64,000 bases of DNA from Kocuria rosea subsp. polaris (lineage in GTDB: Bacteria > Actinomycetota > Actinomycetes > Actinomycetales > Micrococcaceae), in contig NZ_LQBK01000033.1 in the NCBI RefSeq assembly GCF_001483755.1, forward strand, positions 1 through 64,000, given 5' to 3'. Position 1 is the stretch's first letter; each line of letters starts with the position of its first letter. Below are positions 1-64,000 of the stretch, one piece after another. Below the pieces are notes generated by a model. That model saw only the letters and a program-made list of their open reading frames with translations. It did no database searches and had not been told where the DNA came from. Position numbers and translations under genes: made by a program.

Positions 1-37
1 CGAAGGGCCGTCCCGCTGCTCGCGGGACGGCCCTTCG
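1..37. terminator. Perfect hairpin, likely transcription terminator
   Basis: A 16-base arm at 1-16 pairs perfectly with 22-37 around a 5-base loop. There is no U-tract, which is normal for high-GC actinobacteria. It lies just past the stop codon of the leftward DUF3145 gene, so it probably ends that transcript. It could also serve a rightward gene outside the window. Confidence 0.75.
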
Positions 38-83
38 CGCGCGGCGGCCCCCTCCCCCGGAGGCGGGGCGGGACCGGGGCGGC

Positions 84-587
84 TCAGCCGACGCGGTGCA
101 GCCAGCGCACCGGGGCGCCCTCCGCGGCGTGCCGGAACGGCTCGAGCTCCTCGTCCCAGGCCTCGCCCAGGGCCAGGGACAGCTCGTTGACGACGAGCAG
201 CGGATTGCCGGCCGCCGTCTCGTAGGCGTAGCGGATCCGGTCCTCGGAGACCATGATGTTGCCGGCGGCGTCGGTGGTCGCGTGGAAGATCCCGAGTTCC
301 GGGGTGAAGGACCAGCGGGCGCCGTCGTGGCCGCGGCACGGGTTCTCGGTGACCTCGAACCGGAGGCGGCCCATCGTGCGCAGCGCCGAGGCGAGCAGGG
401 CGCCGGTCCCGGCGGGCCCCGACCACTCCAGCTCGGCGCGCACCGAGCCGGGCTCGGCGTTCTGCTGGGTCCACTCGAGCTCGGTGCGCTGACGCGCGAC
501 CGACTCCAGCGCCCACTGGATGTGCGGGCACAGGGCTCGCGGAGCCGAGTGCACGTAGAGCACTCCGCGCGTGGTGGGTGAAGACAT
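84..587 (-). CDS. DUF3145 family protein
   Basis: A 167-residue cytosolic protein that looks like DUF3145, an actinobacterial family of unknown function. The start is ATG at 587, preceded by GGAGG about 9 bases upstream. The frame runs further upstream but that part is compositional shadow with no ribosome-binding site. No signal peptide or membrane segment is visible. The N-terminus begins MSSPTTRGVLYVHSAP and the chain ends PVRWLHRVG. It is a single gene between its own upstream promoter region and the hairpin at 1-37. No catalytic motif can be named, and the family assignment is from recalled similarity. Confidence 0.85.
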   Translation of the reverse strand: MSSPTTRGVLYVHSAPRALCPHIQWALESVARQRTELEWTQQNAEPGSVRAELEWSGPAGTGALLASALRTMGRLRFEVTENPCRGHDGARWSFTPELGIFHATTDAAGNIMVSEDRIRYAYETAAGNPLLVVNELSLALGEAWDEELEPFRHAAEGAPVRWLHRVG

Positions 588-897
588 GACCTGTTCCTCC
601 GTCGTGTAGGTACGTCTTCCCCAACGCCCTGCACGGAAGCGGTCCCACCCACCGGGTCGCGGCGGGCGTGCCGCACCCGGACGATGCTGTTGTCCGGTCT
701 CCCGTGCCGCCGCGGGGATTCGAGGCCCGCACGGCGTCCGGTCGCACCGGTGCCGCACCCGTCGTCCCGCCCGGTGCCGTGCCCGTTGCCGTGTCCGGGA
801 CGTCGAGTACAATACGCCACTCATTCAACTGCAAACATTCCACGGGCGTCAACCCGGGGGTCCCGTGCTGTCCCCGGGATCCGCGCCCGAGCGCACG
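588..897 (-). other. Intergenic region upstream of the DUF3145 gene
   Basis: A 310-base stretch with no credible gene. It holds the ribosome-binding site at its left end and an AT-richer patch at about 805-852 that is the only promoter-like part. The rest is GC-rich leader in which I see no strong structure. Confidence 0.6.
806..852 (-). promoter_or_regulatory. Probable promoter of the DUF3145 gene
   Basis: On the minus strand TTGCAG (829-834) lies 17 bases before TGTACT (806-811). An overlapping TATTGT (809-814) also fits the TAnnnT pattern seen elsewhere here, and TTGACG occurs at 847-852. The exact -35/-10 pairing is ambiguous. The patch is clearly AT-richer than its surroundings and implies a leader of about 200 bases. 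Confidence 0.4.
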
Positions 898-1848
898 TCA
901 GGCCCGGGGATGGGCCTGGCGGTAGACGGAGCCGAGGCGGTCCACGGACACGTGCGTGTAGATCTGGGTGGTCGCGACGGAGGCGTGGCCCAGCAGCTCC
1001 TGCACCGTGCGCAGGTCCGCGCCGCCGTCCACGAGGTGCGTGGCCGCCGAATGCCGCAGGGCGTGGGGACCCCGCGCGGCGGTGTCGGCGACGGTGCCGA
1101 GCTCGCGCTCCACCACCCGCCGGACCTGCCGGGCGTCGATGCGCCCGCCCCGGGAGCCGAGGAACAGCGCCGGCCCGCTGCCCGGGGCCGCGAGGACCGG
1201 CCGCCGGGCCAGCCAGAGCCCCAGCGCCTCGTCGGCGGGTCCGCCGAAGGGCACGGTGCGCTCCTTGTCGCCCTTGCCGAGCACCCTGAGCACGCGCCGG
1301 GAACGGTCGACGTCGTCGACGTCGGCGCCGGTGAGCTCCCCCACCCGGGCCCCGGTGGCGTAGAGCAGCTCGAGGAGGGCGCGGTCCCGGGCGGCGAGCG
1401 CGGCCTCCGGCCCGCCCGTCCCGGGCGCGGTGGAGCGCGCCCCGAGGTCGTCGAGCAGCTCCCGCAGCCCGTCGGCGGGCACGACGTCCGGGAGGTGGCG
1501 CCGGCGCCGGGGGGCCACGAGGCGCAGGCTGGGATCGGTGCCCACGAGGCCCGTGGCGGCGGCCCAGCCGAAGAACCCGCGGACGGACGCGGTCCAGCGG
1601 GCCATGGACGCCCGGCCCGCCCCCTCGGCGTGCCGGGCGGCCAACCACGCGCGGAGCATGTCCAGGTCCACGGCGGCCGGCGTCGCCACCCCGTACCGGG
1701 CGTGCAGCCAGCCGAAGAGTGCTCGGAGGTCGCCCGTGTAGGCGTGCACGGTGCTGGGGCTGCGGGCCAGCTCGTGCACCAGGTGGTCCGCGTACCGCTC
1801 CAGGGCGCGGACCACGGCCGTGGGCAGCGGGGCGGCGTCGGACGTCAT
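898..1848 (-). CDS. xerC: Tyrosine recombinase XerC
   Basis: A site-specific recombinase that resolves chromosome dimers at dif with a XerD partner. The 316-residue chain has an N-terminal SAM-like core-binding domain (about 12-100) and a C-terminal catalytic domain. Catalytic residues are visible: R168 in GARVGEL, K192 in GKGDKE, H262 and R265 in HALRHS, H288 in LLGHAS and nucleophile Y297 in IYTH. The start ATG is 6 bases downstream of a TAGACT box, which fits leaderless expression. It follows dprA by 9 bases. Being next to dprA and comM is typical of XerC in this family. XerC versus XerD is judged from context. Confidence 0.93.
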
Positions 1849-1854
1849 GGGGCG

Positions 1855-1860
1855 AGTCTA
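1855..1860 (-). promoter_or_regulatory. -10 box for leaderless xerC
   Basis: TAGACT on the minus strand, with 6 bases to the ATG at 1848. Its first three bases are the TAG stop codon of dprA. No -35 match is evident. Confidence 0.55.
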
Positions 1861-3069
1861 GCCACGGCGGCGCCAGCCCTGCCCCGACCCCTCCGCCAGG
1901 CCGCGCTCCTCGAGCCGCCGCAGTCCGCCCAGCACCTCGCGGACGGACAGCCCGGCGACGCGGGACAGGTGGTCCGGGCGGCTGGGCGACCTCAGGGGCA
2001 GGGCGTCGAGGAGCACCCGGTCGCGGTCCGGGAGCCCGTCGACGACGGAGACGGGGCCGGGGCGCTCCGGGACCGCTGCGGTGCCGATGGGCTGGATCAG
2101 CTCGAGCACCTCGTCGATATCCGTCACCAGGACGGCGGTGCCCTCCCGCAGCAGCCGGTGACAGCCTGCGGAGGTGTCGGCGTGGACGCTGCCGGGCACC
2201 GCGCCCACGGGCCGGCTCAGCCCGTCGGCGTGGTGCGCGGTGTTCTGGGCGCCCGAGCGCCACCGTGCTTCGACCACCACCGTGCCGGCCGAAAGGGCCG
2301 CGATGATCCGGTTGCGCTGGAGGAAGCGGTACCGGCTGGGTGTGCAGCCGGGGGCGACCTCGGCCAGGAGCAGGCCGGCGGCCTCGACCCGGCGGAGCAG
2401 CTCCCGGTTGCCCGGCGGGTAGAGGCGGTCGATCCCGCACGCCATGACCGAGACCGTGGCGGGGTGCGCGGTGCCGGTGGCCAGCGCGGCGGAGTGCGCG
2501 GCCTCGTCGATGCCGTGGGCGCCGCCGGAGACGACCGTCCAGCCGCGGGCGGCCAGGGCGCCGGCGAGGTCCAGGGCCACGTGCCGGCCGTAGGTCGAGC
2601 AGTCGCGGGAGCCGACGACGGCGACGGCGCGGGCGGCGGGGAACCCGAGGAGCCGTCGGTCGCCGCGGCCCCACAGGCCGACCGGCCGGTACAGGCCCAG
2701 GTCGGTGAGCGCCGCGGGCCAGTCGGGGTCCTCGGGGACCGCGAACCACGCCCCGGCCCGCGTGGCAGCCGCCAGGTCCTCGGCGGGGTCGAGCTCCGCC
2801 GCCCGGGGTCCCCAGCGGGCCAGGGCGCGCCGGAGGTCGACCTGCCGGGGACCGTAGCCGGCCTCCGCCGCGGCCCGGACGAACACCGGGTGCTCCGCGG
2901 CGCCGATGGGGCGTGCTCCGGTGGCGATCTCGAGCGCGGCGACCGGTCCGAGCGCCGCGAGGAGCAGCATCGCGGTGGGGTCCGTGGGCTCCACGAGCCG
3001 GGACAGGCCGGCCCGGGCCAGCAGCAGCGGGTCGTGGTCGGGGCGCGGAGCGGGCGGGGTGGGGTGCAC
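1858..3069 (-). CDS. dprA: DNA-processing protein DprA/Smf
   Basis: Protects incoming single-stranded DNA and loads RecA during natural transformation. The chain is 403 residues with a GTG start at 3069, preceded by AGGAGG 8 bases upstream. An N-terminal helical region is followed by a Rossmann-like domain with VAVVGSRDCSTYG, then VVSGGAHGIDEAAH and a later GAVPGSV segment. The C-terminus resembles the DML1-like winged helix (RPDHLSRVAGLSVREV). It follows comM by 40 bases and precedes xerC by 9. Whether the organism is transformable cannot be told from this window. Confidence 0.95.
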   Translation of the reverse strand: MHPTPPAPRPDHDPLLLARAGLSRLVEPTDPTAMLLLAALGPVAALEIATGARPIGAAEHPVFVRAAAEAGYGPRQVDLRRALARWGPRAAELDPAEDLAAATRAGAWFAVPEDPDWPAALTDLGLYRPVGLWGRGDRRLLGFPAARAVAVVGSRDCSTYGRHVALDLAGALAARGWTVVSGGAHGIDEAAHSAALATGTAHPATVSVMACGIDRLYPPGNRELLRRVEAAGLLLAEVAPGCTPSRYRFLQRNRIIAALSAGTVVVEARWRSGAQNTAHHADGLSRPVGAVPGSVHADTSAGCHRLLREGTAVLVTDIDEVLELIQPIGTAAVPERPGPVSVVDGLPDRDRVLLDALPLRSPSRPDHLSRVAGLSVREVLGGLRRLEERGLAEGSGQGWRRRG

Positions 3070-3109
3070 GGCGGGATCCTCCTGTCGCGGGCGGGGGACG
3101 CGGCGGCGC

Positions 3110-4690
3110 TCAGGCCGGCACGAGGGAGCGGAAGTACAGCGCGGTGTCGACGTCGTCGAGGACGGGCGCGCCGCGGCCCTCGAGGTCGGCCAGCGTCCAG
3201 GCGACCCGGAGCACCCGCTGATGACCGCGGGCGGTCAGGGAGCCGCGGTCCATCGCCCGCTCCAGCGGCGCGGTGACCGCGCGCGGCGGCCGCAGGGCAC
3301 CGTGCAGGAGACTGCCCCCGAGCTCGGCGTTGGTGCGCAGGCCCAGGCCGCGGAGGCGCTCCGCCTGCGCGGCCCGCGCGCGGGTGACGCGCACGGCGAC
3401 CTCCGCGGTGGTCTCCCCCTGCCCGGCCCCGGCGGCGAGCTCGCCGTAGGACACCTTGGGGACGGAGATCTGCAGGTCCACCCGGTCCAGCAGCGGGCCG
3501 CTCAGCTTGCCGAAGTAGCCGCGGCGGACCCGCGGGGTGCACGTGCAGTCGGCGCCGTGTCCCCCGGACCGACCGCACGGACAGGGGTTCGCGGCGAGCA
3601 CCAGCTGGAAGCGGGCCGGGTAGACGGCCGAGGCCGCGGACCGGTCGATCGTGACCCGGCCGTTCTCGAGGGGCTGGCGCAGGGCGTCGATCACCCCGCG
3701 GTCGAACTCGGGGGCCTCGTCGAGGAACAGGACGCCGCGGTGCGCCCGGGAGGCCGCACCCGGCCGCGGGATGCCGGCCCCGCCCCCGAACAGGGCGGCC
3801 GCCGAGGCCGTGTGGTGCGGGGCCTCGAACGGCGGCCGGCGGATCAGGGCGGTGCACCGCCCTGCGGCCCCGTCGAGCGAGTGGACGGCCGTGACCTCCA
3901 TCGCGGCGTCGTCCTCGAGGTCCGGCAGCAGCCCGGGGAGTCGCTCGGCGAGCATCGTCTTGCCGGATCCGGGCGGGCCGACCATGAGCAGGTGGTGCCC
4001 TCCCGCGGCGGCGATCTCCAGGGCCAGCCGGCCGTCGGCCTGTCCGGCGACGTCGGCGAGGTCGGGCGCGGCGTGCGGGACGGGGTCCGTCCCGGCACGA
4101 TCCGCCCCGGCCCCGTCGGCCCCCGCAGCGCCCGGCGCGCCCCGACCGGAGCCGGACGGTGCCGGCCGGCGCAGTCCCGCAGGATCGGCTCCCGCGGCGG
4201 CGAGCACCTCGGCGAGGCAGCCGAACCCCTGCACCCGGGCGCCGGGGACCAGTCCCGCCTCCGCGGCGTTCGCCGCCGGCACGACGATCCCCTCGTGCCC
4301 CGCGCGCACGGCCGCCATGACGGCCGGCAGGATCCCGCGCACGGGGCGCAGCGCCCCGTCGAGCCCCAGTTCCGCGAGGAAGACGGTCCGCCCGGTCGGG
4401 GGCACGCCCCCGGCGGCCTGCAGGGCGCTCATCACGATGGCGAGGTCGAAGAGGGACCCGCGCTTGGGCAGGGTCGCCGGGGTCAGGTTGACCGTGAGCT
4501 TGCGGGGGCTCAGCGGCATCCCGCTGTTGCGCGCCGCTGCCCGCAGCCGCTCCCTGGCCTCGTTGAGCGCCGCGTCCGGCAGGCCCACGATGGAGAACGC
4601 CGGGAGGGTCTGGCCGATGTCCGCCTCGACCTCCACCATCGACCCGTCGAGCCCGACCAGGGCCACGGCCCACGTGCGCGCGAAGCCCAT
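3110..4690 (-). CDS. comM: YifB/ComM family Mg-chelatase-like AAA+ ATPase
   Basis: ComM-type hexameric helicase that promotes branch migration during integration of transforming DNA. The 526-residue chain has an N-terminal Lon-protease-like fold (about 1-165, GLPDAAL and VNLTPA motifs). A low-complexity Ala/Gly linker (about 175-205) follows. The AAA+ module has Walker A GPPGSGKT at 238-245 and Walker B LFLDE at 321-325, with a Cys cluster at C370/C372/C382/C384. The ATG start has GGAGG 7 bases upstream. Together with dprA it forms a competence-type pair, a neighbourhood kept widely in Actinobacteria. Confidence 0.94.
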   Translation of the reverse strand: MGFARTWAVALVGLDGSMVEVEADIGQTLPAFSIVGLPDAALNEARERLRAAARNSGMPLSPRKLTVNLTPATLPKRGSLFDLAIVMSALQAAGGVPPTGRTVFLAELGLDGALRPVRGILPAVMAAVRAGHEGIVVPAANAAEAGLVPGARVQGFGCLAEVLAAAGADPAGLRRPAPSGSGRGAPGAAGADGAGADRAGTDPVPHAAPDLADVAGQADGRLALEIAAAGGHHLLMVGPPGSGKTMLAERLPGLLPDLEDDAAMEVTAVHSLDGAAGRCTALIRRPPFEAPHHTASAAALFGGGAGIPRPGAASRAHRGVLFLDEAPEFDRGVIDALRQPLENGRVTIDRSAASAVYPARFQLVLAANPCPCGRSGGHGADCTCTPRVRRGYFGKLSGPLLDRVDLQISVPKVSYGELAAGAGQGETTAEVAVRVTRARAAQAERLRGLGLRTNAELGGSLLHGALRPPRAVTAPLERAMDRGSLTARGHQRVLRVAWTLADLEGRGAPVLDDVDTALYFRSLVPA

Positions 4691-4855
4691 CAGCGCACCT
4701 CCGCGGTGCGTGCGGACGGGCCCGGTGGGCGGCGGGCTGGGGCGGTGGGCGGGACGTCACGGCGACGGTGCATGGGAACCTCCTGGTCCCCATGCTGGGC
4801 GGGCCGGGCGCCGAGCGTCAGCCCTGCATGCCCGGCAGTGGACAGCAGCGCCGGA

Positions 4856-6142
4856 TCAGACCTGCTCGGTCCCGCTGGGGAGCGAGGGTTCCGCCGTGGC
4901 GGTGGTCGACGGAGCGGTGGTCGACGGAGCGGTCGTCGGCGCCACGGTCGCGGCCGTGGGTGCCGGTGTGGGCGTCGGGGACGGGCTCGGCGGCCAGTTC
5001 CGGCGTCCGGTGGGGCTCGGCGAGGGCGAGGCCGTCGCGCCGGCGGTGGCACCGTCCCCGTCCGGCTCCGGGGTCGCGACCCCGCCGGTGTCGTTGTTCC
5101 CGGCGGGCGGGATCGTGTCCACCGGCGGCTGGGCGGTCGTGGGGGCGGGGGACGGCGTGGGCGTCGGCTCGGCCGTGGGCTGCTGTGCGGGCGGCGGTGC
5201 CGGGCCCGCCGTCGGCTCGGCCACGGGGGCGCAGGCCGTGGTCCAGGCCGCCTGCTGGGCGGGCCCGGACGGCTGGGACGGGTCCGTGCAGTCCGGTACG
5301 TAGCCGGGCTCGGCGGCGGGTGCCGGTGCGGGCTCCGCCGTGGCGGGTGCCGCCGGCTGCTGAGCGGCCGGCCGGGCGGGTTCCGGGGCCGCCGGGGCCG
5401 CCGGGGCTGCCGGGGCCGGTTCCGCCTCGAGCCGTTCCCGGGGTGCGGGGCTCGGCACGCCGGCCCGGAACTGGCGCTGTGCCGGACCGTGCCCCACGGG
5501 GGCGGGATCCAGGGCCCGGTCGTTCGGGTACGGGGACAGCTCGACGTCGTCGAAGCTGCGCGGCAGGCTCTCGAAGTCGCCGATCATGAGCTCCCGGCCG
5601 GTGCTGCCGGCGGGGACGGCACCGGTGTACTGGGCGATCAGCTCGTGCGTGCGGACATCGAGCCGGGCACCTTCCTCGGGCTCCAGGAGCGAGCCGTCGG
5701 CCGTCCAGAAGCCGCCCTCCCCGGAGCGGTTCGGGTCCCAGTCGGACAGCACCTCGGCGGCCGGCTCGAACGGGAACTGGCCGCCCTCGTGGCTGATCAC
5801 CTTGAGGTCGTCGATCTGCACGGTGCGCGTGCCCTCGGTGTTGTCGATGTGCAGCTCCACGTACGTCACCGGCTCCACGTGCAGGTCCTGCCGCAGCTGC
5901 TCGACCTCGTCGTCCGGGGCCGGCACCGTGGGCAGGTCGAAGGTGATGACGGCGCCCTCCTCGGTGGTGAGGGCGTAGGGACCCGGGCTGAGACCGCTCG
6001 GCGCGGTGGTGACGGTGCCCGGCTGCGCGATCGCCTCGGGCTCGGAGGCCTTCAGCACACCGCACCCCGTGGCGGTCAGCGAGACAGCTGCCGCGAGAGC
6101 CGCGGCGCGTCGTGGAGCGGCGAGCGGTCCCGCAGCGACCAC
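4856..6142 (-). CDS. Secreted Pro/Thr/Ala-rich lipoprotein, unknown function
   Basis: A 428-residue protein with a GTG start and GGAGG 6 bases before it. The N-terminus is a signal sequence ending LTATGC, a slightly atypical lipobox with Ala at -3. About 30-205 looks like a folded domain (FDLP, YVELHIDNTEGTRTVQIDDL) of unrecognised family. The rest is a disordered Pro/Ala/Thr-rich tail, including a TTAPS duplication (two perfect 15-base units, 4902-4931) and an APA/APE run. Such tails often span peptidoglycan. It sits between comM and yraN, which usually lie closer together. I do not recognise a function. Confidence 0.8.
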   Translation of the reverse strand: MVAAGPLAAPRRAAALAAAVSLTATGCGVLKASEPEAIAQPGTVTTAPSGLSPGPYALTTEEGAVITFDLPTVPAPDDEVEQLRQDLHVEPVTYVELHIDNTEGTRTVQIDDLKVISHEGGQFPFEPAAEVLSDWDPNRSGEGGFWTADGSLLEPEEGARLDVRTHELIAQYTGAVPAGSTGRELMIGDFESLPRSFDDVELSPYPNDRALDPAPVGHGPAQRQFRAGVPSPAPRERLEAEPAPAAPAAPAAPEPARPAAQQPAAPATAEPAPAPAAEPGYVPDCTDPSQPSGPAQQAAWTTACAPVAEPTAGPAPPPAQQPTAEPTPTPSPAPTTAQPPVDTIPPAGNNDTGGVATPEPDGDGATAGATASPSPSPTGRRNWPPSPSPTPTPAPTAATVAPTTAPSTTAPSTTATAEPSLPSGTEQV

Positions 6143-6231
6143 AGCACACCTCCGTCGTTCTCCCGGTCATCGACGGTCCAACATTGGCACGTCCCACGAG
6201 GCATGTCACGCGGGGCGCGGCGCGGCGCGTC

Positions 6232-6600
6232 TCATTGGATCTGCCGCAGGACCTCGATCTCCGGCACCCCGTCGTGTGCGAAAGTAATTGCAACAGCATC
6301 GACCCTGATCACCCGGGGGTCGCGGCCGTGAGCCCGGGCCCAGGCGGCCGCCAGGCGGTGCAGGCGCACGATCTTCTGCCGCGTAATGGACTCCAGCGGA
6401 TGCCCGTAACGCAGGCTCGACCGGGTCTTCACCTCGACGACGACCACCCGCCCGTCGTGCTCCGCGACGAGGTCGGCCTCGCCGCGGAGGCCGTCCCGGG
6501 ACGGGAGGGCGCGCCAGTTGCGCGCCAGCACGCGGTAGCCCCGTGCCTCGAGGTGCGCCGCCGCCAGCCGCTCGCCGCGCGCTCCCAGCTCCTCGGACAC
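6232..6600 (-). CDS. UPF0102/YraN family nuclease-like protein
   Basis: A 122-residue protein with a restriction-endonuclease-like fold. The hallmark residues are E in LRGEADLVAEHDG and the VVVEVKTRSS strand, matching the D/E...ExK core. The chosen start is GTG at 6600 because AAGGAGG lies 6 bases upstream. A longer frame to 6651 lacks any such signal. YraN proteins usually sit beside rnhB, DUF2469 and comM, as here. The precise substrate of the family is unsettled. Confidence 0.9.
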   Translation of the reverse strand: MSEELGARGERLAAAHLEARGYRVLARNWRALPSRDGLRGEADLVAEHDGRVVVVEVKTRSSLRYGHPLESITRQKIVRLHRLAAAWARAHGRDPRVIRVDAVAITFAHDGVPEIEVLRQIQ

Positions 6601-6706
6601 GGGCCGCCTCCTTCCCGACGGGCCCCGGCGGGAGCCGGGCCGGGCTCCCATGGTGGGCCGCGCCGGCGGCCGGCCGCGGCAGCAGCGGCGCCGTGTGCAG
6701 GGCGGA

Positions 6707-6804
6707 TCAGGAGGCGGCGGGTTCCGCGGATCCGGCGGCGGGCACCGGACGGGTCAGGAGGCCGCGGGGTCCGCGGGTCCGGGGGCGCCGGGCACCGGGA
6801 ACGG
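6707..6804. repeat. Imperfect 47-base tandem duplication at the 3' end of the DUF2469 gene
   Basis: The segment starting at 6707 (TCAGGAGGCGGCGGG) recurs at 6754 (TCAGGAGGCCGCGGG) and stays alignable to about 6804 with a few substitutions and short indels. The second copy carries the DUF2469 stop codon and its Pro/Ala-rich last codons. The first copy lies just past the stop. It looks like a local duplication of the gene end. Confidence 0.7.
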
Positions 6805-7092
6805 ATCCGTGTGCGCGAGCTCCTCGACGTTGACGTCCTTGAAGCTCATCACGTGGACGTGCTTGACGAACCGTGCGGAGCGGTAGACGTCCCACACCCA
6901 CGCGTCCTTGAGCTCGACGTCGAAGTAGAGCCCGTTCTTCGTCTCGACCGGCTCGATCCGGACGGAGTTGGCCAGGTAGAAGCGCCGGTCCGTCTCCACC
7001 ACGAACTGGAAGAGCCCGGCGACGTCCCGGTACTCGCGGTACAGCTGCAGCTCGAGGTCCGTCTCGAAGTTCTCGAGCTCTTCGGCGCTCAT
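6754..7092 (-). CDS. DUF2469 family protein
   Basis: A 112-residue protein of an actinobacterial family of unknown function, conserved next to rnhB. The ATG start at 7092 overlaps the rnhB stop in an ATGA arrangement, so translation is coupled. It begins MSAEELENFETDLELQLYRE and contains a DVYRSARFVKHVHV stretch. The last residues (GAPGPADPAAS) are low complexity and lie inside a local tandem duplication, so the C-terminus may vary between strains. No membrane segment. Confidence 0.88.
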   Translation of the reverse strand: MSAEELENFETDLELQLYREYRDVAGLFQFVVETDRRFYLANSVRIEPVETKNGLYFDVELKDAWVWDVYRSARFVKHVHVMSFKDVNVEELAHTDPFPVPGAPGPADPAAS

Positions 7093-7949
7093 GTCGTCCC
7101 CTCTCCGGTCCTGCTCGGGCCGGCCGCGGCCGGCGTCAGGCGCCAGCTCAGCCGGTGGTGGGGCGTGGCCCCGTGCTCCGCGAGGGCCCGGCGGTGCCGG
7201 TCGGCGCCGTAGCCCTTGTTGCTCTCCCAACCGTACTGCGGCCATCCGCTCGAGAGCTCGCCCATGATCCGGTCCCGCTCCACCTTCGCCAGCACGCTCG
7301 CCGCGGCGACGGACGCGCACGCCAGATCCGCCTTGACGCGGGTCACGACCGTCCCCGTCCACTCGGGCGCCCGGGGCCCCTCCCCCGCGGGACCGGGGGC
7401 GGGGTCAGGGTCGGGGCGGGAACCGGGGCCGGCGTCGATGTCGAAGCCGTCCAAGCCGTCCAAGCCGTCCAAGCCGTCCAAGCCGTCCAAGCCGTCGAAC
7501 AGCGTGCCCGCACCGGGTCCGGAGAGCCAGTCGTGGCCGCCGTCCAGGAGCACGACGTCGGGCAGCGCGCCCCGCTGCGCGGCCGCCGCGATCGCCCGGC
7601 GCCCGGCGAGGCGCAGCGCGGCCGTCAGGCCGAGCCCGTCGATCTCCTGCGGCGAGGCGTGGCCGACCCCGCCGGCCGCGCACCACTCGAGGATGCGCGG
7701 CACGAGCGCCTCGCGCCGGGCGGGGCTGAGCAGCTTGCTGTCCCGCAGCCCGGGCACGCCGCGCTCGGTGCCCGGGCGCAGGACGACCACTCCGGCGGTG
7801 ACCGGTCCGGCGAGGGCCCCGCGGCCCACCTCGTCCATCCCGCCCACGAGGCGCCCGTCCGGCCCCGCCAGGGACCGTTCGACGTCGAGCCCGGGAGCAC
7901 GGCCCCGCGGCGGCGGCGTGCGCCGGACCCGCCGGGGCTCAGGAGCCAC
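7089..7949 (-). CDS. rnhB: Ribonuclease HII
   Basis: Removes ribonucleotides embedded in DNA by incising RNA-DNA junctions. In this 286-residue chain the metal-binding acids are D39-E40 in [13 protein letters not shown]136 in LLDGGHDWL and D208 in KADLACASVAAAS. An unusual insert at about 150-195 sits between the third and fourth acids. It contains five perfect DNA repeats coding Gly-Leu-Asp and then a Pro/Asp run. The GTG start overlaps the end of lepB by 11 bases and has no clear ribosome-binding site, so the first residues are uncertain. The stop overlaps the DUF2469 start. Confidence 0.94.
   Translation of the reverse strand: MAPEPRRVRRTPPPRGRAPGLDVERSLAGPDGRLVGGMDEVGRGALAGPVTAGVVVLRPGTERGVPGLRDSKLLSPARREALVPRILEWCAAGGVGHASPQEIDGLGLTAALRLAGRRAIAAAAQRGALPDVVLLDGGHDWLSGPGAGTLFDGLDGLDGLDGLDGLDGFDIDAGPGSRPDPDPAPGPAGEGPRAPEWTGTVVTRVKADLACASVAAASVLAKVERDRIMGELSSGWPQYGWESNKGYGADRHRRALAEHGATPHHRLSWRLTPAAAGPSRTGEGTT
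7440..7499. repeat. 9-base microsatellite inside rnhB
   Basis: Five perfect GTCCAAGCC units at 7449-7493 are flanked by degenerate copies at 7440-7448 and 7494-7499. Read on the minus strand they encode (Gly-Leu-Asp)n. Unit length is a multiple of three, so slippage changes length without a frameshift. Confidence 0.95.
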
Positions 7950-8844
7950 CGGCGGACCGGTCCGGGACGTCCGCGAAGACCTCGCCCGGGTTCTGCAGCA
8001 GCTGGAACCGGTCGAGCGGCCAGGCGATGACGAACGCGGTGCCCACGACGTCGTCGTGGCTGATGAAGGCGCCGTTCTCCGCGATCTCCGCCAGGTGGAC
8101 GCGGGCGTCGGCGGACGCGTCCCGGTGGTCGCCCAGGACGAAGTAGTGGTTCTCGGGGACCTGGACCTCGAACTCGAGCTCCGAGGGCGCGGACCCGGGG
8201 TAGAGGTAGGCGTCCCGCTCCTCGAGGGGCTCCCCGTTGACCGTGACCCGGCCCGAGGCGTCGCAGCAGGCGACGGTGTCGCCCCCGACCCCGATGACCC
8301 GCTTGATCAGGTGCTGGTCCGTGCGGTCGGGCAGCACGCCCACGAAGGCCAGGGCGTCGTAGACGGCGTCGGTGGGCCCGCCGCCGCTGTCGGGCTGGGG
8401 GGGCAGCCAGCCCTTCGCGTCCTCGAACACGACGATGTCGCCGCGCTCGAGGGGCCCGAACGTGGGCTCGACCACGTTCACGAAGATGCGGTCGTTGAGC
8501 TGGAGCGTGTTCTCCATCGAGCCGGAGGGGATGTAGAAGCCCCGCACCAGCAGGGTCTTCACGACGAAGGCGATCAGCACGGCCCAGACCAGCACGAGGA
8601 GGATCTCCCGCACCGAGCCCCACAACGTGTCGGGGCGCTGCTTGCGGGCGCGCCTGCCCCCCGCGCGGCGGCCGCCGCGCCGGGACACGGGCTCCGGTGC
8701 GTCCTCGGGGCCGTCCCCGGGGCCGTCGGCGGGCGCCGCGGAGCGCTCCGCGCCGGCCGTGGACGCCGCCGGGACGGGAACGGCGGCGTCGCCGGGGTTC
8801 TCCTGGGGCACGCCGTCGCCGGCGGGCTGGGTCCTGTCGGCCAC
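7939..8844 (-). CDS. lepB: Signal peptidase I (first of two)
   Basis: Membrane serine protease that removes signal peptides. The start chosen is GTG at 8844, with AGGAAGG about 9 bases upstream, giving 301 residues. A disordered acidic/Arg-rich cytoplasmic N-terminus leads to one membrane anchor (ILLVLVWAVLIAFVV). The catalytic Ser follows in YIPSGSMENTL, the catalytic Lys in HLIKRVIGVGGDTV, and the family box in YFVLGDHRDAS. It lies directly downstream of a second signal peptidase gene and overlaps rnhB. Confidence 0.92.
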   Translation of the reverse strand: MADRTQPAGDGVPQENPGDAAVPVPAASTAGAERSAAPADGPGDGPEDAPEPVSRRGGRRAGGRRARKQRPDTLWGSVREILLVLVWAVLIAFVVKTLLVRGFYIPSGSMENTLQLNDRIFVNVVEPTFGPLERGDIVVFEDAKGWLPPQPDSGGGPTDAVYDALAFVGVLPDRTDQHLIKRVIGVGGDTVACCDASGRVTVNGEPLEERDAYLYPGSAPSELEFEVQVPENHYFVLGDHRDASADARVHLAEIAENGAFISHDDVVGTAFVIAWPLDRFQLLQNPGEVFADVPDRSAGGS

Positions 8845-8906
8845 TGGCTTCGTCCTTCCTGGGCGGACGCCGGTGGGCGTCCGGATCCGGATCCGTGCGG
8901 ATCGCG

Positions 8907-9587
8907 TCAGAGCTGCCCGGCCCGGTCCCAGGGCCACAGAACAGCAAGGGGTTCTCCGATGACCTTATCCGCTCGGACCAGTCCGCCACCGGGCGCGCCG
9001 AGCAGATGGCGCGAGTCCACGGAGACCGAACGGTGGTCGCCCATCAGCCAGAGACGGCCCTCGGGGACCACCACGGAGAACTCGACCTCGCTGGGGCGGT
9101 CGCCGTCCAGGACGTAGTCCTCGGTGATCTCCTCGCCGTCGACCTCGAGACGACCGCCGGGACCGCAGCAGGCCACGGTGTCCCCGGGGGCGCCGACGAC
9201 CCGCTTGAGGTACACGCTGTCCGAGCCGGTGAGCCCGCTCCACCGCCCGAGGGTCTGCAGGGCCTGCACGGGCCACGGGTCGTCGCTGCGCAGCGGGGCG
9301 AAGCTGCCCCGCCCGTCGAAGACCACGAGGTCGCCCCGTTCGAGCTCCGTCGTGTCGACGAGCTTGCCGACGAGCACCCGGTCCCCCGGTTCGACGGTGG
9401 GCTGCATCGAGTCCGAGCCGATCCAGTAGACGTCCACGACCACGGCGCGCAGCAGCCCGGTGACCAGCACGGCCGCCAGGAGGGCGAGGACGACGGAACG
9501 CCAGCCCCGAGCTCGGGGCTGGCGTTCTCGCCGCACGGCGTGGGACCCGGTGGTGCGGGGGTCCCGTGCGCGGGTTCCGGTGGGCAC
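8907..9587 (-). CDS. lepB: Signal peptidase I (second of two)
   Basis: A 226-residue paralogue of the neighbouring lepB. Membrane anchor VVLALLAAVLVTGLL precedes the catalytic Ser in WIGSDSMQPTV. The catalytic Lys is in YLKRVVGAPGDTV and the GDHRS box in LWLMGDHRSVSVDS. The GTG start lies 14 bases after the rplS stop and has no evident ribosome-binding site. A 32-base perfect palindrome covers codons just before the membrane helix, so the N-terminal ~30 residues are the least certain part. Alternative GTG at 9538. Confidence 0.9.
   Translation of the reverse strand: MPTGTRARDPRTTGSHAVRRERQPRARGWRSVVLALLAAVLVTGLLRAVVVDVYWIGSDSMQPTVEPGDRVLVGKLVDTTELERGDLVVFDGRGSFAPLRSDDPWPVQALQTLGRWSGLTGSDSVYLKRVVGAPGDTVACCGPGGRLEVDGEEITEDYVLDGDRPSEVEFSVVVPEGRLWLMGDHRSVSVDSRHLLGAPGGGLVRADKVIGEPLAVLWPWDRAGQL
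9496..9527. terminator. 32-base perfect palindrome inside the 5' end of the second lepB
   Basis: Arms 9496-9511 and 9512-9527 are exact reverse complements with no spacer, so a folded RNA would need a small internal loop. It lies about 75-105 bases after the rplS stop. It may act as a terminator or attenuator between rplS and the signal peptidase genes, although it is nominally within coding sequence. Confidence 0.5.
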
Positions 9588-9601
9588 GGACGCGCGGCGT
9601 C

Positions 9602-10006
9602 CTACTTGCCGGACCTGCCGGACTTGACGGCCTTGCCCGACTTCGAGGACTTGGCCGTGGTGTTGTCGCGCTTCTCGCGGATGCGGGCGGCCTTGCCGTG
9701 GCGGTCGCGCATGTAGTAGAGCTTCGCGCGCCGGACGTCGCCGCGGGTGACGACCTCGATCTTGTCGATGACCGGGGAGTGCACCGGGAAGGTGCGCTCC
9801 ACGCCCACGCCGAAGGAGACCTTGCGGACGGTGAAGGTCTCGTGCACGCCGGCGCCCTGGCGACCGAGGACGAAGCCCTTGAAGACCTGCACACGGGAGC
9901 GGTTGCCCTCGACGATGTTGACGTGCACGTTGAGGGTGTCGCCCGGCCGGAAGTCGGGGACGTCGCTGCGCATGGACTTGGCGTCGAGCTGGTCGAGAAG
10001 GTTCAT
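9602..10006 (-). CDS. rplS: 50S ribosomal protein L19
   Basis: A large-subunit protein at the 30S-50S interface. The chain is 134 residues, longer than the usual ~115 because of a Lys/Ser-rich tail ([19 protein letters not shown]). The core begins [19 protein letters not shown] and contains [11 protein letters not shown] and [18 protein letters not shown]. The ATG has AGGAG upstream. An independent promoter seems to overlap the end of trmD, giving a leader of roughly 190 bases. Confidence 0.97.
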
Positions 10007-10210
10007 GGTGGCTCTCCTGGTGAACGCCGCAGGTCGCTCACGTGGGTCGGCACGGATCCGTGGTGGCGGCGGGCAGGTGCCCGGTCCGGGTGCGGGATCC
10101 GCAAGACGTGGTGACGGGGCCCCCGTGCGGGGTTCCCGGGTGTCCGGCTGTTGGTCGCTCATCCCCCTGCGGCAGGGGCGTGCCCAGCAGACACACAGCT
10201 GAACATTATG
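10007..10210 (-). promoter_or_regulatory. rplS promoter and leader
   Basis: CATAAT on the minus strand at 10205-10210 (5 of 6 to TATAAT) overlaps the trmD stop codon. No good -35 is seen. The ~190-base leader contains a CCCCTGC/GCAGGGG inverted repeat near 10164-10180. A role in L19 autoregulation is conceivable but not shown. Confidence 0.45.
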
Positions 10211-11054
10211 CCACAGGTTTCCCGGGGGCGTCGTCCCCGGCGCGCACCAGGCGAGCACCCGAGACGGTCCAGCCGGCCTCGGCGAGGACGGCGCGGTCCG
10301 CGCGGTCCAGGCCGGCGGGGTCGAGGGAGGCGAGGAGGTCGGGGCGGCGGGCGGCGGTCCGCTGCAGCTGGCGGTCCCGCCGCCAGCGCGCGATCCGGCC
10401 GTGGTGGCCCGAGAGCAGGACCTCGGGGACCGGCCGGTCCCGCCACAGGGCGGGCTTGGTGTAGACCGGGTACTCGAGCAGGCCGTCGGCGTGGGACTCC
10501 TCCACGAGGGACTCGGGGTTGCCGACCACGCCGGGCACGAGCCGCCCGATGGCCTCGACCATGGCCAGCACGGCGACCTCGCCGCCGTTGAGGACGTAGT
10601 CGCCGAGGCTCGTGGGACGGACGTCGAAGTGCTCGCGGGACCAGTCGACGACGCGCTCGTCGATGCCCTCGTAGCGCCCGCAGGCGAACACGAGGTGCTC
10701 GCGCAGGGCCAGCTCGCGGGCGGTGGCCTGGGTGAAGACCGCGCCGGCCGGGGACGGGACGACCAGCACCGGACGCTCGCCGCCGGCCTCGCCGCCGACC
10801 TCGTGGCCGGCGGCCGGGGCCGGGCTGCGCTCGAGGACGGCGCCGAGCGCCGCGGCCCACGGCTCCGGCTTCATGACCATCCCGGCCCCGCCGCCGTAGG
10901 GGGTGTCGTCCACGGTGCGGTGCCGGTCGGTCGTGTGCTCGCGCAGGTCCGTCACGGTCAGCTCGAGGAGGCCCTGCTGCCGCGCCTTGCCGATGAGCGA
11001 GAGGTCGAGGGCCGAGAGGTACTCGGGGAAGATGCTGACGACGTCGATGCGCAT
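10206..11054 (-). CDS. trmD: tRNA (guanine-N1)-methyltransferase TrmD
   Basis: Makes m1G37 in tRNAs reading CNN codons, which prevents frameshifting. It is a 282-residue SPOUT enzyme. It begins [13 protein letters not shown], and knot motifs are visible as [13 protein letters not shown] and [15 protein letters not shown] variable insert near 75-95 ([16 protein letters not shown]) is lineage-specific. The ATG overlaps the rimM stop by one base (TGATG), so the two are translationally coupled. Confidence 0.97.
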
Positions 11055-11671
11055 CAGCGCCCGTCCTCCGGCGCCCCGGAGCCGGAGTCCCCGCCCCCGG
11101 ACCCGTCGTGCTCGCCGCCGGCGGCCGGTCCCCCTTCGCGGCCGAGCTCGAGCAGCCCCGGCGGCGGGGTCACCACGACGAAGCCGCCCTCGGGGTCGAC
11201 GACCGGCACGATCTCCTCGACGAAGGGGAGCACGGCCTCGCGCCGGTCCTCGTCGAGCTCGATCTCCAGCAGGTCCTGGACCGGCAGGGTGCGCAGCCCG
11301 GTGACCACGCCGATCCGCGGCCCCGAGCCGTCCTCCGGCCCGGTGCGCACCTCGAGGTCGACCAGTTCGTGCTCGTACCACTCGTCGGACCCGGGGTCCT
11401 CCTCCGGTGCCTCGGCGAAGAGCCGGGCGCCGCGCAGGGTCTCGGCCCCGTTGCGGTCGGGGACCTCCTCGAGGGCCACGACGAGCACGGCCTTGTTCCA
11501 GCGCGCCCCGCGCACGGTGACCACGCCCGCGGGGGCGAGGGGGACGGACGGCTCGAGCAGCAGCCGGGCGCCGGGGGCGAAGCGCTCCTCCGGGGCGTCG
11601 GTGAACAGCTGCACGGTGACCTCCCCCCGGATGCCGTGGGGCTTGCCGACGCGGGCGACCTGGACCTTCAT
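11054..11671 (-). CDS. rimM: Ribosome maturation factor RimM
   Basis: Binds S19 and assists 30S head maturation. It has 205 residues, with an N-terminal RimM barrel ([16 protein letters not shown]) and a PRC-barrel half around 95-170 ([23 protein letters not shown]). The acidic Gly/Ser-rich tail is an extension beyond the usual length. The ATG has AGGAG close upstream. It is separated from khpA by a strong hairpin yet coupled to trmD downstream, so expression relative to rpsP may be lowered by attenuation. Confidence 0.95.
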
Positions 11672-11742
11672 GGTGCTCCTGGGGGTCGGCGGCCGGGTGG
11701 CCGCGGGAACGGGGTGCGGTGGCGGCCGGCGGGGGCCGCAAA

Positions 11743-11790
11743 GCCGACGGTCCCCGCATCCGGTGCGGATGCGGGGACCGTGCGGTCGGC
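11743..11790 (-). terminator. Strong hairpin between khpA and rimM
   Basis: A 16-base arm at 11747-11762 pairs perfectly with 11766-11781 across a GTG loop. An outer GCCGAC/GTCGGC pair extends it to 11743-11790. It lies downstream of rpsP-khpA and upstream of rimM-trmD. It is probably a terminator or attenuator that lets ribosomal protein S16 be made in excess of the modification factors. Confidence 0.8.
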
Positions 11791-11822
11791 GGGACCGGTC
11801 GCCGGGGCGCCCGGTGCGCGCC

Positions 11823-12065
11823 TCAGCGGGTGCGGTCGGTGTCGACGACGTCGATCCGGACCGGGCCGTCCTCGGCGAGCGCGCCGACGACGGTGCGCAG
11901 CGCCTTGGCCGTGCGGCCCTGGCGGCCGATGACCCGCCCGAGGTCGTCCGGGTGCACCCGGACCTCGAGGGTCTCCGACCGGCGCCCGCTCTTGACACGG
12001 ACGTCGACGTCATCGGGGCTGTCCACGATGCCGCGGACCAGGTGCTCCAACGCGTCGGCGAGCAT
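11823..12065 (-). CDS. khpA: KH-domain RNA-binding protein KhpA
   Basis: An 80-residue single-KH protein. The GxxG loop is VIGRQGRTAKALRTVV at about 45-60, typical of KhpA, which pairs with KhpB/Jag to bind small RNAs and mRNAs in Gram-positive bacteria. The ATG lies 2 bases after the rpsP stop, so the two are one unit. The rpsP-khpA-rimM-trmD order is widely conserved in Actinobacteria. Confidence 0.93.
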   Translation of the reverse strand: MLADALEHLVRGIVDSPDDVDVRVKSGRRSETLEVRVHPDDLGRVIGRQGRTAKALRTVVGALAEDGPVRIDVVDTDRTR

Positions 12066-12067
12066 GA

Positions 12068-12502
12068 CTACTCGGCCTTCTCGGCGTCAGCCGCGGGGGC
12101 GTCGTCGGACTCGGCACCCGGGGCGGCCGGCGCGGCCTTCTCGCCCTTGGGAGTGATGGCCTCGGGGACGATCACGGAGCCCTTGTCCGGGGCCACGAAC
12201 TCGCTCTTGGGCTCGGGCTGCCGGAGGGTGCCCTCGGCGCCCTCCTCGCCCTTGAACCGCTGCAGGTCGCCGGTCACCTTCAGGATGGCGGCGACGGCCT
12301 CGGACGGCTGGGCGCCGACGCCGAGCCAGTACTGGGCCCGGTCCGAGACGACCTCGATGTAGGAGGGGTGCTCGGTCGGGTGGTACTTGCCGATCTCCTC
12401 GATGACGCGGCCGTCGCGCTTCTTGCGGGAGTCGACGACGACGACGCGGTAACGGGGATCGCGCATCTTGCCCATGCGCTTGAGACGGATCTTAACAGCC
12501 AC
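12068..12502 (-). CDS. rpsP: 30S ribosomal protein S16
   Basis: Small-subunit assembly protein. The core starts [19 protein letters not shown] and includes [16 protein letters not shown] and [16 protein letters not shown]. It is 144 residues against the usual ~80-90; the extra is an acidic Ala/Pro/Glu-rich tail, common in high-GC actinobacteria. The GTG start has AGGAG about 11 bases upstream. It heads the rpsP-khpA-rimM-trmD group, with a promoter and a small leader hairpin upstream. Confidence 0.97.
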
Positions 12503-12596
12503 TGGTGTGGACTCTCCTGGTTCTTGGATGAGGTGAACGCCCTGGTCTCGCTCCCGTGGGGCGGGCCGGTCACAGGGGTTCTGTGGACACGAGAAA

Positions 12597-12655
12597 CGTG
12601 CGGCGAGAGGGACCGCACGCATCGAGTACCCGTCCAGTATGCCAGACGCCGTCAA
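12597..12655 (-). promoter_or_regulatory. Probable rpsP promoter and leader hairpin
   Basis: TTGACG on the minus strand (12650-12655) precedes two possible -10 boxes, GGTACT at 12625-12630 (19-base spacing) and CATACT at 12636-12641 with a TG extension. In the leader, 12597-12603 pairs with 12613-12619 (7 base pairs, 9-base loop). The assignment is tentative. Confidence 0.4.
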
Positions 12656-12682
12656 GTCCGGGGCACCACGGCGCGCACCCGC

Positions 12683-13864
12683 TCACTGCTCGAGCCGCGA
12701 GGCCTCCCGCCACGTGAGGGAGCGCCCGCCCTGGAACACGGCACGCCGGTAGATCCGCTCCCCCAGGCGCAGCAGCACCCAGGCCGCGGCGAGGGCGAGC
12801 GCGAGGGACAGCACGGGCTGCCACCAGGCCACGCCGCCGGCCAGCATCCGGACGGGCATGGCCACCGAGGAGACGACGGGCACGAAGGACGCGGCCGTGA
12901 GCCACGCCCCCTCGGCGTAGAGGCCGACGAGGAGGGCCCCGACGAGCACGGTCAGGATCGGCCCGCTGCTCGTCTGGAGGTCCTCGGAGCGGGAGGCCAG
13001 CGAGCCGAGGACGGCCCAGACGCAGGCCTGCGCGGCGAAGCCCGCCACGAAGAAGGCCACGAACCACCCGGAGGCGGCGAGGACCCAGCCGACGTCCGCG
13101 GCGGCCCCCGTGACGTTGACCCCGACGAGGCCGACCGCGGCGTAGAGCCCGAGCTGCCCGAAGGCGAGCAGGCAGCTGCCGAGCACCTTGCCGTAGAGCA
13201 GCTGCCGCACCGGGACGGCGGTGGCCAGGATCTCGACGACCCGGTTCTGCTTCTCCTCGAGCACCGAGTTGGCGATGGCCATGCCGAACAGGATCGCGGC
13301 CAGGTAGAACAGGAAGGCGAAGACGAAGCCCATGACGAGCCGCACGGGGCCGCGGTCCTGCCTGCCGGAGAGCAGCTCGGTGCGCACCTCGGCGCCCGCG
13401 GTCAGCTCCTCGGCGGTCGTCCCGGCCGCCCGGGCGTTGGCCGCGAGGGTCTCCTCGGCCACCGCCTGCTCGAGCGCCCGGGCGAGCCCGGGGTCGACGT
13501 CGTCCTTGCCGACCACCGTCCACCCGTCGAGGCCCCGCAGCAGCGCGGCGTCGGAGGACTCGTCGGCCACCGCCCGGCGGGCCGCGTCGCGGGAGTGCGC
13601 GGAGTGCACCGTGAGGGTGTCGTCCCCGCTGTCGGCCAGCGCCTGCGCGGCCCGTGCCGCGACGGGCCCGGCCTCGGGGGCCGCGGTGGCCAGCACGTGG
13701 TCGGCGGCGCGGCCGCCGAGCAGGGCGGAGCCGGCGATCGAGCCGGCCACGAGGAGCACCGTGACCACCGTGGAGAGCAGGAAGGACCGGTCGTGCAGCT
13801 TCACGGAGATCTCGCGGGCCGTGACGATCCACCACGGGCGGGCCGCGGGCGGGCGGGGGCTCAT
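12683..13864 (-). CDS. ABC-2 type (NatB-like) transporter permease
   Basis: Membrane half of an ABC exporter. The 393-residue chain has a first membrane helix at about 28-50 (LLSTVVTVLLVAGSIAGSALL), a long extracytoplasmic loop (about 55-185), then five further helices ending near 375. The conserved VLEEKQNRVVEILATAVP motif follows the second helix and is typical of the NatB/YhaP group. ATG overlaps the stop of the ATPase gene by 4 bases. The natural substrate is unknown; sodium or peptide export is a family possibility. Confidence 0.9.
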   Translation of the reverse strand: MSPRPPAARPWWIVTAREISVKLHDRSFLLSTVVTVLLVAGSIAGSALLGGRAADHVLATAAPEAGPVAARAAQALADSGDDTLTVHSAHSRDAARRAVADESSDAALLRGLDGWTVVGKDDVDPGLARALEQAVAEETLAANARAAGTTAEELTAGAEVRTELLSGRQDRGPVRLVMGFVFAFLFYLAAILFGMAIANSVLEEKQNRVVEILATAVPVRQLLYGKVLGSCLLAFGQLGLYAAVGLVGVNVTGAAADVGWVLAASGWFVAFFVAGFAAQACVWAVLGSLASRSEDLQTSSGPILTVLVGALLVGLYAEGAWLTAASFVPVVSSVAMPVRMLAGGVAWWQPVLSLALALAAAWVLLRLGERIYRRAVFQGGRSLTWREASRLEQ

Positions 13865-14802
13865 CGGGTGACCTCGCGGTAGACGTCGGTCAGGGAGGGG
13901 ACGATCTCGGCGAACTCCAGGAGTCCGCGGGGCACGGCGGCCTCGAGCACGCGGCGGCGGGCGGCCGCGTCCTCGAGCTCGAGCACCGCGGCCGGGCCGT
14001 CGACGTCGACCACGCGCACGCCCCGCAGGTCCCGCACCCAGCCGGCGTCCTGCTCGCAGCGCAGCCGGTGCCGGCGCGGGCCGGTGCGGCGCAGCTCGTC
14101 GGCCGGGCCGGCGGCCAGGACCCGGCCGCCGGAGAGCACGACCAGGGAGTCGCAGAGCCGGTCGACGAGGTCGAGCTGGTGGCTCGAGAAGAGCACGGGC
14201 ACCCCCTGGGCCGTGTGCTCGCGCAGCAGCTCGACCATGGAGTCCACGGCCACGGGGTCCAGGCCGGAGAACGGCTCGTCCAGCACCAGGGCGGTAGGTC
14301 CGTGCAGGAGCGCGGCGGCGACCTGCACCCGCTGCTGGTTGCCGAGCGAGAGGGACTCCAGCCTGTCCTTCCCGCGCGCGGCCAGGCCGAAGCGCTCCAG
14401 CAGCCGCCCGGCCTCCGCGAGGGCGTCGCCGCGGTCCATCCCGTGGAGCCGGCCGAGGTAGCCGAGCTGGTCGAGGACGGGCTGCTTGGGGTAGAGCCCC
14501 CGCTCCTCGGGCATGTAGCCGAAGCCGGCCCGGTCCGCCGCGGTGGCGGGCCGGCCGTTCCACAGGACCTCCCCCGAGGAGACCCGCAGCACGCCCATCA
14601 GCATCCGCAGGGTCGTGGTCTTGCCCGCCCCGTTCGCGCCGACGAATCCGGTCATCCGGCCGGGCTCCACCCGGAAGGAGACGTCCTGGACCACGGCCCG
14701 GCCCCCGAAGGACCGGCTCAGCCCCCGCGCCTCCAGGACGTGTCCCCCGGGGCGGCCCCGGAAGCGGGTGGTGGTCGCCGTGGGTGCGGTGCTGGTGCTC
14801 AT
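13861..14802 (-). CDS. ABC transporter ATP-binding protein (NatA-like)
   Basis: A 313-residue ATPase partner of the adjacent permease. Walker A is GANGAGKTT at about 55-63, the signature LSLGNQQRVQVAAALL, Walker B ALVLDEPFSGLDP and the switch His in SSHQLDL. The C-terminal ~100 residues form the extra domain seen in NatA/DrrA-type ATPases. A TAGGCT box lies about 60 bases upstream of the ATG. The gene is directly downstream of the two-component operon but separated by a terminator hairpin, so regulation by it is possible but unproven. Confidence 0.92.
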   Translation of the reverse strand: MSTSTAPTATTTRFRGRPGGHVLEARGLSRSFGGRAVVQDVSFRVEPGRMTGFVGANGAGKTTTLRMLMGVLRVSSGEVLWNGRPATAADRAGFGYMPEERGLYPKQPVLDQLGYLGRLHGMDRGDALAEAGRLLERFGLAARGKDRLESLSLGNQQRVQVAAALLHGPTALVLDEPFSGLDPVAVDSMVELLREHTAQGVPVLFSSHQLDLVDRLCDSLVVLSGGRVLAAGPADELRRTGPRRHRLRCEQDAGWVRDLRGVRVVDVDGPAAVLELEDAAARRRVLEAAVPRGLLEFAEIVPSLTDVYREVTR

Positions 14803-14862
14803 GTGCCCGGGGTCCTCTCGGCCGGCGCGTCCGCCCGGCGGGTGGCGGGCGGCTCGTCCCCC

Positions 14863-14868
14863 AGCCTA
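14863..14868 (-). promoter_or_regulatory. Possible -10 box for the NatAB-like operon
   Basis: TAGGCT on the minus strand in a relatively AT-rich patch (AGCCTACGAACG). It would give a leader of about 55 bases before the ATPase start. No -35 is evident. Confidence 0.35.
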
Positions 14869-14928
14869 CGAACGCCGGGGTCCCGGGGTATCCCCACCCG
14901 GGCGGAGGGCGTGCGTCCCGGGGGGCCG

Positions 14929-14964
14929 GGCTCCGCCCGGTGGCCTCCGCCGCGGGGCGGAGCC
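14929..14964 (-). terminator. Terminator hairpin after the response regulator
   Basis: The 10-base arm 14929-14938 pairs with 14955-14964 across a 16-base loop. It ends 4 bases after the response regulator stop codon, on the downstream side of the leftward operon. Confidence 0.6.
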
Positions 14965-14967
14965 GGC

Positions 14968-15648
14968 TCAGCCGACCAGGCCCGCCCGGTGGGCGAAGAC
15001 GACGGCCTGGACCCGGTCCCGGGAGCCGGTCTTGGCGAGGATGTTGGACACGTGGGTCTTGACGGTGGCGGACCCGAGGAACAGCCGCTGGGCGATCTCG
15101 GCGTTGGAGAGCCCGTCCGAGACGAGCAGCAGCACCTCGTGCTCCCGCTCGGTGAGGGAGTCGAGGATCCGCCGCTGCCCGGGGCCGGGCGGTGCGGGAG
15201 CGGCCTCCGGGACGGGTGCCGGGGCCGGCGCGTCCGTGGTCAGGGCCCGGATCACGCGCAGCGTGGCCTCGGGGGCGAGCAGCGCGTGGCCTCCCGCGAC
15301 GGCGCGCACGGCCTCCACCAGGTCGTCCGGGTCCGCGTTCTTGAGCAGGAACCCGCTGGCCCCCGCGGCGAGCGCGTCGAAGAGGTAGTCCTCGCGGTCG
15401 AACGTGGTGACGATCACGACCTTGGCGCACCCCGTTCCGACGATCCGGCGGGTGGCCTCGATCCCGTCCATGACGGGCATCTGCACGTCGAGCAGGGCGA
15501 CGTCCACGGCCTCGTCGCGGGCGGCGGCGACGGCCTCCGCGCCGTCGGAGGCCTGGGCGACGACCTCGATGTCGTCCTCCACGGACAGGACCATGGCGAA
15601 GCCGGAGCGCACGAGGGCGTGGTCGTCGGCGAGCAGGACGCGGATCAT
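14968..15648 (-). CDS. NarL/FixJ family response regulator
   Basis: A 226-residue DNA-binding regulator. The receiver domain (1-120) has acidic pocket D8/D9, phosphoacceptor D54 in VALLDVQMPVMDG and the conserved Lys in GFLLKNADPDD. A Pro/Ala linker (about 140-160) leads to a LuxR-type helix-turn-helix with LTEREHEVLLLVSDGLSNAEIA split by the normal motif spacing. ATG overlaps the histidine kinase stop (ATGA), so the pair is cotranscribed and coupled. The neighbouring ABC exporter is a plausible target. Confidence 0.94.
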   Translation of the reverse strand: MIRVLLADDHALVRSGFAMVLSVEDDIEVVAQASDGAEAVAAARDEAVDVALLDVQMPVMDGIEATRRIVGTGCAKVVIVTTFDREDYLFDALAAGASGFLLKNADPDDLVEAVRAVAGGHALLAPEATLRVIRALTTDAPAPAPVPEAAPAPPGPGQRRILDSLTEREHEVLLLVSDGLSNAEIAQRLFLGSATVKTHVSNILAKTGSRDRVQAVVFAHRAGLVG

Positions 15649-17156
15649 GCCCCCGATCCTCGCAGACTCCCGCCGGTGTCCGGGACAGCGGCGCGGACGG
15701 GGGCGCGGACGTCGGTCTCGGCGGCTCCCGGGCCGGTGCCGCCGGGAGGCAGGGGGCAGCGGGTGCGCACCCGCCAGCCGGGCCGGCCCGTCCGCGGCCC
15801 GATCTCCGCCTCCCCGCCGTGCAGGCGGACGCGCTCGCGCAGCCCCTGGAGGCCGAAGCCGGTGCCGGCGGTGCCGGGGCGGGCCGAGCCGTCGTCGAGC
15901 ACCTCGAGCTCGAACCACGGCCCCTGCGGGCCGCGGCCGGTGCGCAGGGTGACGGACGCCGTGGTGGCCGTCGAGTGGCGGATCACGTTGGACAGGGACT
16001 CCTGGGCGCACCGGAAGGCCGACAGGCCGAGGGCCGGCGGGATCCTGTCCAGGTCACCGGGGACGTCCTCGACCAGCCGGACGTCCACCGCGAGCCCGTT
16101 GTCGGCGTGCAGCCGGGCGAGGTCGGGGATGTCGGCCAGGCCGGGGTCGGGCCGCCGCGCCGCGGCGGACGTGCCCCGGCCGGGGCCCGGGGGGCCGTCC
16201 TCGCCCTCGGCGCGCAGCACTCCGAGCAGCTGGCGCAGCTCCCCCACCGCGGTCCGGCTGGACGCCTCGATGGTGCGCAGCGCGGTGGTGGCGGCGGCCG
16301 GGTCACGGCTCAGGACCTTGCGCGCGGCACCGGCCTGGATGCCGATCACGGACACGTGGTGGGCGACGACGTCGTGCAGCTCCCGGGCGATGCGCAGCCG
16401 CTCGTCGACGACGGCACGGCGGGCGATCTCCTGGGACTGCTCCCGGATCCGCTGCGCCTGCGCGGCGAGGCGGTGCTGCTGCAGCGCGGCCCGCCAGGAC
16501 GCGCGCCCGGCGAGCACCGCCCCGCCGAAGTACACGGCGTTCACGAGCAGCGTGAACACCGCGTAGGACGGCAGCTGGGGCAGCGGCCCGTCGACCTCGC
16601 CCAGGCCGGTGAGGAAGTCCGCGTAGGCGTTGGTGACGGTGAAGGCCCCGAGCAGCCACAGGCCCATGGTCCCCACGACCACGGACATCGCGACCCACAG
16701 GGCCTGGCGGTCGCGCGACCAGGCGACGGCGGCGTAGAGGGCCGCGAAGTAGGCGCCCTGGAAGGGCAGCGTCAGGGCGGCCGTGGGACTGGCGTAGGTC
16801 AGGCCCAGGAACAGCGCGGAGGACGCGACCACGACCGGCAGCGGGAAGCGCCGGCGCAGGGCGAGGGGCACCACGATGAGCACGGTGCTGAGGTAGAACC
16901 GCCAGGGCTCGTCCCCGTCCGCGAGCCCCGCGTAGCTGTGCACCAGCACGGAGGCCAGCAGGGCGACCAGCAGGAAGCCCAGGGCGGCCAGCACGTCGTT
17001 GCGCCGCTGGGCCGCCGTGGGCGCGGGACGGGACCAGAACGGGTCCTCGGGGTCGTTCAGCCAGGCCGTGACGCGGGACGCGAGCGGGGCGCGCCGGCCG
17101 GCGGCCGGAGTGGTCTCCGGCCCGTCGTCCGGGTCCGTGGCGGGTGGGGTGTGCAC
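15645..17156 (-). CDS. Sensor histidine kinase, HisKA_3 family
   Basis: Membrane sensor partner of the response regulator. It has 503 residues from GTG at 17156. This start is chosen because a TACCGT box ends 7 bases upstream; the earlier GTG at 17165 lies inside that box. About six hydrophobic segments cover 55-215, then a coiled linker. Phosphoacceptor H261 is in ARELHDVVAHHVSVIGIQAG. The C-terminal ATPase domain has an N-box around ESLSNVIRHS and the G-box GFGLQGLRERVRLHGG. The signal is unknown; the architecture resembles DesK/LiaS-type kinases. Confidence 0.92.
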   Translation of the reverse strand: MHTPPATDPDDGPETTPAAGRRAPLASRVTAWLNDPEDPFWSRPAPTAAQRRNDVLAALGFLLVALLASVLVHSYAGLADGDEPWRFYLSTVLIVVPLALRRRFPLPVVVASSALFLGLTYASPTAALTLPFQGAYFAALYAAVAWSRDRQALWVAMSVVVGTMGLWLLGAFTVTNAYADFLTGLGEVDGPLPQLPSYAVFTLLVNAVYFGGAVLAGRASWRAALQQHRLAAQAQRIREQSQEIARRAVVDERLRIARELHDVVAHHVSVIGIQAGAARKVLSRDPAAATTALRTIEASSRTAVGELRQLLGVLRAEGEDGPPGPGRGTSAAARRPDPGLADIPDLARLHADNGLAVDVRLVEDVPGDLDRIPPALGLSAFRCAQESLSNVIRHSTATTASVTLRTGRGPQGPWFELEVLDDGSARPGTAGTGFGLQGLRERVRLHGGEAEIGPRTGRPGWRVRTRCPLPPGGTGPGAAETDVRAPVRAAVPDTGGSLRGSGA

Positions 17157-17163
17157 GCCACCC

Positions 17164-17169
17164 ACGGTA
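17164..17169 (-). promoter_or_regulatory. -10 box for the leaderless histidine kinase gene
   Basis: TACCGT on the minus strand with a 7-base gap to GTG at 17156. It overlaps the alternative upstream GTG codon, which argues against that codon as the start. Confidence 0.5.
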
Positions 17170-17223
17170 GCCCGCGGTGGCGGGCGCGGAACTCCGCCCC
17201 GCGGGGGATCCCGCGCCGGGGGC

Positions 17224-18531
17224 TCAGCCGCGGTGCAGGCCGAAGAAGCGGCGCAGCCGTGCCCGCGAGCCCGGGGCGGGGGGCGCCTCCGGGAGCCGCT
17301 CCGCCGTCCCGGCGGCCGGGGGCTGCTCCTCGCTCCGGCGGCGGCGCGCGCCGCGCAGGGCGGCGTAGTAGGCGCTCTCCGCGGCGGCGTCCGCGAGCAG
17401 CGCCGCCGAGAGGGTGCCGAGCACGCGTGCCCCGGCCCCGCCGCGCCGGGCCGCCCCGGCGAGCCCCACCCCGAGGGCGGTCTCGGTGCCCGCGACGGCC
17501 AGCAGGAGCTCCGGCCGGCGGACGAGGGCCCGCTGGTACCGCGCGAGGAGCCCGTCCCCGGTGGGCTCGATGGTCATCCCCCGCAGCAGGGCCGGGCCCA
17601 CGCCCGTGGGCTCGTAGTGCTCGGCGCCCTCGGTCCCCGCGAGCTCCCGGCGGCCCTCCACGACCTTGGCGGCCAGCACGGGCAGGCCCAGCAGCTGCAG
17701 GACGGACTCCAGGACCAGGTCGGTGGACTCCCCCAGCACGTAGTTGCGCAGCCGGTTGGTCTCGGCCGGGTCGAGGTCGAAGACCGAGGCCACGGACTCG
17801 ATCTGCAGGTCCGAGGTGCCGCCGGAGCACAGCCGGACGAGATCGCGCTCGAAGCGGGCGGCCGGCGTCTCCTCGGCCTCGACCGACACCCCGCCGGCGG
17901 GGAGCCACTCGGGGCCCCACTCGAGGGCGCACACGGCGTCGGCGGCCTCCAGCTCGGTGACGGACGCGGGGTCCTCCCCGGCGAGCAGGACCTCGAAGGA
18001 GCGGGTGGCCCCGTCCGAGGACAGCGCCACGGCGGTCTCCGCGAGACCGGTGCGCACGGCCCAGAAGTCGACCTCCGCGTCGAAGACCACCACGGACCAG
18101 CCGTGCCGGGACACCGCGGTGAACCCGGTGCCGGACAGGGCCGCCAGCACGGGCAGCTCGGGCGCGTCCAGGCGCACGAGCAGCACCCGGCGCAGCCCGG
18201 GGTGCTCGGGCCGGAGCTGCTGGCCGGTCATCCGCGCGAGCGTCGAGGAGAGCTCGTCGAGGGTGCACCCGGTGGCCACGGAGCCGTCCTCGGCGGCCTG
18301 CGCCAGCCGGCCCTCGGCGTCGGCGAGGAACATCAGCTGCGTGGCGCGGGGGCCCTCGGCGTAGGCGCTGATGAGGCGGTGGTGGGCGATGATCCTGCGC
18401 ATCCCCTCGCAGGTGGGCCGCAGCCCGGAGCCGTCGGACGCGGTGGCCTCCGTCGCGCACAGCACCGTGGCGGGCACCAGGTCCCACGTGGAGGCGGGGG
18501 ATGCGATGTCGTCGGCGGGGAGTGAGGTCAT
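17224..18531 (-). CDS. Unrecognised 435-residue protein
   Basis: I do not recognise this family. It looks soluble: no signal peptide, no convincing membrane helix, balanced composition except an Arg/Pro-rich C-terminal tail (about 395-435). The N-terminal half alternates strands and helices (LRRVLLVRLDAPELPVLAAL, WSVVVFDAEVDFWAVR). The C-terminal part is Ala-rich and helical (ARVLGTLSAALLADAAAESA). A TAGCAT box lies exactly 6 bases before the ATG, so a leaderless single-gene transcript is likely. It sits alone between the two-component operon and a Nudix gene, so context gives no clear role. Confidence 0.8.
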   Translation of the reverse strand: MTSLPADDIASPASTWDLVPATVLCATEATASDGSGLRPTCEGMRRIIAHHRLISAYAEGPRATQLMFLADAEGRLAQAAEDGSVATGCTLDELSSTLARMTGQQLRPEHPGLRRVLLVRLDAPELPVLAALSGTGFTAVSRHGWSVVVFDAEVDFWAVRTGLAETAVALSSDGATRSFEVLLAGEDPASVTELEAADAVCALEWGPEWLPAGGVSVEAEETPAARFERDLVRLCSGGTSDLQIESVASVFDLDPAETNRLRNYVLGESTDLVLESVLQLLGLPVLAAKVVEGRRELAGTEGAEHYEPTGVGPALLRGMTIEPTGDGLLARYQRALVRRPELLLAVAGTETALGVGLAGAARRGGAGARVLGTLSAALLADAAAESAYYAALRGARRRRSEEQPPAAGTAERLPEAPPAPGSRARLRRFFGLHRG

Positions 18532-18537
18532 GGCCCC

Positions 18538-18543
18538 ATGCTA
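18538..18543 (-). promoter_or_regulatory. -10 box for the leaderless 435-residue protein gene
   Basis: TAGCAT on the minus strand, 6 bases before the ATG at 18531. No -35 match. Confidence 0.5.
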
Positions 18544-18601
18544 CGCCGTCGCCGGGGACGCCCCACGGGTCCGGGGAGCGTCCCCGGCGGCGCGGATCCG
18601 C

Positions 18602-19087
18602 TCAGGCGGGCCCGTCGACGAGCTCGGCCGTGGTCCCGTCCTCGAGGGCCGCCAGCCCCGCCCGCAGCCGGCGGGCCAGCCCGGGCCGCAGGTACCGGTC
18701 CAGCTCCGCGGGGGCGGTCCAGCGGTGGCTGAGCAGCTCCTCCTCCTGGACCGTGATGGGCGTGTCGGCGCCGATGACGCCGCCGTCGTAGACGAAGGAG
18801 ACCGAGTCCCCCCACAGCCCCATGGCCACGCCGTGGTGGACGACGAGCAGCCGGCCCTCGGGCAGGTGCAGGCCGACCTCCTCGACGACCTCGCGGAAGC
18901 ACCCGGTCCGGGGGTCCTCCCCCGCCTCGACGGTGCCGCCGGGCACGGTCCAGTCCGACTTGTAGTTGGGCTCGACGATCAGCACCCGGCCCGCGGGGTC
19001 GCGGATGAGGGCCTCCGCGGCGAGGCGGCGGGTCGGCAGGGAGTCCACGAACTGCTTCAGCTCGCTCTCGGACAGGTAGGAGCTCAC
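18602..19087 (-). CDS. Nudix hydrolase
   Basis: Hydrolyses a nucleoside diphosphate linked to another moiety; substrate unknown. It has 161 residues. The Nudix box runs from about G51 to L73 with GTVEAGEDPRTGCFREVVEE followed by VGL, matching Gx5Ex7REUxEExGU. The GTG start is 7 bases after the ffh stop without a ribosome-binding site, which suggests coupled translation. A following 70-base gap separates it from the next gene. No membrane segment. Confidence 0.92.
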   Translation of the reverse strand: MSSYLSESELKQFVDSLPTRRLAAEALIRDPAGRVLIVEPNYKSDWTVPGGTVEAGEDPRTGCFREVVEEVGLHLPEGRLLVVHHGVAMGLWGDSVSFVYDGGVIGADTPITVQEEELLSHRWTAPAELDRYLRPGLARRLRAGLAALEDGTTAELVDGPA

Positions 19088-19094
19088 GGCGCGA

Positions 19095-20678
19095 TCACTG
19101 CCCCAGGAACTTCTCGAAGCCCTTGGGCAGGTTCAGGTCCGCGGGCTCCGGCTGCCCCTGGGCGGCGCCGAACGCCGACCCGGCCGGCGCCTTCTGCTTC
19201 CGCTGTTGCTCGAGGGCCGCGTTCTCCTGCGCCCGCTTGGCGGGGTTGCCGGAGCGGGACCCGCCCTTCTTCGCGGAGCCCTTGCCCTTGCCCTTCTTCG
19301 GGCCGCCGCCCGCCCCGGGCATCCCGGGGATGCCGCCGGGCATGCCGGGCACGCTCTTGCCCTGGGCCAGGCGCTTCATCATCTTCTGCGCCTGGGCGAA
19401 GCGCTCCATGAGCTGGTTCACCTCGGAGACGGTGACGCCGGAACCCTTGGCGATGCGGGCGCGGCGGGAGCCGTTGATGATCTTCGGCGCCACCCGCTCG
19501 TGCGGGGTCATGGACCGGACGATGGCCTCCACGCGGTCGATCTCGCGCTCGTCGAAGTTCTCCAGCTGCTCGCGCATGCCGGCGGCGCCCGGCATCATCA
19601 TGAGCATCTTCTTCATCGACCCCATCTTGCGCAGCTGCTGCATCTGGGCGAGGAAGTCCTCGAAGGTGAAGTCCTCCTGGTCGGTGAACTTCCGGGCCAT
19701 CTTCTCGGCCTCGTCGCGGTCCCACTGCTTCTCGGCCTGCTCGATCAGCGTGAGGACGTCGCCCATGTCGAGGATGCGGGACGCCATGCGGTCCGGGTGG
19801 AACTGCTCGAAGTCGTCGACGTTCTCGCCGGTGGAGGCGAACATGATGGGCTTGCCGGTCACGGAGGCCACCGACAGCGCGGCGCCGCCGCGGGCGTCGC
19901 CGTCGAGCTTGGACAGGACCACGCCCGTGAAGTCGACGCCCTCGTTGAAGGCCTGGGCCGTGTTCACGGCGTCCTGGCCGATCATCGCGTCGATGACGAA
20001 GAGCACCTCGTCGGGGCGCACGGCGTCGCGGATGTCGCGGGCCTGCTCCATGAGGGCCTCGTCGATGCCGAGCCGGCCGGCGGTGTCCACGATGACCACG
20101 TCGTGCAGGCGCGCGCGGGCCTGGGCCACGCCGTCGCGGGCGACCTGCACGGGATCGCCCGTCGGGTCGTCGAACTCCGAGGTGGTGCCCGGGTGCGGGG
20201 CGTAGACCGGCACCCCGGCGCGCTCGCCCACGACCTGCAGCTGGGTGACCGCGTTGGGCCGCTGGAGGTCGGAGGCCACGAGCAGGGGCCGGTGCCCCTG
20301 GCCCTTGAGCCACTTGCCGAGCTTGCCGGCCAGGGTCGTCTTGCCGGCGCCCTGGAGGCCGGCGAGCATGATGATCGTGGGGCCGGTCTTGGCCATCCGG
20401 ATCCGGCGGGTCTGCCCGCCGAGGATGTTCTGCAGCTCCTCGTTGACGATCTTCACGACCTGCTGGCCGGGGTTCAGCGCCTCGGAGACCTCGAGCCCCA
20501 GGGCCCGCTCCTTGACCGCGGCGGTGAACTCGCGCACGACCGGCACGGCGACGTCGGCGTCGAGCAGGGCGCGGCGGATCTCCCGCACGGTGGCGTCGAC
20601 GTCCGCCTCGGTCAGGCGGCCCTTGCCTTTGAGGTTCTTGAAGGTGGCGGTCAACCGGTCGGACAGTGAATTGAACAC
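19095..20678 (-). CDS. ffh: Signal recognition particle protein Ffh
   Basis: The SRP54 GTPase that binds 4.5S RNA and nascent signal sequences and docks on FtsY. It has 527 residues. The N domain (1-95) is followed by the G domain with G1 GLQGAGKT at 107-114, DTAGRLGIDE, and SKLDGDARGG. The M domain has Met-rich MKKMLMMMPG and ERFAQAQKMMKRLAQGKS. A long basic Gly/Lys tail extends past the usual ~450 residues. The GTG start has no clear Shine-Dalgarno, and a CGAAAGC/GCTTTCG inverted repeat lies just upstream. Confidence 0.97.
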   Translation of the reverse strand: MFNSLSDRLTATFKNLKGKGRLTEADVDATVREIRRALLDADVAVPVVREFTAAVKERALGLEVSEALNPGQQVVKIVNEELQNILGGQTRRIRMAKTGPTIIMLAGLQGAGKTTLAGKLGKWLKGQGHRPLLVASDLQRPNAVTQLQVVGERAGVPVYAPHPGTTSEFDDPTGDPVQVARDGVAQARARLHDVVIVDTAGRLGIDEALMEQARDIRDAVRPDEVLFVIDAMIGQDAVNTAQAFNEGVDFTGVVLSKLDGDARGGAALSVASVTGKPIMFASTGENVDDFEQFHPDRMASRILDMGDVLTLIEQAEKQWDRDEAEKMARKFTDQEDFTFEDFLAQMQQLRKMGSMKKMLMMMPGAAGMREQLENFDEREIDRVEAIVRSMTPHERVAPKIINGSRRARIAKGSGVTVSEVNQLMERFAQAQKMMKRLAQGKSVPGMPGGIPGMPGAGGGPKKGKGKGSAKKGGSRSGNPAKRAQENAALEQQRKQKAPAGSAFGAAQGQPEPADLNLPKGFEKFLGQ

Positions 20679-20772
20679 GGGTCGAAAGCTGCTTTCGTCG
20701 AGGGAGGCGGCCGGTGCGCCGCGGTCTGCGCCGCGGGCCGAGGCCCGGCCCGGTGTGGCGGGTCAGTGTCCA

Positions 20773-20778
20773 AGGTTA
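20773..20778 (-). promoter_or_regulatory. Possible -10 box for ffh
   Basis: TAACCT on the minus strand in an AT-richer patch (AAGGTTAGCAA on the plus strand), about 90 bases upstream of the ffh start. No good -35 is seen. Confidence 0.35.
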
Positions 20779-20825
20779 GCAACTCCGGGCGGTGCGGGGC
20801 CCTCCGCCCTCGCCGCGGCGACGAC

Positions 20826-20863
20826 GACGGCCGGTCCCCTCCCGGTGGAGGGGACCGGCCGTC
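20826..20863 (-). terminator. Terminator hairpin after glnK
   Basis: A 17-base arm 20826-20842 pairs perfectly with 20847-20863 around a 4-base loop, 14 bases past the glnK stop codon. It isolates amtB-glnK from ffh. Confidence 0.88.
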
Positions 20864-20876
20864 GGGCCCGGTGGGC

Positions 20877-21215
20877 TCAGAGCGCCGTCTCGTCGCGCTC
20901 GCCGGTGCGCACGCGCACGGCCTGGTGCACGTCCGTGACCCAGACCTTGCCGTCACCGGCGCGGCCGGTGTTGGCGGAGGAGACGATGACGTCCACGATG
21001 TCGGTGGCCTGGTGGTCGTCCACGAGGATCTCCACCCGGACCTTCTCGAGCAGGTCCACCGTGTACTCCGCGCCCCGGTAGACCTCGGTGTGCCCGCGCT
21101 GCTGCCCGTAGCCGTGCACGTTCTGGACGGTCATGCCCTGGACGCCGTAGGACTCGAGCGCGGACTTGATGTCCTTGAACTTCTCCGGGCGCACGATCGC
21201 GGTGACGAGTTTCAT
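20877..21215 (-). CDS. glnK: Nitrogen regulatory protein P-II (GlnK/GlnB)
   Basis: Trimeric sensor of ATP/ADP and 2-oxoglutarate that plugs the ammonium channel when nitrogen is plentiful. It is 112 residues, the family length. It begins MKLVTAIVRPEKFKDIKSAL, and the T-loop runs GQQRGHTEVYRGAEY with Tyr51 retained as the modification site. The B-loop is GRAGDGKVWV. ATG follows GGAGG-like sequence and lies 51 bases after amtB. No glnD follows in this locus; a strong terminator does. Confidence 0.96.
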   Translation of the reverse strand: MKLVTAIVRPEKFKDIKSALESYGVQGMTVQNVHGYGQQRGHTEVYRGAEYTVDLLEKVRVEILVDDHQATDIVDVIVSSANTGRAGDGKVWVTDVHQAVRVRTGERDETAL

Positions 21216-21266
21216 GGGAGGAGTGCCTTTCGTGAGGAGGGGATGTGCCGGCGGCCGCCGCACGGC

Positions 21267-22580
21267 TCAGCTGTGCACGGGCTCGGAGCGGCCGGGCTCG
21301 AAGGACGTGGCGTCCCCGCCGGCGGTGTGCCGGCCCGGGGTGAAGGAGCCCGTGGCGTCGCCGGCCAGCGCGTAGCCGGACTCGGCGTGCTGGGTGATGT
21401 CGATGCCGTCGATCTCGTCCCGCACGGGGATCCGGAAGCCGATGGTCCGGTCGATCACGAAGGCGATGACGAAGGTCAGCACCGCGCAGTACAGCACCGA
21501 GACGAGCACCGCCACGACCTGGGTGAGCAGCAGGCCGAAGCCGCCGCCGTAGAACAGGCCCGCCGTGCCCTCGGAGGGCAGGGCCACGAAGCCCAGAGCC
21601 ACGGTGCCGACCACGCCGGAGACCAGGTGCACGCCGATCACGTCCAGGGAGTCGTCCATGCGCAGCCGGTACTTGAGCCCCACGGCGAGCGCCGAGCAGA
21701 TGCCGGCCACGAAGCCGATCCCGATCGCCCAGACCGGGGAGACGTTGGCGCAGGCCGGGGTGATGGCCACGAGCCCGGCCACGGCGCCGGAGGCGGCGCC
21801 AAGGGACGTGGCGTGCTTGTCGCGGATCCGCTCGGTGAGCAGCCAGCCCAGCATCGCGGCGGAGGGGGCCACGAGGGTGTTGATCCAGATGAGCCCGGCC
21901 TGCTCCGCGGTGCCGGCGGCGCCGGCGTTGAAGCCGAACCAGCCGAACCACAGGATCGCGGCGCCGAGCATCACGAGCGGCAGGTTGTGGGGGCGCTGGC
22001 TCGGGTCCTTGCCGAAGCCCTGGCGGGCGCCGACGATCAGGATGAGGACGAGCGCGGCCACGCCGGCGTTGATGTGCACCACGAGGCCGCCGGCGAAGTC
22101 GATGGCCTCACCGAGGACGGAGCCCACGGCCCCGTCCTCGGTGAGCAGCCCGCCGCCCCACACCATGTAGGCCAGGGGGGCGTAGACGAGCGTGGCCCAG
22201 ACGGGCACGAACACGGCCCAGGCGCCGAAGCGGGCCCGGTCGGCGATCGCCCCGGAGATCAGGGCGACGGTGATGATGGCGAAGGTCCCGCCGTAGGCGG
22301 CGCCGAGGAGGTCCTCGCTGCCCAGCACGTCGCCCAGGGCGAAGGACGGCACGGGGCTGCCCGTGAGCCCGCCCAGCAGCGGGTCCCCGCCGCTCATGGA
22401 GTAGCCCCACAGCACCCACACCACGGAGACGAACGCGATGGAGATGAAGCTCATCATCATCATGTTCAGGACGCCCTTGGCGCGGGTCATCCCTCCGTAG
22501 AACAGGGCCAGTCCCGGGGTCATGAAGAAGACCATGGCTGCCGCGACGATCGTCCACACGTGTCCAGCGGTGATATCCAC
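21267..22580 (-). CDS. amtB: Ammonium transporter AmtB
   Basis: Trimeric ammonium channel of the inner membrane. It has 437 residues with about eleven membrane helices, starting VDITAGHVWTIVAAAMVFFM. The family features FMTPGLALFYGGMTR, the pore His in VVHINAGVAAL and the second pore His in VIGVHLVSGVVG are all visible. GTG at 22580 is chosen because AGAGAGG lies 8 bases upstream. The C-terminal tail, EIDGIDITQHAESGYAL, matches the conserved regulatory tail. It is coupled with glnK and placed between ftsY and ffh, as in other actinobacteria. Confidence 0.96.
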   Translation of the reverse strand: MDITAGHVWTIVAAAMVFFMTPGLALFYGGMTRAKGVLNMMMMSFISIAFVSVVWVLWGYSMSGGDPLLGGLTGSPVPSFALGDVLGSEDLLGAAYGGTFAIITVALISGAIADRARFGAWAVFVPVWATLVYAPLAYMVWGGGLLTEDGAVGSVLGEAIDFAGGLVVHINAGVAALVLILIVGARQGFGKDPSQRPHNLPLVMLGAAILWFGWFGFNAGAAGTAEQAGLIWINTLVAPSAAMLGWLLTERIRDKHATSLGAASGAVAGLVAITPACANVSPVWAIGIGFVAGICSALAVGLKYRLRMDDSLDVIGVHLVSGVVGTVALGFVALPSEGTAGLFYGGGFGLLLTQVVAVLVSVLYCAVLTFVIAFVIDRTIGFRIPVRDEIDGIDITQHAESGYALAGDATGSFTPGRHTAGGDATSFEPGRSEPVHS

Positions 22581-22686
22581 GATGTGCACCTCTCTCTGAA
22601 AAGTTGTCAGGTCACCGGTGCCACTGGCCCGTGCCCCGTGGGGCCGTCCGGTGCTCACCGTTCCCTGTCGAGTCTCCGAGAGAGAT

Positions 22687-22744
22687 GTTTCGTCCGCCGC
22701 CGCGCGGCGTTGCGGACATGTTTCACGCCCGCCGCAATGGTTAC
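22687..22744 (-). promoter_or_regulatory. Possible nitrogen-regulator operator upstream of amtB
   Basis: On the minus strand GAAAC occurs at 22687-22691 and 22720-22724, 33 bases apart, with GCAAC at 22709-22713, 11 bases from the second. GTAAC lies at 22740-22744. Alternating GTnAC/GAAAC-like pentamers with 11-base phasing resemble GlnR boxes, but the fit is incomplete and the expected 22-base element is missing. Confidence 0.35.
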
Positions 22745-22789
22745 GCGTACGTGAACTGCGGCGGGCGTGTGGGGGGAAAGGGGGACGGA

Positions 22790-23935
22790 TCAGTCGAGCA
22801 GGGCGTCCACGAAGCTCTCCGGCTCGAAGGGCGCCAGGTCGTCCGGCCCCTCGCCGAGGCCGATGAGCTTGACGGGCACCCCGAGGCTCTTCTGGATCGC
22901 CACCACGATGCCGCCCTTGGCGGTGCCGTCCAGCTTGGTGAGGACGATGCCGGTGACGTCGACGACCTCGGCGAAGACCCGCGCCTGGGTCATCCCGTTC
23001 TGCCCGGTGGTGGCGTCGATGACGAGCAGCACCTCGTCGACGGTCGCGGCCTTCTCCACGACCCGCTTGATCTTCCCGAGCTGGTCCATCAGGCCCGCCT
23101 TGTTCTGCAGCCGGCCGGCGGTGTCGATCATCACGACGTCCACCTCGTGCTCGATGCCGGTGGTCACGGCGTCGTAGGCCACGGAGGCGGGGTCGGCGCC
23201 CTCGACCTGCGAGCGCACGGTGGGCACGCCCACCCGGGCGCCCCAGGTGGAGAGCTGGTCGGCGGCCGCGGCGCGGAAGGTGTCCGCGGCGCCGAGGACG
23301 ACGTCCTTGTCCTCGGCGACGAGCACGCGGGCGAGCTTGCCCACGGTGGTGGTCTTGCCGACGCCGTTGACGCCCACCACGAGGACGACGGCGGGGATCG
23401 GCCCCTTGCGGTGCACGGCCAGGGACCGGTCCATGGACGGGTCGACCAGGGCGACGAGCTCCTCCCGGAGCATGGCCTTCACGTGGGCGGGGTCGTGGGT
23501 GCCCTCGACCTTGACCCGGCGCTGGAGGGCCTCGACGAGGTCCAGGGACGCGTCCGTGCCGAGGTCGGCCAGCAGCAGCGTCTCCTCGATCTCGTCCCAG
23601 ACGTCCTGGTCGATGCGGTCGCGCGAGAGCAGGGCCAGCAGGCCCTTGCCGAAGACGTTGTTGGACTTGGCCAGCCGCCCGCGCAGCCGCGCCATCCGGG
23701 ACGCCGCCGACTCGGGGCGGTCGAGGGCCGGCCGGGTGGTCTCCGGCGGGACCGGGGCGGTGCCGGGCTCCAGGTCCCCCGGGGCGGCGACCGGACCGCC
23801 CTCGAGGTCGTCGGGGTCCCGGGTGGAGGGGTAGCCGCCGCGGGGCGCCTTGGGGCCCCGCAGCAGGACCAGACCGAGCAGCCCGAGGACCACGACGGCG
23901 ATGAGGACGTAGGCGAGAACGGGTATCGAATCCAC
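22790..23935 (-). CDS. ftsY: Signal recognition particle receptor FtsY
   Basis: The membrane-bound GTPase that receives the Ffh-ribosome complex. It has 381 residues. The N-terminal helix VLAYVLIAVVVLGLLGLVLL is a true membrane anchor, as usual in actinobacteria, and is followed by an acidic Pro-rich linker to about 75. The NG domain has G1 GVNGVGKT at 188-195, DTAGRLQNK, and TKLDGTAKGG. The GTG start has GGAGG only one base away, too close for a good site, so the start may be off by a few codons. Confidence 0.96.
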   Translation of the reverse strand: MDSIPVLAYVLIAVVVLGLLGLVLLRGPKAPRGGYPSTRDPDDLEGGPVAAPGDLEPGTAPVPPETTRPALDRPESAASRMARLRGRLAKSNNVFGKGLLALLSRDRIDQDVWDEIEETLLLADLGTDASLDLVEALQRRVKVEGTHDPAHVKAMLREELVALVDPSMDRSLAVHRKGPIPAVVLVVGVNGVGKTTTVGKLARVLVAEDKDVVLGAADTFRAAAADQLSTWGARVGVPTVRSQVEGADPASVAYDAVTTGIEHEVDVVMIDTAGRLQNKAGLMDQLGKIKRVVEKAATVDEVLLVIDATTGQNGMTQARVFAEVVDVTGIVLTKLDGTAKGGIVVAIQKSLGVPVKLIGLGEGPDDLAPFEPESFVDALLD

Positions 23936-24005
23936 GCCTCCCAGCTTCTCACACCGCCCGGTCGCGGGCCGGTGGCCGCGGGGCCGGGGGCGCCGCCCGG
24001 GGTCC

Positions 24006-24011
24006 TAGACT
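24006..24011 (+). promoter_or_regulatory. -10 box for the leaderless MFS gene
   Basis: TAGACT, with 6 bases to the GTG start at 24018. No -35 is visible. Confidence 0.55.
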
Positions 24012-24017
24012 CGACGG

Positions 24018-25253
24018 GTGCCTGTTCAGCCCCCAGCCGCCGCCCCCGGCCGCGACCGCGTCCCCCAGCAGATCACGGTGCTCATCGCCGCCGCCTTCGT
24101 CATCGCGATCGGCTACGGCATCGTGGCCCCGGTGCTCCCCCAGTTCGCCACGACCTTCGGGGTCGGCGTGGCGGCCGCGTCGGCCGTGGTGAGCGTCTTC
24201 GCCGTGGCCCGCCTCCTCTTCGCCCCGGCCGGCGGGCGGATCCTGAACCGGATCGGCGAGCGCCCCACCTATGTGACCGGCGTGCTCATCGTCGCGCTGT
24301 CCTCGGCGGCCACGGCGTTCGCCCAGACCTACTGGCAGCTGCTGCTGTTCCGGGGCCTCGGCGGGATCGGCTCCGTGATGTTCACGATCTCGGCGATGGG
24401 CCTGATCGTGCGGCTGGCCCCGCCGCGGATGCGCGGGCGGGTCTCGGGCTACTACGCCTCCGCGTTCCTGGTGGGCGGGGTGCTCGGCCCGGTGGTCGGC
24501 GGTCTGCTCGCCGGCTTCGGCATGCAGGTGCCGTTCCTCATCTACGCGGTGGCCCTGCTGGTCGCCGTGGCCGTCGTGCACTTCCGGCTCCGGGACGAGG
24601 TCCTCGGCGGCGGCAAGGACCGCCGGAACCAGCCGGTCATGACCGTGGCGGAGGCCCGCCGGGTGGGGGCCTACCGCTCCGCCCTGGTCTCCAGCTTCGC
24701 CAACGGGTGGACCGCCCACGGGATCCGGGTGGCCCTCGTGCCCCTGTTCGCGGTCGCCGTGCTCGGGGCCGGCCCGGCCGTGGCCGGGCTGGCCCTGGCC
24801 GTGTACGCGGCGGGCAACGCGATGGCCCTGCCGGTCACGGGCCGGCTCACGGACCGGTTCGGGCGCCGGCCGCTCGTGCTCAGCGGCCTGGTGCTCAACG
24901 GGACCGCGACCATGGCGCTGGGCCTGGTGCAGGACGTCCCGTGGTTCGTGGTGCTCTCGCTCGTGGCCGGTATGGGCTCCGGAACCCTGAACCCGGGCCA
25001 GCAGGCGACCGTGGCGGACGTCATCGGACCGGACCGGGCCGGCGGGCCGGTGCTGGCCCGGTTCCAGATGAGCGCCGACGCCGGGCAGATCCTGGGGCCC
25101 GTGGTGGCCGGGGCGCTGGCCGACGCCGCCGGTTTCGGCTGGGCATTCGGCGTCTCCGGGGCGATCATGCTGCTGGCTGCCGGGGCGTGGCTGCCGGTGC
25201 GCGACACGATGGAGCGGTCCGGCACGACGTCCGCGCGGGGCGCCGAGCAGTAG
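24018..25253 (+). CDS. Major facilitator superfamily exporter (DHA1-like)
   Basis: A 411-residue proton-coupled transporter with twelve predicted membrane helices. Family landmarks are GGRILNRIGERPTYVTG in the first cytoplasmic loop, the motif-C-like GGVLGPVVGGLLAGFG in helix 5, and the repeat loop GRLTDRFGRRPLVLSG. The central loop is short and basic. This pattern fits drug/multidrug efflux permeases, but the substrate cannot be read from sequence. It is the only rightward gene between smc and ftsY, so it looks inserted. GTG start with a TAGACT box 6 bases upstream. Confidence 0.92.
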   Translation: MPVQPPAAAPGRDRVPQQITVLIAAAFVIAIGYGIVAPVLPQFATTFGVGVAAASAVVSVFAVARLLFAPAGGRILNRIGERPTYVTGVLIVALSSAATAFAQTYWQLLLFRGLGGIGSVMFTISAMGLIVRLAPPRMRGRVSGYYASAFLVGGVLGPVVGGLLAGFGMQVPFLIYAVALLVAVAVVHFRLRDEVLGGGKDRRNQPVMTVAEARRVGAYRSALVSSFANGWTAHGIRVALVPLFAVAVLGAGPAVAGLALAVYAAGNAMALPVTGRLTDRFGRRPLVLSGLVLNGTATMALGLVQDVPWFVVLSLVAGMGSGTLNPGQQATVADVIGPDRAGGPVLARFQMSADAGQILGPVVAGALADAAGFGWAFGVSGAIMLLAAGAWLPVRDTMERSGTTSARGAEQ

Positions 25254-25286
25254 CGGGCGCCGGCACGGGGCCGTGCCGCAGTGGGC

Positions 25287-28200
25287 TCAGCGCAGCTCGG
25301 CGAGCCGCTGGCCGATGACGGTGGTCACGCCGTCCCCGCGCATCGCCACCCCGTAGAGGGCGTCGGCGATCTCCATGGTCCGCTTCTGGTGGGTGATGAT
25401 GATCAGCTGCGAGGTCTCCTGGAGCTGGCGGAAGATGCTCAGCAGGCGCCCGAGGTTGCGGTCGTCGAGGGCCGCCTCGACCTCGTCCATGACGTAGAAG
25501 GGCGAGGGCCGGGCCTTGAAGATCGCCACGAGCAGCGCGATCGCCGTGAGCGAGCGCTCCCCGCCGGAGAGCAGGGACAGCCGCTTGATCTTCTTCCCGG
25601 CCGGGCGGGCCTCGACGTCGATGCCGGTGCTGAGCATGTCCGTGGGGTCGGTCAGGCGCAGCCGGCCCTCCCCGCCGGGGAACAGGGTGGCGAAGACGCC
25701 CTCGAACTGCCGTGCGGTGTCGGCGTAGGCCTCCGTGAAGACGCGCTCCACGTGCTCGTCGACGTCCCGGATGATGCTGCGCAGGTCCTGCCGGGACCGT
25801 TTGAGGTCCTCGAGCTGCTCGGCCAGGAAGCGGTGGCGCTCCTCGAGGGCCGCGAACTCCTCCAGCGCCAGCGGGTTCACCCGCCCCAGGGAGGCGAGCT
25901 CCTTCTCGGCCCGGCGCAGCCGCCGCTCCTGCTCGGCGCGCACGTAGGGAGCGCCCTCCACGGCGCCGGACCCGGTGTCGTGGAGGGCGCCGAACAGGGC
26001 CTCCTGGCCGTCGTCGGCCGCCGGGGACGCGGAGCCCGCGGGCCCGGGGTCCTGCGCCGCCGCCGGCTCCTGCGCCGCCTCGGGCCCGGGGACCGGCAGG
26101 TGCGGCCCGTAGTGCTCCACGAGCGTGTCCGGGGTGAGTCCCAGCTCCTCGAGGGAGCGGTCCTCGAGCGCCTGGACCCGGGCGCGCTGCTGGGTGCGGG
26201 CCAGCTCGTCCCGGTGCACGGAGTCGGTGAGCTCGGCGAGCCGCGCGGCGAGCCGGTCGTTCGCGGCGCGCAGGTCCGTGAGCTCCGCGTCCAGCCCGGC
26301 CCGGACCGCCTCGGCCCGGTCCCGCTCCGCGGCGGCGGCCGTCACGGACGCCGCCACGAGCCCGAGCAGCTGCTCGGCCCCGGCGAGCACCGCCTCGGCG
26401 TTGCGGGCCTGCAGCCGGCGGCGGCGCGCCCGGCGCTCCGCCTCCTCCCGTGCCCGGCGCTCGGACGCGGCGGCCCGCTCCTGGGACGCGGCCCGGTTGC
26501 CGAGGGCGCGGGCCTGCTCCTCCAGGGAGCGCAGGGCCAGCCGGGCCTCCGTCTCCGCGGTGCGGGCCGCGGTGGCGGCCCGGTGCAGCTCGTCGCGGCG
26601 GGCGACGGCCTCGAGGTGGGCGGTCTCGGTGTCCTCCGGGCCGTGCTCCTCCGCGGCCTCGAGCCGCTCGGCGGCCTCCCGCAGCCGATCCTGCTCCCGG
26701 GCCAGGTGCTCCTGCGCGGCGGCGACCTGCTCGTCGAAGCGGCGGGTCTCCGCCTCGGCGGAGTCCAGCACGGCCCGGACCCGGGAGAGCTCGGACGCCG
26801 CCCGGTCCGCCGTGCGCTCGGCGGTGCGCAGGAGCCCCGCGGTCTCCTCGGCGGCCCGGCGGGCGGTGTCCCGGGCCTCGGCCGCCGTCCGGGACGCGGC
26901 CCGGGCCTCCTCGAGGGCCGTGGCGAGCTCGGCCTGCTCCGCCTCGGCGGCCTCGGCCGCGGCGCGGGTCTCGAGCGCGCCGGCCGCCTCCGCGGCCCCG
27001 CCCCAGGCGCTGGTGCCGGTGAACACGTCCCCGCCCCGGGTGACGGCCGTGAGCCCGGGCGCGTCGGCCACGACCCGGGCCGCCGTGGCGGCGTCCTCGG
27101 TGAGCACGGTCGCGGCGAGCAGGGCCCGGACGGCGGCCGCGCCGCGCCGGGCGTCGTCGTCGGTGTCGTCGCCGGTGTCGTCGCCGGCTCCCGCCGGGGT
27201 GCCGGCGCGCAGCACGGCCGCGGCGGGTCGGACCCCCGGGCGGTCCGGGACCGCCGGGGCCGGGCCGGAGCGCTCGGGGGCGGCCCCGGCCACCAGCAGG
27301 TGCACCCGGCCCACGCCGTCGGCGCGCAGGGACTCGAGGACGGAGACGGCCGCGCCGTGCGAGCGCACGGCGAGGGCCTCGGCGAAGGGTCCCATGGCGG
27401 CGGTGACCGCCCGCTCCCAGCCGGGCTCGACGTCGACGAGGTCCACGACGGCGCCGAGCACGGCGTCGGCGTGCCGCTCCCGGACGGCCGCGGAGCCGTC
27501 GGGCTGGCGCAGGGCGGCGCGCAGGGTCTCGGCGCGGGCGCGCTGGGCGTCGTGGGCGCGCAGCAGCTCCTGGGCGGCGGCCTCGGCCTCCCGCGCTGCG
27601 GCGCGGGCCCCGGCGGCGGCCGCGGCGTCCTCCTCGTGCCGGGCGCGGGCCCTGTCGGCGGCGCCGGCCGCGTCCTGGGCCGCGAGCGCCAGGCTGTCGG
27701 CCTCGGCGGCGGCCCGGACCCGGCGCCGTCCGGCGTCCGCGTGGGTGGCGTGCAGGCGGGAGAGCTCGTTCTCGGCGGCCTCCACCCGGGAGCGGGCCGC
27801 CGCGACCGCGCCGGTGAGCCGGGCCGCGCCCTCCCGCCGGTCGGCGGCGGCCCGGAGCAGGCCCGTCACCACGGCGTCCTGGTCCCGCGCGGCGGCCTCC
27901 GCGTCCTCGCGACCCTGGATGGCCTCGGCGAGGGCGTCGACGGCGTCCTCGACCTGCTCGAGGAGCAGGCGCTGCTCCTCCCGGGTGCGGGCCGCCTGGG
28001 CGTCGAGCCGGTCCGGGTCCCGTCCGGGCTCCGCCGGCTCGGCGGCGGAGCCCAGCAGCCGGCGCCGTTCGGCGGCGAGCGAGGCCAGGGAGCGGTAGCG
28101 CTCCTGCACGGCGGTGAGCTGGTACCAGGTGTCCCGGGCGGCGTTGAGGGCGGGCGTCGCCTGGGCGGCGCGGGCCTCGACGTCGGCCTGGCGGGCGCGG

Positions 28201-28994
28201 CCGGCGTCGAGGGCCTGCTCGGCGTCGGCGCGCTCGGCGCGCAGCCGGCGCTCGGCGTCCTCGTCGACGGCGAGGCTCGTGCGGGCCTGCACGAGGTCGT
28301 CGGCCAGCAGCCGGGCCCGGGCGTCGCGGACGTCGTGCTGGATCCGCTGGGCGCGGCGGGCCGTCCTGGCCTGGCGGCCCAGCGGGGTGAGCTGGCGGCG
28401 GATCTCGCCGGTGAGGTCCTCGAGCCGGTCGAGGTTCGCCTGCATCGCCTCGAGCTTGCGCAGCGTCCGCTCCTTGCGGCGGCGGTGCTTGAGGATGCCC
28501 GAGGCCTCCTCGACGAAGCCCCGGCGCTCCTCCGGGGTGGCCTGCAGGATGCGGTCGAGCTGGCCCTGGCCCACGATGACGTGCATCTCGCGGCCGAGCC
28601 CCGAGTCGGAGAGGAGCTCCTGGATGTCCAGCAGCCGGCACGGCCGGCCGTTGATCGCGTACTCGGAGCCCCCGGAGCGGAACAGCGTGCGCGAGATCGT
28701 GACCTCGGCGTACTCGATGGGCAGCGCGCCGTCGGCGTTGTCGATGGTCAGCGACACGTGCGCGCGCCCGAGCGGGGCCCGGCCGGCGGTGCCGGCGAAG
28801 ATGACGTCCTCCATCTTCCCGCCGCGCAGGGACTTGGCGCCCTGCTCCCCCATCACCCACGCCAGGGCGTCGACCACGTTGGACTTGCCCGAGCCGTTGG
28901 GGCCGACGACGGCGGTGACCCCGGGCTCGAACTCGAAGGTGGTGGCCGAGGCGAAGGACTTGAACCCCCGCACGGTCAGGGTCTTCAGGTGCAC
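25287..28994 (-). CDS. smc: Chromosome segregation protein SMC
   Basis: Condensin ATPase that organises and segregates the chromosome with ScpA/ScpB. It has 1235 residues. The Walker A head is GPNGSGKSN at about 31-39, with FKSFAS before it. Long coiled coils flank a hinge (about 510-660), inside which an Asp/Thr/Gly-rich insert (DDTGDDTDDDA) is unusual. The C-terminal head has signature LLSGGERSLTAIALL and Walker B FYVMDEVEAALDD. The start is GTG at 28994, where homology begins (MHLKTLTVRGFKSF) with AGGAG 11 bases upstream. The frame extends upstream but crosses the promoter. Confidence 0.97.
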   Translation of the reverse strand: MHLKTLTVRGFKSFASATTFEFEPGVTAVVGPNGSGKSNVVDALAWVMGEQGAKSLRGGKMEDVIFAGTAGRAPLGRAHVSLTIDNADGALPIEYAEVTISRTLFRSGGSEYAINGRPCRLLDIQELLSDSGLGREMHVIVGQGQLDRILQATPEERRGFVEEASGILKHRRRKERTLRKLEAMQANLDRLEDLTGEIRRQLTPLGRQARTARRAQRIQHDVRDARARLLADDLVQARTSLAVDEDAERRLRAERADAEQALDAGRARQADVEARAAQATPALNAARDTWYQLTAVQERYRSLASLAAERRRLLGSAAEPAEPGRDPDRLDAQAARTREEQRLLLEQVEDAVDALAEAIQGREDAEAAARDQDAVVTGLLRAAADRREGAARLTGAVAAARSRVEAAENELSRLHATHADAGRRRVRAAAEADSLALAAQDAAGAADRARARHEEDAAAAAGARAAAREAEAAAQELLRAHDAQRARAETLRAALRQPDGSAAVRERHADAVLGAVVDLVDVEPGWERAVTAAMGPFAEALAVRSHGAAVSVLESLRADGVGRVHLLVAGAAPERSGPAPAVPDRPGVRPAAAVLRAGTPAGAGDDTGDDTDDDARRGAAAVRALLAATVLTEDAATAARVVADAPGLTAVTRGGDVFTGTSAWGGAAEAAGALETRAAAEAAEAEQAELATALEEARAASRTAAEARDTARRAAEETAGLLRTAERTADRAASELSRVRAVLDSAEAETRRFDEQVAAAQEHLAREQDRLREAAERLEAAEEHGPEDTETAHLEAVARRDELHRAATAARTAETEARLALRSLEEQARALGNRAASQERAAASERRAREEAERRARRRRLQARNAEAVLAGAEQLLGLVAASVTAAAAERDRAEAVRAGLDAELTDLRAANDRLAARLAELTDSVHRDELARTQQRARVQALEDRSLEELGLTPDTLVEHYGPHLPVPGPEAAQEPAAAQDPGPAGSASPAADDGQEALFGALHDTGSGAVEGAPYVRAEQERRLRRAEKELASLGRVNPLALEEFAALEERHRFLAEQLEDLKRSRQDLRSIIRDVDEHVERVFTEAYADTARQFEGVFATLFPGGEGRLRLTDPTDMLSTGIDVEARPAGKKIKRLSLLSGGERSLTAIALLVAIFKARPSPFYVMDEVEAALDDRNLGRLLSIFRQLQETSQLIIITHQKRTMEIADALYGVAMRGDGVTTVIGQRLAELR

Positions 28995-29037
28995 GGGTGT
29001 CCGGTCTCCTGGGGTGGGCGCGTCGGGGGTCGCCACC

Positions 29038-29043
29038 ACTGTA
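29038..29043 (-). promoter_or_regulatory. Possible smc -10 box
   Basis: TACAGT on the minus strand, about 44 bases upstream of the smc GTG start, leaving room for the AGGAG ribosome-binding site in the leader. Confidence 0.4.
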
Positions 29044-29225
29044 CTCGGGCGCCCGGACGGCGCTGCGGCGACGAGGGCGGCGTCCGGGACGGCGGAGGGG
29101 ACGGCGGACGCGACCGGCGCCGGCGCGCGGAGCCCGGGGCCCGGCCCGCGCGGACGGCGACCGCGGCGGATGATCAGCCTACAGAGAAACGGCCGGGCCC
29201 GGGCCGCGGCCGCGGAACCGGCCGG

Positions 29226-29231
29226 TAGACT
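29226..29231 (+). promoter_or_regulatory. Possible ole operon -10 box
   Basis: TAGACT followed by about 92 bases to the oleA TTG start. It is the same hexamer used before several other genes here, but with a leader in this case. Confidence 0.4.
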
Positions 29232-29323
29232 GGCCGCGACCAGCACGACCTGCCCTCCCTGCGACCGCGCCCCTCCCCGGGCGGGCCGGGGCGTCGGCGA
29301 GACCCTAACGAAAGCCAGAGACC

Positions 29324-30349
29324 TTGACCGGTAATTCCTCGATCCGTCACCGCAACGCCGCCCTCCTGGCCATCACCAAGGTCGAGGCCGACGTGGCCGT
29401 GCCCTCGTCCCACGCCGACGAGGTCCTGGCGGACACCTTCGCGCGGCTGAAGATGCCGAAGGGCCTGCTGGAGCGGCTCGCGGGCGTCAACGAGCGGCGC
29501 GTCTGGGCCGACGGGCGGCACTTCACCGACGGCGCCGTGGAGGCGGGCGAGGCGGCCCTGGAGCGGGCCGGCGTGCGCCCGGACCAGGTGGGGCTGCTCA
29601 TCAACGCCTCGGTGACCCGCGACGGCTACGAGCCGGCGGTCTCGGTGTCCGTTCACCACCGGCTCGGCCTGGCCCCCTCCGCCCTGAACTTCGACGTCAC
29701 CAACGCCTGCCTCGGCTTCGTCAACGGGCTCACGATCGCCGCCACGATGATCGACTCGGGCGCGATCGACTACGCCGTCGTCGTCGCCGGCGAGGACCCG
29801 ACCCCCTGGCACCGCGAGACGTACGAGCGGCTGCAGGGTCCGGACGTGACCCGGGCGGACGTGGTGCGCGAGTTCGCGACCCTGACCCTGGGCTGCGGCG
29901 CGGCGGCCGCCGTGGTCGGTCCCGCCGACCGGCACCCGGAGGGCCACCGCATCGCGGGCTCCGTGACCCGTTCCGCGACCGAGCACCACGGGCTGTGCAT
30001 CGGCGGCTTCGACGGCATGTACACCGACGCCACGGGGCTGCTCAAGCACGGCGTGGGGCTGCTCGCGGACGCCTGGCGGGACGCGCACGAGGACGGCTGG
30101 GACTGGGCGGACATGGACCGCTACATCGGCCACCAGGTGTCCATGTCCCACACCAACAAGCTGTTCCAGGATGTCGGGATCGACCCGGCGAAGTTCCCGC
30201 TGACGTTCCCGTTCTGGGGCAACGTCGCGGCCGCCGCGCTGCCCATGACCCTCGCGCTGGAGGCCGAGCGGCTCCGGCCGGACGAGCGGGTGCTGCTGCT
30301 CGGCGTGGGCTCCGGGCTCAACGCGACCTACATGGAGATCGACTGGTGA
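29324..30349 (+). CDS. oleA: OleA, thiolase-fold acyl-CoA condensing enzyme
   Basis: Joins two fatty acyl-CoAs head-to-head to a 2-alkyl-3-ketoacid, the first step of long-chain olefin synthesis. The 341-residue chain is in the FabH-like thiolase family. Catalytic C129 lies in DVTNACLGF, the general-base Glu at E103 in GYEPAVSV, H270 in YIGHQVSMSHT and N300 in FWGNVAAAALP. Spacings between these agree with the known Xanthomonas enzyme (C143, E117, H285, N315). The start appears to be TTG, with only a weak AGAG upstream, so poor initiation is likely. It heads oleA-oleBC-oleD. Confidence 0.94.
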   Translation: MTGNSSIRHRNAALLAITKVEADVAVPSSHADEVLADTFARLKMPKGLLERLAGVNERRVWADGRHFTDGAVEAGEAALERAGVRPDQVGLLINASVTRDGYEPAVSVSVHHRLGLAPSALNFDVTNACLGFVNGLTIAATMIDSGAIDYAVVVAGEDPTPWHRETYERLQGPDVTRADVVREFATLTLGCGAAAAVVGPADRHPEGHRIAGSVTRSATEHHGLCIGGFDGMYTDATGLLKHGVGLLADAWRDAHEDGWDWADMDRYIGHQVSMSHTNKLFQDVGIDPAKFPLTFPFWGNVAAAALPMTLALEAERLRPDERVLLLGVGSGLNATYMEIDW

Positions 30350-30422
30350 CCCGCCGGCACTGACGCCGGCGCCCCGCCCGAGACGCCCCCGCACGAGAGA
30401 CCCTTCGAGGAGCCCCACGACC

Positions 30423-33173
30423 ATGGCACGCAGACGACCGTCCACGACCCCGCAGACCGGAGAGCCGGACGCGGCGCGGCTGCCCATGACGGAGGTGCCC
30501 CTGCCCGGGGTGGACCCGGCGTGGTCCCGCACGGTCACGGTCGCCTCGAGCGCCCCCGTGGAGCCCGTCCCCGGGCGGCGCCGCCGCTGGCACGTCCTCG
30601 ACAACGCGGCCTCCCTCGAGGCCGCGGGACTCACCCCGCGGGGCACGGTCCTGGCTGTGCACGGCAACCCCACCTGGTCCTACCTGTGGCGCGACGTGCT
30701 GGCCGCCGGGACCGACCCCGCGAACCCCTGGCGCGTCGTGGCCGTGGACCAGCTCGACATGGGCTTCTCCGAGCGCACCGGGCTCTTCCGCCGCCTCGAC
30801 GACCGGGTCCGCGACCTGGGCGACCTCACGGCCGAGCTCGGCCTGGACGCGGGCCCCGGTCCCCTGGTGACCCTCGCCCACGACTGGGGCGGGCTCGTCT
30901 CCTCCGGCTGGGCCCTGGAGCACCCGGACGTCCACCGCGCCACGATCCTCACCAACACCGCCGTGCACCACGACAACGCCGAGCAGATCCCCGCCTCCCT
31001 GCGGCTGGCGCTGGCCCCGGCCGCGCACGGGCTGCTCACGGAGCGGACCACGAGCTTCCTCGACGTGGCCCTCGCACTCGCGGAGCCCACGCTGTCCCGC
31101 GAGGTCCGGGCGGCCTACCGGGCCCCGTACGCCACGCGGGCCCGGCGCGAGGCGATCCGCAACTTCGTGGCCGACATCCCCGCCGCCGCGGACCACCCCT
31201 CCCACGCCCGCTACGAGCAGATCGCCGCCGGCGTGGCCGAGCGCGACGTCCCCGCCCTGCTGCTCTGGGGCACCGGGGACCCCGTGTTCCAGGAGCGCTA
31301 CCTGCACGACCTCGTGCGCCGCATGCCGCACGCCGACGTCCACCGCTTCGAGGGCGCCCTGCACCTGCTGCCGGAGGACCGGGACGTCGCGACCCCGATC
31401 ATGGCCTGGCTCGCCGACCGCTTCGGCCCCGGCCCCGGCCGCCGCGAGCTGCACCTGCGGCGCCGCGCCACCGCGCGCGCCGAGCACGTCCCCTTCCCGG
31501 CGGAGCTCGACGCGCGGCGGGCCGACCTCGGCCTCGCCGTCGTGGACATGGCGCCCACCCCGGGCGACCCGCACGCGGGGGCCCGCGTCCCGCCGGTGCG
31601 GGCGAGCCTGAGCTGGGCGGAGCTCGCCGATCGCGTGGACCGCCTCGCCGCCGGGCTGACCGGCATCGGCGTGCGCCCCGGGGACCGCGTGAGCCTCATG
31701 GTGCCGCCGGGCTCGGACCTCACCGCGCTGCTCTACGCGTGCCTGCGCATCGGTGCCGTCGTCGTCGTGGCGGACTCCGGCCTGGGCCCGAAGGGCCTCA
31801 CCCGGGCGCTGCGGGGGGCCGCCCCGGCCTGGCTCGTGGGCATCCGCAGGGCGCTCGTCGCCGGCCGGGCCCTCGGCTGGCCGGGCACCCGGATCTCCCT
31901 CGAGGCCCTCGACCCCGTGTCCCGCCGGGCCCTCGGCGTGGCGCACGACGTCCCCGGGCTGCTGGCCTCCGCCCCGCGGCCGGAGCTGCCCGCCCCGGAC
32001 CCGGACACGGACGCCGCGGTGCTGTTCACCTCGGGCTCCACGGGCCCGGCCAAGGGCGTCGTCTACACCCACCGCCAGCTCTCCGCCATGCGGGACGCCG
32101 TCCGGGGCACCTACGGGCTCGCCGCCGGCACGGGGCTCGTGGCGGGCTTCGCCCCGTTCGCGCTGCTCGGGCCCGCGATGGGGACCACCTCGGTGACCCC
32201 GGACATGGACGTGACCGCGCCGAAGACCCTCACGGCCCGCGCCCTGGCCGACGCCGCCTCGGCCATCCAGGCCACGGCGGTGTTCCTCTCCCCCGCGGCG
32301 ATCGCCAACGTCCTGGCCACCCGGCACGAGCTGGACGAGGGGCAGCGGCGGGCCCTGGAGCTCGTGGAGCTCGTGCTCTCGGCCGGGGCGCCCCTGCCGG
32401 AGCCGCTGCTGGCGCAGCTGCAGGAGCTCGTGCCCGCGGCGACGCTGCACACCCCCTACGGCATGACCGAGGGGCTGCCCCTCACGGACGTGACCCTCGG
32501 GACCATCCGGCAGGCGGACCGGGACAGCCGGGGCACCGCCGTGGCCGGCGCCGGCAACGGCGTGTGCGTGGGCACCGCCGTGCACGGCGGCGAGCTCGGC
32601 GTCACCGCCCTGCGTCCGGACGGCGTCCCCGCGGACGAGATCACCACGGAGCCCGGGATCACCGGCGAGATCGTCGCCCGCGCCCCGCACGTCAAGGACC
32701 GCTACGACCGGCTGTGGTACACGGAGCACCTGAGCACCCAGCTGCCCGGCTGGCACCGCACCGGGGACGTCGGGCACTTCGACGCCGCCGGCCGGCTGTG
32801 GGTCGAGGGCCGCCTCGCCCACGTGATCGTCGCCGCCGGCGGCGTGCTCACGCCGGTCGCCGCGGAGCACGCGGCGCAGACCGTGCCCGGGGTCGGCCGC
32901 ACCGCCGTGGTCGGGGTCGGGCCGGCGGGCACCCAGGTGCCCGTGGCCGTCGTGGAGACCGTCCCCCCGGCCTCCCGCCCGGGCCCTGCGGACCCGCTGC
33001 TCTCCGGCGCCGTGCGCGCCGCGGTGCGCGAGGCCACGGGCCTGGACCTCGCGGCCGTGCTCGTGCTCCCGGAGCACCCCACCGACATCCGGCACAACTC
33101 CAAGATCGACCGAGCCCTGCTGGCCCGCTGGGCGGACTCCGCCCTGGCCGGAGGAAGGATCAGGAACCCGTGA
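30423..33173 (+). CDS. oleBC: OleBC fusion: beta-lactone decarboxylase and beta-lactone synthetase
   Basis: A natural fusion of 916 residues, known in actinobacterial ole clusters. The N-terminal OleB half (about 30-340) is an alpha/beta hydrolase related to haloalkane dehalogenases, with AVHGNPTWSY, nucleophile D154 in AHDWGG, probable acid D286 in WGTGDPVF and H314 in EGALHLLP. The OleC half (about 365-916) is an AMP-ligase relative with P-loop TSGSTGPAKG at 536-545, TPYGMTEGLPL and RTGDVGHFDAAG. It converts the beta-hydroxy acid to a beta-lactone and then to a cis-alkene. ATG with GAGGAG about 10 bases upstream; it overlaps oleD by 4 bases. Confidence 0.95.
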   Translation: MARRRPSTTPQTGEPDAARLPMTEVPLPGVDPAWSRTVTVASSAPVEPVPGRRRRWHVLDNAASLEAAGLTPRGTVLAVHGNPTWSYLWRDVLAAGTDPANPWRVVAVDQLDMGFSERTGLFRRLDDRVRDLGDLTAELGLDAGPGPLVTLAHDWGGLVSSGWALEHPDVHRATILTNTAVHHDNAEQIPASLRLALAPAAHGLLTERTTSFLDVALALAEPTLSREVRAAYRAPYATRARREAIRNFVADIPAAADHPSHARYEQIAAGVAERDVPALLLWGTGDPVFQERYLHDLVRRMPHADVHRFEGALHLLPEDRDVATPIMAWLADRFGPGPGRRELHLRRRATARAEHVPFPAELDARRADLGLAVVDMAPTPGDPHAGARVPPVRASLSWAELADRVDRLAAGLTGIGVRPGDRVSLMVPPGSDLTALLYACLRIGAVVVVADSGLGPKGLTRALRGAAPAWLVGIRRALVAGRALGWPGTRISLEALDPVSRRALGVAHDVPGLLASAPRPELPAPDPDTDAAVLFTSGSTGPAKGVVYTHRQLSAMRDAVRGTYGLAAGTGLVAGFAPFALLGPAMGTTSVTPDMDVTAPKTLTARALADAASAIQATAVFLSPAAIANVLATRHELDEGQRRALELVELVLSAGAPLPEPLLAQLQELVPAATLHTPYGMTEGLPLTDVTLGTIRQADRDSRGTAVAGAGNGVCVGTAVHGGELGVTALRPDGVPADEITTEPGITGEIVARAPHVKDRYDRLWYTEHLSTQLPGWHRTGDVGHFDAAGRLWVEGRLAHVIVAAGGVLTPVAAEHAAQTVPGVGRTAVVGVGPAGTQVPVAVVETVPPASRPGPADPLLSGAVRAAVREATGLDLAAVLVLPEHPTDIRHNSKIDRALLARWADSALAGGRIRNP

Positions 33174-34351
33174 ACGGCAAGCACCGCCAGGACGGCGCGC
33201 ACGACGACAAGGTCCCCGCCTACGACGCCTCCGTGGCGGAGGGCGCCCCACCGGCCGGCACCGGCAGCCACGAGGTGGAGCGCGGGCGGCAGGAGCTGAC
33301 CGGGGAGGGGCGGACCGTGCTCGTCACCGGCGCCTCGGGGATGCTCGGGGAGCACGTGGCGCGGCTGCTCGCGGCCCGCGGGTGGACGGTCCGGCTGCTC
33401 CAGCGCGGGCACGCGCCGCTGGCCGACCAGCCGAACGTCGAGGAGGTCCTGGGCTCCGTCGCGGACCCGGACGCCGTCGCGCGGGCCGTGGAGGGCGTCG
33501 ACGACGTCGTCCACCTCGCCGCGAAGGTCTCCTTCGCCGGGGACTGGGACGAGTTCGTGCTGACCAACGTGACCGGCACCCGCGTGGTCCTGGAGTCCGC
33601 GCGGTCGGCGGGCGTGGACAACGTGGTGTTCGTGTCCTCCCCGTCGGTCGCCCACACCGGCAGCTCCATCGTGGGCGAGTCCGCCCGGCCGGCCGACCCG
33701 GTGCACGCCCGCGGCGACTACGCCCGGTCCAAGGCCGCGGCCGAGCTGCTCGCCCTCGAGGCGGACGGACGCGGGCTGCGCGTCACGGCCGTGCGCCCGC
33801 ACATCGTGTGGGGCCCCGGCGACACCCAGCTCGTCGAGCGGATCGTCGACCGCGCGGCGCGGGGGCGGCTGCCGCTGCTCGACCACGGCGCGGCGCTGAT
33901 CGACACCACCTACATCGACAACGCGGCCGAGGCGATCGTGCGGGCGCTGGAGCGGATCGAGTGGGCGCACGGGCAGGCGCTGGTGGTCACGAACGGCCAG
34001 CCCCGCACCGTGGGCGAGCTCGTGGCGGGCTTCTGCCGGGCGGCCGGGGTGGAGCCGCCGGCACGCCGGGTCCCGGGCGCCGTGGCCCGGCTGGCCGGCC
34101 GGGTCATCGAGAAGGTGTGGGCGCTGCGCCCGGGGGCCGACGAGCCGCCGATGACGGCCTTCCTGGCCGAGCAGATGTCCACCGCCCACTGGTTCGAGCA
34201 GCAGAGCACCCGCGAGGTCCTCGACTGGACGCCGTCCGTGACGGTCGAGGAGGGCATGGAGCGGCTGCGCGCGTACTACCGGACCCATCCGCTGGGCGCC
34301 CACGACGCCCCGATGCCCGCCACCGGGTCCACGGCCGCCGGGGACTCCTGA
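33170..34351 (+). CDS. oleD: OleD, NADPH-dependent 2-alkyl-3-ketoacid reductase
   Basis: Reduces the OleA product to the beta-hydroxy acid used by OleC. It is a 393-residue extended short-chain dehydrogenase. The nucleotide loop is VLVTGASGMLGEHVARLL (about 45-62), the Ser in VFVSSPSVAHTG and the YxxxK pair in GDYARSKAAAE. The first ~40 residues are a hydrophilic extension. GTG at 33170 overlaps the oleBC stop (GTGA), preceded by GGAGGAAGGA. The downstream end converges on mutM after 22 bases. Confidence 0.94.
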   Translation: MNGKHRQDGAHDDKVPAYDASVAEGAPPAGTGSHEVERGRQELTGEGRTVLVTGASGMLGEHVARLLAARGWTVRLLQRGHAPLADQPNVEEVLGSVADPDAVARAVEGVDDVVHLAAKVSFAGDWDEFVLTNVTGTRVVLESARSAGVDNVVFVSSPSVAHTGSSIVGESARPADPVHARGDYARSKAAAELLALEADGRGLRVTAVRPHIVWGPGDTQLVERIVDRAARGRLPLLDHGAALIDTTYIDNAAEAIVRALERIEWAHGQALVVTNGQPRTVGELVAGFCRAAGVEPPARRVPGAVARLAGRVIEKVWALRPGADEPPMTAFLAEQMSTAHWFEQQSTREVLDWTPSVTVEEGMERLRAYYRTHPLGAHDAPMPATGSTAAGDS

Positions 34352-34373
34352 GCCCGCGCGGCGCGGCGCCCGG

Positions 34374-35315
34374 TCAGAACCGGGCGTTGCGGGGCGTGCG
34401 CTGGCAGACCGGGCACCGGTAGGAGGAGCGGTTCATGAACTGCTCCCGCACGATCAGGGCGCTCCGTCCCTCGTCCGCGCAGCGCGGGCAGGGCAGGGAG
34501 GCCCGGCCGTAGGCGTTGAGGGAGCGGGCGAAGTACCCGGACTCCCCGTTGACGTTGACGTAGAGGGAGTCGAAGCTCGTCCCGCCCGCCGCCAGGGCGC
34601 GGTCCATGACCTCGCGCACGGCCCCGAGCACGCGCATCGTCTCGGGCCGCCGGAGCGTGTCCGTGGGCCGGGCCCAGTGCAGGCGGGCCTGCCAGAGCGC
34701 CTCGTCCGCGTAGATGTTGCCGATCCCGGAGACGAGGGACTGGTCCAGCAGCGCGCGCTTGAGCCCGGTCCGGCGCCGGCGGAGCCGGTCGTGGAAGCGC
34801 TCCGCGTCGAAGGCGGGGTCCAGCGGGTCCCGGCCGATGTGGGCGGCCCGGGCGGGCACCAGGGGCGCGCCCGTGGCCGAGCGCCCGCCCGGGGCGCCGT
34901 CGCCGGTGGGCACGAGCCGGTCGAGGAGCATGCCGCCGAAGATCCGCTGGTCCACGAAGCGCAGCTCCGCCGGGGTGCCGGGGCGCTCGGACAGGCCCAG
35001 CCGCACCTTCAGGTGCTTCTCGTCGGGCAGCCCGGCGTCCTTGACCAGCAGCTGCCCGCTCATCCCGAGGTGGACCAGCAGCGCCTCCTGCGGCGGCGCG
35101 CCGTGCGCAGCGGTCAGGGGCAGCCACAGGAACTTGCCGCGGCGCACGGCGTCGGCGACGACCGCGCCGTCCAGCTCGTGCCCGAAGGAGACGGGGCCGG
35201 CCTCGTGGCGGCGCACCGAGCGGGCGTCCAGGACCTGCACGGACTCGATCCGGCGGCCGACCACCCAGCGCTCCACGCCGCGGCGGACGACCTCGACCTC
35301 GGGCAGCTCAGGCAC
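34374..35315 (-). CDS. mutM: Formamidopyrimidine-DNA glycosylase MutM
   Basis: Excises 8-oxoguanine and ring-opened purines. The 313-residue chain begins [12 protein letters not shown] with catalytic Pro2 and Glu3. The beta-zinc DNA-binding finger is near the C-terminus, CPRCADEG...YRCPVCQ. An extra low-complexity stretch (about 135-150, [14 protein letters not shown]) lengthens it beyond the usual ~275. GTG start with GGAG 5 bases upstream. It follows rnc by 20 bases. In relatives the next gene would be smc, but here the ole cluster intervenes. Confidence 0.96.
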
Positions 35316-35335
35316 GGGGGCTCCGGGGCACGCGC

Positions 35336-36034
35336 TCAGCCGCCCCGGCGGGCGACCAGGGTCGCGCAGGCCTGCGCCGCGGCGGAGCGCTCGGCCTCCT
35401 TCTTGGTGGTGCCGGTCCCCGTGCCGTGGTCCTGGCCGCCGACGAGCACGTGGGCCTCGTAGCGGCGGTCGTGGTCGGGGCCCGTGCCCTCCACGGCGTA
35501 GCGGACGGGACCCAGGCCGCGGGCCGCCGCGAGCTCCTGGATCTCGGTCTTCCAGTCCCGGCCCTCGCTCATCACGAAGCCGTCCTCCAGCAGGGGCACC
35601 ACGAGCCGCAGCACGAACGCCCGGGCCGCCGCGAGCCCGGAGCTCACGTAGACGGCGCCGATCAGCGCCTCCATGGTGTCGGCGAGGATCGAGGCCTTCT
35701 CGTGCCCGTTGGTCCGCACCTCTCCCTTGCCCAGGCGGATGTGGGGCCCCACGTCCAGGGACCGGGCGAGCTCGGCCAGCGTGCGGGTGCTCACCACCGC
35801 CGAGCGGATCTTCGCGAGGTTGCCCTCGGAGTCGTCGGGATAGCGGTGGAAGATCTCGTCGGTGACCGCGAGGCCCAGCACGGAGTCGCCGAGGAACTCG
35901 AGCCGCTCGTTGTGGCCCTGCCCCTCGTGCTCGTACGCGTAGGAGCGGTGGGTCAGGGCAAGACGGAGCGTCCCGGCGTCGATGTCGACGCCGAGACGCT
36001 CCAGCAGGTCCTGAGATGTCGCGGTGGAGTTCAC
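35336..36034 (-). CDS. rnc: Ribonuclease III
   Basis: Double-strand-specific RNase for rRNA precursors. The 232-residue chain has catalytic signature [17 protein letters not shown] at about 40-56, a second acidic site [16 protein letters not shown], and a C-terminal dsRNA-binding domain from [14 protein letters not shown] to [16 protein letters not shown] at 36034 lies 5 bases after the rpmF stop with no ribosome-binding site, so translation is probably coupled. Confidence 0.96.
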
Positions 36035-36039
36035 CGTGG

Positions 36040-36243
36040 TCAGGCGTCGGCCACCTTGCGGCCCTTGTACTCCAGGAACAGCGCGGTCCCGGCGGAGTCG
36101 GTCACGACCTTGGCCTGGTGCGGCAGGCTGTAGCTGACCTTGCCGTTCTCGACGGTCTTGACCAGCTTCGGCGCGGTCGCCTTCCACTGGGAACGGCGTG
36201 CACGGGTATTCGCACGGGACATTTTCCGCTTGGGAACAGCCAC
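36040..36243 (-). CDS. rpmF: 50S ribosomal protein L32
   Basis: A 67-residue basic protein beginning [20 protein letters not shown], the L32 hallmark. It lacks the four zinc-binding cysteines, so it is the C- (zinc-independent) form. GTG start follows the DUF177 stop by 2 bases with GAGAGA upstream. The DUF177-rpmF-rnc order is conserved. Confidence 0.97.
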
Positions 36244-36245
36244 GG

Positions 36246-36860
36246 CTATCTCTCTTCTCTCGGTTCGGTCGTCTGGGTCGAGGTGTCCTGCTCGAGCAGC
36301 CCCGACAGGGCGCTCCAGCGAGGATCGAGCACCTCGTGGTGGTGACCCGGGTCGTCCTCCAGGCGCGCGCCGCACTGGGCGCACAACCCCTGGCAGTCCT
36401 CCCGGCACACCGGTTGGAACGGCAGCTGTGTGATCACTGCGTCCCGAAGCATGGGTTCGAGGTCGATGCTCTCGTCCTGAACTTCATACATCTGGTCGTC
36501 CTCGGACTCCTCCCCACCGTCGGTGGCGGCGTCGAAGACGTAGAGCTCCTGCACGTCGACGTCCAGATCGTAGTCGATCGGGTCGAGGCACCGGCTGCAC
36601 TCGCCGTGGATGGCCACGACGGCGGTGCCGGACACCAGGATCCCGTCGTGGACGGATTCCAGCCGGAGGTCAAGGTCGATGTCCGAGCCCTCCGGGGCGC
36701 CGATGAGTGCGTTGCCGAAGTTCTCCGGCGCGGGCACAACTTCCTCCAGGCGTCGCATCGTCCCCGGGCGGTGCTCGAGGTCCCGGACACCGATGGTGAG
36801 GGGCGAACTGTTCTCGCGACTGATGACTGACTCCTGGTGAAATTCTGACCGACAGACCAT
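36246..36860 (-). CDS. DUF177 (YceD) family protein
   Basis: A ribosome-assembly-associated family encoded just upstream of rpmF. The body from about [17 protein letters not shown] is typical, and the C-terminal half has a Cys set ([13 protein letters not shown]) that may bind zinc. The coordinates use the only upstream canonical codon, ATG at 36860, but that ATG lies inside a promoter -10 box (TAACAT). AGGAG at 36831-36835 sits 6 bases before an ATC codon at 36822-36824, so initiation at AUC (192 residues) is the better biological guess. The role in 23S rRNA processing is inferred from other bacteria and plants. Confidence 0.88.
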
Positions 36861-36888
36861 GTTAGCGTGCCGTGCCGCGCGTTCTCAA
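36859..36888 (-). promoter_or_regulatory. Promoter of the DUF177-rpmF-rnc-mutM operon
   Basis: TTGAGA (36883-36888), an 18-base spacer and TAACAT (36859-36864) on the minus strand, one of the best -35/-10 pairs in the window. Predicted transcription starts near 36852, downstream of the annotated ATG. Confidence 0.65.
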
Positions 36889-36928
36889 ACGGGGCGGCTC
36901 CCGGCGCGCCGGGACGAGACCGTCCCGC

Positions 36929-37396
36929 TCAGCCCTGCAGGGCCCGCAGCACGGGCGCCGGCACGAACCCGGAGACGTCCCCGCCGAGGCCCTGGACCTC
37001 CTTCACGAGCGTCGAGGACAGGTGCAGGAAGCGGGGGTCGCCGGGCAGGAAGACCGTCTCCACCCCCGTGAGGTGGCGGTTCATGGTGGCCATCGGCACC
37101 TCGTACTCGTAGTCCTCCCCCGAGCGCAGCCCCTTGACCAGGGCCACCGCCCCGCGCTGCGCCGCGTACTCCGCGAGCAGGCCGGCGCCCATGGGCTCGA
37201 CGACGACGCCGGCGACGCCCTCGAAGCTCTCCTGCGCCAGGGCCAGCCGCCGCTCCGCGTCGAAGCGGTAGCGCTTGTGCGGGTTGGTGGAGACCGCGAC
37301 GACGACCTCGTCGAAGAGGGCCGCGGCGCGCGCGACGACCTCCACGTGGCCGTTGTGGAGGGGGTCGAAGGAGCCGGGGCAGATCACTCGGTGCAT
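36929..37396 (-). CDS. coaD: Phosphopantetheine adenylyltransferase
   Basis: Adenylates 4'-phosphopantetheine to dephospho-CoA, the penultimate step of coenzyme A synthesis. It has 155 residues, beginning MHRVICPGSFDPLHNGHVEV with the nucleotidyltransferase HxGH-type motif (H14-H17). ALVKGLRSGEDYEYE and the closing LSSTLVKEV match the family. The start at 37396 is preferred over the ATG at 37405 because a TAGGAT box (37404-37409) overlaps the latter. coaD normally follows rsmD, but here they are about 4.1 kb apart. Confidence 0.96.
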   Translation of the reverse strand: MHRVICPGSFDPLHNGHVEVVARAAALFDEVVVAVSTNPHKRYRFDAERRLALAQESFEGVAGVVVEPMGAGLLAEYAAQRGAVALVKGLRSGEDYEYEVPMATMNRHLTGVETVFLPGDPRFLHLSSTLVKEVQGLGGDVSGFVPAPVLRALQG

Positions 37397-37403
37397 GGGT
37401 GCC

Positions 37404-37409
37404 ATCCTA
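37404..37409 (-). promoter_or_regulatory. -10 box for leaderless coaD
   Basis: TAGGAT on the minus strand, 7 bases before ATG at 37396. Confidence 0.55.
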
Positions 37410-37433
37410 GGGGCGCGCCGAGCCCCGGCGGCG

Positions 37434-37439
37434 TACCGT
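37434..37439 (+). promoter_or_regulatory. Possible -10 box for the WS/DGAT gene
   Basis: TACCGT, about 40 bases before the ATG at 37480, with GGAG 7 bases ahead of that ATG. It overlaps an earlier in-frame GTG at 37438, which is therefore rejected as the start. Confidence 0.4.
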
Positions 37440-37479
37440 GGAGGGCGGAGGACCCGTCCTGCGAGAGCGGAGCACCGCC

Positions 37480-38850
37480 ATGAGCCACCAGCGCCGCCGG
37501 GTGGGGCCCGGGCAGCGGATCAGCGCCCTGGACGAGGCCAACCTGCGGGTGGAGCGGCACGGGGTGCCCATGCACGCCGCGGCCCTGGCCCTCCTGGAGG
37601 CCGCCCCGCTCCTCGGTCCCGGCGGGCAGGTGCGGCTCGGAGCCGTCCGGGAGCACGTCGAACGGCGCACCCGGGACGTCCGGCGGCTCCGCCAGGTGCT
37701 CGCACGGCCCGGCGGCGGACGGCCCGTGTGGCTCGACGACCCCGTCTTCGACGTCTCCCGGCACGTGCGCAGCCGCCCGGTGCCGCCCCCGGGGGACGAG
37801 GAGGCCCTGCTCCGGGCGTGCACGGGGATCGACGCACTCCCCCTCCCCGGGGACCGGCCCCTGTGGGAGCTGTGGCTGCTCCCCGGGCTCGCCGACGGCC
37901 GGCTCGGCCTGCTGATCCGGTGGCACCACGTGCTCGCCGACGGTCTGGCGGCGCTGAGCCTGCTCGCACCCCTGTTCGACCCGGCCGCCGTCCCCGGCGG
38001 CGGGACGGGCGCACCGGGCCGACCGGTCGTGCCGGGCGCACCGGGCGGGCTGGGCGCGCCGGCCGGCGCGCGGCCAGCCGGTGGTGCGGCACAGGTCCCG
38101 GCCCGCGCCGCGGCCCGTCTGCGCGGGCGGGCCGCCCAGCTGCGCGGCGCGCTCGCGGAGGGGCGCGCCCCGGCGCTGTCCATCAACCGCCCCGTGGGAC
38201 CGCGGCGCGGCGCCGCGCTCGTGCGCGCGGACCTCGAGGCGGCCCGGGAGCTGGCCCACCGGCACGGCGGGACGGTCAACGACGTGGTGCTCACCGCCGT
38301 GGCGGGCGGGGCCCGGCGGCTGCTGGCCGCACGCGGGGAGCTGGCCGGCGTGCCGGAGCTGAAGGTCTCGGTGGTCGCCTCCGTGCGCGCTCCGGGAGAC
38401 CCCGTGGGCGGCAACCGGACGGGCGTGCGCGTGGTGGCCGTGCCCGTGGACGAGCCCGACCCCGCCGCGCGGCTGCGGCGGATCGCGGCGACGACCGCGG
38501 CACAAAGGACCCGCCCGCCGTACCGGCCCGGCGGCCGGCTCGCCCAGCGCTGGACGGTCCGCGTCATGGACCGGCAGCGGCTCGTCAACCTCCTGCTCAG
38601 CAACGTGCGCGGCCCCTCGGCGCCGCTGCGCTTCGCGGGGGCGCCGGTGCGCGAGCTCTTCCAGCTCGGCGCCGTGCAGGGCAACCTGGCCCTCGCGGTG
38701 GGGGTGGTCTCCTACGCGGGCGCCCTGGGCGTCGACGTGGTGGCCGACGCCGACGTGGTGCCCGACCTCCCGGTGTTCGTCGAGGGGCTGGCGGAGACCC
38801 TCGTGCGGCTCGGCGCCGGCCCGCCCCCGGGAGCCGGCACGGGACCCTAG
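37480..38850 (+). CDS. Wax ester synthase / diacylglycerol O-acyltransferase (WS/DGAT)
   Basis: Transfers acyl-CoA to alcohols or diacylglycerol, forming storage lipid. The 456-residue chain carries the active-site motif HHVLADG at about 149-155 in the N-terminal half. A Pro/Gly-rich linker (about 170-205) leads to the C-terminal half with NDVVLTAVAGGARRLL and the SNVRGPSAPLRFAGAPV segment typical of the family. ATG chosen for GGAG 7 bases upstream. It starts divergently from coaD. Being a few kb from the ole genes, which use the same acyl-CoA pool, is suggestive but unproven. Confidence 0.9.
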   Translation: MSHQRRRVGPGQRISALDEANLRVERHGVPMHAAALALLEAAPLLGPGGQVRLGAVREHVERRTRDVRRLRQVLARPGGGRPVWLDDPVFDVSRHVRSRPVPPPGDEEALLRACTGIDALPLPGDRPLWELWLLPGLADGRLGLLIRWHHVLADGLAALSLLAPLFDPAAVPGGGTGAPGRPVVPGAPGGLGAPAGARPAGGAAQVPARAAARLRGRAAQLRGALAEGRAPALSINRPVGPRRGAALVRADLEAARELAHRHGGTVNDVVLTAVAGGARRLLAARGELAGVPELKVSVVASVRAPGDPVGGNRTGVRVVAVPVDEPDPAARLRRIAATTAAQRTRPPYRPGGRLAQRWTVRVMDRQRLVNLLLSNVRGPSAPLRFAGAPVRELFQLGAVQGNLALAVGVVSYAGALGVDVVADADVVPDLPVFVEGLAETLVRLGAGPPPGAGTGP

Positions 38851-38853
38851 ACT
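38848..38853 (+). promoter_or_regulatory. -10 box for the leaderless aminotransferase gene
   Basis: TAGACT, 7 bases before the ATG at 38861. Its TAG is the stop codon of the WS/DGAT gene, the same arrangement as dprA/xerC. Confidence 0.55.
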
Positions 38854-38860
38854 GGCGGCC

Positions 38861-40087
38861 ATGGATGCCACCGACGCCGCCGCCCCGTCCCCGACCGGTC
38901 CCCCCTGGGAGCGCATGGCCCGGGGAGGCGGCCTGCTCACCAGCACCGGGGAGCTCTCCGGAACCGTCTTCGAGGAGATGTCGCGGCTGGCCGCACGGAC
39001 GGGCGCCATCAACCTGGGGCAGGGCTTCCCGGACGTCGACGGGCCGCAGGAGATGCTCGAGGCCGCCGCCGGCGCGCTGCACGGCGGCGGCAACCAGTAC
39101 TCCCCGGTGGCGGGGCTGCCGCTGCTGCAGGAGGCCGTCGCCGAGCACCAGCGCCGGTTCTACGGGATCGACCTGGACCCGGGCTCCGGCGTCGTCGTCA
39201 CCGTGGGCGCGTCCGAGGGCCTGGCGGCGAGCCTGCTCGCGTTCCTGCGGCCCGGGGACGAGGTCGTGGTGTTCGAGCCGCACTACGACCTCTACGGCGC
39301 CGTCGTGGAGTTCGCGGGCGCACGGCTGGTCACGGTCCCCCTCGAGCCGCCGCGCTTCGCCCCGGACCTCGAGCGCCTCGCCGCGGCCTTCGGGCCCCGC
39401 ACCCGCATGGTGATCCTCAACGACCCGCACAACCCCACGGGGACCGTGTTCGACGACGTCGTCCTGTCCCGCCTGGCCGGCCTCGCCGCCGAGCACGACT
39501 GCGTGGTGGTGACCGACGAGGTCTACGAGCACCTGCGCTACGCGGGCGGGCACCGCCCGCTCGCCGCGCTGCCGGAGGCCTTCGGGCGGACCCTCACCGT
39601 CTCCTCCGTGGGGAAGTCCTTCTCGGCCACGGGGTGGCGCGTGGGCTGGGTCAGCGGGCCCGCGCACCTCGTGGGCCCCGTGCGCGCCACGAAGGCCTAC
39701 CTCACGCACAGCGCCGCCACGCCGCTGCAGATCGGGGCGGCCACCGCCCTGCGCGGGCCCGACGACTTCTACGCCCGGCTCACCGAGGACTTCCGGCGCC
39801 GCCGGGACGTGCTCGTGCGGGGCCTGGCCGCGGCGGGCGCGGAGCCGTTCGAGCCGCAGGGCACGTTCTTCGTCGTGGCGGACGTGCGCGGGCTGTGCGA
39901 GCGGCACGGGGTCGAGGACGCCGAGCACCTGGCCCCGGTGCTGGCCGAGCGGGCCGGCGTGGTGGGCGTGCCCGTGCCGGCCCTCGCCTCCGCGGAGCAC
40001 CGGGGGCTGTACGCCTCGTGGATGCGCTTCTCGTTCGGCAAGCGCCTGGACGTCCTGGAGCAGGCCGGGCGGCGCCTGGCGGGCTGA
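38861..40087 (+). CDS. Class I/II PLP-dependent aminotransferase
   Basis: A 408-residue fold-type I aminotransferase of the KAT/DapC/methionine aminotransferase-like subgroup. Visible landmarks are GFPDVDGP, NQYSPVAGLPLLQEAV, the N191-P-T-G turn (NDPHNPTG), D219-E-V-Y222 and the PLP Lys K252 in SSVGKSFSATGWRVGW. The C-terminal Arg is in MRFSFGKRLD. The substrate cannot be fixed from sequence. N-succinyldiaminopimelate and glutamine/keto acids are family options. It overlaps no neighbour and converges on ugd across a palindromic terminator. Confidence 0.9.
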   Translation: MDATDAAAPSPTGPPWERMARGGGLLTSTGELSGTVFEEMSRLAARTGAINLGQGFPDVDGPQEMLEAAAGALHGGGNQYSPVAGLPLLQEAVAEHQRRFYGIDLDPGSGVVVTVGASEGLAASLLAFLRPGDEVVVFEPHYDLYGAVVEFAGARLVTVPLEPPRFAPDLERLAAAFGPRTRMVILNDPHNPTGTVFDDVVLSRLAGLAAEHDCVVVTDEVYEHLRYAGGHRPLAALPEAFGRTLTVSSVGKSFSATGWRVGWVSGPAHLVGPVRATKAYLTHSAATPLQIGAATALRGPDDFYARLTEDFRRRRDVLVRGLAAAGAEPFEPQGTFFVVADVRGLCERHGVEDAEHLAPVLAERAGVVGVPVPALASAEHRGLYASWMRFSFGKRLDVLEQAGRRLAG

Positions 40088-40089
40088 GC

Positions 40090-40115
40090 GCCCGCCCCGG
40101 CGCGCCGGGGCGGGC
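40090..40115. terminator. Bidirectional terminator between aminotransferase and ugd
   Basis: A 26-base perfect palindrome (arms 40090-40102 and 40103-40115) between two convergent stop codons. Confidence 0.75.
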
Positions 40116-41441
40116 TCAGACGGCGGCCGCCCGGCGGCCGAGGGAGCGGTAGCAGAAGCCGGCCGCGGTCCAGCGGTCGGGGTCGAGCACGTTGCGCCCG
40201 TCGAGGATCTGCGGGACGGCGACCAGCGGGTCGAGCTGCTCCGGGGTCATCGCCTTGAACTCGGCCCACTCGGTGAGCAGCACCACGACCTCGGCGCCGG
40301 TGACGGCGGCCTCGAGGGAGTCCACGTAGTCCAGGCGGGGATAGCGCTTGGCGGCGTTGGCGTTGGCCTCGGGGTCGTAGACGGCGACCTCGGCGCCGAT
40401 CGAGTGCAGCCGGGCCGCGATGTCCAGGGCCGGGGAGTCGCGCACGTCGTCGGAGTCCGGCTTGAAGGCCGCCCCGAGCACGGCGACCTGCCGGCCCACC
40501 ACGGAGCCGCCCAGCATCTGGGTGACCGTCTCCACCGTGTGGCCGCGGCGGCGGACGTTGATGTCGTCCACCTCGGCGAGGAAGCGCACCGACTGCTCCA
40601 CCCCGAGCTCCGCGGCACGGGCCCGCAGCGCCCGGATGTCCTTCGGCAGGCAGCCGCCGCCGAAGCCGACCCCGGCGTTGAGGAACTTCCGCCCGATGCG
40701 CTCGTCGAGCCCGATCGCGTCGGCGAGGGTGCGGATGTCCCCGCCGACCACCTCGGTGAGCTCGGACAGGGCGTTGATGAAGGAGATCTTGGTGGCCAGG
40801 AAGGCGTTGGCCGCGACCTTCACGAGCTCGGCGGTCTCGAAGTCGGTGACGATCAGGGGGACGCCGGCCTCCAGCTGCCGGGCGTAGACCCGGCGCATCA
40901 CGGCCTCCGCGGCCGGGTCCTCGGCGCCGAGCACCATCCGGTCCGGGGTCAGGGTGTCCTCCACGGCGTAGCCCTCGCGCAGGAACTCGGGGTTCCACAC
41001 CAGGGACACGTCCACCCCGTCGCGGGCGGAGGCCTTCGCCAGGTCGGCCAGGCGGCGGGCGGAGCCGACCGGGACCGTGGACTTGCCCGCGATGACGCAG
41101 TCCTTCGTGGCGGCCGCGGCGATCGAGCCGACCGCGGCGTCGACGTAGCGCATGTCCGCCGCGAAGCTGCCCGCCCGCTGCGGGGTGCCCACGCCGACGA
41201 AGTGGACGTCGCCGAAGGCGCCGGCCTCCTCGTAGCTCGTGGTGAAGCGCAGCCGTCCCGTGCCCACGTGCTCGCGCAGCAGCTCGCCCAGGCCCGGCTC
41301 GTGGAAGGGCAGCTCGCCGCGGGACAGGGCGTCGACCTTCTCCGGGTCGACGTCCACCCCCAGCACCTCGAAGCCCATCTCCGCCATCGACGCGGCGTGC
41401 GTGGCCCCCAGGTATCCCGTTCCCAGAACCGTGATCCTCAT
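40116..41441 (-). CDS. ugd: UDP-glucose 6-dehydrogenase
   Basis: Oxidises UDP-glucose twice with NAD to UDP-glucuronate for extracellular polysaccharides. It has 441 residues. The Rossmann motif is VLGTGYLGATHAASMA at the N-terminus, the NPEFLREGYAV signature near 150-160, K208 in AELVKVAANAFLA and the catalytic C264 in GVGFGGGCLPKD. The C-terminal substrate domain has FKPDSDDVRDSPA. ATG with GGAGG 6 bases upstream. TTGACA on the minus strand at 41499-41504 may be a -35, but no good -10 follows. No glycosyltransferases are nearby. Confidence 0.94.
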   Translation of the reverse strand: MRITVLGTGYLGATHAASMAEMGFEVLGVDVDPEKVDALSRGELPFHEPGLGELLREHVGTGRLRFTTSYEEAGAFGDVHFVGVGTPQRAGSFAADMRYVDAAVGSIAAAATKDCVIAGKSTVPVGSARRLADLAKASARDGVDVSLVWNPEFLREGYAVEDTLTPDRMVLGAEDPAAEAVMRRVYARQLEAGVPLIVTDFETAELVKVAANAFLATKISFINALSELTEVVGGDIRTLADAIGLDERIGRKFLNAGVGFGGGCLPKDIRALRARAAELGVEQSVRFLAEVDDINVRRRGHTVETVTQMLGGSVVGRQVAVLGAAFKPDSDDVRDSPALDIAARLHSIGAEVAVYDPEANANAAKRYPRLDYVDSLEAAVTGAEVVVLLTEWAEFKAMTPEQLDPLVAVPQILDGRNVLDPDRWTAAGFCYRSLGRRAAAV

Positions 41442-41531
41442 GGACGTCCTCCGTTACTCCCGGGCCGGGGCCCGTGCTCGTTGCTGCCTGTCGAATCTTG
41501 TCAAAGCGGGTGCGCCCAGCGGCGCAGGTGC

Positions 41532-42131
41532 TCAGTGCGACGCGCCGGGCGGGGACGGCGATGTGACGTCCGTCTCGGCGAACCACACGGTGGTCTCCCC
41601 GTGCCGCTTCTGCTCGAACCGGCGCAGTCCCTGCGGCCAGCCGGGCTCCGGGGACCGGGAGGAGCGCTCGACCACGACCACCCCGCCCTCCCGCAGCCGG
41701 CCCGCCAGCGGGGCGAGGGCCGCGGTGAGCTCGGCCTCCGGGAGGGGGTAGGGCGGGTCGGCCAGGACCAGGTCCCACGGCCCCTCGGCGGGATCCGCCA
41801 GGTAGGCGCCGACCGCCCCGTGCCGGACCGTGACGACGTCGTCGCGCCCGAGGGCCCCGTGGACCGTCCCGGCGTTGGCGCGGCAGACCCGCGCCGCCCC
41901 CGCGTGCCGCTCCACGAGCGTCACGGCGGCCGCGCCGCGGCTCGCGGCCTCGCAGCCGAGGGCCCCCGAGCCCGCGAACAGGTCCAGGACCAGTGCGTCC
42001 CGGAGCATGCCCCAGGCCTCGAGCCGGGCGAAGAGCGACTCCTTGACCCGGTCGGTCGTGGGCCGGGTGTCCCGGCCCGGCACGGAGCGCAGGCGCAGCC
42101 CTCCGGCGGCCCCGGCGATGATCCTGCTCAC
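41532..42131 (-). CDS. rsmD: 16S rRNA (guanine966-N2)-methyltransferase RsmD
   Basis: Methylates G966 of 16S rRNA with S-adenosylmethionine. The 199-residue chain has the family start SRIIAGAAGGLRL, SAM-binding LDLFAGSGALGCEAASRG (about 49-66) and catalytic DPPY at 125-128. GTG start with a GGAGG-like site upstream. It follows recG by about 80 bases containing a triple repeat. Its usual partner coaD is about 4 kb away. Confidence 0.95.
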   Translation of the reverse strand: MSRIIAGAAGGLRLRSVPGRDTRPTTDRVKESLFARLEAWGMLRDALVLDLFAGSGALGCEAASRGAAAVTLVERHAGAARVCRANAGTVHGALGRDDVVTVRHGAVGAYLADPAEGPWDLVLADPPYPLPEAELTAALAPLAGRLREGGVVVVERSSRSPEPGWPQGLRRFEQKRHGETTVWFAETDVTSPSPPGASH

Positions 42132-42156
42132 GCGTGCTCCCCTCCTCTCCTGCGCG

Positions 42157-42201
42157 GTCCCTGGTGCTGCCGTCCGTGGCGCTGCGGTCCGTGGTGCTGC
42201 G
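42157..42201. repeat. Three 15-base tandem repeats between recG and rsmD
   Basis: Units start at 42157, 42172 and 42187 (GTCCcTGGTGCTGCc, GTCCGTGGcGCTGCG, GTCCGTGGTGCTGCG). They lie immediately after the recG stop, between it and rsmD. Confidence 0.85.
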
Positions 42202-42210
42202 GCACGGCGC

Positions 42211-44508
42211 TCAGCCCCGGTCCAGGAACGCCTCGGCGTCCGGGTCGAGGTAGCGCTCGATGGCCTCGGCCAGCTCGGGGTGCTCGAGCAGCTGGGGGTC
42301 CTCGCCCAGGACGGTCACGGCGTCCCGGCGGGCCCGCTCGATGAGCTCGGCGTCGTCCAGGGCCCGCAGCAGGCGCAGGGTCGAGCGGCCCCCGGACTGG
42401 GCGGCGCCCAGGATGTCGCCCTCCCGGCGCAGCTCGAGGTCCGCGCGCGCGAGCTCGAAGCCGTCCGTGGACGCGGCCACCACCTCGATCCGCTCCCGCG
42501 ACGGGTGCTCGGCGGGGCGCCGGGTGACGAGCAGGCACGTCCCGGCGTGCCCGCCGCGCCCGATCCGGCCGCGCAGCTGGTGCAGCTGGGAGATGCCGAA
42601 CCGGTCGGCGTCCACGATGATCATCAGCGTGGCGTTGGGCACGTCCACGCCGACCTCGACCACGGTGGTGCACACGAGCAGCGGCACGTCCCCCGCCGCG
42701 AACTCCTCCATGAGGCGGGACTTCCGGTCCGGGTCGAGCCGGCCGTGCAGCACCTCGGCGCGCACGCCGGCCAGCACGGGCTCGGCGGCCACGAGCTCCG
42801 CCAGCCAGGTGACGGACGCCAGCGCCGCCTCGGACTCCTCGTCCGCCGAGGCCGCCGCGAGCGCCGACTCCGCGAGGGAGGCGTGCGGCGGCGGCTCCTC
42901 GTCGTCGCCGATCTTGGGCGCGACCACGTACACCTGACGGCCCGCGTCGATCTCCTCCCGGGCCCGGCGCCACAGCCGCCGCTCCCAGCCCGGGTGCTCC
43001 ACGAGCCCCACGGTGTGGGTGGCGATCGGCTGCCGGCCGGCCGGGAGCTCGTCGAGGACGGAGACGTCCAGGTCCCCGAAGACGGTCATCGCCACGGTGC
43101 GGGGGATGGGGGTCGCGGTCATCACCAGCAGGTGCGGGGGCCGCCCGGCCTTGTCCCGCAGCCGGTCCCGCTGCTCCACCCCGAAGCGGTGCTGCTCGTC
43201 CACCACGACCAGCCCGAGGTCGGCGAACTGCACGACCTCCGAGAGCAGGGCGTGGGTGCCGATGACGATCCCGGCCTCCCCCGACGCGATCCGCAGCAGG
43301 GCCCGCTTGCGCGCCGCGGCGCCCATGGACCCGGTGAGCAGCACGACCTGCGTGCCGTCCGGGTCCCCGCCGAGCAGGCCCGCCTGCGCGAGCGGGCCGA
43401 GGGAGCGGACCACGGACCCGTGGTGCTGGGCGGCGAGCACCTCGGTGGGGGCCAGCAGCGCGGCCTGCGCGCCGGAGTCGACGACCTGCAGCATCGCCCG
43501 CAGGGCCACGAGGGTCTTGCCGGAGCCGACGTCCCCCTGGAGCAGCCGGTTCATGGGACGGGTGCCGGCGAGCTCCGCCGCGAGGTCCTCCCCCACGGCG
43601 CGCTGACCGGCGGTCAGCTCGAACGGCAGCCCGGCGTCGAACCGGGCGAGGATGCCTCCGGGAACGCCCGGGCGGGCGGTGGTGGGGTGCGCGGCGAGCT
43701 CGGCGCGGCGGCGGGCCAGGGCGCACTGGAGCAGGAACGCCTCCTGGTAGCGGAACCGGCGGCGGGCCTCCCCGTGGGCCCGGGTGTCCCGGGGGCGGTG
43801 GACCTGCCAGTACGCCTCCTCGAGCCCCATGAGGCCCTCCCGCTCCAGGATCCCGTCCGGCAGCGGCTCCGGGACGGCCCCGAAGTCCACGATCGGCAGC
43901 AGCGAGTGCACGGCGCGGGCGATCTTGTCCGTGGTCAGCTTCGCCGTGGCCGGGTAGATGGGGATGGGCCGGCCCGCGCGCTCCTCGGCGGTCTCCCCCG
44001 CCTCCGGGGCGTCCGGGTCGAGGATCGCGTAGTGCGGGTTGGTCATGGTCACGGCGCCGTTGTACAGCCCGACCCGCCCGGAGAACAGGGCGTGGGTGCC
44101 CGGGGGCAGGTCCCGGGCCGCGGTCCAGGCGTTGAAGAAGCTGAGCCGCATCGTCCGCCCCGGGCCGGGGTCCCCGTCCGCGAACAGCCGCTGCGGGTCG
44201 GTGGAGGCGCGGTCCGTGATCACCACGTCCGTGATGGACCCGCGCCGGGAGCGCATCCGGCGGGTGGAGGCGTGCACCACCTCGGCCACGATGGTCACCT
44301 GCTGGTCGATGCGCAGCTCCGAGAACGGCGTGAGCTCGCCCCGCGGCATGTACCGGCGGGGGAAGTGGTCGAGCAGCTGCCCGATCGTGGACACCGAGAG
44401 CTGGCGGGCCAGCTGGTCGGCCGTGGTCTTCCCCAGCAGCCGGGCCAGCGGCTGGTCGAGCTCGGGGACCGGGTCGGGGAACGCCCCGCCGCCGTGGGGT
44501 CGGGTCAT
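42211..44508 (-). CDS. recG: ATP-dependent DNA helicase RecG
   Basis: Branch-migrating helicase that remodels stalled forks and Holliday junctions. It has 765 residues. The wedge/OB domain lies around 60-165 (GELTPFSELRIDQQ...TMTNPHYAI). Helicase motif I is GDVGSGKT at 325-332 and motif II is VVVDEQHRFG. The motif VI region HQLRGRIGRGGHAGTCLL is followed by the C-terminal TRG-like region ending DLELRREGDILGAAQSG. ATG overlaps no neighbour and lies 12 bases after the DhaL gene stop. The thiL-DhaL-recG-rsmD order is conserved. Confidence 0.96.
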   Translation of the reverse strand: MTRPHGGGAFPDPVPELDQPLARLLGKTTADQLARQLSVSTIGQLLDHFPRRYMPRGELTPFSELRIDQQVTIVAEVVHASTRRMRSRRGSITDVVITDRASTDPQRLFADGDPGPGRTMRLSFFNAWTAARDLPPGTHALFSGRVGLYNGAVTMTNPHYAILDPDAPEAGETAEERAGRPIPIYPATAKLTTDKIARAVHSLLPIVDFGAVPEPLPDGILEREGLMGLEEAYWQVHRPRDTRAHGEARRRFRYQEAFLLQCALARRRAELAAHPTTARPGVPGGILARFDAGLPFELTAGQRAVGEDLAAELAGTRPMNRLLQGDVGSGKTLVALRAMLQVVDSGAQAALLAPTEVLAAQHHGSVVRSLGPLAQAGLLGGDPDGTQVVLLTGSMGAAARKRALLRIASGEAGIVIGTHALLSEVVQFADLGLVVVDEQHRFGVEQRDRLRDKAGRPPHLLVMTATPIPRTVAMTVFGDLDVSVLDELPAGRQPIATHTVGLVEHPGWERRLWRRAREEIDAGRQVYVVAPKIGDDEEPPPHASLAESALAAASADEESEAALASVTWLAELVAAEPVLAGVRAEVLHGRLDPDRKSRLMEEFAAGDVPLLVCTTVVEVGVDVPNATLMIIVDADRFGISQLHQLRGRIGRGGHAGTCLLVTRRPAEHPSRERIEVVAASTDGFELARADLELRREGDILGAAQSGGRSTLRLLRALDDAELIERARRDAVTVLGEDPQLLEHPELAEAIERYLDPDAEAFLDRG

Positions 44509-44520
44509 CTCAGGGACGCC

Positions 44521-45447
44521 TCATCCGTCCGCCTCCGACAGGGAGGTCACCGTGAGGTTCACGGCCTGGCCGCGGGCGCCGATCACCGTGAGGGCGTCCT
44601 CCGGCCGCGGCACGTGGACGTGCACGCGCCACCGGTAGCCGTCTCCCGTCTCGGTCACCGCGCTCATGATCACGCTGGTGCCCACCTCGCTGAGCTCGTG
44701 GCGCAGCTCCGCGGCGTCCAGCGGGGTCAGCTCCACGGTGCACATCACCTCCACGCCGCCGTGCACGGCGTGCCCCGCGCCCCCGGCGCCGGCGGCCCGG
44801 GCCGCGGCGGCGTCGATCAGGGCGTCGAGCGCGTTCTCGTCACCGGCGTCGTCCCCGCCCACGGTGCGGGCGAGGGCGTCGAAGACGACGAGCATGCCCA
44901 GCGCGCCGGCGTCGACCGTGCCGGTCTCCCGCAGGACCGGGAGCTGGTCCGGGGTCACGAGCACCGCGGCGCGGGCGGCGGTGCTCACACCGGCCAGGAG
45001 CTCCTTGAGCTGCTGGTTGGACCCGTCCTCCACCTCCTGCGGCACGGGGACGGCGGCGGCCGCCTCCAGGACCGAGAGCATGGTCCCCTCCACGGGGTCC
45101 GTCAGCACGCTCCAGGCGCGCACGTGGCCGGCGTGCAGGGCGAGCCGCACGGACTCCGCGGTCATCCTCGTGCTGCCCTCCAGGGAGTGCCCCACGGCCG
45201 TGAGGAACACGGAGAACAGGGTGCCCGAGTTGCCGCGGGCCTCCTCGAGGGCGGCCTGGCCGGCGAGGGAGAGCAGCTCCCCGACGTCGCCGGTCTCGAG
45301 CACGGCGGCGGCCTCGGCCGCCGCGCGCACCGTGGTCGCGAGGTTGGTCCCGGTGTCGGCGTCCGCGACCGGGAAGACGTTGAGGGCGTTCAGGACGGGG
45401 CTGTGGCGCACGAGATCACGGTGGGCCAGGTCGAGCCACCGCCGCAT
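44521..45447 (-). CDS. DhaL/DAK2-domain protein, FakA-like but short
   Basis: DhaL-fold kinase-domain protein found upstream of recG in Gram-positive bacteria, where the relative FakA phosphorylates fatty acids. The metal-binding DxD and following loop are seen in NVFPVADADTGTNL near the N-terminus, and EEARGNSGTLFS follows. It has 308 residues from ATG 45447, whereas FakA has about 550, so the C-terminal domain is missing or very reduced. A TTG at 45480, overlapping the thiL end, would add 11 residues and is a real alternative. No ribosome-binding site decides. No FakB partner is in the window. Confidence 0.85.
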   Translation of the reverse strand: MRRWLDLAHRDLVRHSPVLNALNVFPVADADTGTNLATTVRAAAEAAAVLETGDVGELLSLAGQAALEEARGNSGTLFSVFLTAVGHSLEGSTRMTAESVRLALHAGHVRAWSVLTDPVEGTMLSVLEAAAAVPVPQEVEDGSNQQLKELLAGVSTAARAAVLVTPDQLPVLRETGTVDAGALGMLVVFDALARTVGGDDAGDENALDALIDAAAARAAGAGGAGHAVHGGVEVMCTVELTPLDAAELRHELSEVGTSVIMSAVTETGDGYRWRVHVHVPRPEDALTVIGARGQAVNLTVTSLSEADG

Positions 45448-45469
45448 GACGGCCGCGTTCGATCCGATC

Positions 45470-46576
45470 CTATGGTTCAAAGTGATCCCATCCTTCGCCG
45501 ACCGGGTGCCCGAGGGCGAGGTGCGGCGCTCGTCCGTCGAGCAGCACCCGGGGGAGGGTGTCGTCGTGCGCGGGGGGCGCGGGCGCACACGAGCCTATCG
45601 CACGGAACATTCCCGGCAGCGGCACGTCCGGCGGGAAGACCGCGAGCAGCCCGTGGTCCTCGCCGCCGGTCAGCACCCAGTCGCGGGGGTCCGTCCCGAG
45701 CAGCCGGGCGGCCGGGCGCAGGGGCCCGGCCAGTCCTTCCACGGCCGCGGCGTCGAGGTCCACGACGACGCCGCTGGCGGCCGCGACCCTGCCGGCGTCG
45801 CGGAGCAGGCCGTCGGAGAGGTCGATCATCGCGGTGGCCCCGGCGCGGGCGGCGGCGGGGCCGGCGGGCACGGGGGCGCACGGGCGCAGCTGCGCCGCGG
45901 CGAGCGCGTCCAGGGCCTCGTCCCGCCCGGGCCGGTAGCGGCGGTCCTCGAGCAGGGCCACGCCCGCGGCGGCGCGCCCGGTGGTCCCGGCGAGCGCCAC
46001 TTTGCCGCCCCGCCCCGCCCCGGACCGGAGCACCGGCTCCCGGCCCTCGAGGTCGCCCGTCACCGTGGCCGTGACCGACAGCTCCCGGCCCGCGCCGAGG
46101 TCCCCGCCGACCACCGCGCAGCGGTCCGCGCCCATGGTCTCCAGCCCGGCCACGAGGCCGCGGGCGAAGTCCAGGGGCCAGGACAGGGGCGTCTCCGGGG
46201 GGAGGGTGAGCGAGACGACGACGGCCGACGGGACGGCGCCCATCGCGGCGACGTCGGCGAGGTTCTGCGCGGCGCACTTCATCCCGGTGTCGTAGCCGGT
46301 GGTGACCGCGCCGCCGGCCCAGGCGAGACGGAAGTCCTGGTCCTGCACCTGGGTGTCCGTGGTGATCACGTACCGCCCGTCCGGGGCGGCGACCACGGCG
46401 CAGTCGTCGCCGGGGCCGACCAGCACGCGGTCCGCTCCGGGCCGCGGGGCGGCGGGACGCAGGAGCAGGGGGAGGACGCGCTCGAGCAGCTCCGCCTCGG
46501 AGAGCTCCCCGACGGTCGGCCCGGTGCCGGGCGGCGCGTGGGGCACGGGGGGCTGCTCCGCTGGGGGTCGGGTCAT
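45470..46576 (-). CDS. thiL: Thiamine-monophosphate kinase ThiL
   Basis: Phosphorylates thiamine monophosphate to the pyrophosphate cofactor. It has 368 residues with RVLVGPGDDCAVV, YVITTDTQVQDQDFRL and the family Asn/Asp signatures MKCAAQNLADVAAMGA and AMIDLSDGLLRDAGRVA. ATG at 46576 is preferred to 46585 because a TAGGAT box (46584-46589) overlaps the latter, with a 7-base gap to 46576. It is divergent from the DUF3515 gene and directly upstream of the DhaL gene. Confidence 0.94.
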   Translation of the reverse strand: MTRPPAEQPPVPHAPPGTGPTVGELSEAELLERVLPLLLRPAAPRPGADRVLVGPGDDCAVVAAPDGRYVITTDTQVQDQDFRLAWAGGAVTTGYDTGMKCAAQNLADVAAMGAVPSAVVVSLTLPPETPLSWPLDFARGLVAGLETMGADRCAVVGGDLGAGRELSVTATVTGDLEGREPVLRSGAGRGGKVALAGTTGRAAAGVALLEDRRYRPGRDEALDALAAAQLRPCAPVPAGPAAARAGATAMIDLSDGLLRDAGRVAAASGVVVDLDAAAVEGLAGPLRPAARLLGTDPRDWVLTGGEDHGLLAVFPPDVPLPGMFRAIGSCAPAPPAHDDTLPRVLLDGRAPHLALGHPVGEGWDHFEP

Positions 46577-46583
46577 GGCGCTC

Positions 46584-46634
46584 ATCCTAACGACGGCCCC
46601 GGACGCGGGAACGGGGCTCCCCGAGGATTACGCT
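46584..46634. promoter_or_regulatory. Divergent leaderless promoters of thiL and the DUF3515 gene
   Basis: TAGGAT (46584-46589) on the minus strand serves thiL with 7 bases to its ATG. TACGCT (46629-46634) on the plus strand serves the DUF3515 gene with 6 bases to its ATG. Only 39 bases separate the two boxes. Confidence 0.55.
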
Positions 46635-46640
46635 GGGGGC

Positions 46641-47132
46641 ATGCCCTCGCTCCCCCTGTCCCGATCCGCCCGCGCCGTGCTGGGGGCGGGCGCCCTGGTG
46701 GCGGTCCTGTCGGGGTGCTCCCCCGCCGTGACCGTGGACCCCGCCGAGAACGCCGCCGACCCGGGGTGCGCCCCGGCGATGCTCGCCATGCCGGAGACCG
46801 TCGGCGAGCACGACCGGCGCGAGACCACGAGCCAGGCCACCACGGCCTACGGCGAGCCCACGGCCGCGGTGGTGCGCTGCGGCGTGACCCCGCCCGGGCC
46901 CACCACGGACCCCTGCTCCGCCGTCAACGAGGTCGACTGGCTGATCCGCCAGGACGAGGACGGGAGCACGTGGACCGCCACGACCTACGGCCGGGACCCG
47001 GCGGTCGAGGTCGTCTTCGACAGCACCGCCGTGGCGTCCTCCACCCTGCTCGTGGAGCTGGGCTCCGCGGTGGAGCAGATCCCCGCGGAGCGCCGGTGCC
47101 TGGACCTGCAGGACACCGTGGAGGGCCTGTGA
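46641..47132 (+). CDS. DUF3515 family lipoprotein
   Basis: A 163-residue envelope lipoprotein. The signal peptide ARAVLGAGALVAVLSGC ends in a standard lipobox (LSGC). The mature part has Cys residues in DPGCAPAML, VVRCGV, TDPCSAVNE and RRCLDLQ, which could form disulfides, and a conserved WTATTYGRDPAVEV segment. DUF3515 is an actinobacterial family of unknown role, usually beside ddl and thiL. Here ddl lies about 4.5 kb away because of inserted genes. Leaderless start supported by TACGCT 6 bases upstream. Confidence 0.88.
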   Translation: MPSLPLSRSARAVLGAGALVAVLSGCSPAVTVDPAENAADPGCAPAMLAMPETVGEHDRRETTSQATTAYGEPTAAVVRCGVTPPGPTTDPCSAVNEVDWLIRQDEDGSTWTATTYGRDPAVEVVFDSTAVASSTLLVELGSAVEQIPAERRCLDLQDTVEGL

Positions 47133-47263
47133 CCGGCCGGACGCGGCGACCGCGGCCGCCGCGTCCCCCGGGCGTGCCGGACCGCCGGGAATAGGCCCAT
47201 GCCCCGCCGGGTTGTGGCGTGGACATGCACCCGACCGCACCACGCCCAGAAGGAGGCACACCC

Positions 47264-47569
47264 GTGGCCACCGATTACGACGAGCCCCGCGTCAAGCCCG
47301 AGGACGAGCCCGCCAACGAGTCCCTCGAGGTGATCCAGGCGCAGCGCAGCGCCACCGCGCAGAGCCCGGCGATCGACGTCGACGACGCGGACACGGCCGA
47401 GGGCATCGACCTGCCGGGGGCGGACCTGTCCCAGGAGGAGCTGCTCATCCAGGTGGTGCCCGAGCAGGACGACGAGTTCACCTGCATGTCCTGCTTCCTC
47501 GTCCGCCACCGCAGCCAGCTCGCCCGCGAGAAGGACGGCGCCCGGTACTGCATCGAGTGCGAGGGCTGA
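47264..47569 (+). CDS. DUF4193 family protein
   Basis: A 101-residue acidic protein of an actinobacterial family of unknown function. It starts VATDYDEPRVKPEDE. Two CxxC pairs, CMSC and CIEC, near the C-terminus may form a zinc ribbon. GTG start is strongly supported by AAGGAGG 7 bases upstream. It stands alone between the DUF3515 lipoprotein and a convergent ABC permease. No membrane segment. Confidence 0.88.
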   Translation: MATDYDEPRVKPEDEPANESLEVIQAQRSATAQSPAIDVDDADTAEGIDLPGADLSQEELLIQVVPEQDDEFTCMSCFLVRHRSQLAREKDGARYCIECEG

Positions 47570-47587
47570 CGGGCCCGGCCGGGCCCG
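47570..47587. terminator. Short terminator hairpin after the DUF4193 gene
   Basis: CGGGCCC (47570-47576) pairs with GGGCCCG (47581-47587) across GGCC, directly after the stop codon and before the convergent permease stop. Confidence 0.5.
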
Positions 47588-47593
47588 GACCGG

Positions 47594-48874
47594 TCACTCG
47601 TGGCGCAGGGAGGCGATGGGGTCCTTCCGGGCGGCCCGGACCGCGGGGATCGTCCCGGCCAGGAACGCGATCCCCATGACGGAGAGCACGATCAGCGCCA
47701 CCCGCCACGGCTCGAACGCGAACAGGGCCAGTCCGGGCAGCCCGGACAGGAACCCGTCGGCCAGCGCGCGGCTCAGCGCGGAGCCGCCGGCGACCCCCGT
47801 GACCGCGCCGACCACCGCCCCGAGGAAACCGATGACGACGGCCTCGAGGGAGAACAGGCCGAAGACCCGGCCCCCGCTCATCCCCATGGCCTTCATGAGC
47901 CCGATCTCGCGGGTCCGCTCCTGCACCGACATCAGCAGGGTGTTCACGATGCCGAGGCCGGCGGCCACGAGCGCGATGACGGCGCAGGCGTTGAGGATCC
48001 AGACGATGGCGTTGATCACGGCGCGGAACATCCCGAGCTGGTCCTCCACGGTGAGCCCGAGCATGTCGTGGTCCTCCAGCCGCGCCTGGATCCCGGGGGC
48101 CCGCGACATGTCCTCGACCGTGACCGTGGCCATCGCGAAGCTCTCCGGCACCTCCTCCGGGACGCCGCTGACCTGGTAGTCGTAGAGCCGTTCGTTGAAG
48201 GAGTCCGACGGGATGGGGTTCAGGGACGTCCCGACGAGGCTGGCCTGGGTGACGCCCGAGATCGTGGCCGGGAACGCCTTGTCCTGCTCCGCCATGTTCG
48301 TCATGACCACGTCGACGCGCCCGCCCACGGCGTCCCGGGCGGAGGCGAAGCCCAGGTCGGCGACCCAGCTGTCCGGGACCGCGATCTCGTCCCGGCCCGT
48401 GGCGGGGGCCCCGCCGGCCACCATCTGCAGGCCCACGGCGTCGACCGGGATCCCCGGGGAGAGCTGGAACCGGCTCCCGTCGGCGGCCTCCAGGTAGGTG
48501 GGCGCCACGGAGTACATCGGCTTCACGGAGCGCACCCCGTCGATGCCCTCGATGACCGCGATGTCCTCGGCGGTCAGTCCCTCGAAGGAGACGCCGAACC
48601 CCGTCCGGATCCGCGTGGTGTCCGGGTCGTACTCGCGGGGGCCGGAGGTCGAGGACAGCTCGATCAGCGGCTGCGACTTCTGCACGTAGAGGGCGTCGGC
48701 GTCGCCGAACGCGGCCACGGTGTCGTCGATGTACCGGTTCACCCCGGTGCCCATGCCCGAGGTGAGGGTCAGGGCGAACGCGCCGATGAAGACGGCGAGC
48801 ACGGTCAGGGCCGTGCGGATCCGCGCGCGGCGGGTGTTGGAGACCGCGGAGCCGAGCAGGTCGGGCCACCTCAC
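47594..48874 (-). CDS. FtsX/MacB-like ABC transporter permease
   Basis: A 426-residue permease with one N-terminal helix (TALTVLAVFIGAFALTL), a large extracytoplasmic domain of about 230 residues and three C-terminal helices (IALVAAGLGIVNTLLM, VVIGFLGAVVGAVTGVAG, VALIVLSVMGIAFLAG). The QERTREIGLMKAMGMSGGRVF motif is characteristic. GTG overlaps the ATPase stop (GTGA). It fits a MacAB/LolCD-type mechanotransmission pump; the cargo is unknown. Confidence 0.92.
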   Translation of the reverse strand: MRWPDLLGSAVSNTRRARIRTALTVLAVFIGAFALTLTSGMGTGVNRYIDDTVAAFGDADALYVQKSQPLIELSSTSGPREYDPDTTRIRTGFGVSFEGLTAEDIAVIEGIDGVRSVKPMYSVAPTYLEAADGSRFQLSPGIPVDAVGLQMVAGGAPATGRDEIAVPDSWVADLGFASARDAVGGRVDVVMTNMAEQDKAFPATISGVTQASLVGTSLNPIPSDSFNERLYDYQVSGVPEEVPESFAMATVTVEDMSRAPGIQARLEDHDMLGLTVEDQLGMFRAVINAIVWILNACAVIALVAAGLGIVNTLLMSVQERTREIGLMKAMGMSGGRVFGLFSLEAVVIGFLGAVVGAVTGVAGGSALSRALADGFLSGLPGLALFAFEPWRVALIVLSVMGIAFLAGTIPAVRAARKDPIASLRHE

Positions 48875-49617
48875 CGGGCGCCCCCCGCCGCTCCGAGGAC
48901 GACCTCGGCGCCCGCCGCGGCGGCCGGGGCTGCCGGGGCGGCGGCCACGACGAGACCGTCGTGCAGGTGCACCTGACGGCCGCAGCGCCGCGCGAGGTCG
49001 TCGTCGTGGGTGACGACGACGAGGGTGATGCCCTGCTCCCGGTGGAGGTCGAACAGGAGGTCCTGGACCACCGCGCCGGTGGCCGAGTCGAGGTTGCCGG
49101 TGGGCTCGTCGGCGAAGATCACGGAGGGCTCGTTGACCAGGGCGCGGGCGAGCGCCACGCGCTGCTTCTGCCCGCCGGACAGGTCGGCGGCGCGGCAGGC
49201 GGCCTTCTCCGCCACGTCCAGGCGCTCCAGAACCTCCAGGGCGCGGCGCCGGCGCAGGCCCGGGCGGACCCCCGCGATCCGCAGCGGCAGCACCACGTTC
49301 TCCAGGACCGTCTGGTCCGCCGTGAGGTAGAACTGCTGGAACACGAAGCCGAACGCGGCGTTGCGCGTCGCGTTGAGCTCGCGGGCCGTCATCGACGCCG
49401 CCGGCCTGCCGTCGAAGGACACCGTGCCGTGGGTCGGGGCGTCGAGCAGCGCGAGCAGATGCATCAGGGTCGACTTGCCCGAGCCGGACTTCCCGACGAC
49501 GGCCACGGACTCCCCGTGCCGGATCCGCAGGTCCACGCCGCGCAGCGCGGCGAACCGGGTGTCCCCCCGGCCGTAGATCTTGACCAGGCTCTCGGCCTCG
49601 AGCACCGCGGACGTCAT
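48871..49617 (-). CDS. MacB/LolD-type ABC transporter ATP-binding protein
   Basis: ATPase partner of the adjacent FtsX-like permease, 248 residues. Walker A is VGKSGSGKSTLMHLL, the signature LSGGQKQRVALARALV, Walker B VIFADEPTGNLDS and the switch His in VVTHDDDLA. The tail is Ala/Gly-rich (APAAPAAAAGAEVVLG). ATG with a G-rich AGGGGGG upstream. It lies at the edge of the long spacer before the surface protein gene. Confidence 0.93.
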   Translation of the reverse strand: MTSAVLEAESLVKIYGRGDTRFAALRGVDLRIRHGESVAVVGKSGSGKSTLMHLLALLDAPTHGTVSFDGRPAASMTARELNATRNAAFGFVFQQFYLTADQTVLENVVLPLRIAGVRPGLRRRRALEVLERLDVAEKAACRAADLSGGQKQRVALARALVNEPSVIFADEPTGNLDSATGAVVQDLLFDLHREQGITLVVVTHDDDLARRCGRQVHLHDGLVVAAAPAAPAAAAGAEVVLGAAGGAR

Positions 49618-50092
49618 CGGATCCCCCCCTGTCGGAGCGTCCGTCCCCCCGGACGGCCGCCGTGGGACCACGTCCCGCCCCCCATCATGTGCACAGGTTA
49701 ATGGCGGGGGCGAGCCGAGCCGTGTCCCCACTAGTGCAGTCCGGTGCCGGTGCGGCTCCGGGCCGCCGGCGAGGACGCCCCGGTGCCCCGGGCGCGGCGG
49801 GTCGCCCGGGGCCGGCGCTCCCGTGCGGCGGCCCGGACTCCTCCCGTCACGAATCCGTTCGCCCTTGCTAATGCGGAGATCTGGACGATAGTTAACAGCA
49901 CAGCAGTTCTTCGGCAGGGGTTCCGGCTCCGCGGGACGGGCGAACGGTCCGTCCGGGCCGAACGACGAGCGGCACGACGTGACGGGGGCCGTCCGCGCGG
50001 GGGCGCGGGAACGAGGCCGCTGGGATCGTGCCGTGCGCTGGCGGTCCTGGGGTGGGCCCGGGCCGACGACGGGATACAGGAGACACATCGAC
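49618..50092. other. Long divergent intergenic region
   Basis: A 475-base spacer between the leftward ABC operon and the rightward Ala/Pro-rich protein gene. It includes two patches with lower GC, about 49686-49740 and 49850-49905, that are candidate promoter regions. A TTAACCTG-like sequence near 49690-49705 on the minus strand could serve the ABC operon. I see no gene or clear repeat in it. Confidence 0.55.
49865..49892 (+). promoter_or_regulatory. Possible promoter of the Ala/Pro-rich protein gene
   Basis: TTGCTA (49865-49870), 16 bases, GATAGT (49887-49892), in an unusually AT-rich patch. It implies a leader of nearly 200 bases. Confidence 0.4.
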
Positions 50093-50809
50093 ATGACTAC
50101 GACGAGAAGACTGGCTGTCGCCGGTGCCTCGGCGACCGTGCTGGCGGGGGGCCTGTTCCTGGGCGCACCCGCAGCCGTCGCCGCACCGGGCGACGCCCCG
50201 CCCGGCGGTGCCCCGCCGGGCGCGGCCACATCCTCCGAGGTCGCCGCGGCCGTGGTGGAGCTGCCGCCCGCGGCGCCTGTCGCACCGGTCGACGTCCCGG
50301 CCCCCGCGGTCGCGGACGTCCCGGCCGTCGCCGAGGCGGGCCCGCCCGCAGCGGCGGAGGCCCCGGCACCGGCCGCCGCCGAGCCCGCGGCGCCGGCCGC
50401 ACCGGTGGACGCCCCGGCCCCCGCGGTCGCGGACGTCCCGGCCGTCGCCGAGGCGGGCCCGCCCGCAGCGGTGGAGGCCCCGGCACCGGCCGCCGCCGAG
50501 CCGGCGGCGCCCGCGGCGCCCGCGCCGGGACCGGTCCTCGCCGACGCGCCACCGGCGGCACCGGCGCTGCCCGACGCGGCGCCCGCCGCACCGGCAGCAG
50601 CGGCGGTCGAGCCGGCCGCCCTCCCGGAGCTCGCGCCCCAGGAGGCCGTGGCCGCGAACCCGGGCCTCAACGTGGACACCCGCCTCACCGCGGCACCGCT
50701 GGAGCAGTCGGCCGGTGCCGGCCTGCTCACCGCGCTGCTCGCGGCCGCGGTGGCCCTTCCCGGTGCGCTCGCGTACCGGGCACGGCGGCTCGGGCGCAGC
50801 GGCGCCTGA
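50093..50809 (+). CDS. Ala/Pro-repeat secreted membrane-anchored protein
   Basis: A 238-residue low-complexity envelope protein that I cannot place in a family. The signal peptide ends GAPAAVA-AP near residue 30. Residues 64-141 are two near-identical 39-residue repeats (APVDVPAPAVADVPAVAEAG...). After further Ala/Pro sequence, GLNVDTRLTAAPLEQ leads to a C-terminal helix LLTALLAAAVALPGALAY and an RARRLGR tail. That layout (helix plus basic tail) is like sortase substrates, but no LPxTG/LAxTG box is seen before the helix. AGGAG lies 10 bases upstream. A sortase gene follows. Confidence 0.8.
   Translation: MTTTRRLAVAGASATVLAGGLFLGAPAAVAAPGDAPPGGAPPGAATSSEVAAAVVELPPAAPVAPVDVPAPAVADVPAVAEAGPPAAAEAPAPAAAEPAAPAAPVDAPAPAVADVPAVAEAGPPAAVEAPAPAAAEPAAPAAPAPGPVLADAPPAAPALPDAAPAAPAAAAVEPAALPELAPQEAVAANPGLNVDTRLTAAPLEQSAGAGLLTALLAAAVALPGALAYRARRLGRSGA
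50282..50515. repeat. 117-base tandem duplication in the Ala/Pro-rich protein gene
   Basis: Copies at 50282-50398 and 50399-50515 start GCACCGGTCGACGTC and GCACCGGTGGACGCC, and differ at only a few positions. Each encodes 39 residues. Confidence 0.9.
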
Positions 50810-50811
50810 GC

Positions 50812-50858
50812 GCGTGCCGTGCCGGCGGCGCCCGCGGGGCGGCGCCGGCACGGCACGC
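50812..50858 (+). terminator. Hairpin between the Ala/Pro-rich protein gene and the sortase gene
   Basis: A 16-base arm 50812-50827 pairs perfectly with 50843-50858 around a 15-base GC-rich loop, 3 bases after the stop codon. It is probably a terminator or partial attenuator before the sortase. Confidence 0.75.
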
Positions 50859-50949
50859 ACCCCGCCCGGCCGCCGGCACCCCCGGCCCGGCCCGGCCCGC
50901 GACACCGACAGCGACAGCGACAGCACACGAGACGACAGGACAGAACAGG

Positions 50950-51552
50950 ATGGCCACCAGCACCGCGGCGGCGCCGCCGCCTCCGGTCCCGGTGCGGGAG
51001 AAGGACCCGCGGGCCCGCCGGGCGGCAGTGGTGACGCTGTGCGCCGCCGTGCTGTGGGTGGCGCTGATGAACCAGTGGTTCCTCGCCCAGACCTTCCTGG
51101 GGCACGTGCCGGCCGCGGCGTCCCCGCTGCGCCTGAGCATCGACGCCGTCGGCTTCGACGCGGACGTGCTCCCCTACGACCCGACGGACGAGGACCTCTC
51201 GGACGGCTCGCTCGTGCCGCCGCAGACCTACAACGGCTACCGGCTCACCCCGTACGGAATGCCCGGCGAGGGGTCGGCGAACACCACGTACATCGCCGGG
51301 CACAGCTTCGAGAAGGTCGAGCTGCCCTTCAACAAGCTGAGCGACCCGGCGCTCGTCGGGAAGGAGCTCGAGGTCGAGACCGTGGACGGGACCCTCGACT
51401 ACGTCGTGGACTCGGTGACCACCTACGAGAAGGACACGCTGAAGGACAGCGAGATCTGGCGGGTCGTCCCCAACCGCATCGTCCTGATCAGCTGCTACAC
51501 CCAGGACGCGGTCGGCAAGAACGTCGTCGTCACCGCGTCGCCGGCACCGTGA
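50950..51552 (+). CDS. Class E/F-like sortase
   Basis: Membrane transpeptidase that would attach proteins to the cell wall. The 200-residue chain has an N-terminal anchor VVTLCAAVLWVALMNQWF, catalytic His118 in TTYIAGHSF, and Cys182 in IVLISCYT. The third catalytic residue, usually Arg a few positions after Cys, is not evident; the corresponding strand reads GKNVVVTA with Lys190. The length and TYIAGHS motif fit class E/F enzymes. ATG with AGGA 9 bases upstream. The neighbouring Ala/Pro protein is the obvious candidate substrate but lacks a recognised sorting box. Confidence 0.86.
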   Translation: MATSTAAAPPPPVPVREKDPRARRAAVVTLCAAVLWVALMNQWFLAQTFLGHVPAAASPLRLSIDAVGFDADVLPYDPTDEDLSDGSLVPPQTYNGYRLTPYGMPGEGSANTTYIAGHSFEKVELPFNKLSDPALVGKELEVETVDGTLDYVVDSVTTYEKDTLKDSEIWRVVPNRIVLISCYTQDAVGKNVVVTASPAP

Positions 51553-51591
51553 GGCGTGGACGCCGCTGCCCGCGCCGTGCGGCGGCGGGGC

Positions 51592-52710
51592 TCAGCGCAG
51601 CCCCACCGGCCGCTCCAGGGCGAGGCCCAGGAGCTCGTCGATGAGCTCGGCGTAGTCGAGCCCCGAGGCGGCCCACATCCGCGGGTACATCGAGATCGGC
51701 GTGAACCCGGGCATCGTGTTGATCTCGTTGATGACCACACGGCCGTCCGGGGTGTAGAAGAAGTCGGCGCGGCACAGGCCCTCCCCGTCCAGCGCCTCGA
51801 AGGCGGTGACGGCGCGGCGGCGGATCGTCTCGATCGCCTCCTCCGGCAGATCCGCCGGGCAGCTGAGCCGCGCGGAGGCCTGCGAGACGTACTTGGCCTC
51901 GAAGTCGTAGAACGCGTGCTCGTCGACGATCTCGATCTCGCCCGGCATGGAGGTCCGGGCGGCCGCGTTGCCGCGGCCCTCGAGCACGGCGCACTCGATC
52001 TCCCGCCCCACGATCCCCGCCTCGACCACCAGCTTGCGGTCGTGCTCGCGGGCGGCGGCGATCGCCGCGTCGAGCTCCTCGGCACGGTCCACCTTGGTGA
52101 TGCCGAAGGAGGACCCGGCGCGGGCCGGCTTGACGAACACGGGGAAGCCCAGCTGCGCGATGCGCTCGCGCACGCCGTCGGGGTCCACGGCCCACTGCCG
52201 GTCGGTCACCACCGTGTAGGGGCCCACCTCCAGGCCCGCCGCCTCGAAGGCGAGCTTCATGAAGTGCTTGTCCATCCCCACCGCGGAGGCCGTGACCCCG
52301 CAGCCCACGTAGCGCAGGTCGGCGAGCTCGAGCAGGCCCTGCAGGGTGCCGTCCTCGCCGAAGGGCCCGTGCAGCAGGGGCAGGACCACGTCGATGTGCC
52401 GGTCCCGGCTCACGGTCTGCCCGCCGGGACCGTCCTGACGGACGATGAGCTCGCTCTCCCCGACCTTCAGCGGCAGGCTCACGAGCTCGTCGCCCACGGG
52501 CAGCTCGGCGATCGGGTCCGCATCGAGCAGGGCCTCGAGCTGCTCCTGCGGGCAGAGGAACCACTCCCCGGAGGTGGCGATGCCGACGGTCACCACGTCC
52601 CACTTCTCGCGGTCGATGGCGCGCAGGACGCCGCGGGCCGTGATGAGGGAGATGGAGTGCTCGCTGGAGCGCCCGCCGAACAGCACGGCGACGCAGGGGC
52701 GGGGGGTCAT
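51592..52710 (-). CDS. ddl: D-alanine--D-alanine ligase
   Basis: Makes the D-Ala-D-Ala dipeptide for peptidoglycan. The 372-residue ATP-grasp enzyme has VAVLFGGRSSEHSISL at the N-terminus, LHGPFGEDGTLQGLLEL, VFVKPARAGSSFGITKV and the C-terminal RADFFYTPDGRVVINEINTM with the metal-binding Asp, Glu and Asn. ATG overlaps the gpsA stop by 4 bases. It is the last gene of murA-plsC-gpsA-ddl. Confidence 0.96.
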   Translation of the reverse strand: MTPRPCVAVLFGGRSSEHSISLITARGVLRAIDREKWDVVTVGIATSGEWFLCPQEQLEALLDADPIAELPVGDELVSLPLKVGESELIVRQDGPGGQTVSRDRHIDVVLPLLHGPFGEDGTLQGLLELADLRYVGCGVTASAVGMDKHFMKLAFEAAGLEVGPYTVVTDRQWAVDPDGVRERIAQLGFPVFVKPARAGSSFGITKVDRAEELDAAIAAAREHDRKLVVEAGIVGREIECAVLEGRGNAAARTSMPGEIEIVDEHAFYDFEAKYVSQASARLSCPADLPEEAIETIRRRAVTAFEALDGEGLCRADFFYTPDGRVVINEINTMPGFTPISMYPRMWAASGLDYAELIDELLGLALERPVGLR

Positions 52711-53828
52711 GGGGCGGTCCCTTCGGATTTGATCTCTCGGCCCAGCAGCAGCTGAGCTACGTCGTCGATGGTGATCTCCTCGCGGAGGATGGCCACGACG
52801 GCGTCGGTGATGGGCATGTCGACGCCGTGGCGGCGGGCGAGGGCGAGCACGGCGGGGGCGGACTTGATGCCCTCGGCGGTCTGGGTCATCTCCTCCTGCA
52901 CCTCCTCGGGCGTCAGGCCCAGGCCGAGGAGCCGCCCCGCGGTGCGGTTGCGGGACAGCGGCGAGGAGCAGGTGGCCACGAGGTCCCCCAGGCCGGCGAG
53001 CCCGGAGAGGGTCTCCAGCCGTCCGCCCAGGGCCAGCGCGAGCCGGGTGGTCTCGGCCAGCCCGCGGGTGATGATGGAGGCCTTGGAGTTCTCCCCGAAG
53101 TGGCGGCCGTCGGCGATGCCCACGCCGAGGGCGATGACGTTCTTCACGACGCCGCCGATCTCGGTGCCCACCACGTCCGTGTTCGTGTAGGGGCGGAAGT
53201 AGCGGGTCCGGCAGGCGTGCGCCACCCAGCTGGCCAGCTCCGTGGTGGGGGCCGCCACGACGGAGGCCGTGGGCTGCTCCTCCGCGATCTCCATGGCCAG
53301 GTTGGGCCCGGAGAGCACGCACGTGCGCGCCCGCCAGTGCTCGGCGCCCAGGCCGGTGGCCCGGCCCAGCTCCTCGGCGACCACCTCGCTCATCCGCAGG
53401 CCCGTGTCCCGCTCGAGCCCCTTGGCCAGGGACAGCACCACGGCGTCCGGCTCGAGGTGCCCGGCCGCGGCGGCCAGCTGGGCCCGCAGGGACTGGGCGG
53501 GCACCGCGAGCACCACGAGGTCCGCCCCGCGCACGGCCGCGGGGAGGTCGGCGGTGATCTCCAGGCGCCCGGGCAGCCGGATGCCGGGGACGTAGCGGTC
53601 GTTGACGCGGGTGCGCGCGGCGTGGCCCATCGCGGCGGCGCTGCGCCCCCACAGCACCACGGTCCGCCCGGGCGGCTCGTGGCGGTCGTGCGCGGCCTCC
53701 CGGGCGCTGTCGGCGAGGATCTTGGCGAAGGTCGTGCCCCACGACCCGGCGCCGAGGACGGCGATCCGCCGCGGCCCGGCGGCGGGCAGTCCGCGGGGGC
53801 GCGGCGTGGCAGGGTCGGGCTGCGTCAC
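52707..53828 (-). CDS. gpsA: Glycerol-3-phosphate dehydrogenase [NAD(P)+]
   Basis: Reduces dihydroxyacetone phosphate to sn-glycerol 3-phosphate for phospholipids. It has 373 residues with nucleotide loop GAGSWG at about 26-31, SLAKGLERDTGLRMSEV, the catalytic Lys in VVKNVIALGVGI and LAGLGDLVATCSSPLSRN. GTG at 53828 is chosen because GGGGAGG lies 6 bases upstream and the codon overlaps the plsC stop. The longer open frame upstream is the plsC shadow. Confidence 0.96.
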   Translation of the reverse strand: MTQPDPATPRPRGLPAAGPRRIAVLGAGSWGTTFAKILADSAREAAHDRHEPPGRTVVLWGRSAAAMGHAARTRVNDRYVPGIRLPGRLEITADLPAAVRGADLVVLAVPAQSLRAQLAAAAGHLEPDAVVLSLAKGLERDTGLRMSEVVAEELGRATGLGAEHWRARTCVLSGPNLAMEIAEEQPTASVVAAPTTELASWVAHACRTRYFRPYTNTDVVGTEIGGVVKNVIALGVGIADGRHFGENSKASIITRGLAETTRLALALGGRLETLSGLAGLGDLVATCSSPLSRNRTAGRLLGLGLTPEEVQEEMTQTAEGIKSAPAVLALARRHGVDMPITDAVVAILREEITIDDVAQLLLGREIKSEGTAP

Positions 53829-54574
53829 AGGCGGCCTCCCCGGCGGCGGTCCCAGAGCGCGGCCGGTGCGTCCGTCCCCCGCAGCTGGGCGAGCTCCCGG
53901 GTGACGGCGCGCATGACGGCGTCGGTGGCCTCCTCGAGCCGTGCCGCGTGGCGGCCCACCGGCTGGGTCAGCTCGGGGACGTCGTCCCGCCACGGCGTGA
54001 GGTCCACGGGCGGCCCGATCCGCACGCGCACGTCCTTCCGGGGGAAGATGCTGATCCTGCGCCGGCCGGTGGAGCGGTCGAGGTCGAGGACCTCCTGGTC
54101 CCCCCAGTGCGCCACCGGGACCACGGGGGCCCCGGTGGCGAGGGCGAGCCGTGCTGCGCCCGTGTGCCCGGTCATCGGCCAGCGGCCGGGGTCGCGGGTG
54201 AGGGTCCCCTCGGGGTAGATCACCACGGCGCCGCCGGAGGCCAGCTCGGCGCGGGCGGCCGTGAGCGCCGCGGCGGCGTCGGCCGTGCCCCGCAGCACGG
54301 GGACCTGGCCCGTGGCCCGGAGCACCGCCCCGACCACGGGGGCGCGGAACAGCGACTCCTTCGCCAGGAAGCGGGGCATGATCCCGTTGTCGTAGAGCGT
54401 GATGGCGACCGTCAGGGGGTCGAGCTCGGTGAGGTGGTTGGGCACCACGATAAACCCGCCCTCGGCGGGCAGGTGCTCCTCCCCCGTCCAGCTCAGCCGG
54501 GCCACCAGCCCGTAGGCCGGTTTCACGACGCCCGCGAGCACGCGGAACAGGCTGCGCTTCGAGGTGCGGCTCAT
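53825..54574 (-). CDS. plsC: 1-acyl-sn-glycerol-3-phosphate acyltransferase
   Basis: Acylates lysophosphatidic acid. The 249-residue chain carries the family NHLTELD (46-52) catalytic block and the YPEGT substrate loop (120-124). A hydrophobic stretch near 10-25 may be a membrane-associated helix. ATG start without an obvious ribosome-binding site. It sits 13 bases after murA and overlaps gpsA, so phospholipid and peptidoglycan steps share one operon, as is usual in this lineage. Confidence 0.94.
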   Translation of the reverse strand: MSRTSKRSLFRVLAGVVKPAYGLVARLSWTGEEHLPAEGGFIVVPNHLTELDPLTVAITLYDNGIMPRFLAKESLFRAPVVGAVLRATGQVPVLRGTADAAAALTAARAELASGGAVVIYPEGTLTRDPGRWPMTGHTGAARLALATGAPVVPVAHWGDQEVLDLDRSTGRRRISIFPRKDVRVRIGPPVDLTPWRDDVPELTQPVGRHAARLEEATDAVMRAVTRELAQLRGTDAPAALWDRRRGGRL

Positions 54575-54587
54575 CGGCGGGCCCGGC

Positions 54588-55904
54588 TCACTCGCCGTCG
54601 AGCTCGAAGGACGCCCCGAGCCCCGCCAGCTTGTGCGTGAAGTGCTCGTAGCCGCGCTCGATGAGCTCCACGCCCGTGACGTGGGAGGTGCCCTCGGCGG
54701 CCATCGCGGCGATGAGGTGCGAGAAGCCGCCGCGCAGGTCGGGGATGTTGATCTCCGAGGCCTGCAGCGGGGTGGCCCCGGAGATCACGGCCGAGTGCAC
54801 GAAGTTGCGCTGCCCGAAGCGGCAGGGCACGGAGCCCAGGCACTCGCGGTGCAGCTGGATCGTGGCCCCCATCCGGTTGAGGGCGGCGGTGAAGCCGAAG
54901 CGGTTCTCGTACACGGTCTCGTGCACGATGGACACGCCCGAGGCCTGGGTCAGGGCGACCACCAGCGGCTGCTGCCAGTCGGTCATGAACCCGGGGTGCA
55001 CGTCGGTCTCCACGATGAGCGGGTTGAGGTCCCCGCCGGGGTGGTAGAAGCGGATGCCGTCCTCCGTGATGTCGAGGCCGCCGCCGATCTTGCGGAAGGT
55101 GTTGAGGAAGGTCATCATGTCGGACTGCCGGGCGCCGGCCACGAAGATGTCGCCGCCGGTGGCGAGCGCCGCGGAGCCCCAGGACGCCGCCTCGATCCGG
55201 TCGGGCATGGCCCGGTGCCGGTAGCCGGTGAGCTCGGGGACGCCCTCGATGCGGATCACCCGGTCGGTCTGGACCGTGATGATCGCGCCCATCTTCTGCA
55301 GGATCGCGATGAGGTCCATGATCTCGGGCTCGGTGGCCGCGCCGCGGAGCTCGGTGTGGCCGTCGGCCCGGGTGGCGGTGAGCAGGACCTGCTCGGTCGC
55401 GCCGACCGAGGGATAGGGCAGCTCGACCTTGGCGCCGTGCAGCCCGTGCGGCGCGCTCATCCGGATCCCGGACTCCAGCTTCTCGACCCGGGCGCCGAAG
55501 TGGCGCAGCACGTCGAGGTGGTAGTTGATGGGCCGGTCGCCGATCTTGCACCCGCCGAGGTCGGGGATGAACGCCTCACCGATGGCGTGCAGCAGGGGCC
55601 CGCACAGCAGGATCGGGATCCGGGAGTCCCCGGCGTGGGCGTCGATGTCCGCGTGCCGCGCCGTGGTGACGTTGCACGGGTCCAGGGACAGCCGGCCGTC
55701 CTCGCGCGCCACGTCGACCCCGTGCAGCGCCAGCAGGTTGGTGACGACCTGGACGTCCTTGATCTCGGGCACGTTCGCCAGGACGGACGGCGTGGAGCCC
55801 AGGAGGGCGGCCACCATGGCCTTGGGGACGAGGTTCTTGGCACCTCGCACGGTGACCTGCCCGGACAGGGGGACGCCGCCCGTGATGTGCAGTGCGCTGC
55901 TCAT
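54588..55904 (-). CDS. murA: UDP-N-acetylglucosamine 1-carboxyvinyltransferase
   Basis: First committed step of peptidoglycan synthesis, adding enolpyruvate to UDP-GlcNAc. It has 438 residues: K23 in RGAKNLVPKAM, and the active-site C119 in DLGGCKIGDRP. The Cys is kept, unlike the Asp of fosfomycin-resistant forms, so the target site predicts sensitivity (family knowledge, not tested). ATG 55904 with GGAAGG nearby. A TACACT box lies about 55 bases upstream. It heads the murA-plsC-gpsA-ddl operon. Confidence 0.96.
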   Translation of the reverse strand: MSSALHITGGVPLSGQVTVRGAKNLVPKAMVAALLGSTPSVLANVPEIKDVQVVTNLLALHGVDVAREDGRLSLDPCNVTTARHADIDAHAGDSRIPILLCGPLLHAIGEAFIPDLGGCKIGDRPINYHLDVLRHFGARVEKLESGIRMSAPHGLHGAKVELPYPSVGATEQVLLTATRADGHTELRGAATEPEIMDLIAILQKMGAIITVQTDRVIRIEGVPELTGYRHRAMPDRIEAASWGSAALATGGDIFVAGARQSDMMTFLNTFRKIGGGLDITEDGIRFYHPGGDLNPLIVETDVHPGFMTDWQQPLVVALTQASGVSIVHETVYENRFGFTAALNRMGATIQLHRECLGSVPCRFGQRNFVHSAVISGATPLQASEINIPDLRGGFSHLIAAMAAEGTSHVTGVELIERGYEHFTHKLAGLGASFELDGE

Positions 55905-55958
55905 GACCTTCCGATCTGCTGTTGCCGGGCCACCCCCGAGCGGGAGCGGCACCCGTAC

Positions 55959-55964
55959 AGTGTA
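55959..55964 (-). promoter_or_regulatory. Possible murA operon -10 box
   Basis: TACACT on the minus strand, about 55 bases before the murA ATG, in a short AT-richer patch between the murA and leuD genes. Confidence 0.45.
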
Positions 55965-56023
55965 GGTTCCCCGGCGCGGGCCCTCGCACCAGGGCCGCCG
56001 TCGTGCGTGTCCGGGACAGCACG

Positions 56024-56060
56024 ACGGCCCGGCGGGGCCCGGTGGGCTCCGCCGGGCCGT
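56024..56060 (-). terminator. Terminator after leuD
   Basis: The 12-base arm 56024-56035 pairs with 56049-56060 across a 13-base loop, starting 17 bases past the leuD stop codon. Confidence 0.75.
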
Positions 56061-56076
56061 GCCGGGCGTGGCGCGC

Positions 56077-56676
56077 TCAGGTGCGGGCGGGCAGCGTGGT
56101 CGGCTTGAACGCGGGGCGCCCGGCCTCGAACGCGACGATGTCGTCCTCGCGCTGGAGGGTCAGGCCGATGTCGTCCAGGCCCTCCATGAGGCGCCAGCGC
56201 GTGTAGTCGTCGATGGAGAACGGGACGGTGACCGTGTCGCAGGTCACGGTCCGGGACTCGAGGTCGACCTCGATCTCGGTGCCGGGGTGCTCCTCGATCA
56301 GCTTCCACAGCAGCTCGACGTCGGCCTGGTCCACCTGCGCGGCCAGCAGGCCCTGCTTGCCCGAGTTGCCGCGGAAGATGTCCGCGAACCGGGAGGAGAT
56401 CACGGCCTGGAAGCCGTAGTCGCGCAGGGCCCACACCGCGTGCTCGCGCGAGGAGCCGGTGCCGAAGTCGGGCCCGGCCACCAGCACGGAGCCGTGGCGG
56501 TAGGGCTCCCGGTTGAGCACGAAGTCCTCGTTCTTCCGCCAGGCGGCGAACAGGGCGTCCTCGAACCCGGTCTTGGTGATCCGCTTGAGGTAGACGGCCG
56601 GGATGATCTGGTCGGTGTCCACGTTGGACTGGCGCAGCGGGACGCCGACTCCCCGGTGGGTGGTGAACTTCTCCAT
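56077..56676 (-). CDS. leuD: 3-isopropylmalate dehydratase small subunit
   Basis: Partner of LeuC in leucine synthesis, isomerising 2-isopropylmalate. It has 199 residues, beginning [20 protein letters not shown], with [14 protein letters not shown] and [15 protein letters not shown] typical of the swivel domain. ATG with AGGAAGG 7 bases upstream, 29 bases after leuC. Confidence 0.96.
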
Positions 56677-56705
56677 GGCAGGGCCTTCCTGGGTTCGGGC
56701 GGCGG

Positions 56706-58196
56706 TCAGGCCGCGGCGGCGACGTCGCCGGGGGCGTCGAGGTCGGACGGGGAGGACAGCGTGCCGCGCACCGCGGTGGCCGCGGCCACCACGGGCGAGA
56801 CGAGGTGGGTGCGCCCGCCCTTGCCCTGCCGGCCCTCGAAGTTGCGGTTCGACGTCGAGGCGCACCGCTCGCCGGGGGCGAGCTGGTCCGGGTTCATGCC
56901 CAGGCACATCGAGCAGCCCGCGAAGCGCCAGTCGGCGCCGAACTCCATGAACACCCGGTCCAGGCCCTCGGCCTCCGCCTGCAGCCGCACCTTGGCGGAG
57001 CCGGGCACCACCATCATCCGGACGTTCTCGGCCTTGGTGCGGCCCTTGACGATCTCCGCCGCGGCCCGCAGGTCCTCGATCCGGGAGTTGGTGCAGGAGC
57101 CCAGGAAGACGGTGTCCACCGGAATCTCCTTCATCGGGGTGCCGGCGGCCAGGCCCATGTACTCCAGGGCCCGGCGGGCGTTGGCCTTGTCGTTCTCGTC
57201 CCCGATGTCCTCGGGATCGGGCACCGACTGGGACAGGGGGACGCCCTGGCCGGGGTTGGTGCCCCAGGTGACGAACGGCTCCAGCTCGTCCGCGTCCAGG
57301 AACACCTCGGCGTCGTAGACGGCGTCCTCGTCGGTGCGCAGGGTCCGCCAGTACTCGACCGCCGCGTCCCACTCGGCGCCCTCCGGGGCGTGGGGGCGGC
57401 CCTTGACGTATTCGAAGGTCGTCTCGTCCGGGGCGATCATGCCGGCCCGGGCCCCCGCCTCGATCGACATGTTGCAGATGGTCATCCGGGCCTCCATGGA
57501 CAGCGCCCGGATGGCCGAGCCCCGGTACTCCAGGACGTAGCCCTGTCCGCCGCCGGTGCCGATCTTCGCGATCACGGCCAGGATGATGTCCTTGGCGGAG
57601 ACGCCCGGGCGCAGCGTGCCCTCGACGTTGACGGCCATGGTCCGGAACGGGGCCAGGGGCAGCGTCTGGGTGGCCATGACGTGCTCGACCTCGGAGGTGC
57701 CGATGCCGAAGGCGAGCGCGCCGAACGCGCCGTGGGTGGAGGTGTGGGAGTCGCCGCAGACCACGGTCATGCCGGGCTGCGTGAGGCCCAGCTGGGGGCC
57801 CACCACGTGCACGATGCCCTGCTCGGCGTCCCCGAGCGGGTGCAGGCGCACCCCGAACTCGGCGCAGTTGGCGCGCAGCGTCTCGATCTGCTTGCGGGAG
57901 GTGTCGTCGGCGATGCGGGAGAAGATGTCCTGCGTGGGCGTGTTGTGGTCCTCCGTGGCGATCGTCAGATCGGGGCGGCGCAGCGGGCGTCCCGCCAGCC
58001 GCAGCCCCTCGAAGGCCTGCGGCGAGGTGACCTCGTGCAGCAGGTGGAGGTCGATGTAGAGCAGGTCCGGCCGGCCGTCCTCGCCCTTGCGCACGAGGTG
58101 GTCCGCCCAGACCTTCTCGGCGAGGGTGCGACCGCCCGGGGCCCCGGAGGGCGTGGCGGAGGCCGTGGTGGGGGTCGAGGACTGGTAGTCCGGCAT
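56706..58196 (-). CDS. leuC: 3-isopropylmalate dehydratase large subunit
   Basis: Iron-sulfur catalytic subunit. The 496-residue chain has [31 protein letters not shown], and the cluster cysteines in LGSCTNSR and GCSMCLGMN. An N-terminal Ser/Thr/Pro extension of about 25 residues precedes the conserved start at [15 protein letters not shown] with GGAAGG 7 bases upstream. The leuCD pair is divergent from the IclR-type gene ltbR, a conserved arrangement in Actinobacteria. Confidence 0.96.
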
Positions 58197-58275
58197 GGCG
58201 GATCCTTCCGTGCTGCCTGTGCAACGTGTTTCCTCCATGGTCGGCGCCCGCGCGGCGGTGGGCCAGCCCTGCGGC

Positions 58276-58304
58276 TTGCTTCTCACATTCTGAGACGGCA
58301 GTAT
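58276..58304. promoter_or_regulatory. leuC/ltbR operator and ltbR promoter
   Basis: A perfect inverted repeat TCTCA-N5-TGAGA occupies 58281-58295 between divergent leuC and ltbR, a natural site for the IclR-type regulator. TTGCTT (58276-58281) and CAGTAT (58299-58304) are 17 bases apart and would place transcription at the ltbR ATG. The operator would then overlap the promoter and repress it. Confidence 0.5.
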
Positions 58305-58310
58305 CAGTGC

Positions 58311-59123
58311 ATGGACACATCTGGACACATGGACCCGTCCGGCGCCCCGCTCGGCACGCCGCTCGGCGGGCACGGCACCGGCGAGGCGCTGGCGCTGGCC
58401 GCGACCACCGCGCCCAGCGGGGTGGGGGTGGTCGACAAGGCCGCGATGATCCTCGACGCGCTCGAGGCGGGGCCGGCGACCCTCGCGCAGCTGGTGAGCG
58501 CCACGGGGCTCGCCCGCCCCACCGTGCACCGGCTGGCCGTGGCGCTGGCCCACCACCGGTTCGTGGGCCGGGACGTCCAGGGCCGGTTCGTGCTCGGCTC
58601 CCGGCTCGTGGAGCTGGCCTCCGCGGCCGGCGAGGACCGCCTGATCGCCGCCGCCGGCCCCGTCCTGGTGAACCTGCGGGACGCCACCGGGGAGTCCGCC
58701 CAGATCTTCCGCCGGCAGGGCGACTGGCGCGTGTGCGTGGCCTCGGCCGAACGGCCCATCGGGCTGCGGGACACGATCCCCGTGGGCACGCAGCTGTCCA
58801 TGAAGGCCGGTTCCGCCGCGCAGGTGCTCGTTGCGTGGGAGGACCACGACCGGCTGCTCGAGGGCCTGCGGCACGCGCGGTTCTCCGCGACCGTGCTGGC
58901 CGGGGTGCGCCGCCGGGGCTGGGCCCAGTCGCTGGGCGAGCGGGAGCCGGGCATCGCCTCCGTCTCGGCGCCGGTGCGCGGGCCCTCGGGCCGGGTGATC
59001 GCCGCGGTCTCGATCTCGGGGCCGATCGAACGGCTCACCCGCCAGCCGGGGCGGCTGCACGCCGAGGTCGTGGTGCAGGCCGCGCGCCGGCTCACGGAGG
59101 CCGTCCGGGCCACCGCCCCGTAG
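58311..59123 (+). CDS. ltbR: IclR-family regulator of leucine synthesis
   Basis: LtbR/NdgR-type transcriptional regulator. The 270-residue chain has a Gly/Pro-rich N-terminus, then a winged helix-turn-helix (about 45-110, [21 protein letters not shown]) and a C-terminal effector domain ([23 protein letters not shown]). Homologues repress leuCD and often sense amino acids. It is divergent from leuC with a TCTCA/TGAGA repeat between. ATG 58311 is at the predicted transcription start, so it may be leaderless. The next in-frame ATG at 58329 is possible. Confidence 0.88.
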
Positions 59124-59126
59124 CCG

Positions 59127-59150
59127 GCCCCGCCGCCCGCGCGGCGGGGC
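59127..59150. terminator. Terminator between ltbR and the GTPase gene
   Basis: A 10-base arm 59127-59136 pairs perfectly with 59141-59150 around a CCGC loop, just after the ltbR stop codon and before a convergent gene. Confidence 0.7.
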
Positions 59151-59212
59151 GGTCCCCTGCCGTGCTCAGCGGCGCTGGATCCCCCGGCACAGGACCTGCA
59201 CAGCGCAGGAGC

Positions 59213-60901
59213 TCAGCGGCGCAGGACGGCGAGGGCCTGCCGGAAGGCGGCGAAGGCGTCGAGCTCCGCCCGCACGGGATCCACGACGGTGCGGCGGCCG
59301 GCCTCGGCCACCGACGCGCGCAGCCGGCGCCGCACCGAGCGCTCCCGCATCCGGGCGCCGAAGCCCGCGAGGATCCGGCCGGTCAGGGCCGTGAAGATCC
59401 CGAGCACCACCCCGGCGAGGACGAGCAGTGTGGGGGCGGGCAGCGGAAAGCCCTCGACGGAGGGGGGCGGCGGGACCGGGATCTGGAACCACTCCAGCAG
59501 GAACAGCCCCAGCAGCCAGACCAGGCCCGCCACCACCGCGAGCATCGCGAGCCACTGGATAACGTCGAAGACGATCCACCACCAGGAGTTCCGCCCGGCC
59601 CGGAAGTCGGTGCGGGCGACGGCCTGGTCGATCGCGTCCGGGAGCTTCTGCTCGTGGGTGCGGGCGGCCTGGCGGACCGACCGGGTCCACGGCTCCGCGG
59701 CCCCGTCCGCGGCGTCGTGGGCGAAGGTGCGCACGGCGGAGTCGGCCGCCGCCCGCTGGGCGGCGCCCATGGGGGGCAGGGACGTGCGGTTGACCTCCGG
59801 GTTCACGGTCCCGCCCCGGTCGAGGTTCAGCCGCCGCATCGGGTCCTTGCGGAACCTCAGCAGCCACCGGGTGGCGATCCACCCGGTGTGCCCGGCGGCG
59901 TGCAGGGCGTAGGACCTCCCGGCGGCCCGGGCGATGCCGGGCACGTTGGCGGCCTGCGCCAGGCCGTCCGTGAGCCGCTCCTGCGCCGGCTCGGTGATCC
60001 CGGCCGGCTCCCCCTCCCCGGAGGCCTCGGCGAGCCGCACGGCGGCGTCGTCGACGTCGGCGTCGAGCCGGGCGCCGGCGGCGGCCTTGGAGTCGGCCAC
60101 CGCACGGATCCGGGCGCGCAGGGCCCCGACGCCCTCTCCCGTCACCGCGGAGACGGCCACCGGCTTGGACAGGCCCGTGGTGGGCAGCCCGTCCTGGGCC
60201 ACGAGCTCCTCGAGGGAGGCCATCACGGCCGGGACCTCCGCCGCCGGCAGCCGGTCCACCTGGTTCATCACCACCATGGTCACGGCCCCGTGGCGGGCCA
60301 GCGGCGCGATGAAGTCCTGGTGGATGACCGCGTCGGCGTACTTCTGCGGGTCCACGACCCACACCACGACGTCCACCATCCCGACCAGGCGCTGCACGAT
60401 GGTGCGGTGGTGCAGGCTCACGGAGTCGAAGTCCGGCAGGTCGAGGAGGATCAGCCCGCCGGGCCCCTCCGCGGCGGACCCGCCCGTGAACCGCTCCTTG
60501 ACCCGGGTCCACCGGCCGGTGTCCCCGTGCGCCGCGGGCAGGGGCGTGTCGACGTGGTGGCGCTGGGAGACGTCGAGCCAGTCCAGCAGGGCCTCGCTGC
60601 CCTGCTCCCCCCAGACGGCGGCCAGCGGCTCCGCGGTGGTGGGGCGGCGGGCCGCGGCCCGGGCGATGTCCCGTCCCACGACGGCGTTGAACAGGGTGGA
60701 CTTCCCGGACCCGGTCGCCCCGAAGAAGCCCACCACGGTGTGGTCGGCGGACAGGGAGCGCCGCTCGGCGGCACGGTCCAGGACGGTGCGGGACGCCGCC
60801 ACGGCCTCCTCGTCGAGCCGTCCGGAGGCCAGGTCCGTGGCGCGCGCGAGCGCCGTGAGCCGCTCGGAGAGGGTGGGGGCCGCCTGGCGGGCGGGGCTCA
60901 C
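59213..60901 (-). CDS. Dynamin-like GTPase with two C-terminal membrane helices
   Basis: A 562-residue GTPase, second of an overlapping pair. G1 is GFFGATGSGKST near 58-69, G3 LLDLPDFDSV and G4 VVMNQVDRL. The C-terminal part has two helices, QWLAMLAVVAGLVWLLGLFL and TLLVLAGVVLGIFTAL, then a basic tail. The layout resembles bacterial dynamin-like proteins such as Streptomyces DynA/B. GTG overlaps the upstream GTPase stop (GTGA). No assembly partner outside the pair is visible here. Function is unproven; membrane remodelling or stress response are family options. Confidence 0.8.
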   Translation of the reverse strand: MSPARQAAPTLSERLTALARATDLASGRLDEEAVAASRTVLDRAAERRSLSADHTVVGFFGATGSGKSTLFNAVVGRDIARAAARRPTTAEPLAAVWGEQGSEALLDWLDVSQRHHVDTPLPAAHGDTGRWTRVKERFTGGSAAEGPGGLILLDLPDFDSVSLHHRTIVQRLVGMVDVVVWVVDPQKYADAVIHQDFIAPLARHGAVTMVVMNQVDRLPAAEVPAVMASLEELVAQDGLPTTGLSKPVAVSAVTGEGVGALRARIRAVADSKAAAGARLDADVDDAAVRLAEASGEGEPAGITEPAQERLTDGLAQAANVPGIARAAGRSYALHAAGHTGWIATRWLLRFRKDPMRRLNLDRGGTVNPEVNRTSLPPMGAAQRAAADSAVRTFAHDAADGAAEPWTRSVRQAARTHEQKLPDAIDQAVARTDFRAGRNSWWWIVFDVIQWLAMLAVVAGLVWLLGLFLLEWFQIPVPPPPSVEGFPLPAPTLLVLAGVVLGIFTALTGRILAGFGARMRERSVRRRLRASVAEAGRRTVVDPVRAELDAFAAFRQALAVLRR

Positions 60902-62661
60902 CGGCCCTCCCCCAGCGACCGTCCCGCGCTGCGGATGCGCTCGGCCGCGGCGGCCAGCTCGTCGGCCTCCGGGTGCCCGTCCAGGACGTCGAGGCGCCGC
61001 AGGAACACGGACGCCTGCTGGTGCATGAGCGTGGAGATCCGGGACTCGAGGTTCTTGCGGGCGTCCTCGGCCATCCGCCGCACGGCGTCCTCCCCGAAGA
61101 CCGCCTCGAGCAGCTTGGTGCCGACCACGCCGGAGCCGCCGGCGATCCCGACCTCCAGCCCGGTGAGCCCGCCGGTCATGGAGAACACGCCGATCATCAG
61201 GATCACGGTCAGGGCGTTGACGCCCAGGGACATCGCCCGCGCCTTGGTCCGCTTGTCCGCGCCCTCCCGCTGGATCAGCGCCATGAGGTCGCCCTGCCAC
61301 GCGCGCACCTGCTCGGCGGTCCGCTCGCGGAAGTCCGGCGGCAGCGAGCCGAGATCGGACCCGCCGAGGAGCACCCGGCCGGCGGGCTCGTCCTGCCAGC
61401 GGCGCTCCGCGGTCTCCGAGGCGCGCGCGGCCTCCTCCACGATCACGGTCTGCAGCCCGGTCTCGATGGCCTCCTCGACCTCGACCTCGGGCGCCGGCCT
61501 CCCGCTGAAGAAGGCCGTGATCCGGTCCCGCATCCGCCCGATCCCGGCCTCGAGGCCGCGGAAGAACTCCCCGGTGCCCACGAAGTCCTGCCACCGGGCG
61601 AGCACCTCCCCCCGCAGCAGGGTCCCGTCGCGGGTCGACTCCACGACGGCGGCCAGCGCCTCGTCGAAGGCGCGGTCCACGTCGTTGCGCAGCTGCGCCG
61701 CCACGCGCTGCTGGGAGAGCACCGCGGTCCCGGCCGCACCGGTGCGCTCCGCGATGGAGCGCACCGCGCCGCCGAGGGTCCGGCGGGCGATCTCCGAGCG
61801 GGAGGCCGCGCTGCGCCCCAGCTCGGCGAGGAAGTCCGCGACGGGGGCGACGACGTGCGGCGGGAGCATGCCGGTCTCGTTGAGGGGCGACTCCGGGACC
61901 GTGAAGACCGGGGCGTTCCCGAGGCCCTGCTCCGCCAGCATCCTGCGGAGGTCCTCCTCGATCTCGGCCTCGAGGCCGTGCGGGACCCGATCGAGGACCA
62001 CGGCCACCGTGATGTCCCGCTGGGCGGCCTCGACGAGCAGCCGCCACGGCACCGCGTCGGCGTAGCGGTTCGCGGTGGTCACGAACAGCCACAGGTCGGC
62101 GGCCGCGAGCAGCTGCCCCGCGAGCCGGCGGTTCTCGTCGGAGATCGAGTCGACGTCGGGGGCGTCGAGCAGGGCGACCCCCTCGGGGATGCGCGGCTCG
62201 GCCAGCAGCACGAGCGCCTGTCCGTCCGCGGTGCCGGGCAGCGCGGACGGGGAGGCGGTGTCCGCGGCGGTCGAGCCCGCGGGGGTGACCTTCTGCGCGT
62301 GGATCCGGCTCAGGTGCGGGAGCACCCGCTGGGTCGAGAACGCCTCGGCGTCGCGCGGGTGGTGGATCAGGATGGGCTGCCGGGTGGTGGGACGGATGGC
62401 CCCGGAGCGGGTCACGGGGTGGCCCACGAGCGCGTTGACCAGGGTCGACTTGCCGGCGCCCGTGGAGCCGCCGACCACCGCGAGCAGCGGCGCGTCGAGG
62501 GAGCGCACCCGGGGCAGGACGTAGTCGTCGAGCTGGGCGACGGCGCGGTCGATGTCCTCGCGCCGGTGCAGCACGTCCGTCGTGGACAGCGGGAGGTCGG
62601 ACGCCGCGAGCAGCGCCCGGGCGTCCTCGAGGGCGCTCAGGATCTCTGTCTGGTCGGTCAC
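60898..62661 (-). CDS. Dynamin-like GTPase
   Basis: First of the pair, 587 residues. G1 is VVGGSTGAGKSTLVNALVG at about 62-80 and G3 LLDAPDVDSI. The G4 position reads AVVLDRVPHG, not the usual NKxD, so nucleotide specificity is uncertain. Near 470-500 a hydrophobic pair, LTVILMIGVFSM and LTGLEVGIAGG, may be a membrane paddle. The rest is helical. GTG start with CACAAT 6 bases upstream fits leaderless expression. Confidence 0.8.
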   Translation of the reverse strand: MTDQTEILSALEDARALLAASDLPLSTTDVLHRREDIDRAVAQLDDYVLPRVRSLDAPLLAVVGGSTGAGKSTLVNALVGHPVTRSGAIRPTTRQPILIHHPRDAEAFSTQRVLPHLSRIHAQKVTPAGSTAADTASPSALPGTADGQALVLLAEPRIPEGVALLDAPDVDSISDENRRLAGQLLAAADLWLFVTTANRYADAVPWRLLVEAAQRDITVAVVLDRVPHGLEAEIEEDLRRMLAEQGLGNAPVFTVPESPLNETGMLPPHVVAPVADFLAELGRSAASRSEIARRTLGGAVRSIAERTGAAGTAVLSQQRVAAQLRNDVDRAFDEALAAVVESTRDGTLLRGEVLARWQDFVGTGEFFRGLEAGIGRMRDRITAFFSGRPAPEVEVEEAIETGLQTVIVEEAARASETAERRWQDEPAGRVLLGGSDLGSLPPDFRERTAEQVRAWQGDLMALIQREGADKRTKARAMSLGVNALTVILMIGVFSMTGGLTGLEVGIAGGSGVVGTKLLEAVFGEDAVRRMAEDARKNLESRISTLMHQQASVFLRRLDVLDGHPEADELAAAAERIRSAGRSLGEGR

Positions 62662-62667
62662 AGGGCC

Positions 62668-62673
62668 ATTGTG
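62668..62673 (-). promoter_or_regulatory. -10 box for the leaderless GTPase pair
   Basis: CACAAT on the minus strand, 6 bases before GTG at 62661. It lacks the initial T of the window's TAnnnT pattern, so it is a weaker case. Confidence 0.4.
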
Positions 62674-62717
62674 CCAGTCAGCCTGCTGTGCACCTACGGG
62701 GCGCCGGGCGCCGATGC

Positions 62718-63638
62718 TCACGGCATGCGGACGGCGATCTTGCCCCGGACGTGGCCCTCCTGGCTGAGCCGGTAGGCCTCCACGGCCTCGGCCAGGGGCA
62801 CGCTGCGGGCGAGCTCGATCCGGAGCACGCCCCGGTCCACCAGCCGGCCCAGCTCGGTGAGGTCCTCGGCGGAGGGGCGCACCCACATCCACGTCCCGCC
62901 GTGGGCCTCGACGGCGTCGTCGGCCACGGAGGCGTGCCGCCCGCCGTCCTTGAGCACGGCGAGCGTCTGCTCGACGACCCCGCCCACGAGGTCGACCACC
63001 ACGTCCACGCCCTCGGGCGCCAGCTCCCGGACCCGCTCGGGCAGCCCGTCCCCGTAGGCCACGGGCTCCGCGCCGAGACCGCGCAGGTAGTCGTGGTTGG
63101 CCTCCGACGCCGTGCCGATCACCCGGGCGCCCCGGGCCACGGCGAGCTGCACGGCGCAGCCCCCCACGCCGCCGGAAGCGTTGTGGACGAGCACGGTCTC
63201 CGCCTCGGCGACGTCGAGGCGGCCGAGGACCTGGTAGGCCGTGAGCCCGGCCAGCGGAAGGGACGCCGCCCGGTCCCAGTCCACGGAGGCGGGCTTCGGC
63301 GCCAGCAGGCGGGAGGGCAGGGCGACGTACTCGGCCATCGTCCCGCCGTGCACCCAGTCCGTGCGGGCGTAGGAGACCACCTCGTCACCGGGGGCCCACT
63401 CCGGCACGTCGATGCCGACCCGCTCCACGACCCCGGACACGTCCCATCCGGGCACCACAGGGAACTGGACCTCCATGAGCGGATCGAGACCACCGGACAT
63501 GATCTTCCAGTCCACGGGGTTGATCGCGGCGCTGCGCACCTTCACGAGCACCCAGCCCGGAGGCACCTTGGGCTCGGGGAGGTCGGTGAGCTCGAGGACT
63601 TCGGAGCCGCCGTATCGGGCGTACGTCAATGCCTTCAT
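62718..63638 (-). CDS. Zinc-free medium-chain (quinone-oxidoreductase-like) NADP-dependent oxidoreductase
   Basis: A 306-residue soluble MDR enzyme. It begins MKALTYARYGGSEVLELTD and has the catalytic-domain segment INPVDWKIMSGG. The nucleotide-binding loop is VHNASGGVGGCAVQLAV at about 150-165. Structural and catalytic zinc ligands of true alcohol dehydrogenases are not evident, which fits quinone-oxidoreductase-type members. The substrate is unknown. ATG start without a clear ribosome-binding site. It stands alone. Confidence 0.9.
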   Translation of the reverse strand: MKALTYARYGGSEVLELTDLPEPKVPPGWVLVKVRSAAINPVDWKIMSGGLDPLMEVQFPVVPGWDVSGVVERVGIDVPEWAPGDEVVSYARTDWVHGGTMAEYVALPSRLLAPKPASVDWDRAASLPLAGLTAYQVLGRLDVAEAETVLVHNASGGVGGCAVQLAVARGARVIGTASEANHDYLRGLGAEPVAYGDGLPERVRELAPEGVDVVVDLVGGVVEQTLAVLKDGGRHASVADDAVEAHGGTWMWVRPSAEDLTELGRLVDRGVLRIELARSVPLAEAVEAYRLSQEGHVRGKIAVRMP

Positions 63639-63683
63639 GTCCGGCGCAACCAGGAGCGGCGGAGGATTGTTCCCCGCGCCGGC

Positions 63684-64000
63684 TCAGCGGCGGGAGTCCC
63701 GCCCGTGGTCCTCGGCGTAGGCGGCGAAGACCTCCTCGGGAGACTCCCCCGTGCCGAGGAAGTCCTCCCGCAGCTTCTGCCCGAGCTGCTCCAGGGCCAG
63801 GCCCAGGCGGCGTGCGCTCGTGCGCACCCGCGGTGCGGAGCACGCGGCGGCGCGGTCGCGCAGCTCGAGCGCGTAGGACAGGTGCCGGGCCAGGGAGAGG
63901 TCCGGGTCCTCCTCCTGGAAGTAGTACGTCTCCCCGTGCTGGGTGAAGTCGATCCGGGCCTTGGCCACCTCCGCGGCCAGTCCGTCGAGCACCCGGGTCG
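63684..64000 (-). CDS. Partial hypothetical protein, truncated at the window edge
   Basis: The frame is open to the right edge, so the N-terminus may lie outside. The visible ~105 residues are hydrophilic and helical (LSLARHLSYALELRDRAAAC, ALEQLGQKLREDFLGTGESP), ending HGRDSRR. A GTG at 63992 is a possible start (MLDGLAAEVAKARIDF). I do not recognise a family. No signal peptide or membrane helix is seen in the visible part. Confidence 0.6.
   Translation of the reverse strand, partial: TRVLDGLAAEVAKARIDFTQHGETYYFQEEDPDLSLARHLSYALELRDRAAACSAPRVRTSARRLGLALEQLGQKLREDFLGTGESPEEVFAAYAEDHGRDSRR

Follow-up and report, generated by a model that had tools for sequence, protein, structure and literature searches.

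Nine hexamers of the form TAnnnT or close to it, each ending six or seven bases before an ATG or GTG in a 64,000-nucleotide stretch of Kocuria rosea subsp. polaris DNA (contig NZ_LQBK01000033.1; hereafter the window), are very probably -10 elements of the principal sigma factor that serve leaderless genes. RNA polymerase would start 6-7 bases past the final T of each hexamer, so that mRNA and start codon begin with the same nucleotide. Such a transcript would have neither a 5' untranslated region nor a Shine-Dalgarno site, and the ribosome would engage its 5'-terminal start codon directly; here we infer where transcription starts, which sigma factor acts, and how the ribosome loads. Leaderlessness is the best reading: it agrees with what we found on the position of the box, the codon that follows, the scarcity of Shine-Dalgarno sites, place in the operon, and conservation across species, and to that extent the preliminary description, which proposed widespread leaderless genes at special density, was borne out; the special density was not.

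All nine hexamers and their gaps (the bases between hexamer and start codon) were exact on recheck, and eight of the nine are strict TAnnnT (Table 1).

Table 1. Candidate -10 boxes in the window, with the start codon each precedes and the Pfam matches of the product
Box	Gene	Position	Strand	Gap	Start codon	Pfam match of product
TAGACT	xerC-like gene	1855..1860	-	6	ATG 1848	PF00589 + PF02899 (tyrosine recombinase)
TACCGT	histidine kinase	17164..17169	-	7	GTG 17156	HisKA_3 + HATPase_c
TAGCAT	435-aa gene	18538..18543	-	6	ATG 18531	no family in Pfam search
TAGACT	MFS transporter gene	24006..24011	+	6	GTG 24018	MFS_1
TAGGAT	coaD	37404..37409	-	7	ATG 37396	PF01467
TAGACT	aminotransferase gene	38848..38853	+	7	ATG 38861	PF00155
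TAGGAT	thiL	46584..46589	-	7	ATG 46576	PF00586
TACGCT	DUF3515 gene	46629..46634	+	6	ATG 46641	PF12028
TGG-CACAAT (extended)	dynamin-like GTPase gene	62668..62676	-	6	GTG 62661	Dynamin_N

Positional enrichment of the motif, which the preliminary description had made the measure of its proposal genome-wide, was present in the 27% of the genome sampled (1.03 Mb, GC ~72%, 727 called starts). Starts were called without the motif, from coding potential and start codon only, by our own simple caller with no promoter model; TAnnnT stood at gap 6 or 7 before 54 of the 727, against a dinucleotide-shuffle mean of 2.3. By gap, boxes numbered 35 at 6, 19 at 7, and 4 each at 8 and 9, with 0-2 each at gaps 0-5 and a mean of 2.3 over gaps 12-70. 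Within the window, 8 of 54 genes had a strict box at gap 6/7 (mean 0.135, maximum 2 in 1000 rounds of dinucleotide-shuffling the 50 bases upstream), a count that uses the starts of the preliminary description for the MFS gene, coaD, and thiL.

Those starts had been chosen by visual inspection with the motif in sight, and the motif-free caller differed at three of the nine: it favoured GTG 24078 over GTG 24018 for the MFS gene, leaving the latter start less sure, and took an ATG 9 bases upstream for both thiL and coaD, that of coaD overlapping the box. These different choices count against the leaderless reading of the three genes, and they also suit the idea that the pattern is an artefact, arising from the AT-richness of start-proximal sequence in a GC-rich genome or from motif-guided choice of starts. 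The independent test is therefore that on genes outside the window, where motif-free starts carried the box in 49 of 673 cases (shuffle mean 2.16, maximum 7 in 200). Moreover, TA...T ranked first with its 54 occurrences among the 60 possible arrangements of T, A, and T over six positions, the other 59 reaching at most 20 (T..A.T), and gap pairs other than 6/7 yielded at most 12 boxes. The motif-free, arrangement, and gap-pair controls contradict an artefact of start choice or composition, to which we give almost no credence. When any candidate start was allowed, 90 of 732 genes had a strict box at gap 6/7, while decoy gap pairs of at least 10 gave 4-20 of 732, so each single gene stays a prediction.

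The box also distinguished between codons. Within 60 bases of called starts, it preceded 53 of 676 in-frame ATG and 27 of 969 GTG codons, 1 of 1140 CTG, and 0 of 99 TTG, and among out-of-frame codons at the same distance 2 of 187 ATG and 2 of 582 GTG; the 54 box genes start with 40 ATG and 14 GTG. Another account would have the TA belong to in-frame stop codons (TAG or TAA) before starts, or to the stop of the preceding gene, and indeed a TA(G) at gap 6 shares the reading frame of the start, with most boxes there opening with TAG (20 of 35). However, TAG opens a similar share of the gap-7 boxes (12 of 19), which are out of frame, the non-stop TAC begins 11 of 35 boxes at gap 6 and 4 of 19 at gap 7, the T required at position 6 is left unexplained, the box is rarest where genes abut, and many orthologues of xerC and the GTPase gene have CA...T at this very position. 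The out-of-frame class and the required final T contradict in-frame stop codons as the cause, and we consider this account highly improbable.

Box genes largely lacked Shine-Dalgarno-like 5-mers (1 of 54, vs 267 of 673 others; P = 2e-10). For the nine starts, the earlier statement that none has a Shine-Dalgarno site stands for eight, which have no such 5-mer, and fails for the DUF3515 gene, with GAGGA 14-18 bases upstream; this GAGGA would fall outside a leaderless mRNA. Pairing energies with the anti-Shine-Dalgarno tail ranged from -2.3 to -8.4 kcal/mol in the nine genes, against a genome median of -6.9 and -9.5 in genes that have a Shine-Dalgarno 5-mer, so that in some of the nine pairing is weak, not absent. 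The histidine kinase (-7.3), aminotransferase (-6.8), and DUF3515 (-8.4) genes paired about as strongly as the median gene or more so, and this, like the GAGGA, counts against the leaderless reading. The claim that no good -35 is present was upheld, the best TTGACA match upstream of each being 2-3 of 6, and across the sample TTGACA at spacers of 15-19 was not enriched (best match 2.46 in box genes as a group, 2.54 in the others). With gene order as a proxy for transcripts, the box preceded 43 of 202 divergent genes vs 3 of 150 co-directional genes whose preceding neighbour lay within 20 bases (P = 1e-8).

Bacterial genes often have more than one transcription start, and the boxes could be real -10 elements of secondary promoters while leadered transcripts from further upstream are also, or mainly, used. 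The moderate anti-Shine-Dalgarno pairing in some of the nine agrees with this, as does a gene at 54588-55904, where TACACT stands at gap 6 before an in-frame GTG that lies upstream of the called ATG, and GGAAGG precedes that ATG itself. Nevertheless, a leadered transcript would be poorly served by genes of which so few have a Shine-Dalgarno-like 5-mer, and coaD keeps the distance as well as the box among relatives (below); we judge this alternative unlikely.

The strongest conservation was that of coaD, for which 61 of 63 loci had TA...T at gap 6/7. This fraction is the finding, since picking out the 61 itself fixes the three letters T, A, and T among them. Around the box in these 61, no other column exceeded 64% within 30 bases before or 6 after it, and upstream sequences shared 28% pairwise identity. 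The 63 loci (L061-L123) are the nearest among the best 80 of 210; nearly all are titled as Micrococcaceae genera (one is Tetrasphaera and one Vibrio cholerae by title), and they hold 61 distinct upstream sequences from relatives that are not independent samples. The other 17, more distant, were viewed apart (L131 had no motif match, and L125 too little upstream sequence). In other families of the order, the box was at gap 6/7 in 19 of 26 loci (decoy maximum 2); in other orders of the class it did not exceed decoys (4 of 32 loci against a decoy maximum of 4), 6 further loci having it at gap 8 and 11 a Shine-Dalgarno-like site. In both sets, loci without a usable candidate start were scored as misses. 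Phylum-wide, coaD loci were the best 30 of 118 genomes with a match. A further locus, L361, was dropped as a second hit.

Elsewhere in the window conservation varied. With own loci included, TA...T was found in 17 of 30 thiL loci (decoys mean 1.4, maximum 6; the best-matching 30 from 61 genomes searched), in 11 of 29 aminotransferase loci (mean 0.7, maximum 3) and 6 of 30 xerC loci at gap 6/7 (mean 0.6, maximum 2); the low strict counts in the latter two families are points against the leaderless reading. For the 435-aa gene, relatives occurred in only 4 of 31 family genomes, its own included, and the box in 2 of these 4, from partial alignments and too few for conservation to be judged. The thiL and DUF3515 genes are divergent, with 64 bp separating their start codons; the DUF3515 box was present in 10 of the 12 thiL loci where DUF3515 was found (own included, without a decoy count), and 9 of the 12 had a box on each side. 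The conserved distance amid scrambled upstream sequence at coaD, together with these double boxes, would point to an obligate leaderless route. Tentatively, leaderlessness in some genes, coaD above all, may be under long-term selection, their expression perhaps having to use this route, though we rate this as less likely than not. The near-constant coaD layout in Micrococcaceae and most other Micrococcales sampled was not found in the literature searched.

The GTPase box CACAAT, previously described as a weaker case, is indeed not strict TAnnnT; rather than a weak example, it belongs to a second type, TGnCAnnnT. CAnnnT and TGnCAnnnT were chosen after viewing the xerC and GTPase orthologues, which makes post hoc the family counts of CA...T in 16 of 30 xerC loci at gap 6/7 (decoys mean 1.2, maximum 3) and, in 17 GTPase orthologues including its own, of CA...T in 12 (mean 1.4, maximum 4) and TGnCA...T in 9 (mean 0.4, maximum 1). 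Strict TA...T occurred in 0 of these 17 (L231-L247, from 30 kept loci; the rest were fragments, second hits, and weak matches, and L230, a distant paralogue, was left out). Genome-wide, 7 of the 727 sampled starts had TGnCA...T at gap 6 vs a mean of 0.22 per gap, nearly all in genes other than xerC and the GTPase. TGn preceded 7 of 15 CAnnnT boxes at gap 6, in keeping with a putative extended -10 element that compensates for the missing first T; it preceded 0 of 54 TAnnnT boxes, where chance expectation is only about two. Four other actinobacterial genomes had TGn[CG]A...T at gap 6/7 before few starts (1, 2, 1, and 4), and the TGnCAnnnT type was not found in the literature searched.

The suggestion that density would make this a strong test genome is unsupported, the window and the genome both being ordinary. 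A strict box before some candidate start was found in 9 of 54 window genes vs 81 of 678 elsewhere in the sample (P = 0.29). The ninth window gene is that at 54588-55904, absent from the preliminary description. In 200-kb samples of the four other genomes (131-158 genes each, by our simple caller, not curated annotation), the excess over decoys was 9-21% vs 6% in a 200-kb subsample here. The boxed share of this genome is roughly 11-16% of genes, about one in eight in the sample; the actinobacterial average is given as 19.2% (range 2.3-29.8; PMC3160421).

Overall, the leaderless layout is of the kind already described in Actinobacteria, not new. Zheng et al. 2011 (PMC3160421) reported TANNNT at the same distance in 86 of 89 actinobacterial genomes, and their TA-led genes resemble ours in having the motif ~12 bases before the start, counted from its first T, in middle three positions that are weak in high-GC genomes, in a share that declines with the proportion of operon-distal genes, and in coexisting with Shine-Dalgarno-led genes, leaderlessness being deduced there as well. 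That study treats proportions per genome and finds the signal to change more the further apart the species are, whereas we followed individual genes, among them one that is nearly constant across a family; 'Kocuria' is absent from its main text. Mapped leaderless transcripts of Mycobacterium similarly have a TANNNT -10, no conserved -35, and a 5' ATG or GTG, 26% of those M. tuberculosis genes that have a primary start being leaderless, and 71 of 97 expressed M. tuberculosis orthologues of M. smegmatis leaderless genes also leaderless (PMC3898074, PMC4633059); proof there came from transcripts and ribosome profiling, whereas the Kocuria case is known from sequence alone. The names coaD and kdtB are absent from the main text of PMC4633059. 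No mapping of transcription starts in Kocuria turned up in the literature searched. Corynebacterium glutamicum likewise shows the TAnnnT box (for about 97% of mapped starts, 3-11 bases upstream), a weak -35, and AUG (about 79%) over GUG (21%), with a higher leaderless share (33% of mRNAs) and TGnTATAAT as its extended -10, in contrast to TGn with CAnnnT in Kocuria (PMC3890552).

Kocuria appears to be one more genus tied to a second, already known way of initiating translation, and coaD may come first among genes for asking whether leaderless initiation is tolerated or selected. The layout also sets a trap for start annotation: 16 of 35 gap-7 candidate starts have, 9 bases ahead of them, a further in-frame ATG or GTG that overlaps the box, the histidine kinase gene has such a GTG, and the motif-free caller took the too-early codon in 7 of the 16.

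Nine -10-like hexamers had been described in the window, and all nine were present as stated, each ending 6 or 7 bases (the gap) before its start codon; in its strict form the box reads TAnnnT. Pfam matches identified a XerC-like recombinase, a histidine kinase, an MFS protein, coaD (nucleotidyltransferase family), an aminotransferase, a thiL-like AIRS-domain protein, a DUF3515 protein, and a dynamin-like GTPase among the box genes, while the remaining 435-residue protein had no match in the Pfam search.

The window covers positions 1-64000 of one contig in an assembly of 3.83 Mb and 42 contigs. It was sampled together with 60 further genome stretches (1.03 Mb total, 27% of the genome, 1.2% N). 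Genes were called with a purpose-written caller using codon statistics and the start codon alone, and TAnnnT was then counted by distance to the called starts. Among 727 genes, 35 had the box at gap 6, 19 at gap 7, and 4 each at gaps 8 and 9, against a background mean of 2.3 per position at gaps 12-70. The comparison with shuffled controls proposed in the preliminary description bore out its recurrent boxes as a sound observation: dinucleotide shuffles gave 2.3 at gaps 6 and 7 together (maximum 7 in 200) versus 54/727 observed, and 49/673 versus 2.2 with the window left out. TAnnnT also ranked first, with 54, among 60 arrangements of the letters T, A, and T (runner-up 20). When any plausible in-frame start was allowed, the strict box preceded 90/732 genes (4-20 at gap pairs from 10 upward), and a looser weight matrix found 137 genes, compared with 23 on average when decoy positions were scored; the excess is therefore roughly 11-16% of genes.

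Several features agree with a -10 element that would start transcription at the first base of the start codon. Among codons lying up to 60 bases from called starts, the box accompanied in-frame ATG (53/676) and GTG (27/969), but hardly in-frame CTG (1/1140) or TTG (0/99), or out-of-frame ATG (2/187) or GTG (2/582). Shine-Dalgarno-like 5-mers occurred in 1/54 box genes versus 267/673 others, and locus L029 contained a 16S 3′ end bearing the usual anti-Shine-Dalgarno tail. The box preceded 43/202 divergently placed genes versus 3/150 co-directional genes following within 20 bases, and box genes showed no enrichment of a -35 element. G followed the hexamer in 41/54 box genes, and C immediately preceded the start codon in 42/54, versus 59% in all genes. 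Counting against a clean leaderless picture are the anti-Shine-Dalgarno pairing of box genes, which is weaker but not absent (median -5.1 versus -6.9 kcal/mol in all genes), and a GAGGA further upstream of the DUF3515 start. Taken on these sequence patterns, the leaderless reading of the box genes is very probably right.

The phenomenon itself is already known. Zheng et al. 2011 report the same signal and distance in 86/89 actinobacterial genomes, averaging 19.2% of genes (PMC3160421), and mapped transcripts include many leaderless genes with the same -10 motif in Mycobacterium (PMC3898074, PMC4633059) and Corynebacterium (PMC3890552). When four other genomes were each sampled over 200 kb and analysed identically, the box exceeded decoys by 13.0% of genes in the one from the same genus, 20.7% in that from the same family, 9.2% in that from the same order, and 14.1% in that from the same class, versus 6.2% in a 200-kb subsample of the studied genome. 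In this subsample Shine-Dalgarno-like sites preceded 70/165 genes, a larger share than in the four comparison samples (30-39 of 131-158). The studied Kocuria genome is unexceptional within its class, leaning if anything towards Shine-Dalgarno use, and the special density suggested in the preliminary description was not supported: the window is a fair sample of a known phenomenon. The portions of the literature consulted on leaderless genes in Kocuria and its relatives and on coaD contained no Kocuria start mapping and no statement on coaD, which leaves absence unproven in both cases.

What is worth following is the gene-specific persistence of the leaderless layout, for which coaD is the best example. 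At the protein level, the window coaD shares 95% identity with its counterpart in an uncultured Kocuria and 86-90% with those in three further Kocuria records, including K. rosea and K. dechangensis, and on this basis the genome was treated as a Kocuria. TAnnnT was found in 61/63 of the nearest coaD loci (gap 6 in 44, gap 7 in 17), in records titled Kocuria, Arthrobacter, Glutamicibacter, Micrococcus, Nesterenkonia, Citricoccus, Tersicoccus, and others; the two loci lacking the strict box are both titled Nesterenkonia. Pairwise identity from -60 to -15 was 28.5%, by estimate roughly the level of unrelated sequence of such composition. The box was found in 19/26 loci from other families of the order (decoy maximum 2), and in 4/32 from other orders of the class, not above the decoy maximum of 4; the latter set had 6 more boxes at gap 8, three from one genus, and 11 loci with a Shine-Dalgarno-like site and no box. 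A phylum-wide set had the box in 5/30 loci, the studied genome and one family genome included, and a Shine-Dalgarno-like site in 14 of the 25 others. One locus (L113, WNZI01000002.1, titled Vibrio cholerae strain 35D) probably represents a mislabelled or contaminated actinobacterial assembly, because its coaD is 63% identical to that of Kocuria and carries a leaderless-type box. Separately, 2 of 17 distant loci (L124-L140) had TAnnnT at gap 6 or 7, namely L124 and L139, titled Truepera and Trueperaceae and lying outside Actinomycetota.

Counting the studied copy each time, the box was found in 10/12 DUF3515, 17/30 thiL, and 11/29 aminotransferase loci, and the thiL/DUF3515 divergent promoter had boxes on both sides in 9/12.

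Features located in the window
Feature	Position	Description
435-residue protein	17224-18531	matches in only 4/31 family genomes, own included
coaD, TAGGATG	37404-37409	box overlapped by an in-frame ATG that lies 9 bases upstream of the likely start
thiL/DUF3515 divergent pair	46574-46643	64 bp between start codons, one box per gene
thiL, TAGGATG	46584-46589	box overlapped by an in-frame ATG that lies 9 bases upstream of the likely start
Gene with candidate extra box TACACT	54588-55904	gap 6 to a GTG that is in frame with, and precedes, the called ATG; called ATG has a GGAAGG site

The GTPase box CACAAT, previously called weak, represents a second type of box: it reads TGG-CACAAT, an extended -10. 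TGnCAnnnT stood at gap 6 before 7 of 727 starts, versus 0.22 per position elsewhere, and TGnTAnnnT at gap 6 or 7 before none; the samples of the four other genomes had few instances of the TGn[CG]A...T form. At the box place, GTPase orthologues had CAnnnT in 12/17 and TGnCAnnnT in 9/17 (own included), and xerC orthologues had CAnnnT in 16/30, most often CACAGT among the loci listed, and strict TAnnnT in 6/30; these family counts are descriptive, as the patterns were chosen after viewing both families.

TACACT (see table) may be a leadered promoter or mark an alternative longer start. In coaD and thiL, our start caller, which has no promoter model, took the overlapping earlier ATG, as it did in 7/16 such cases in the sample.
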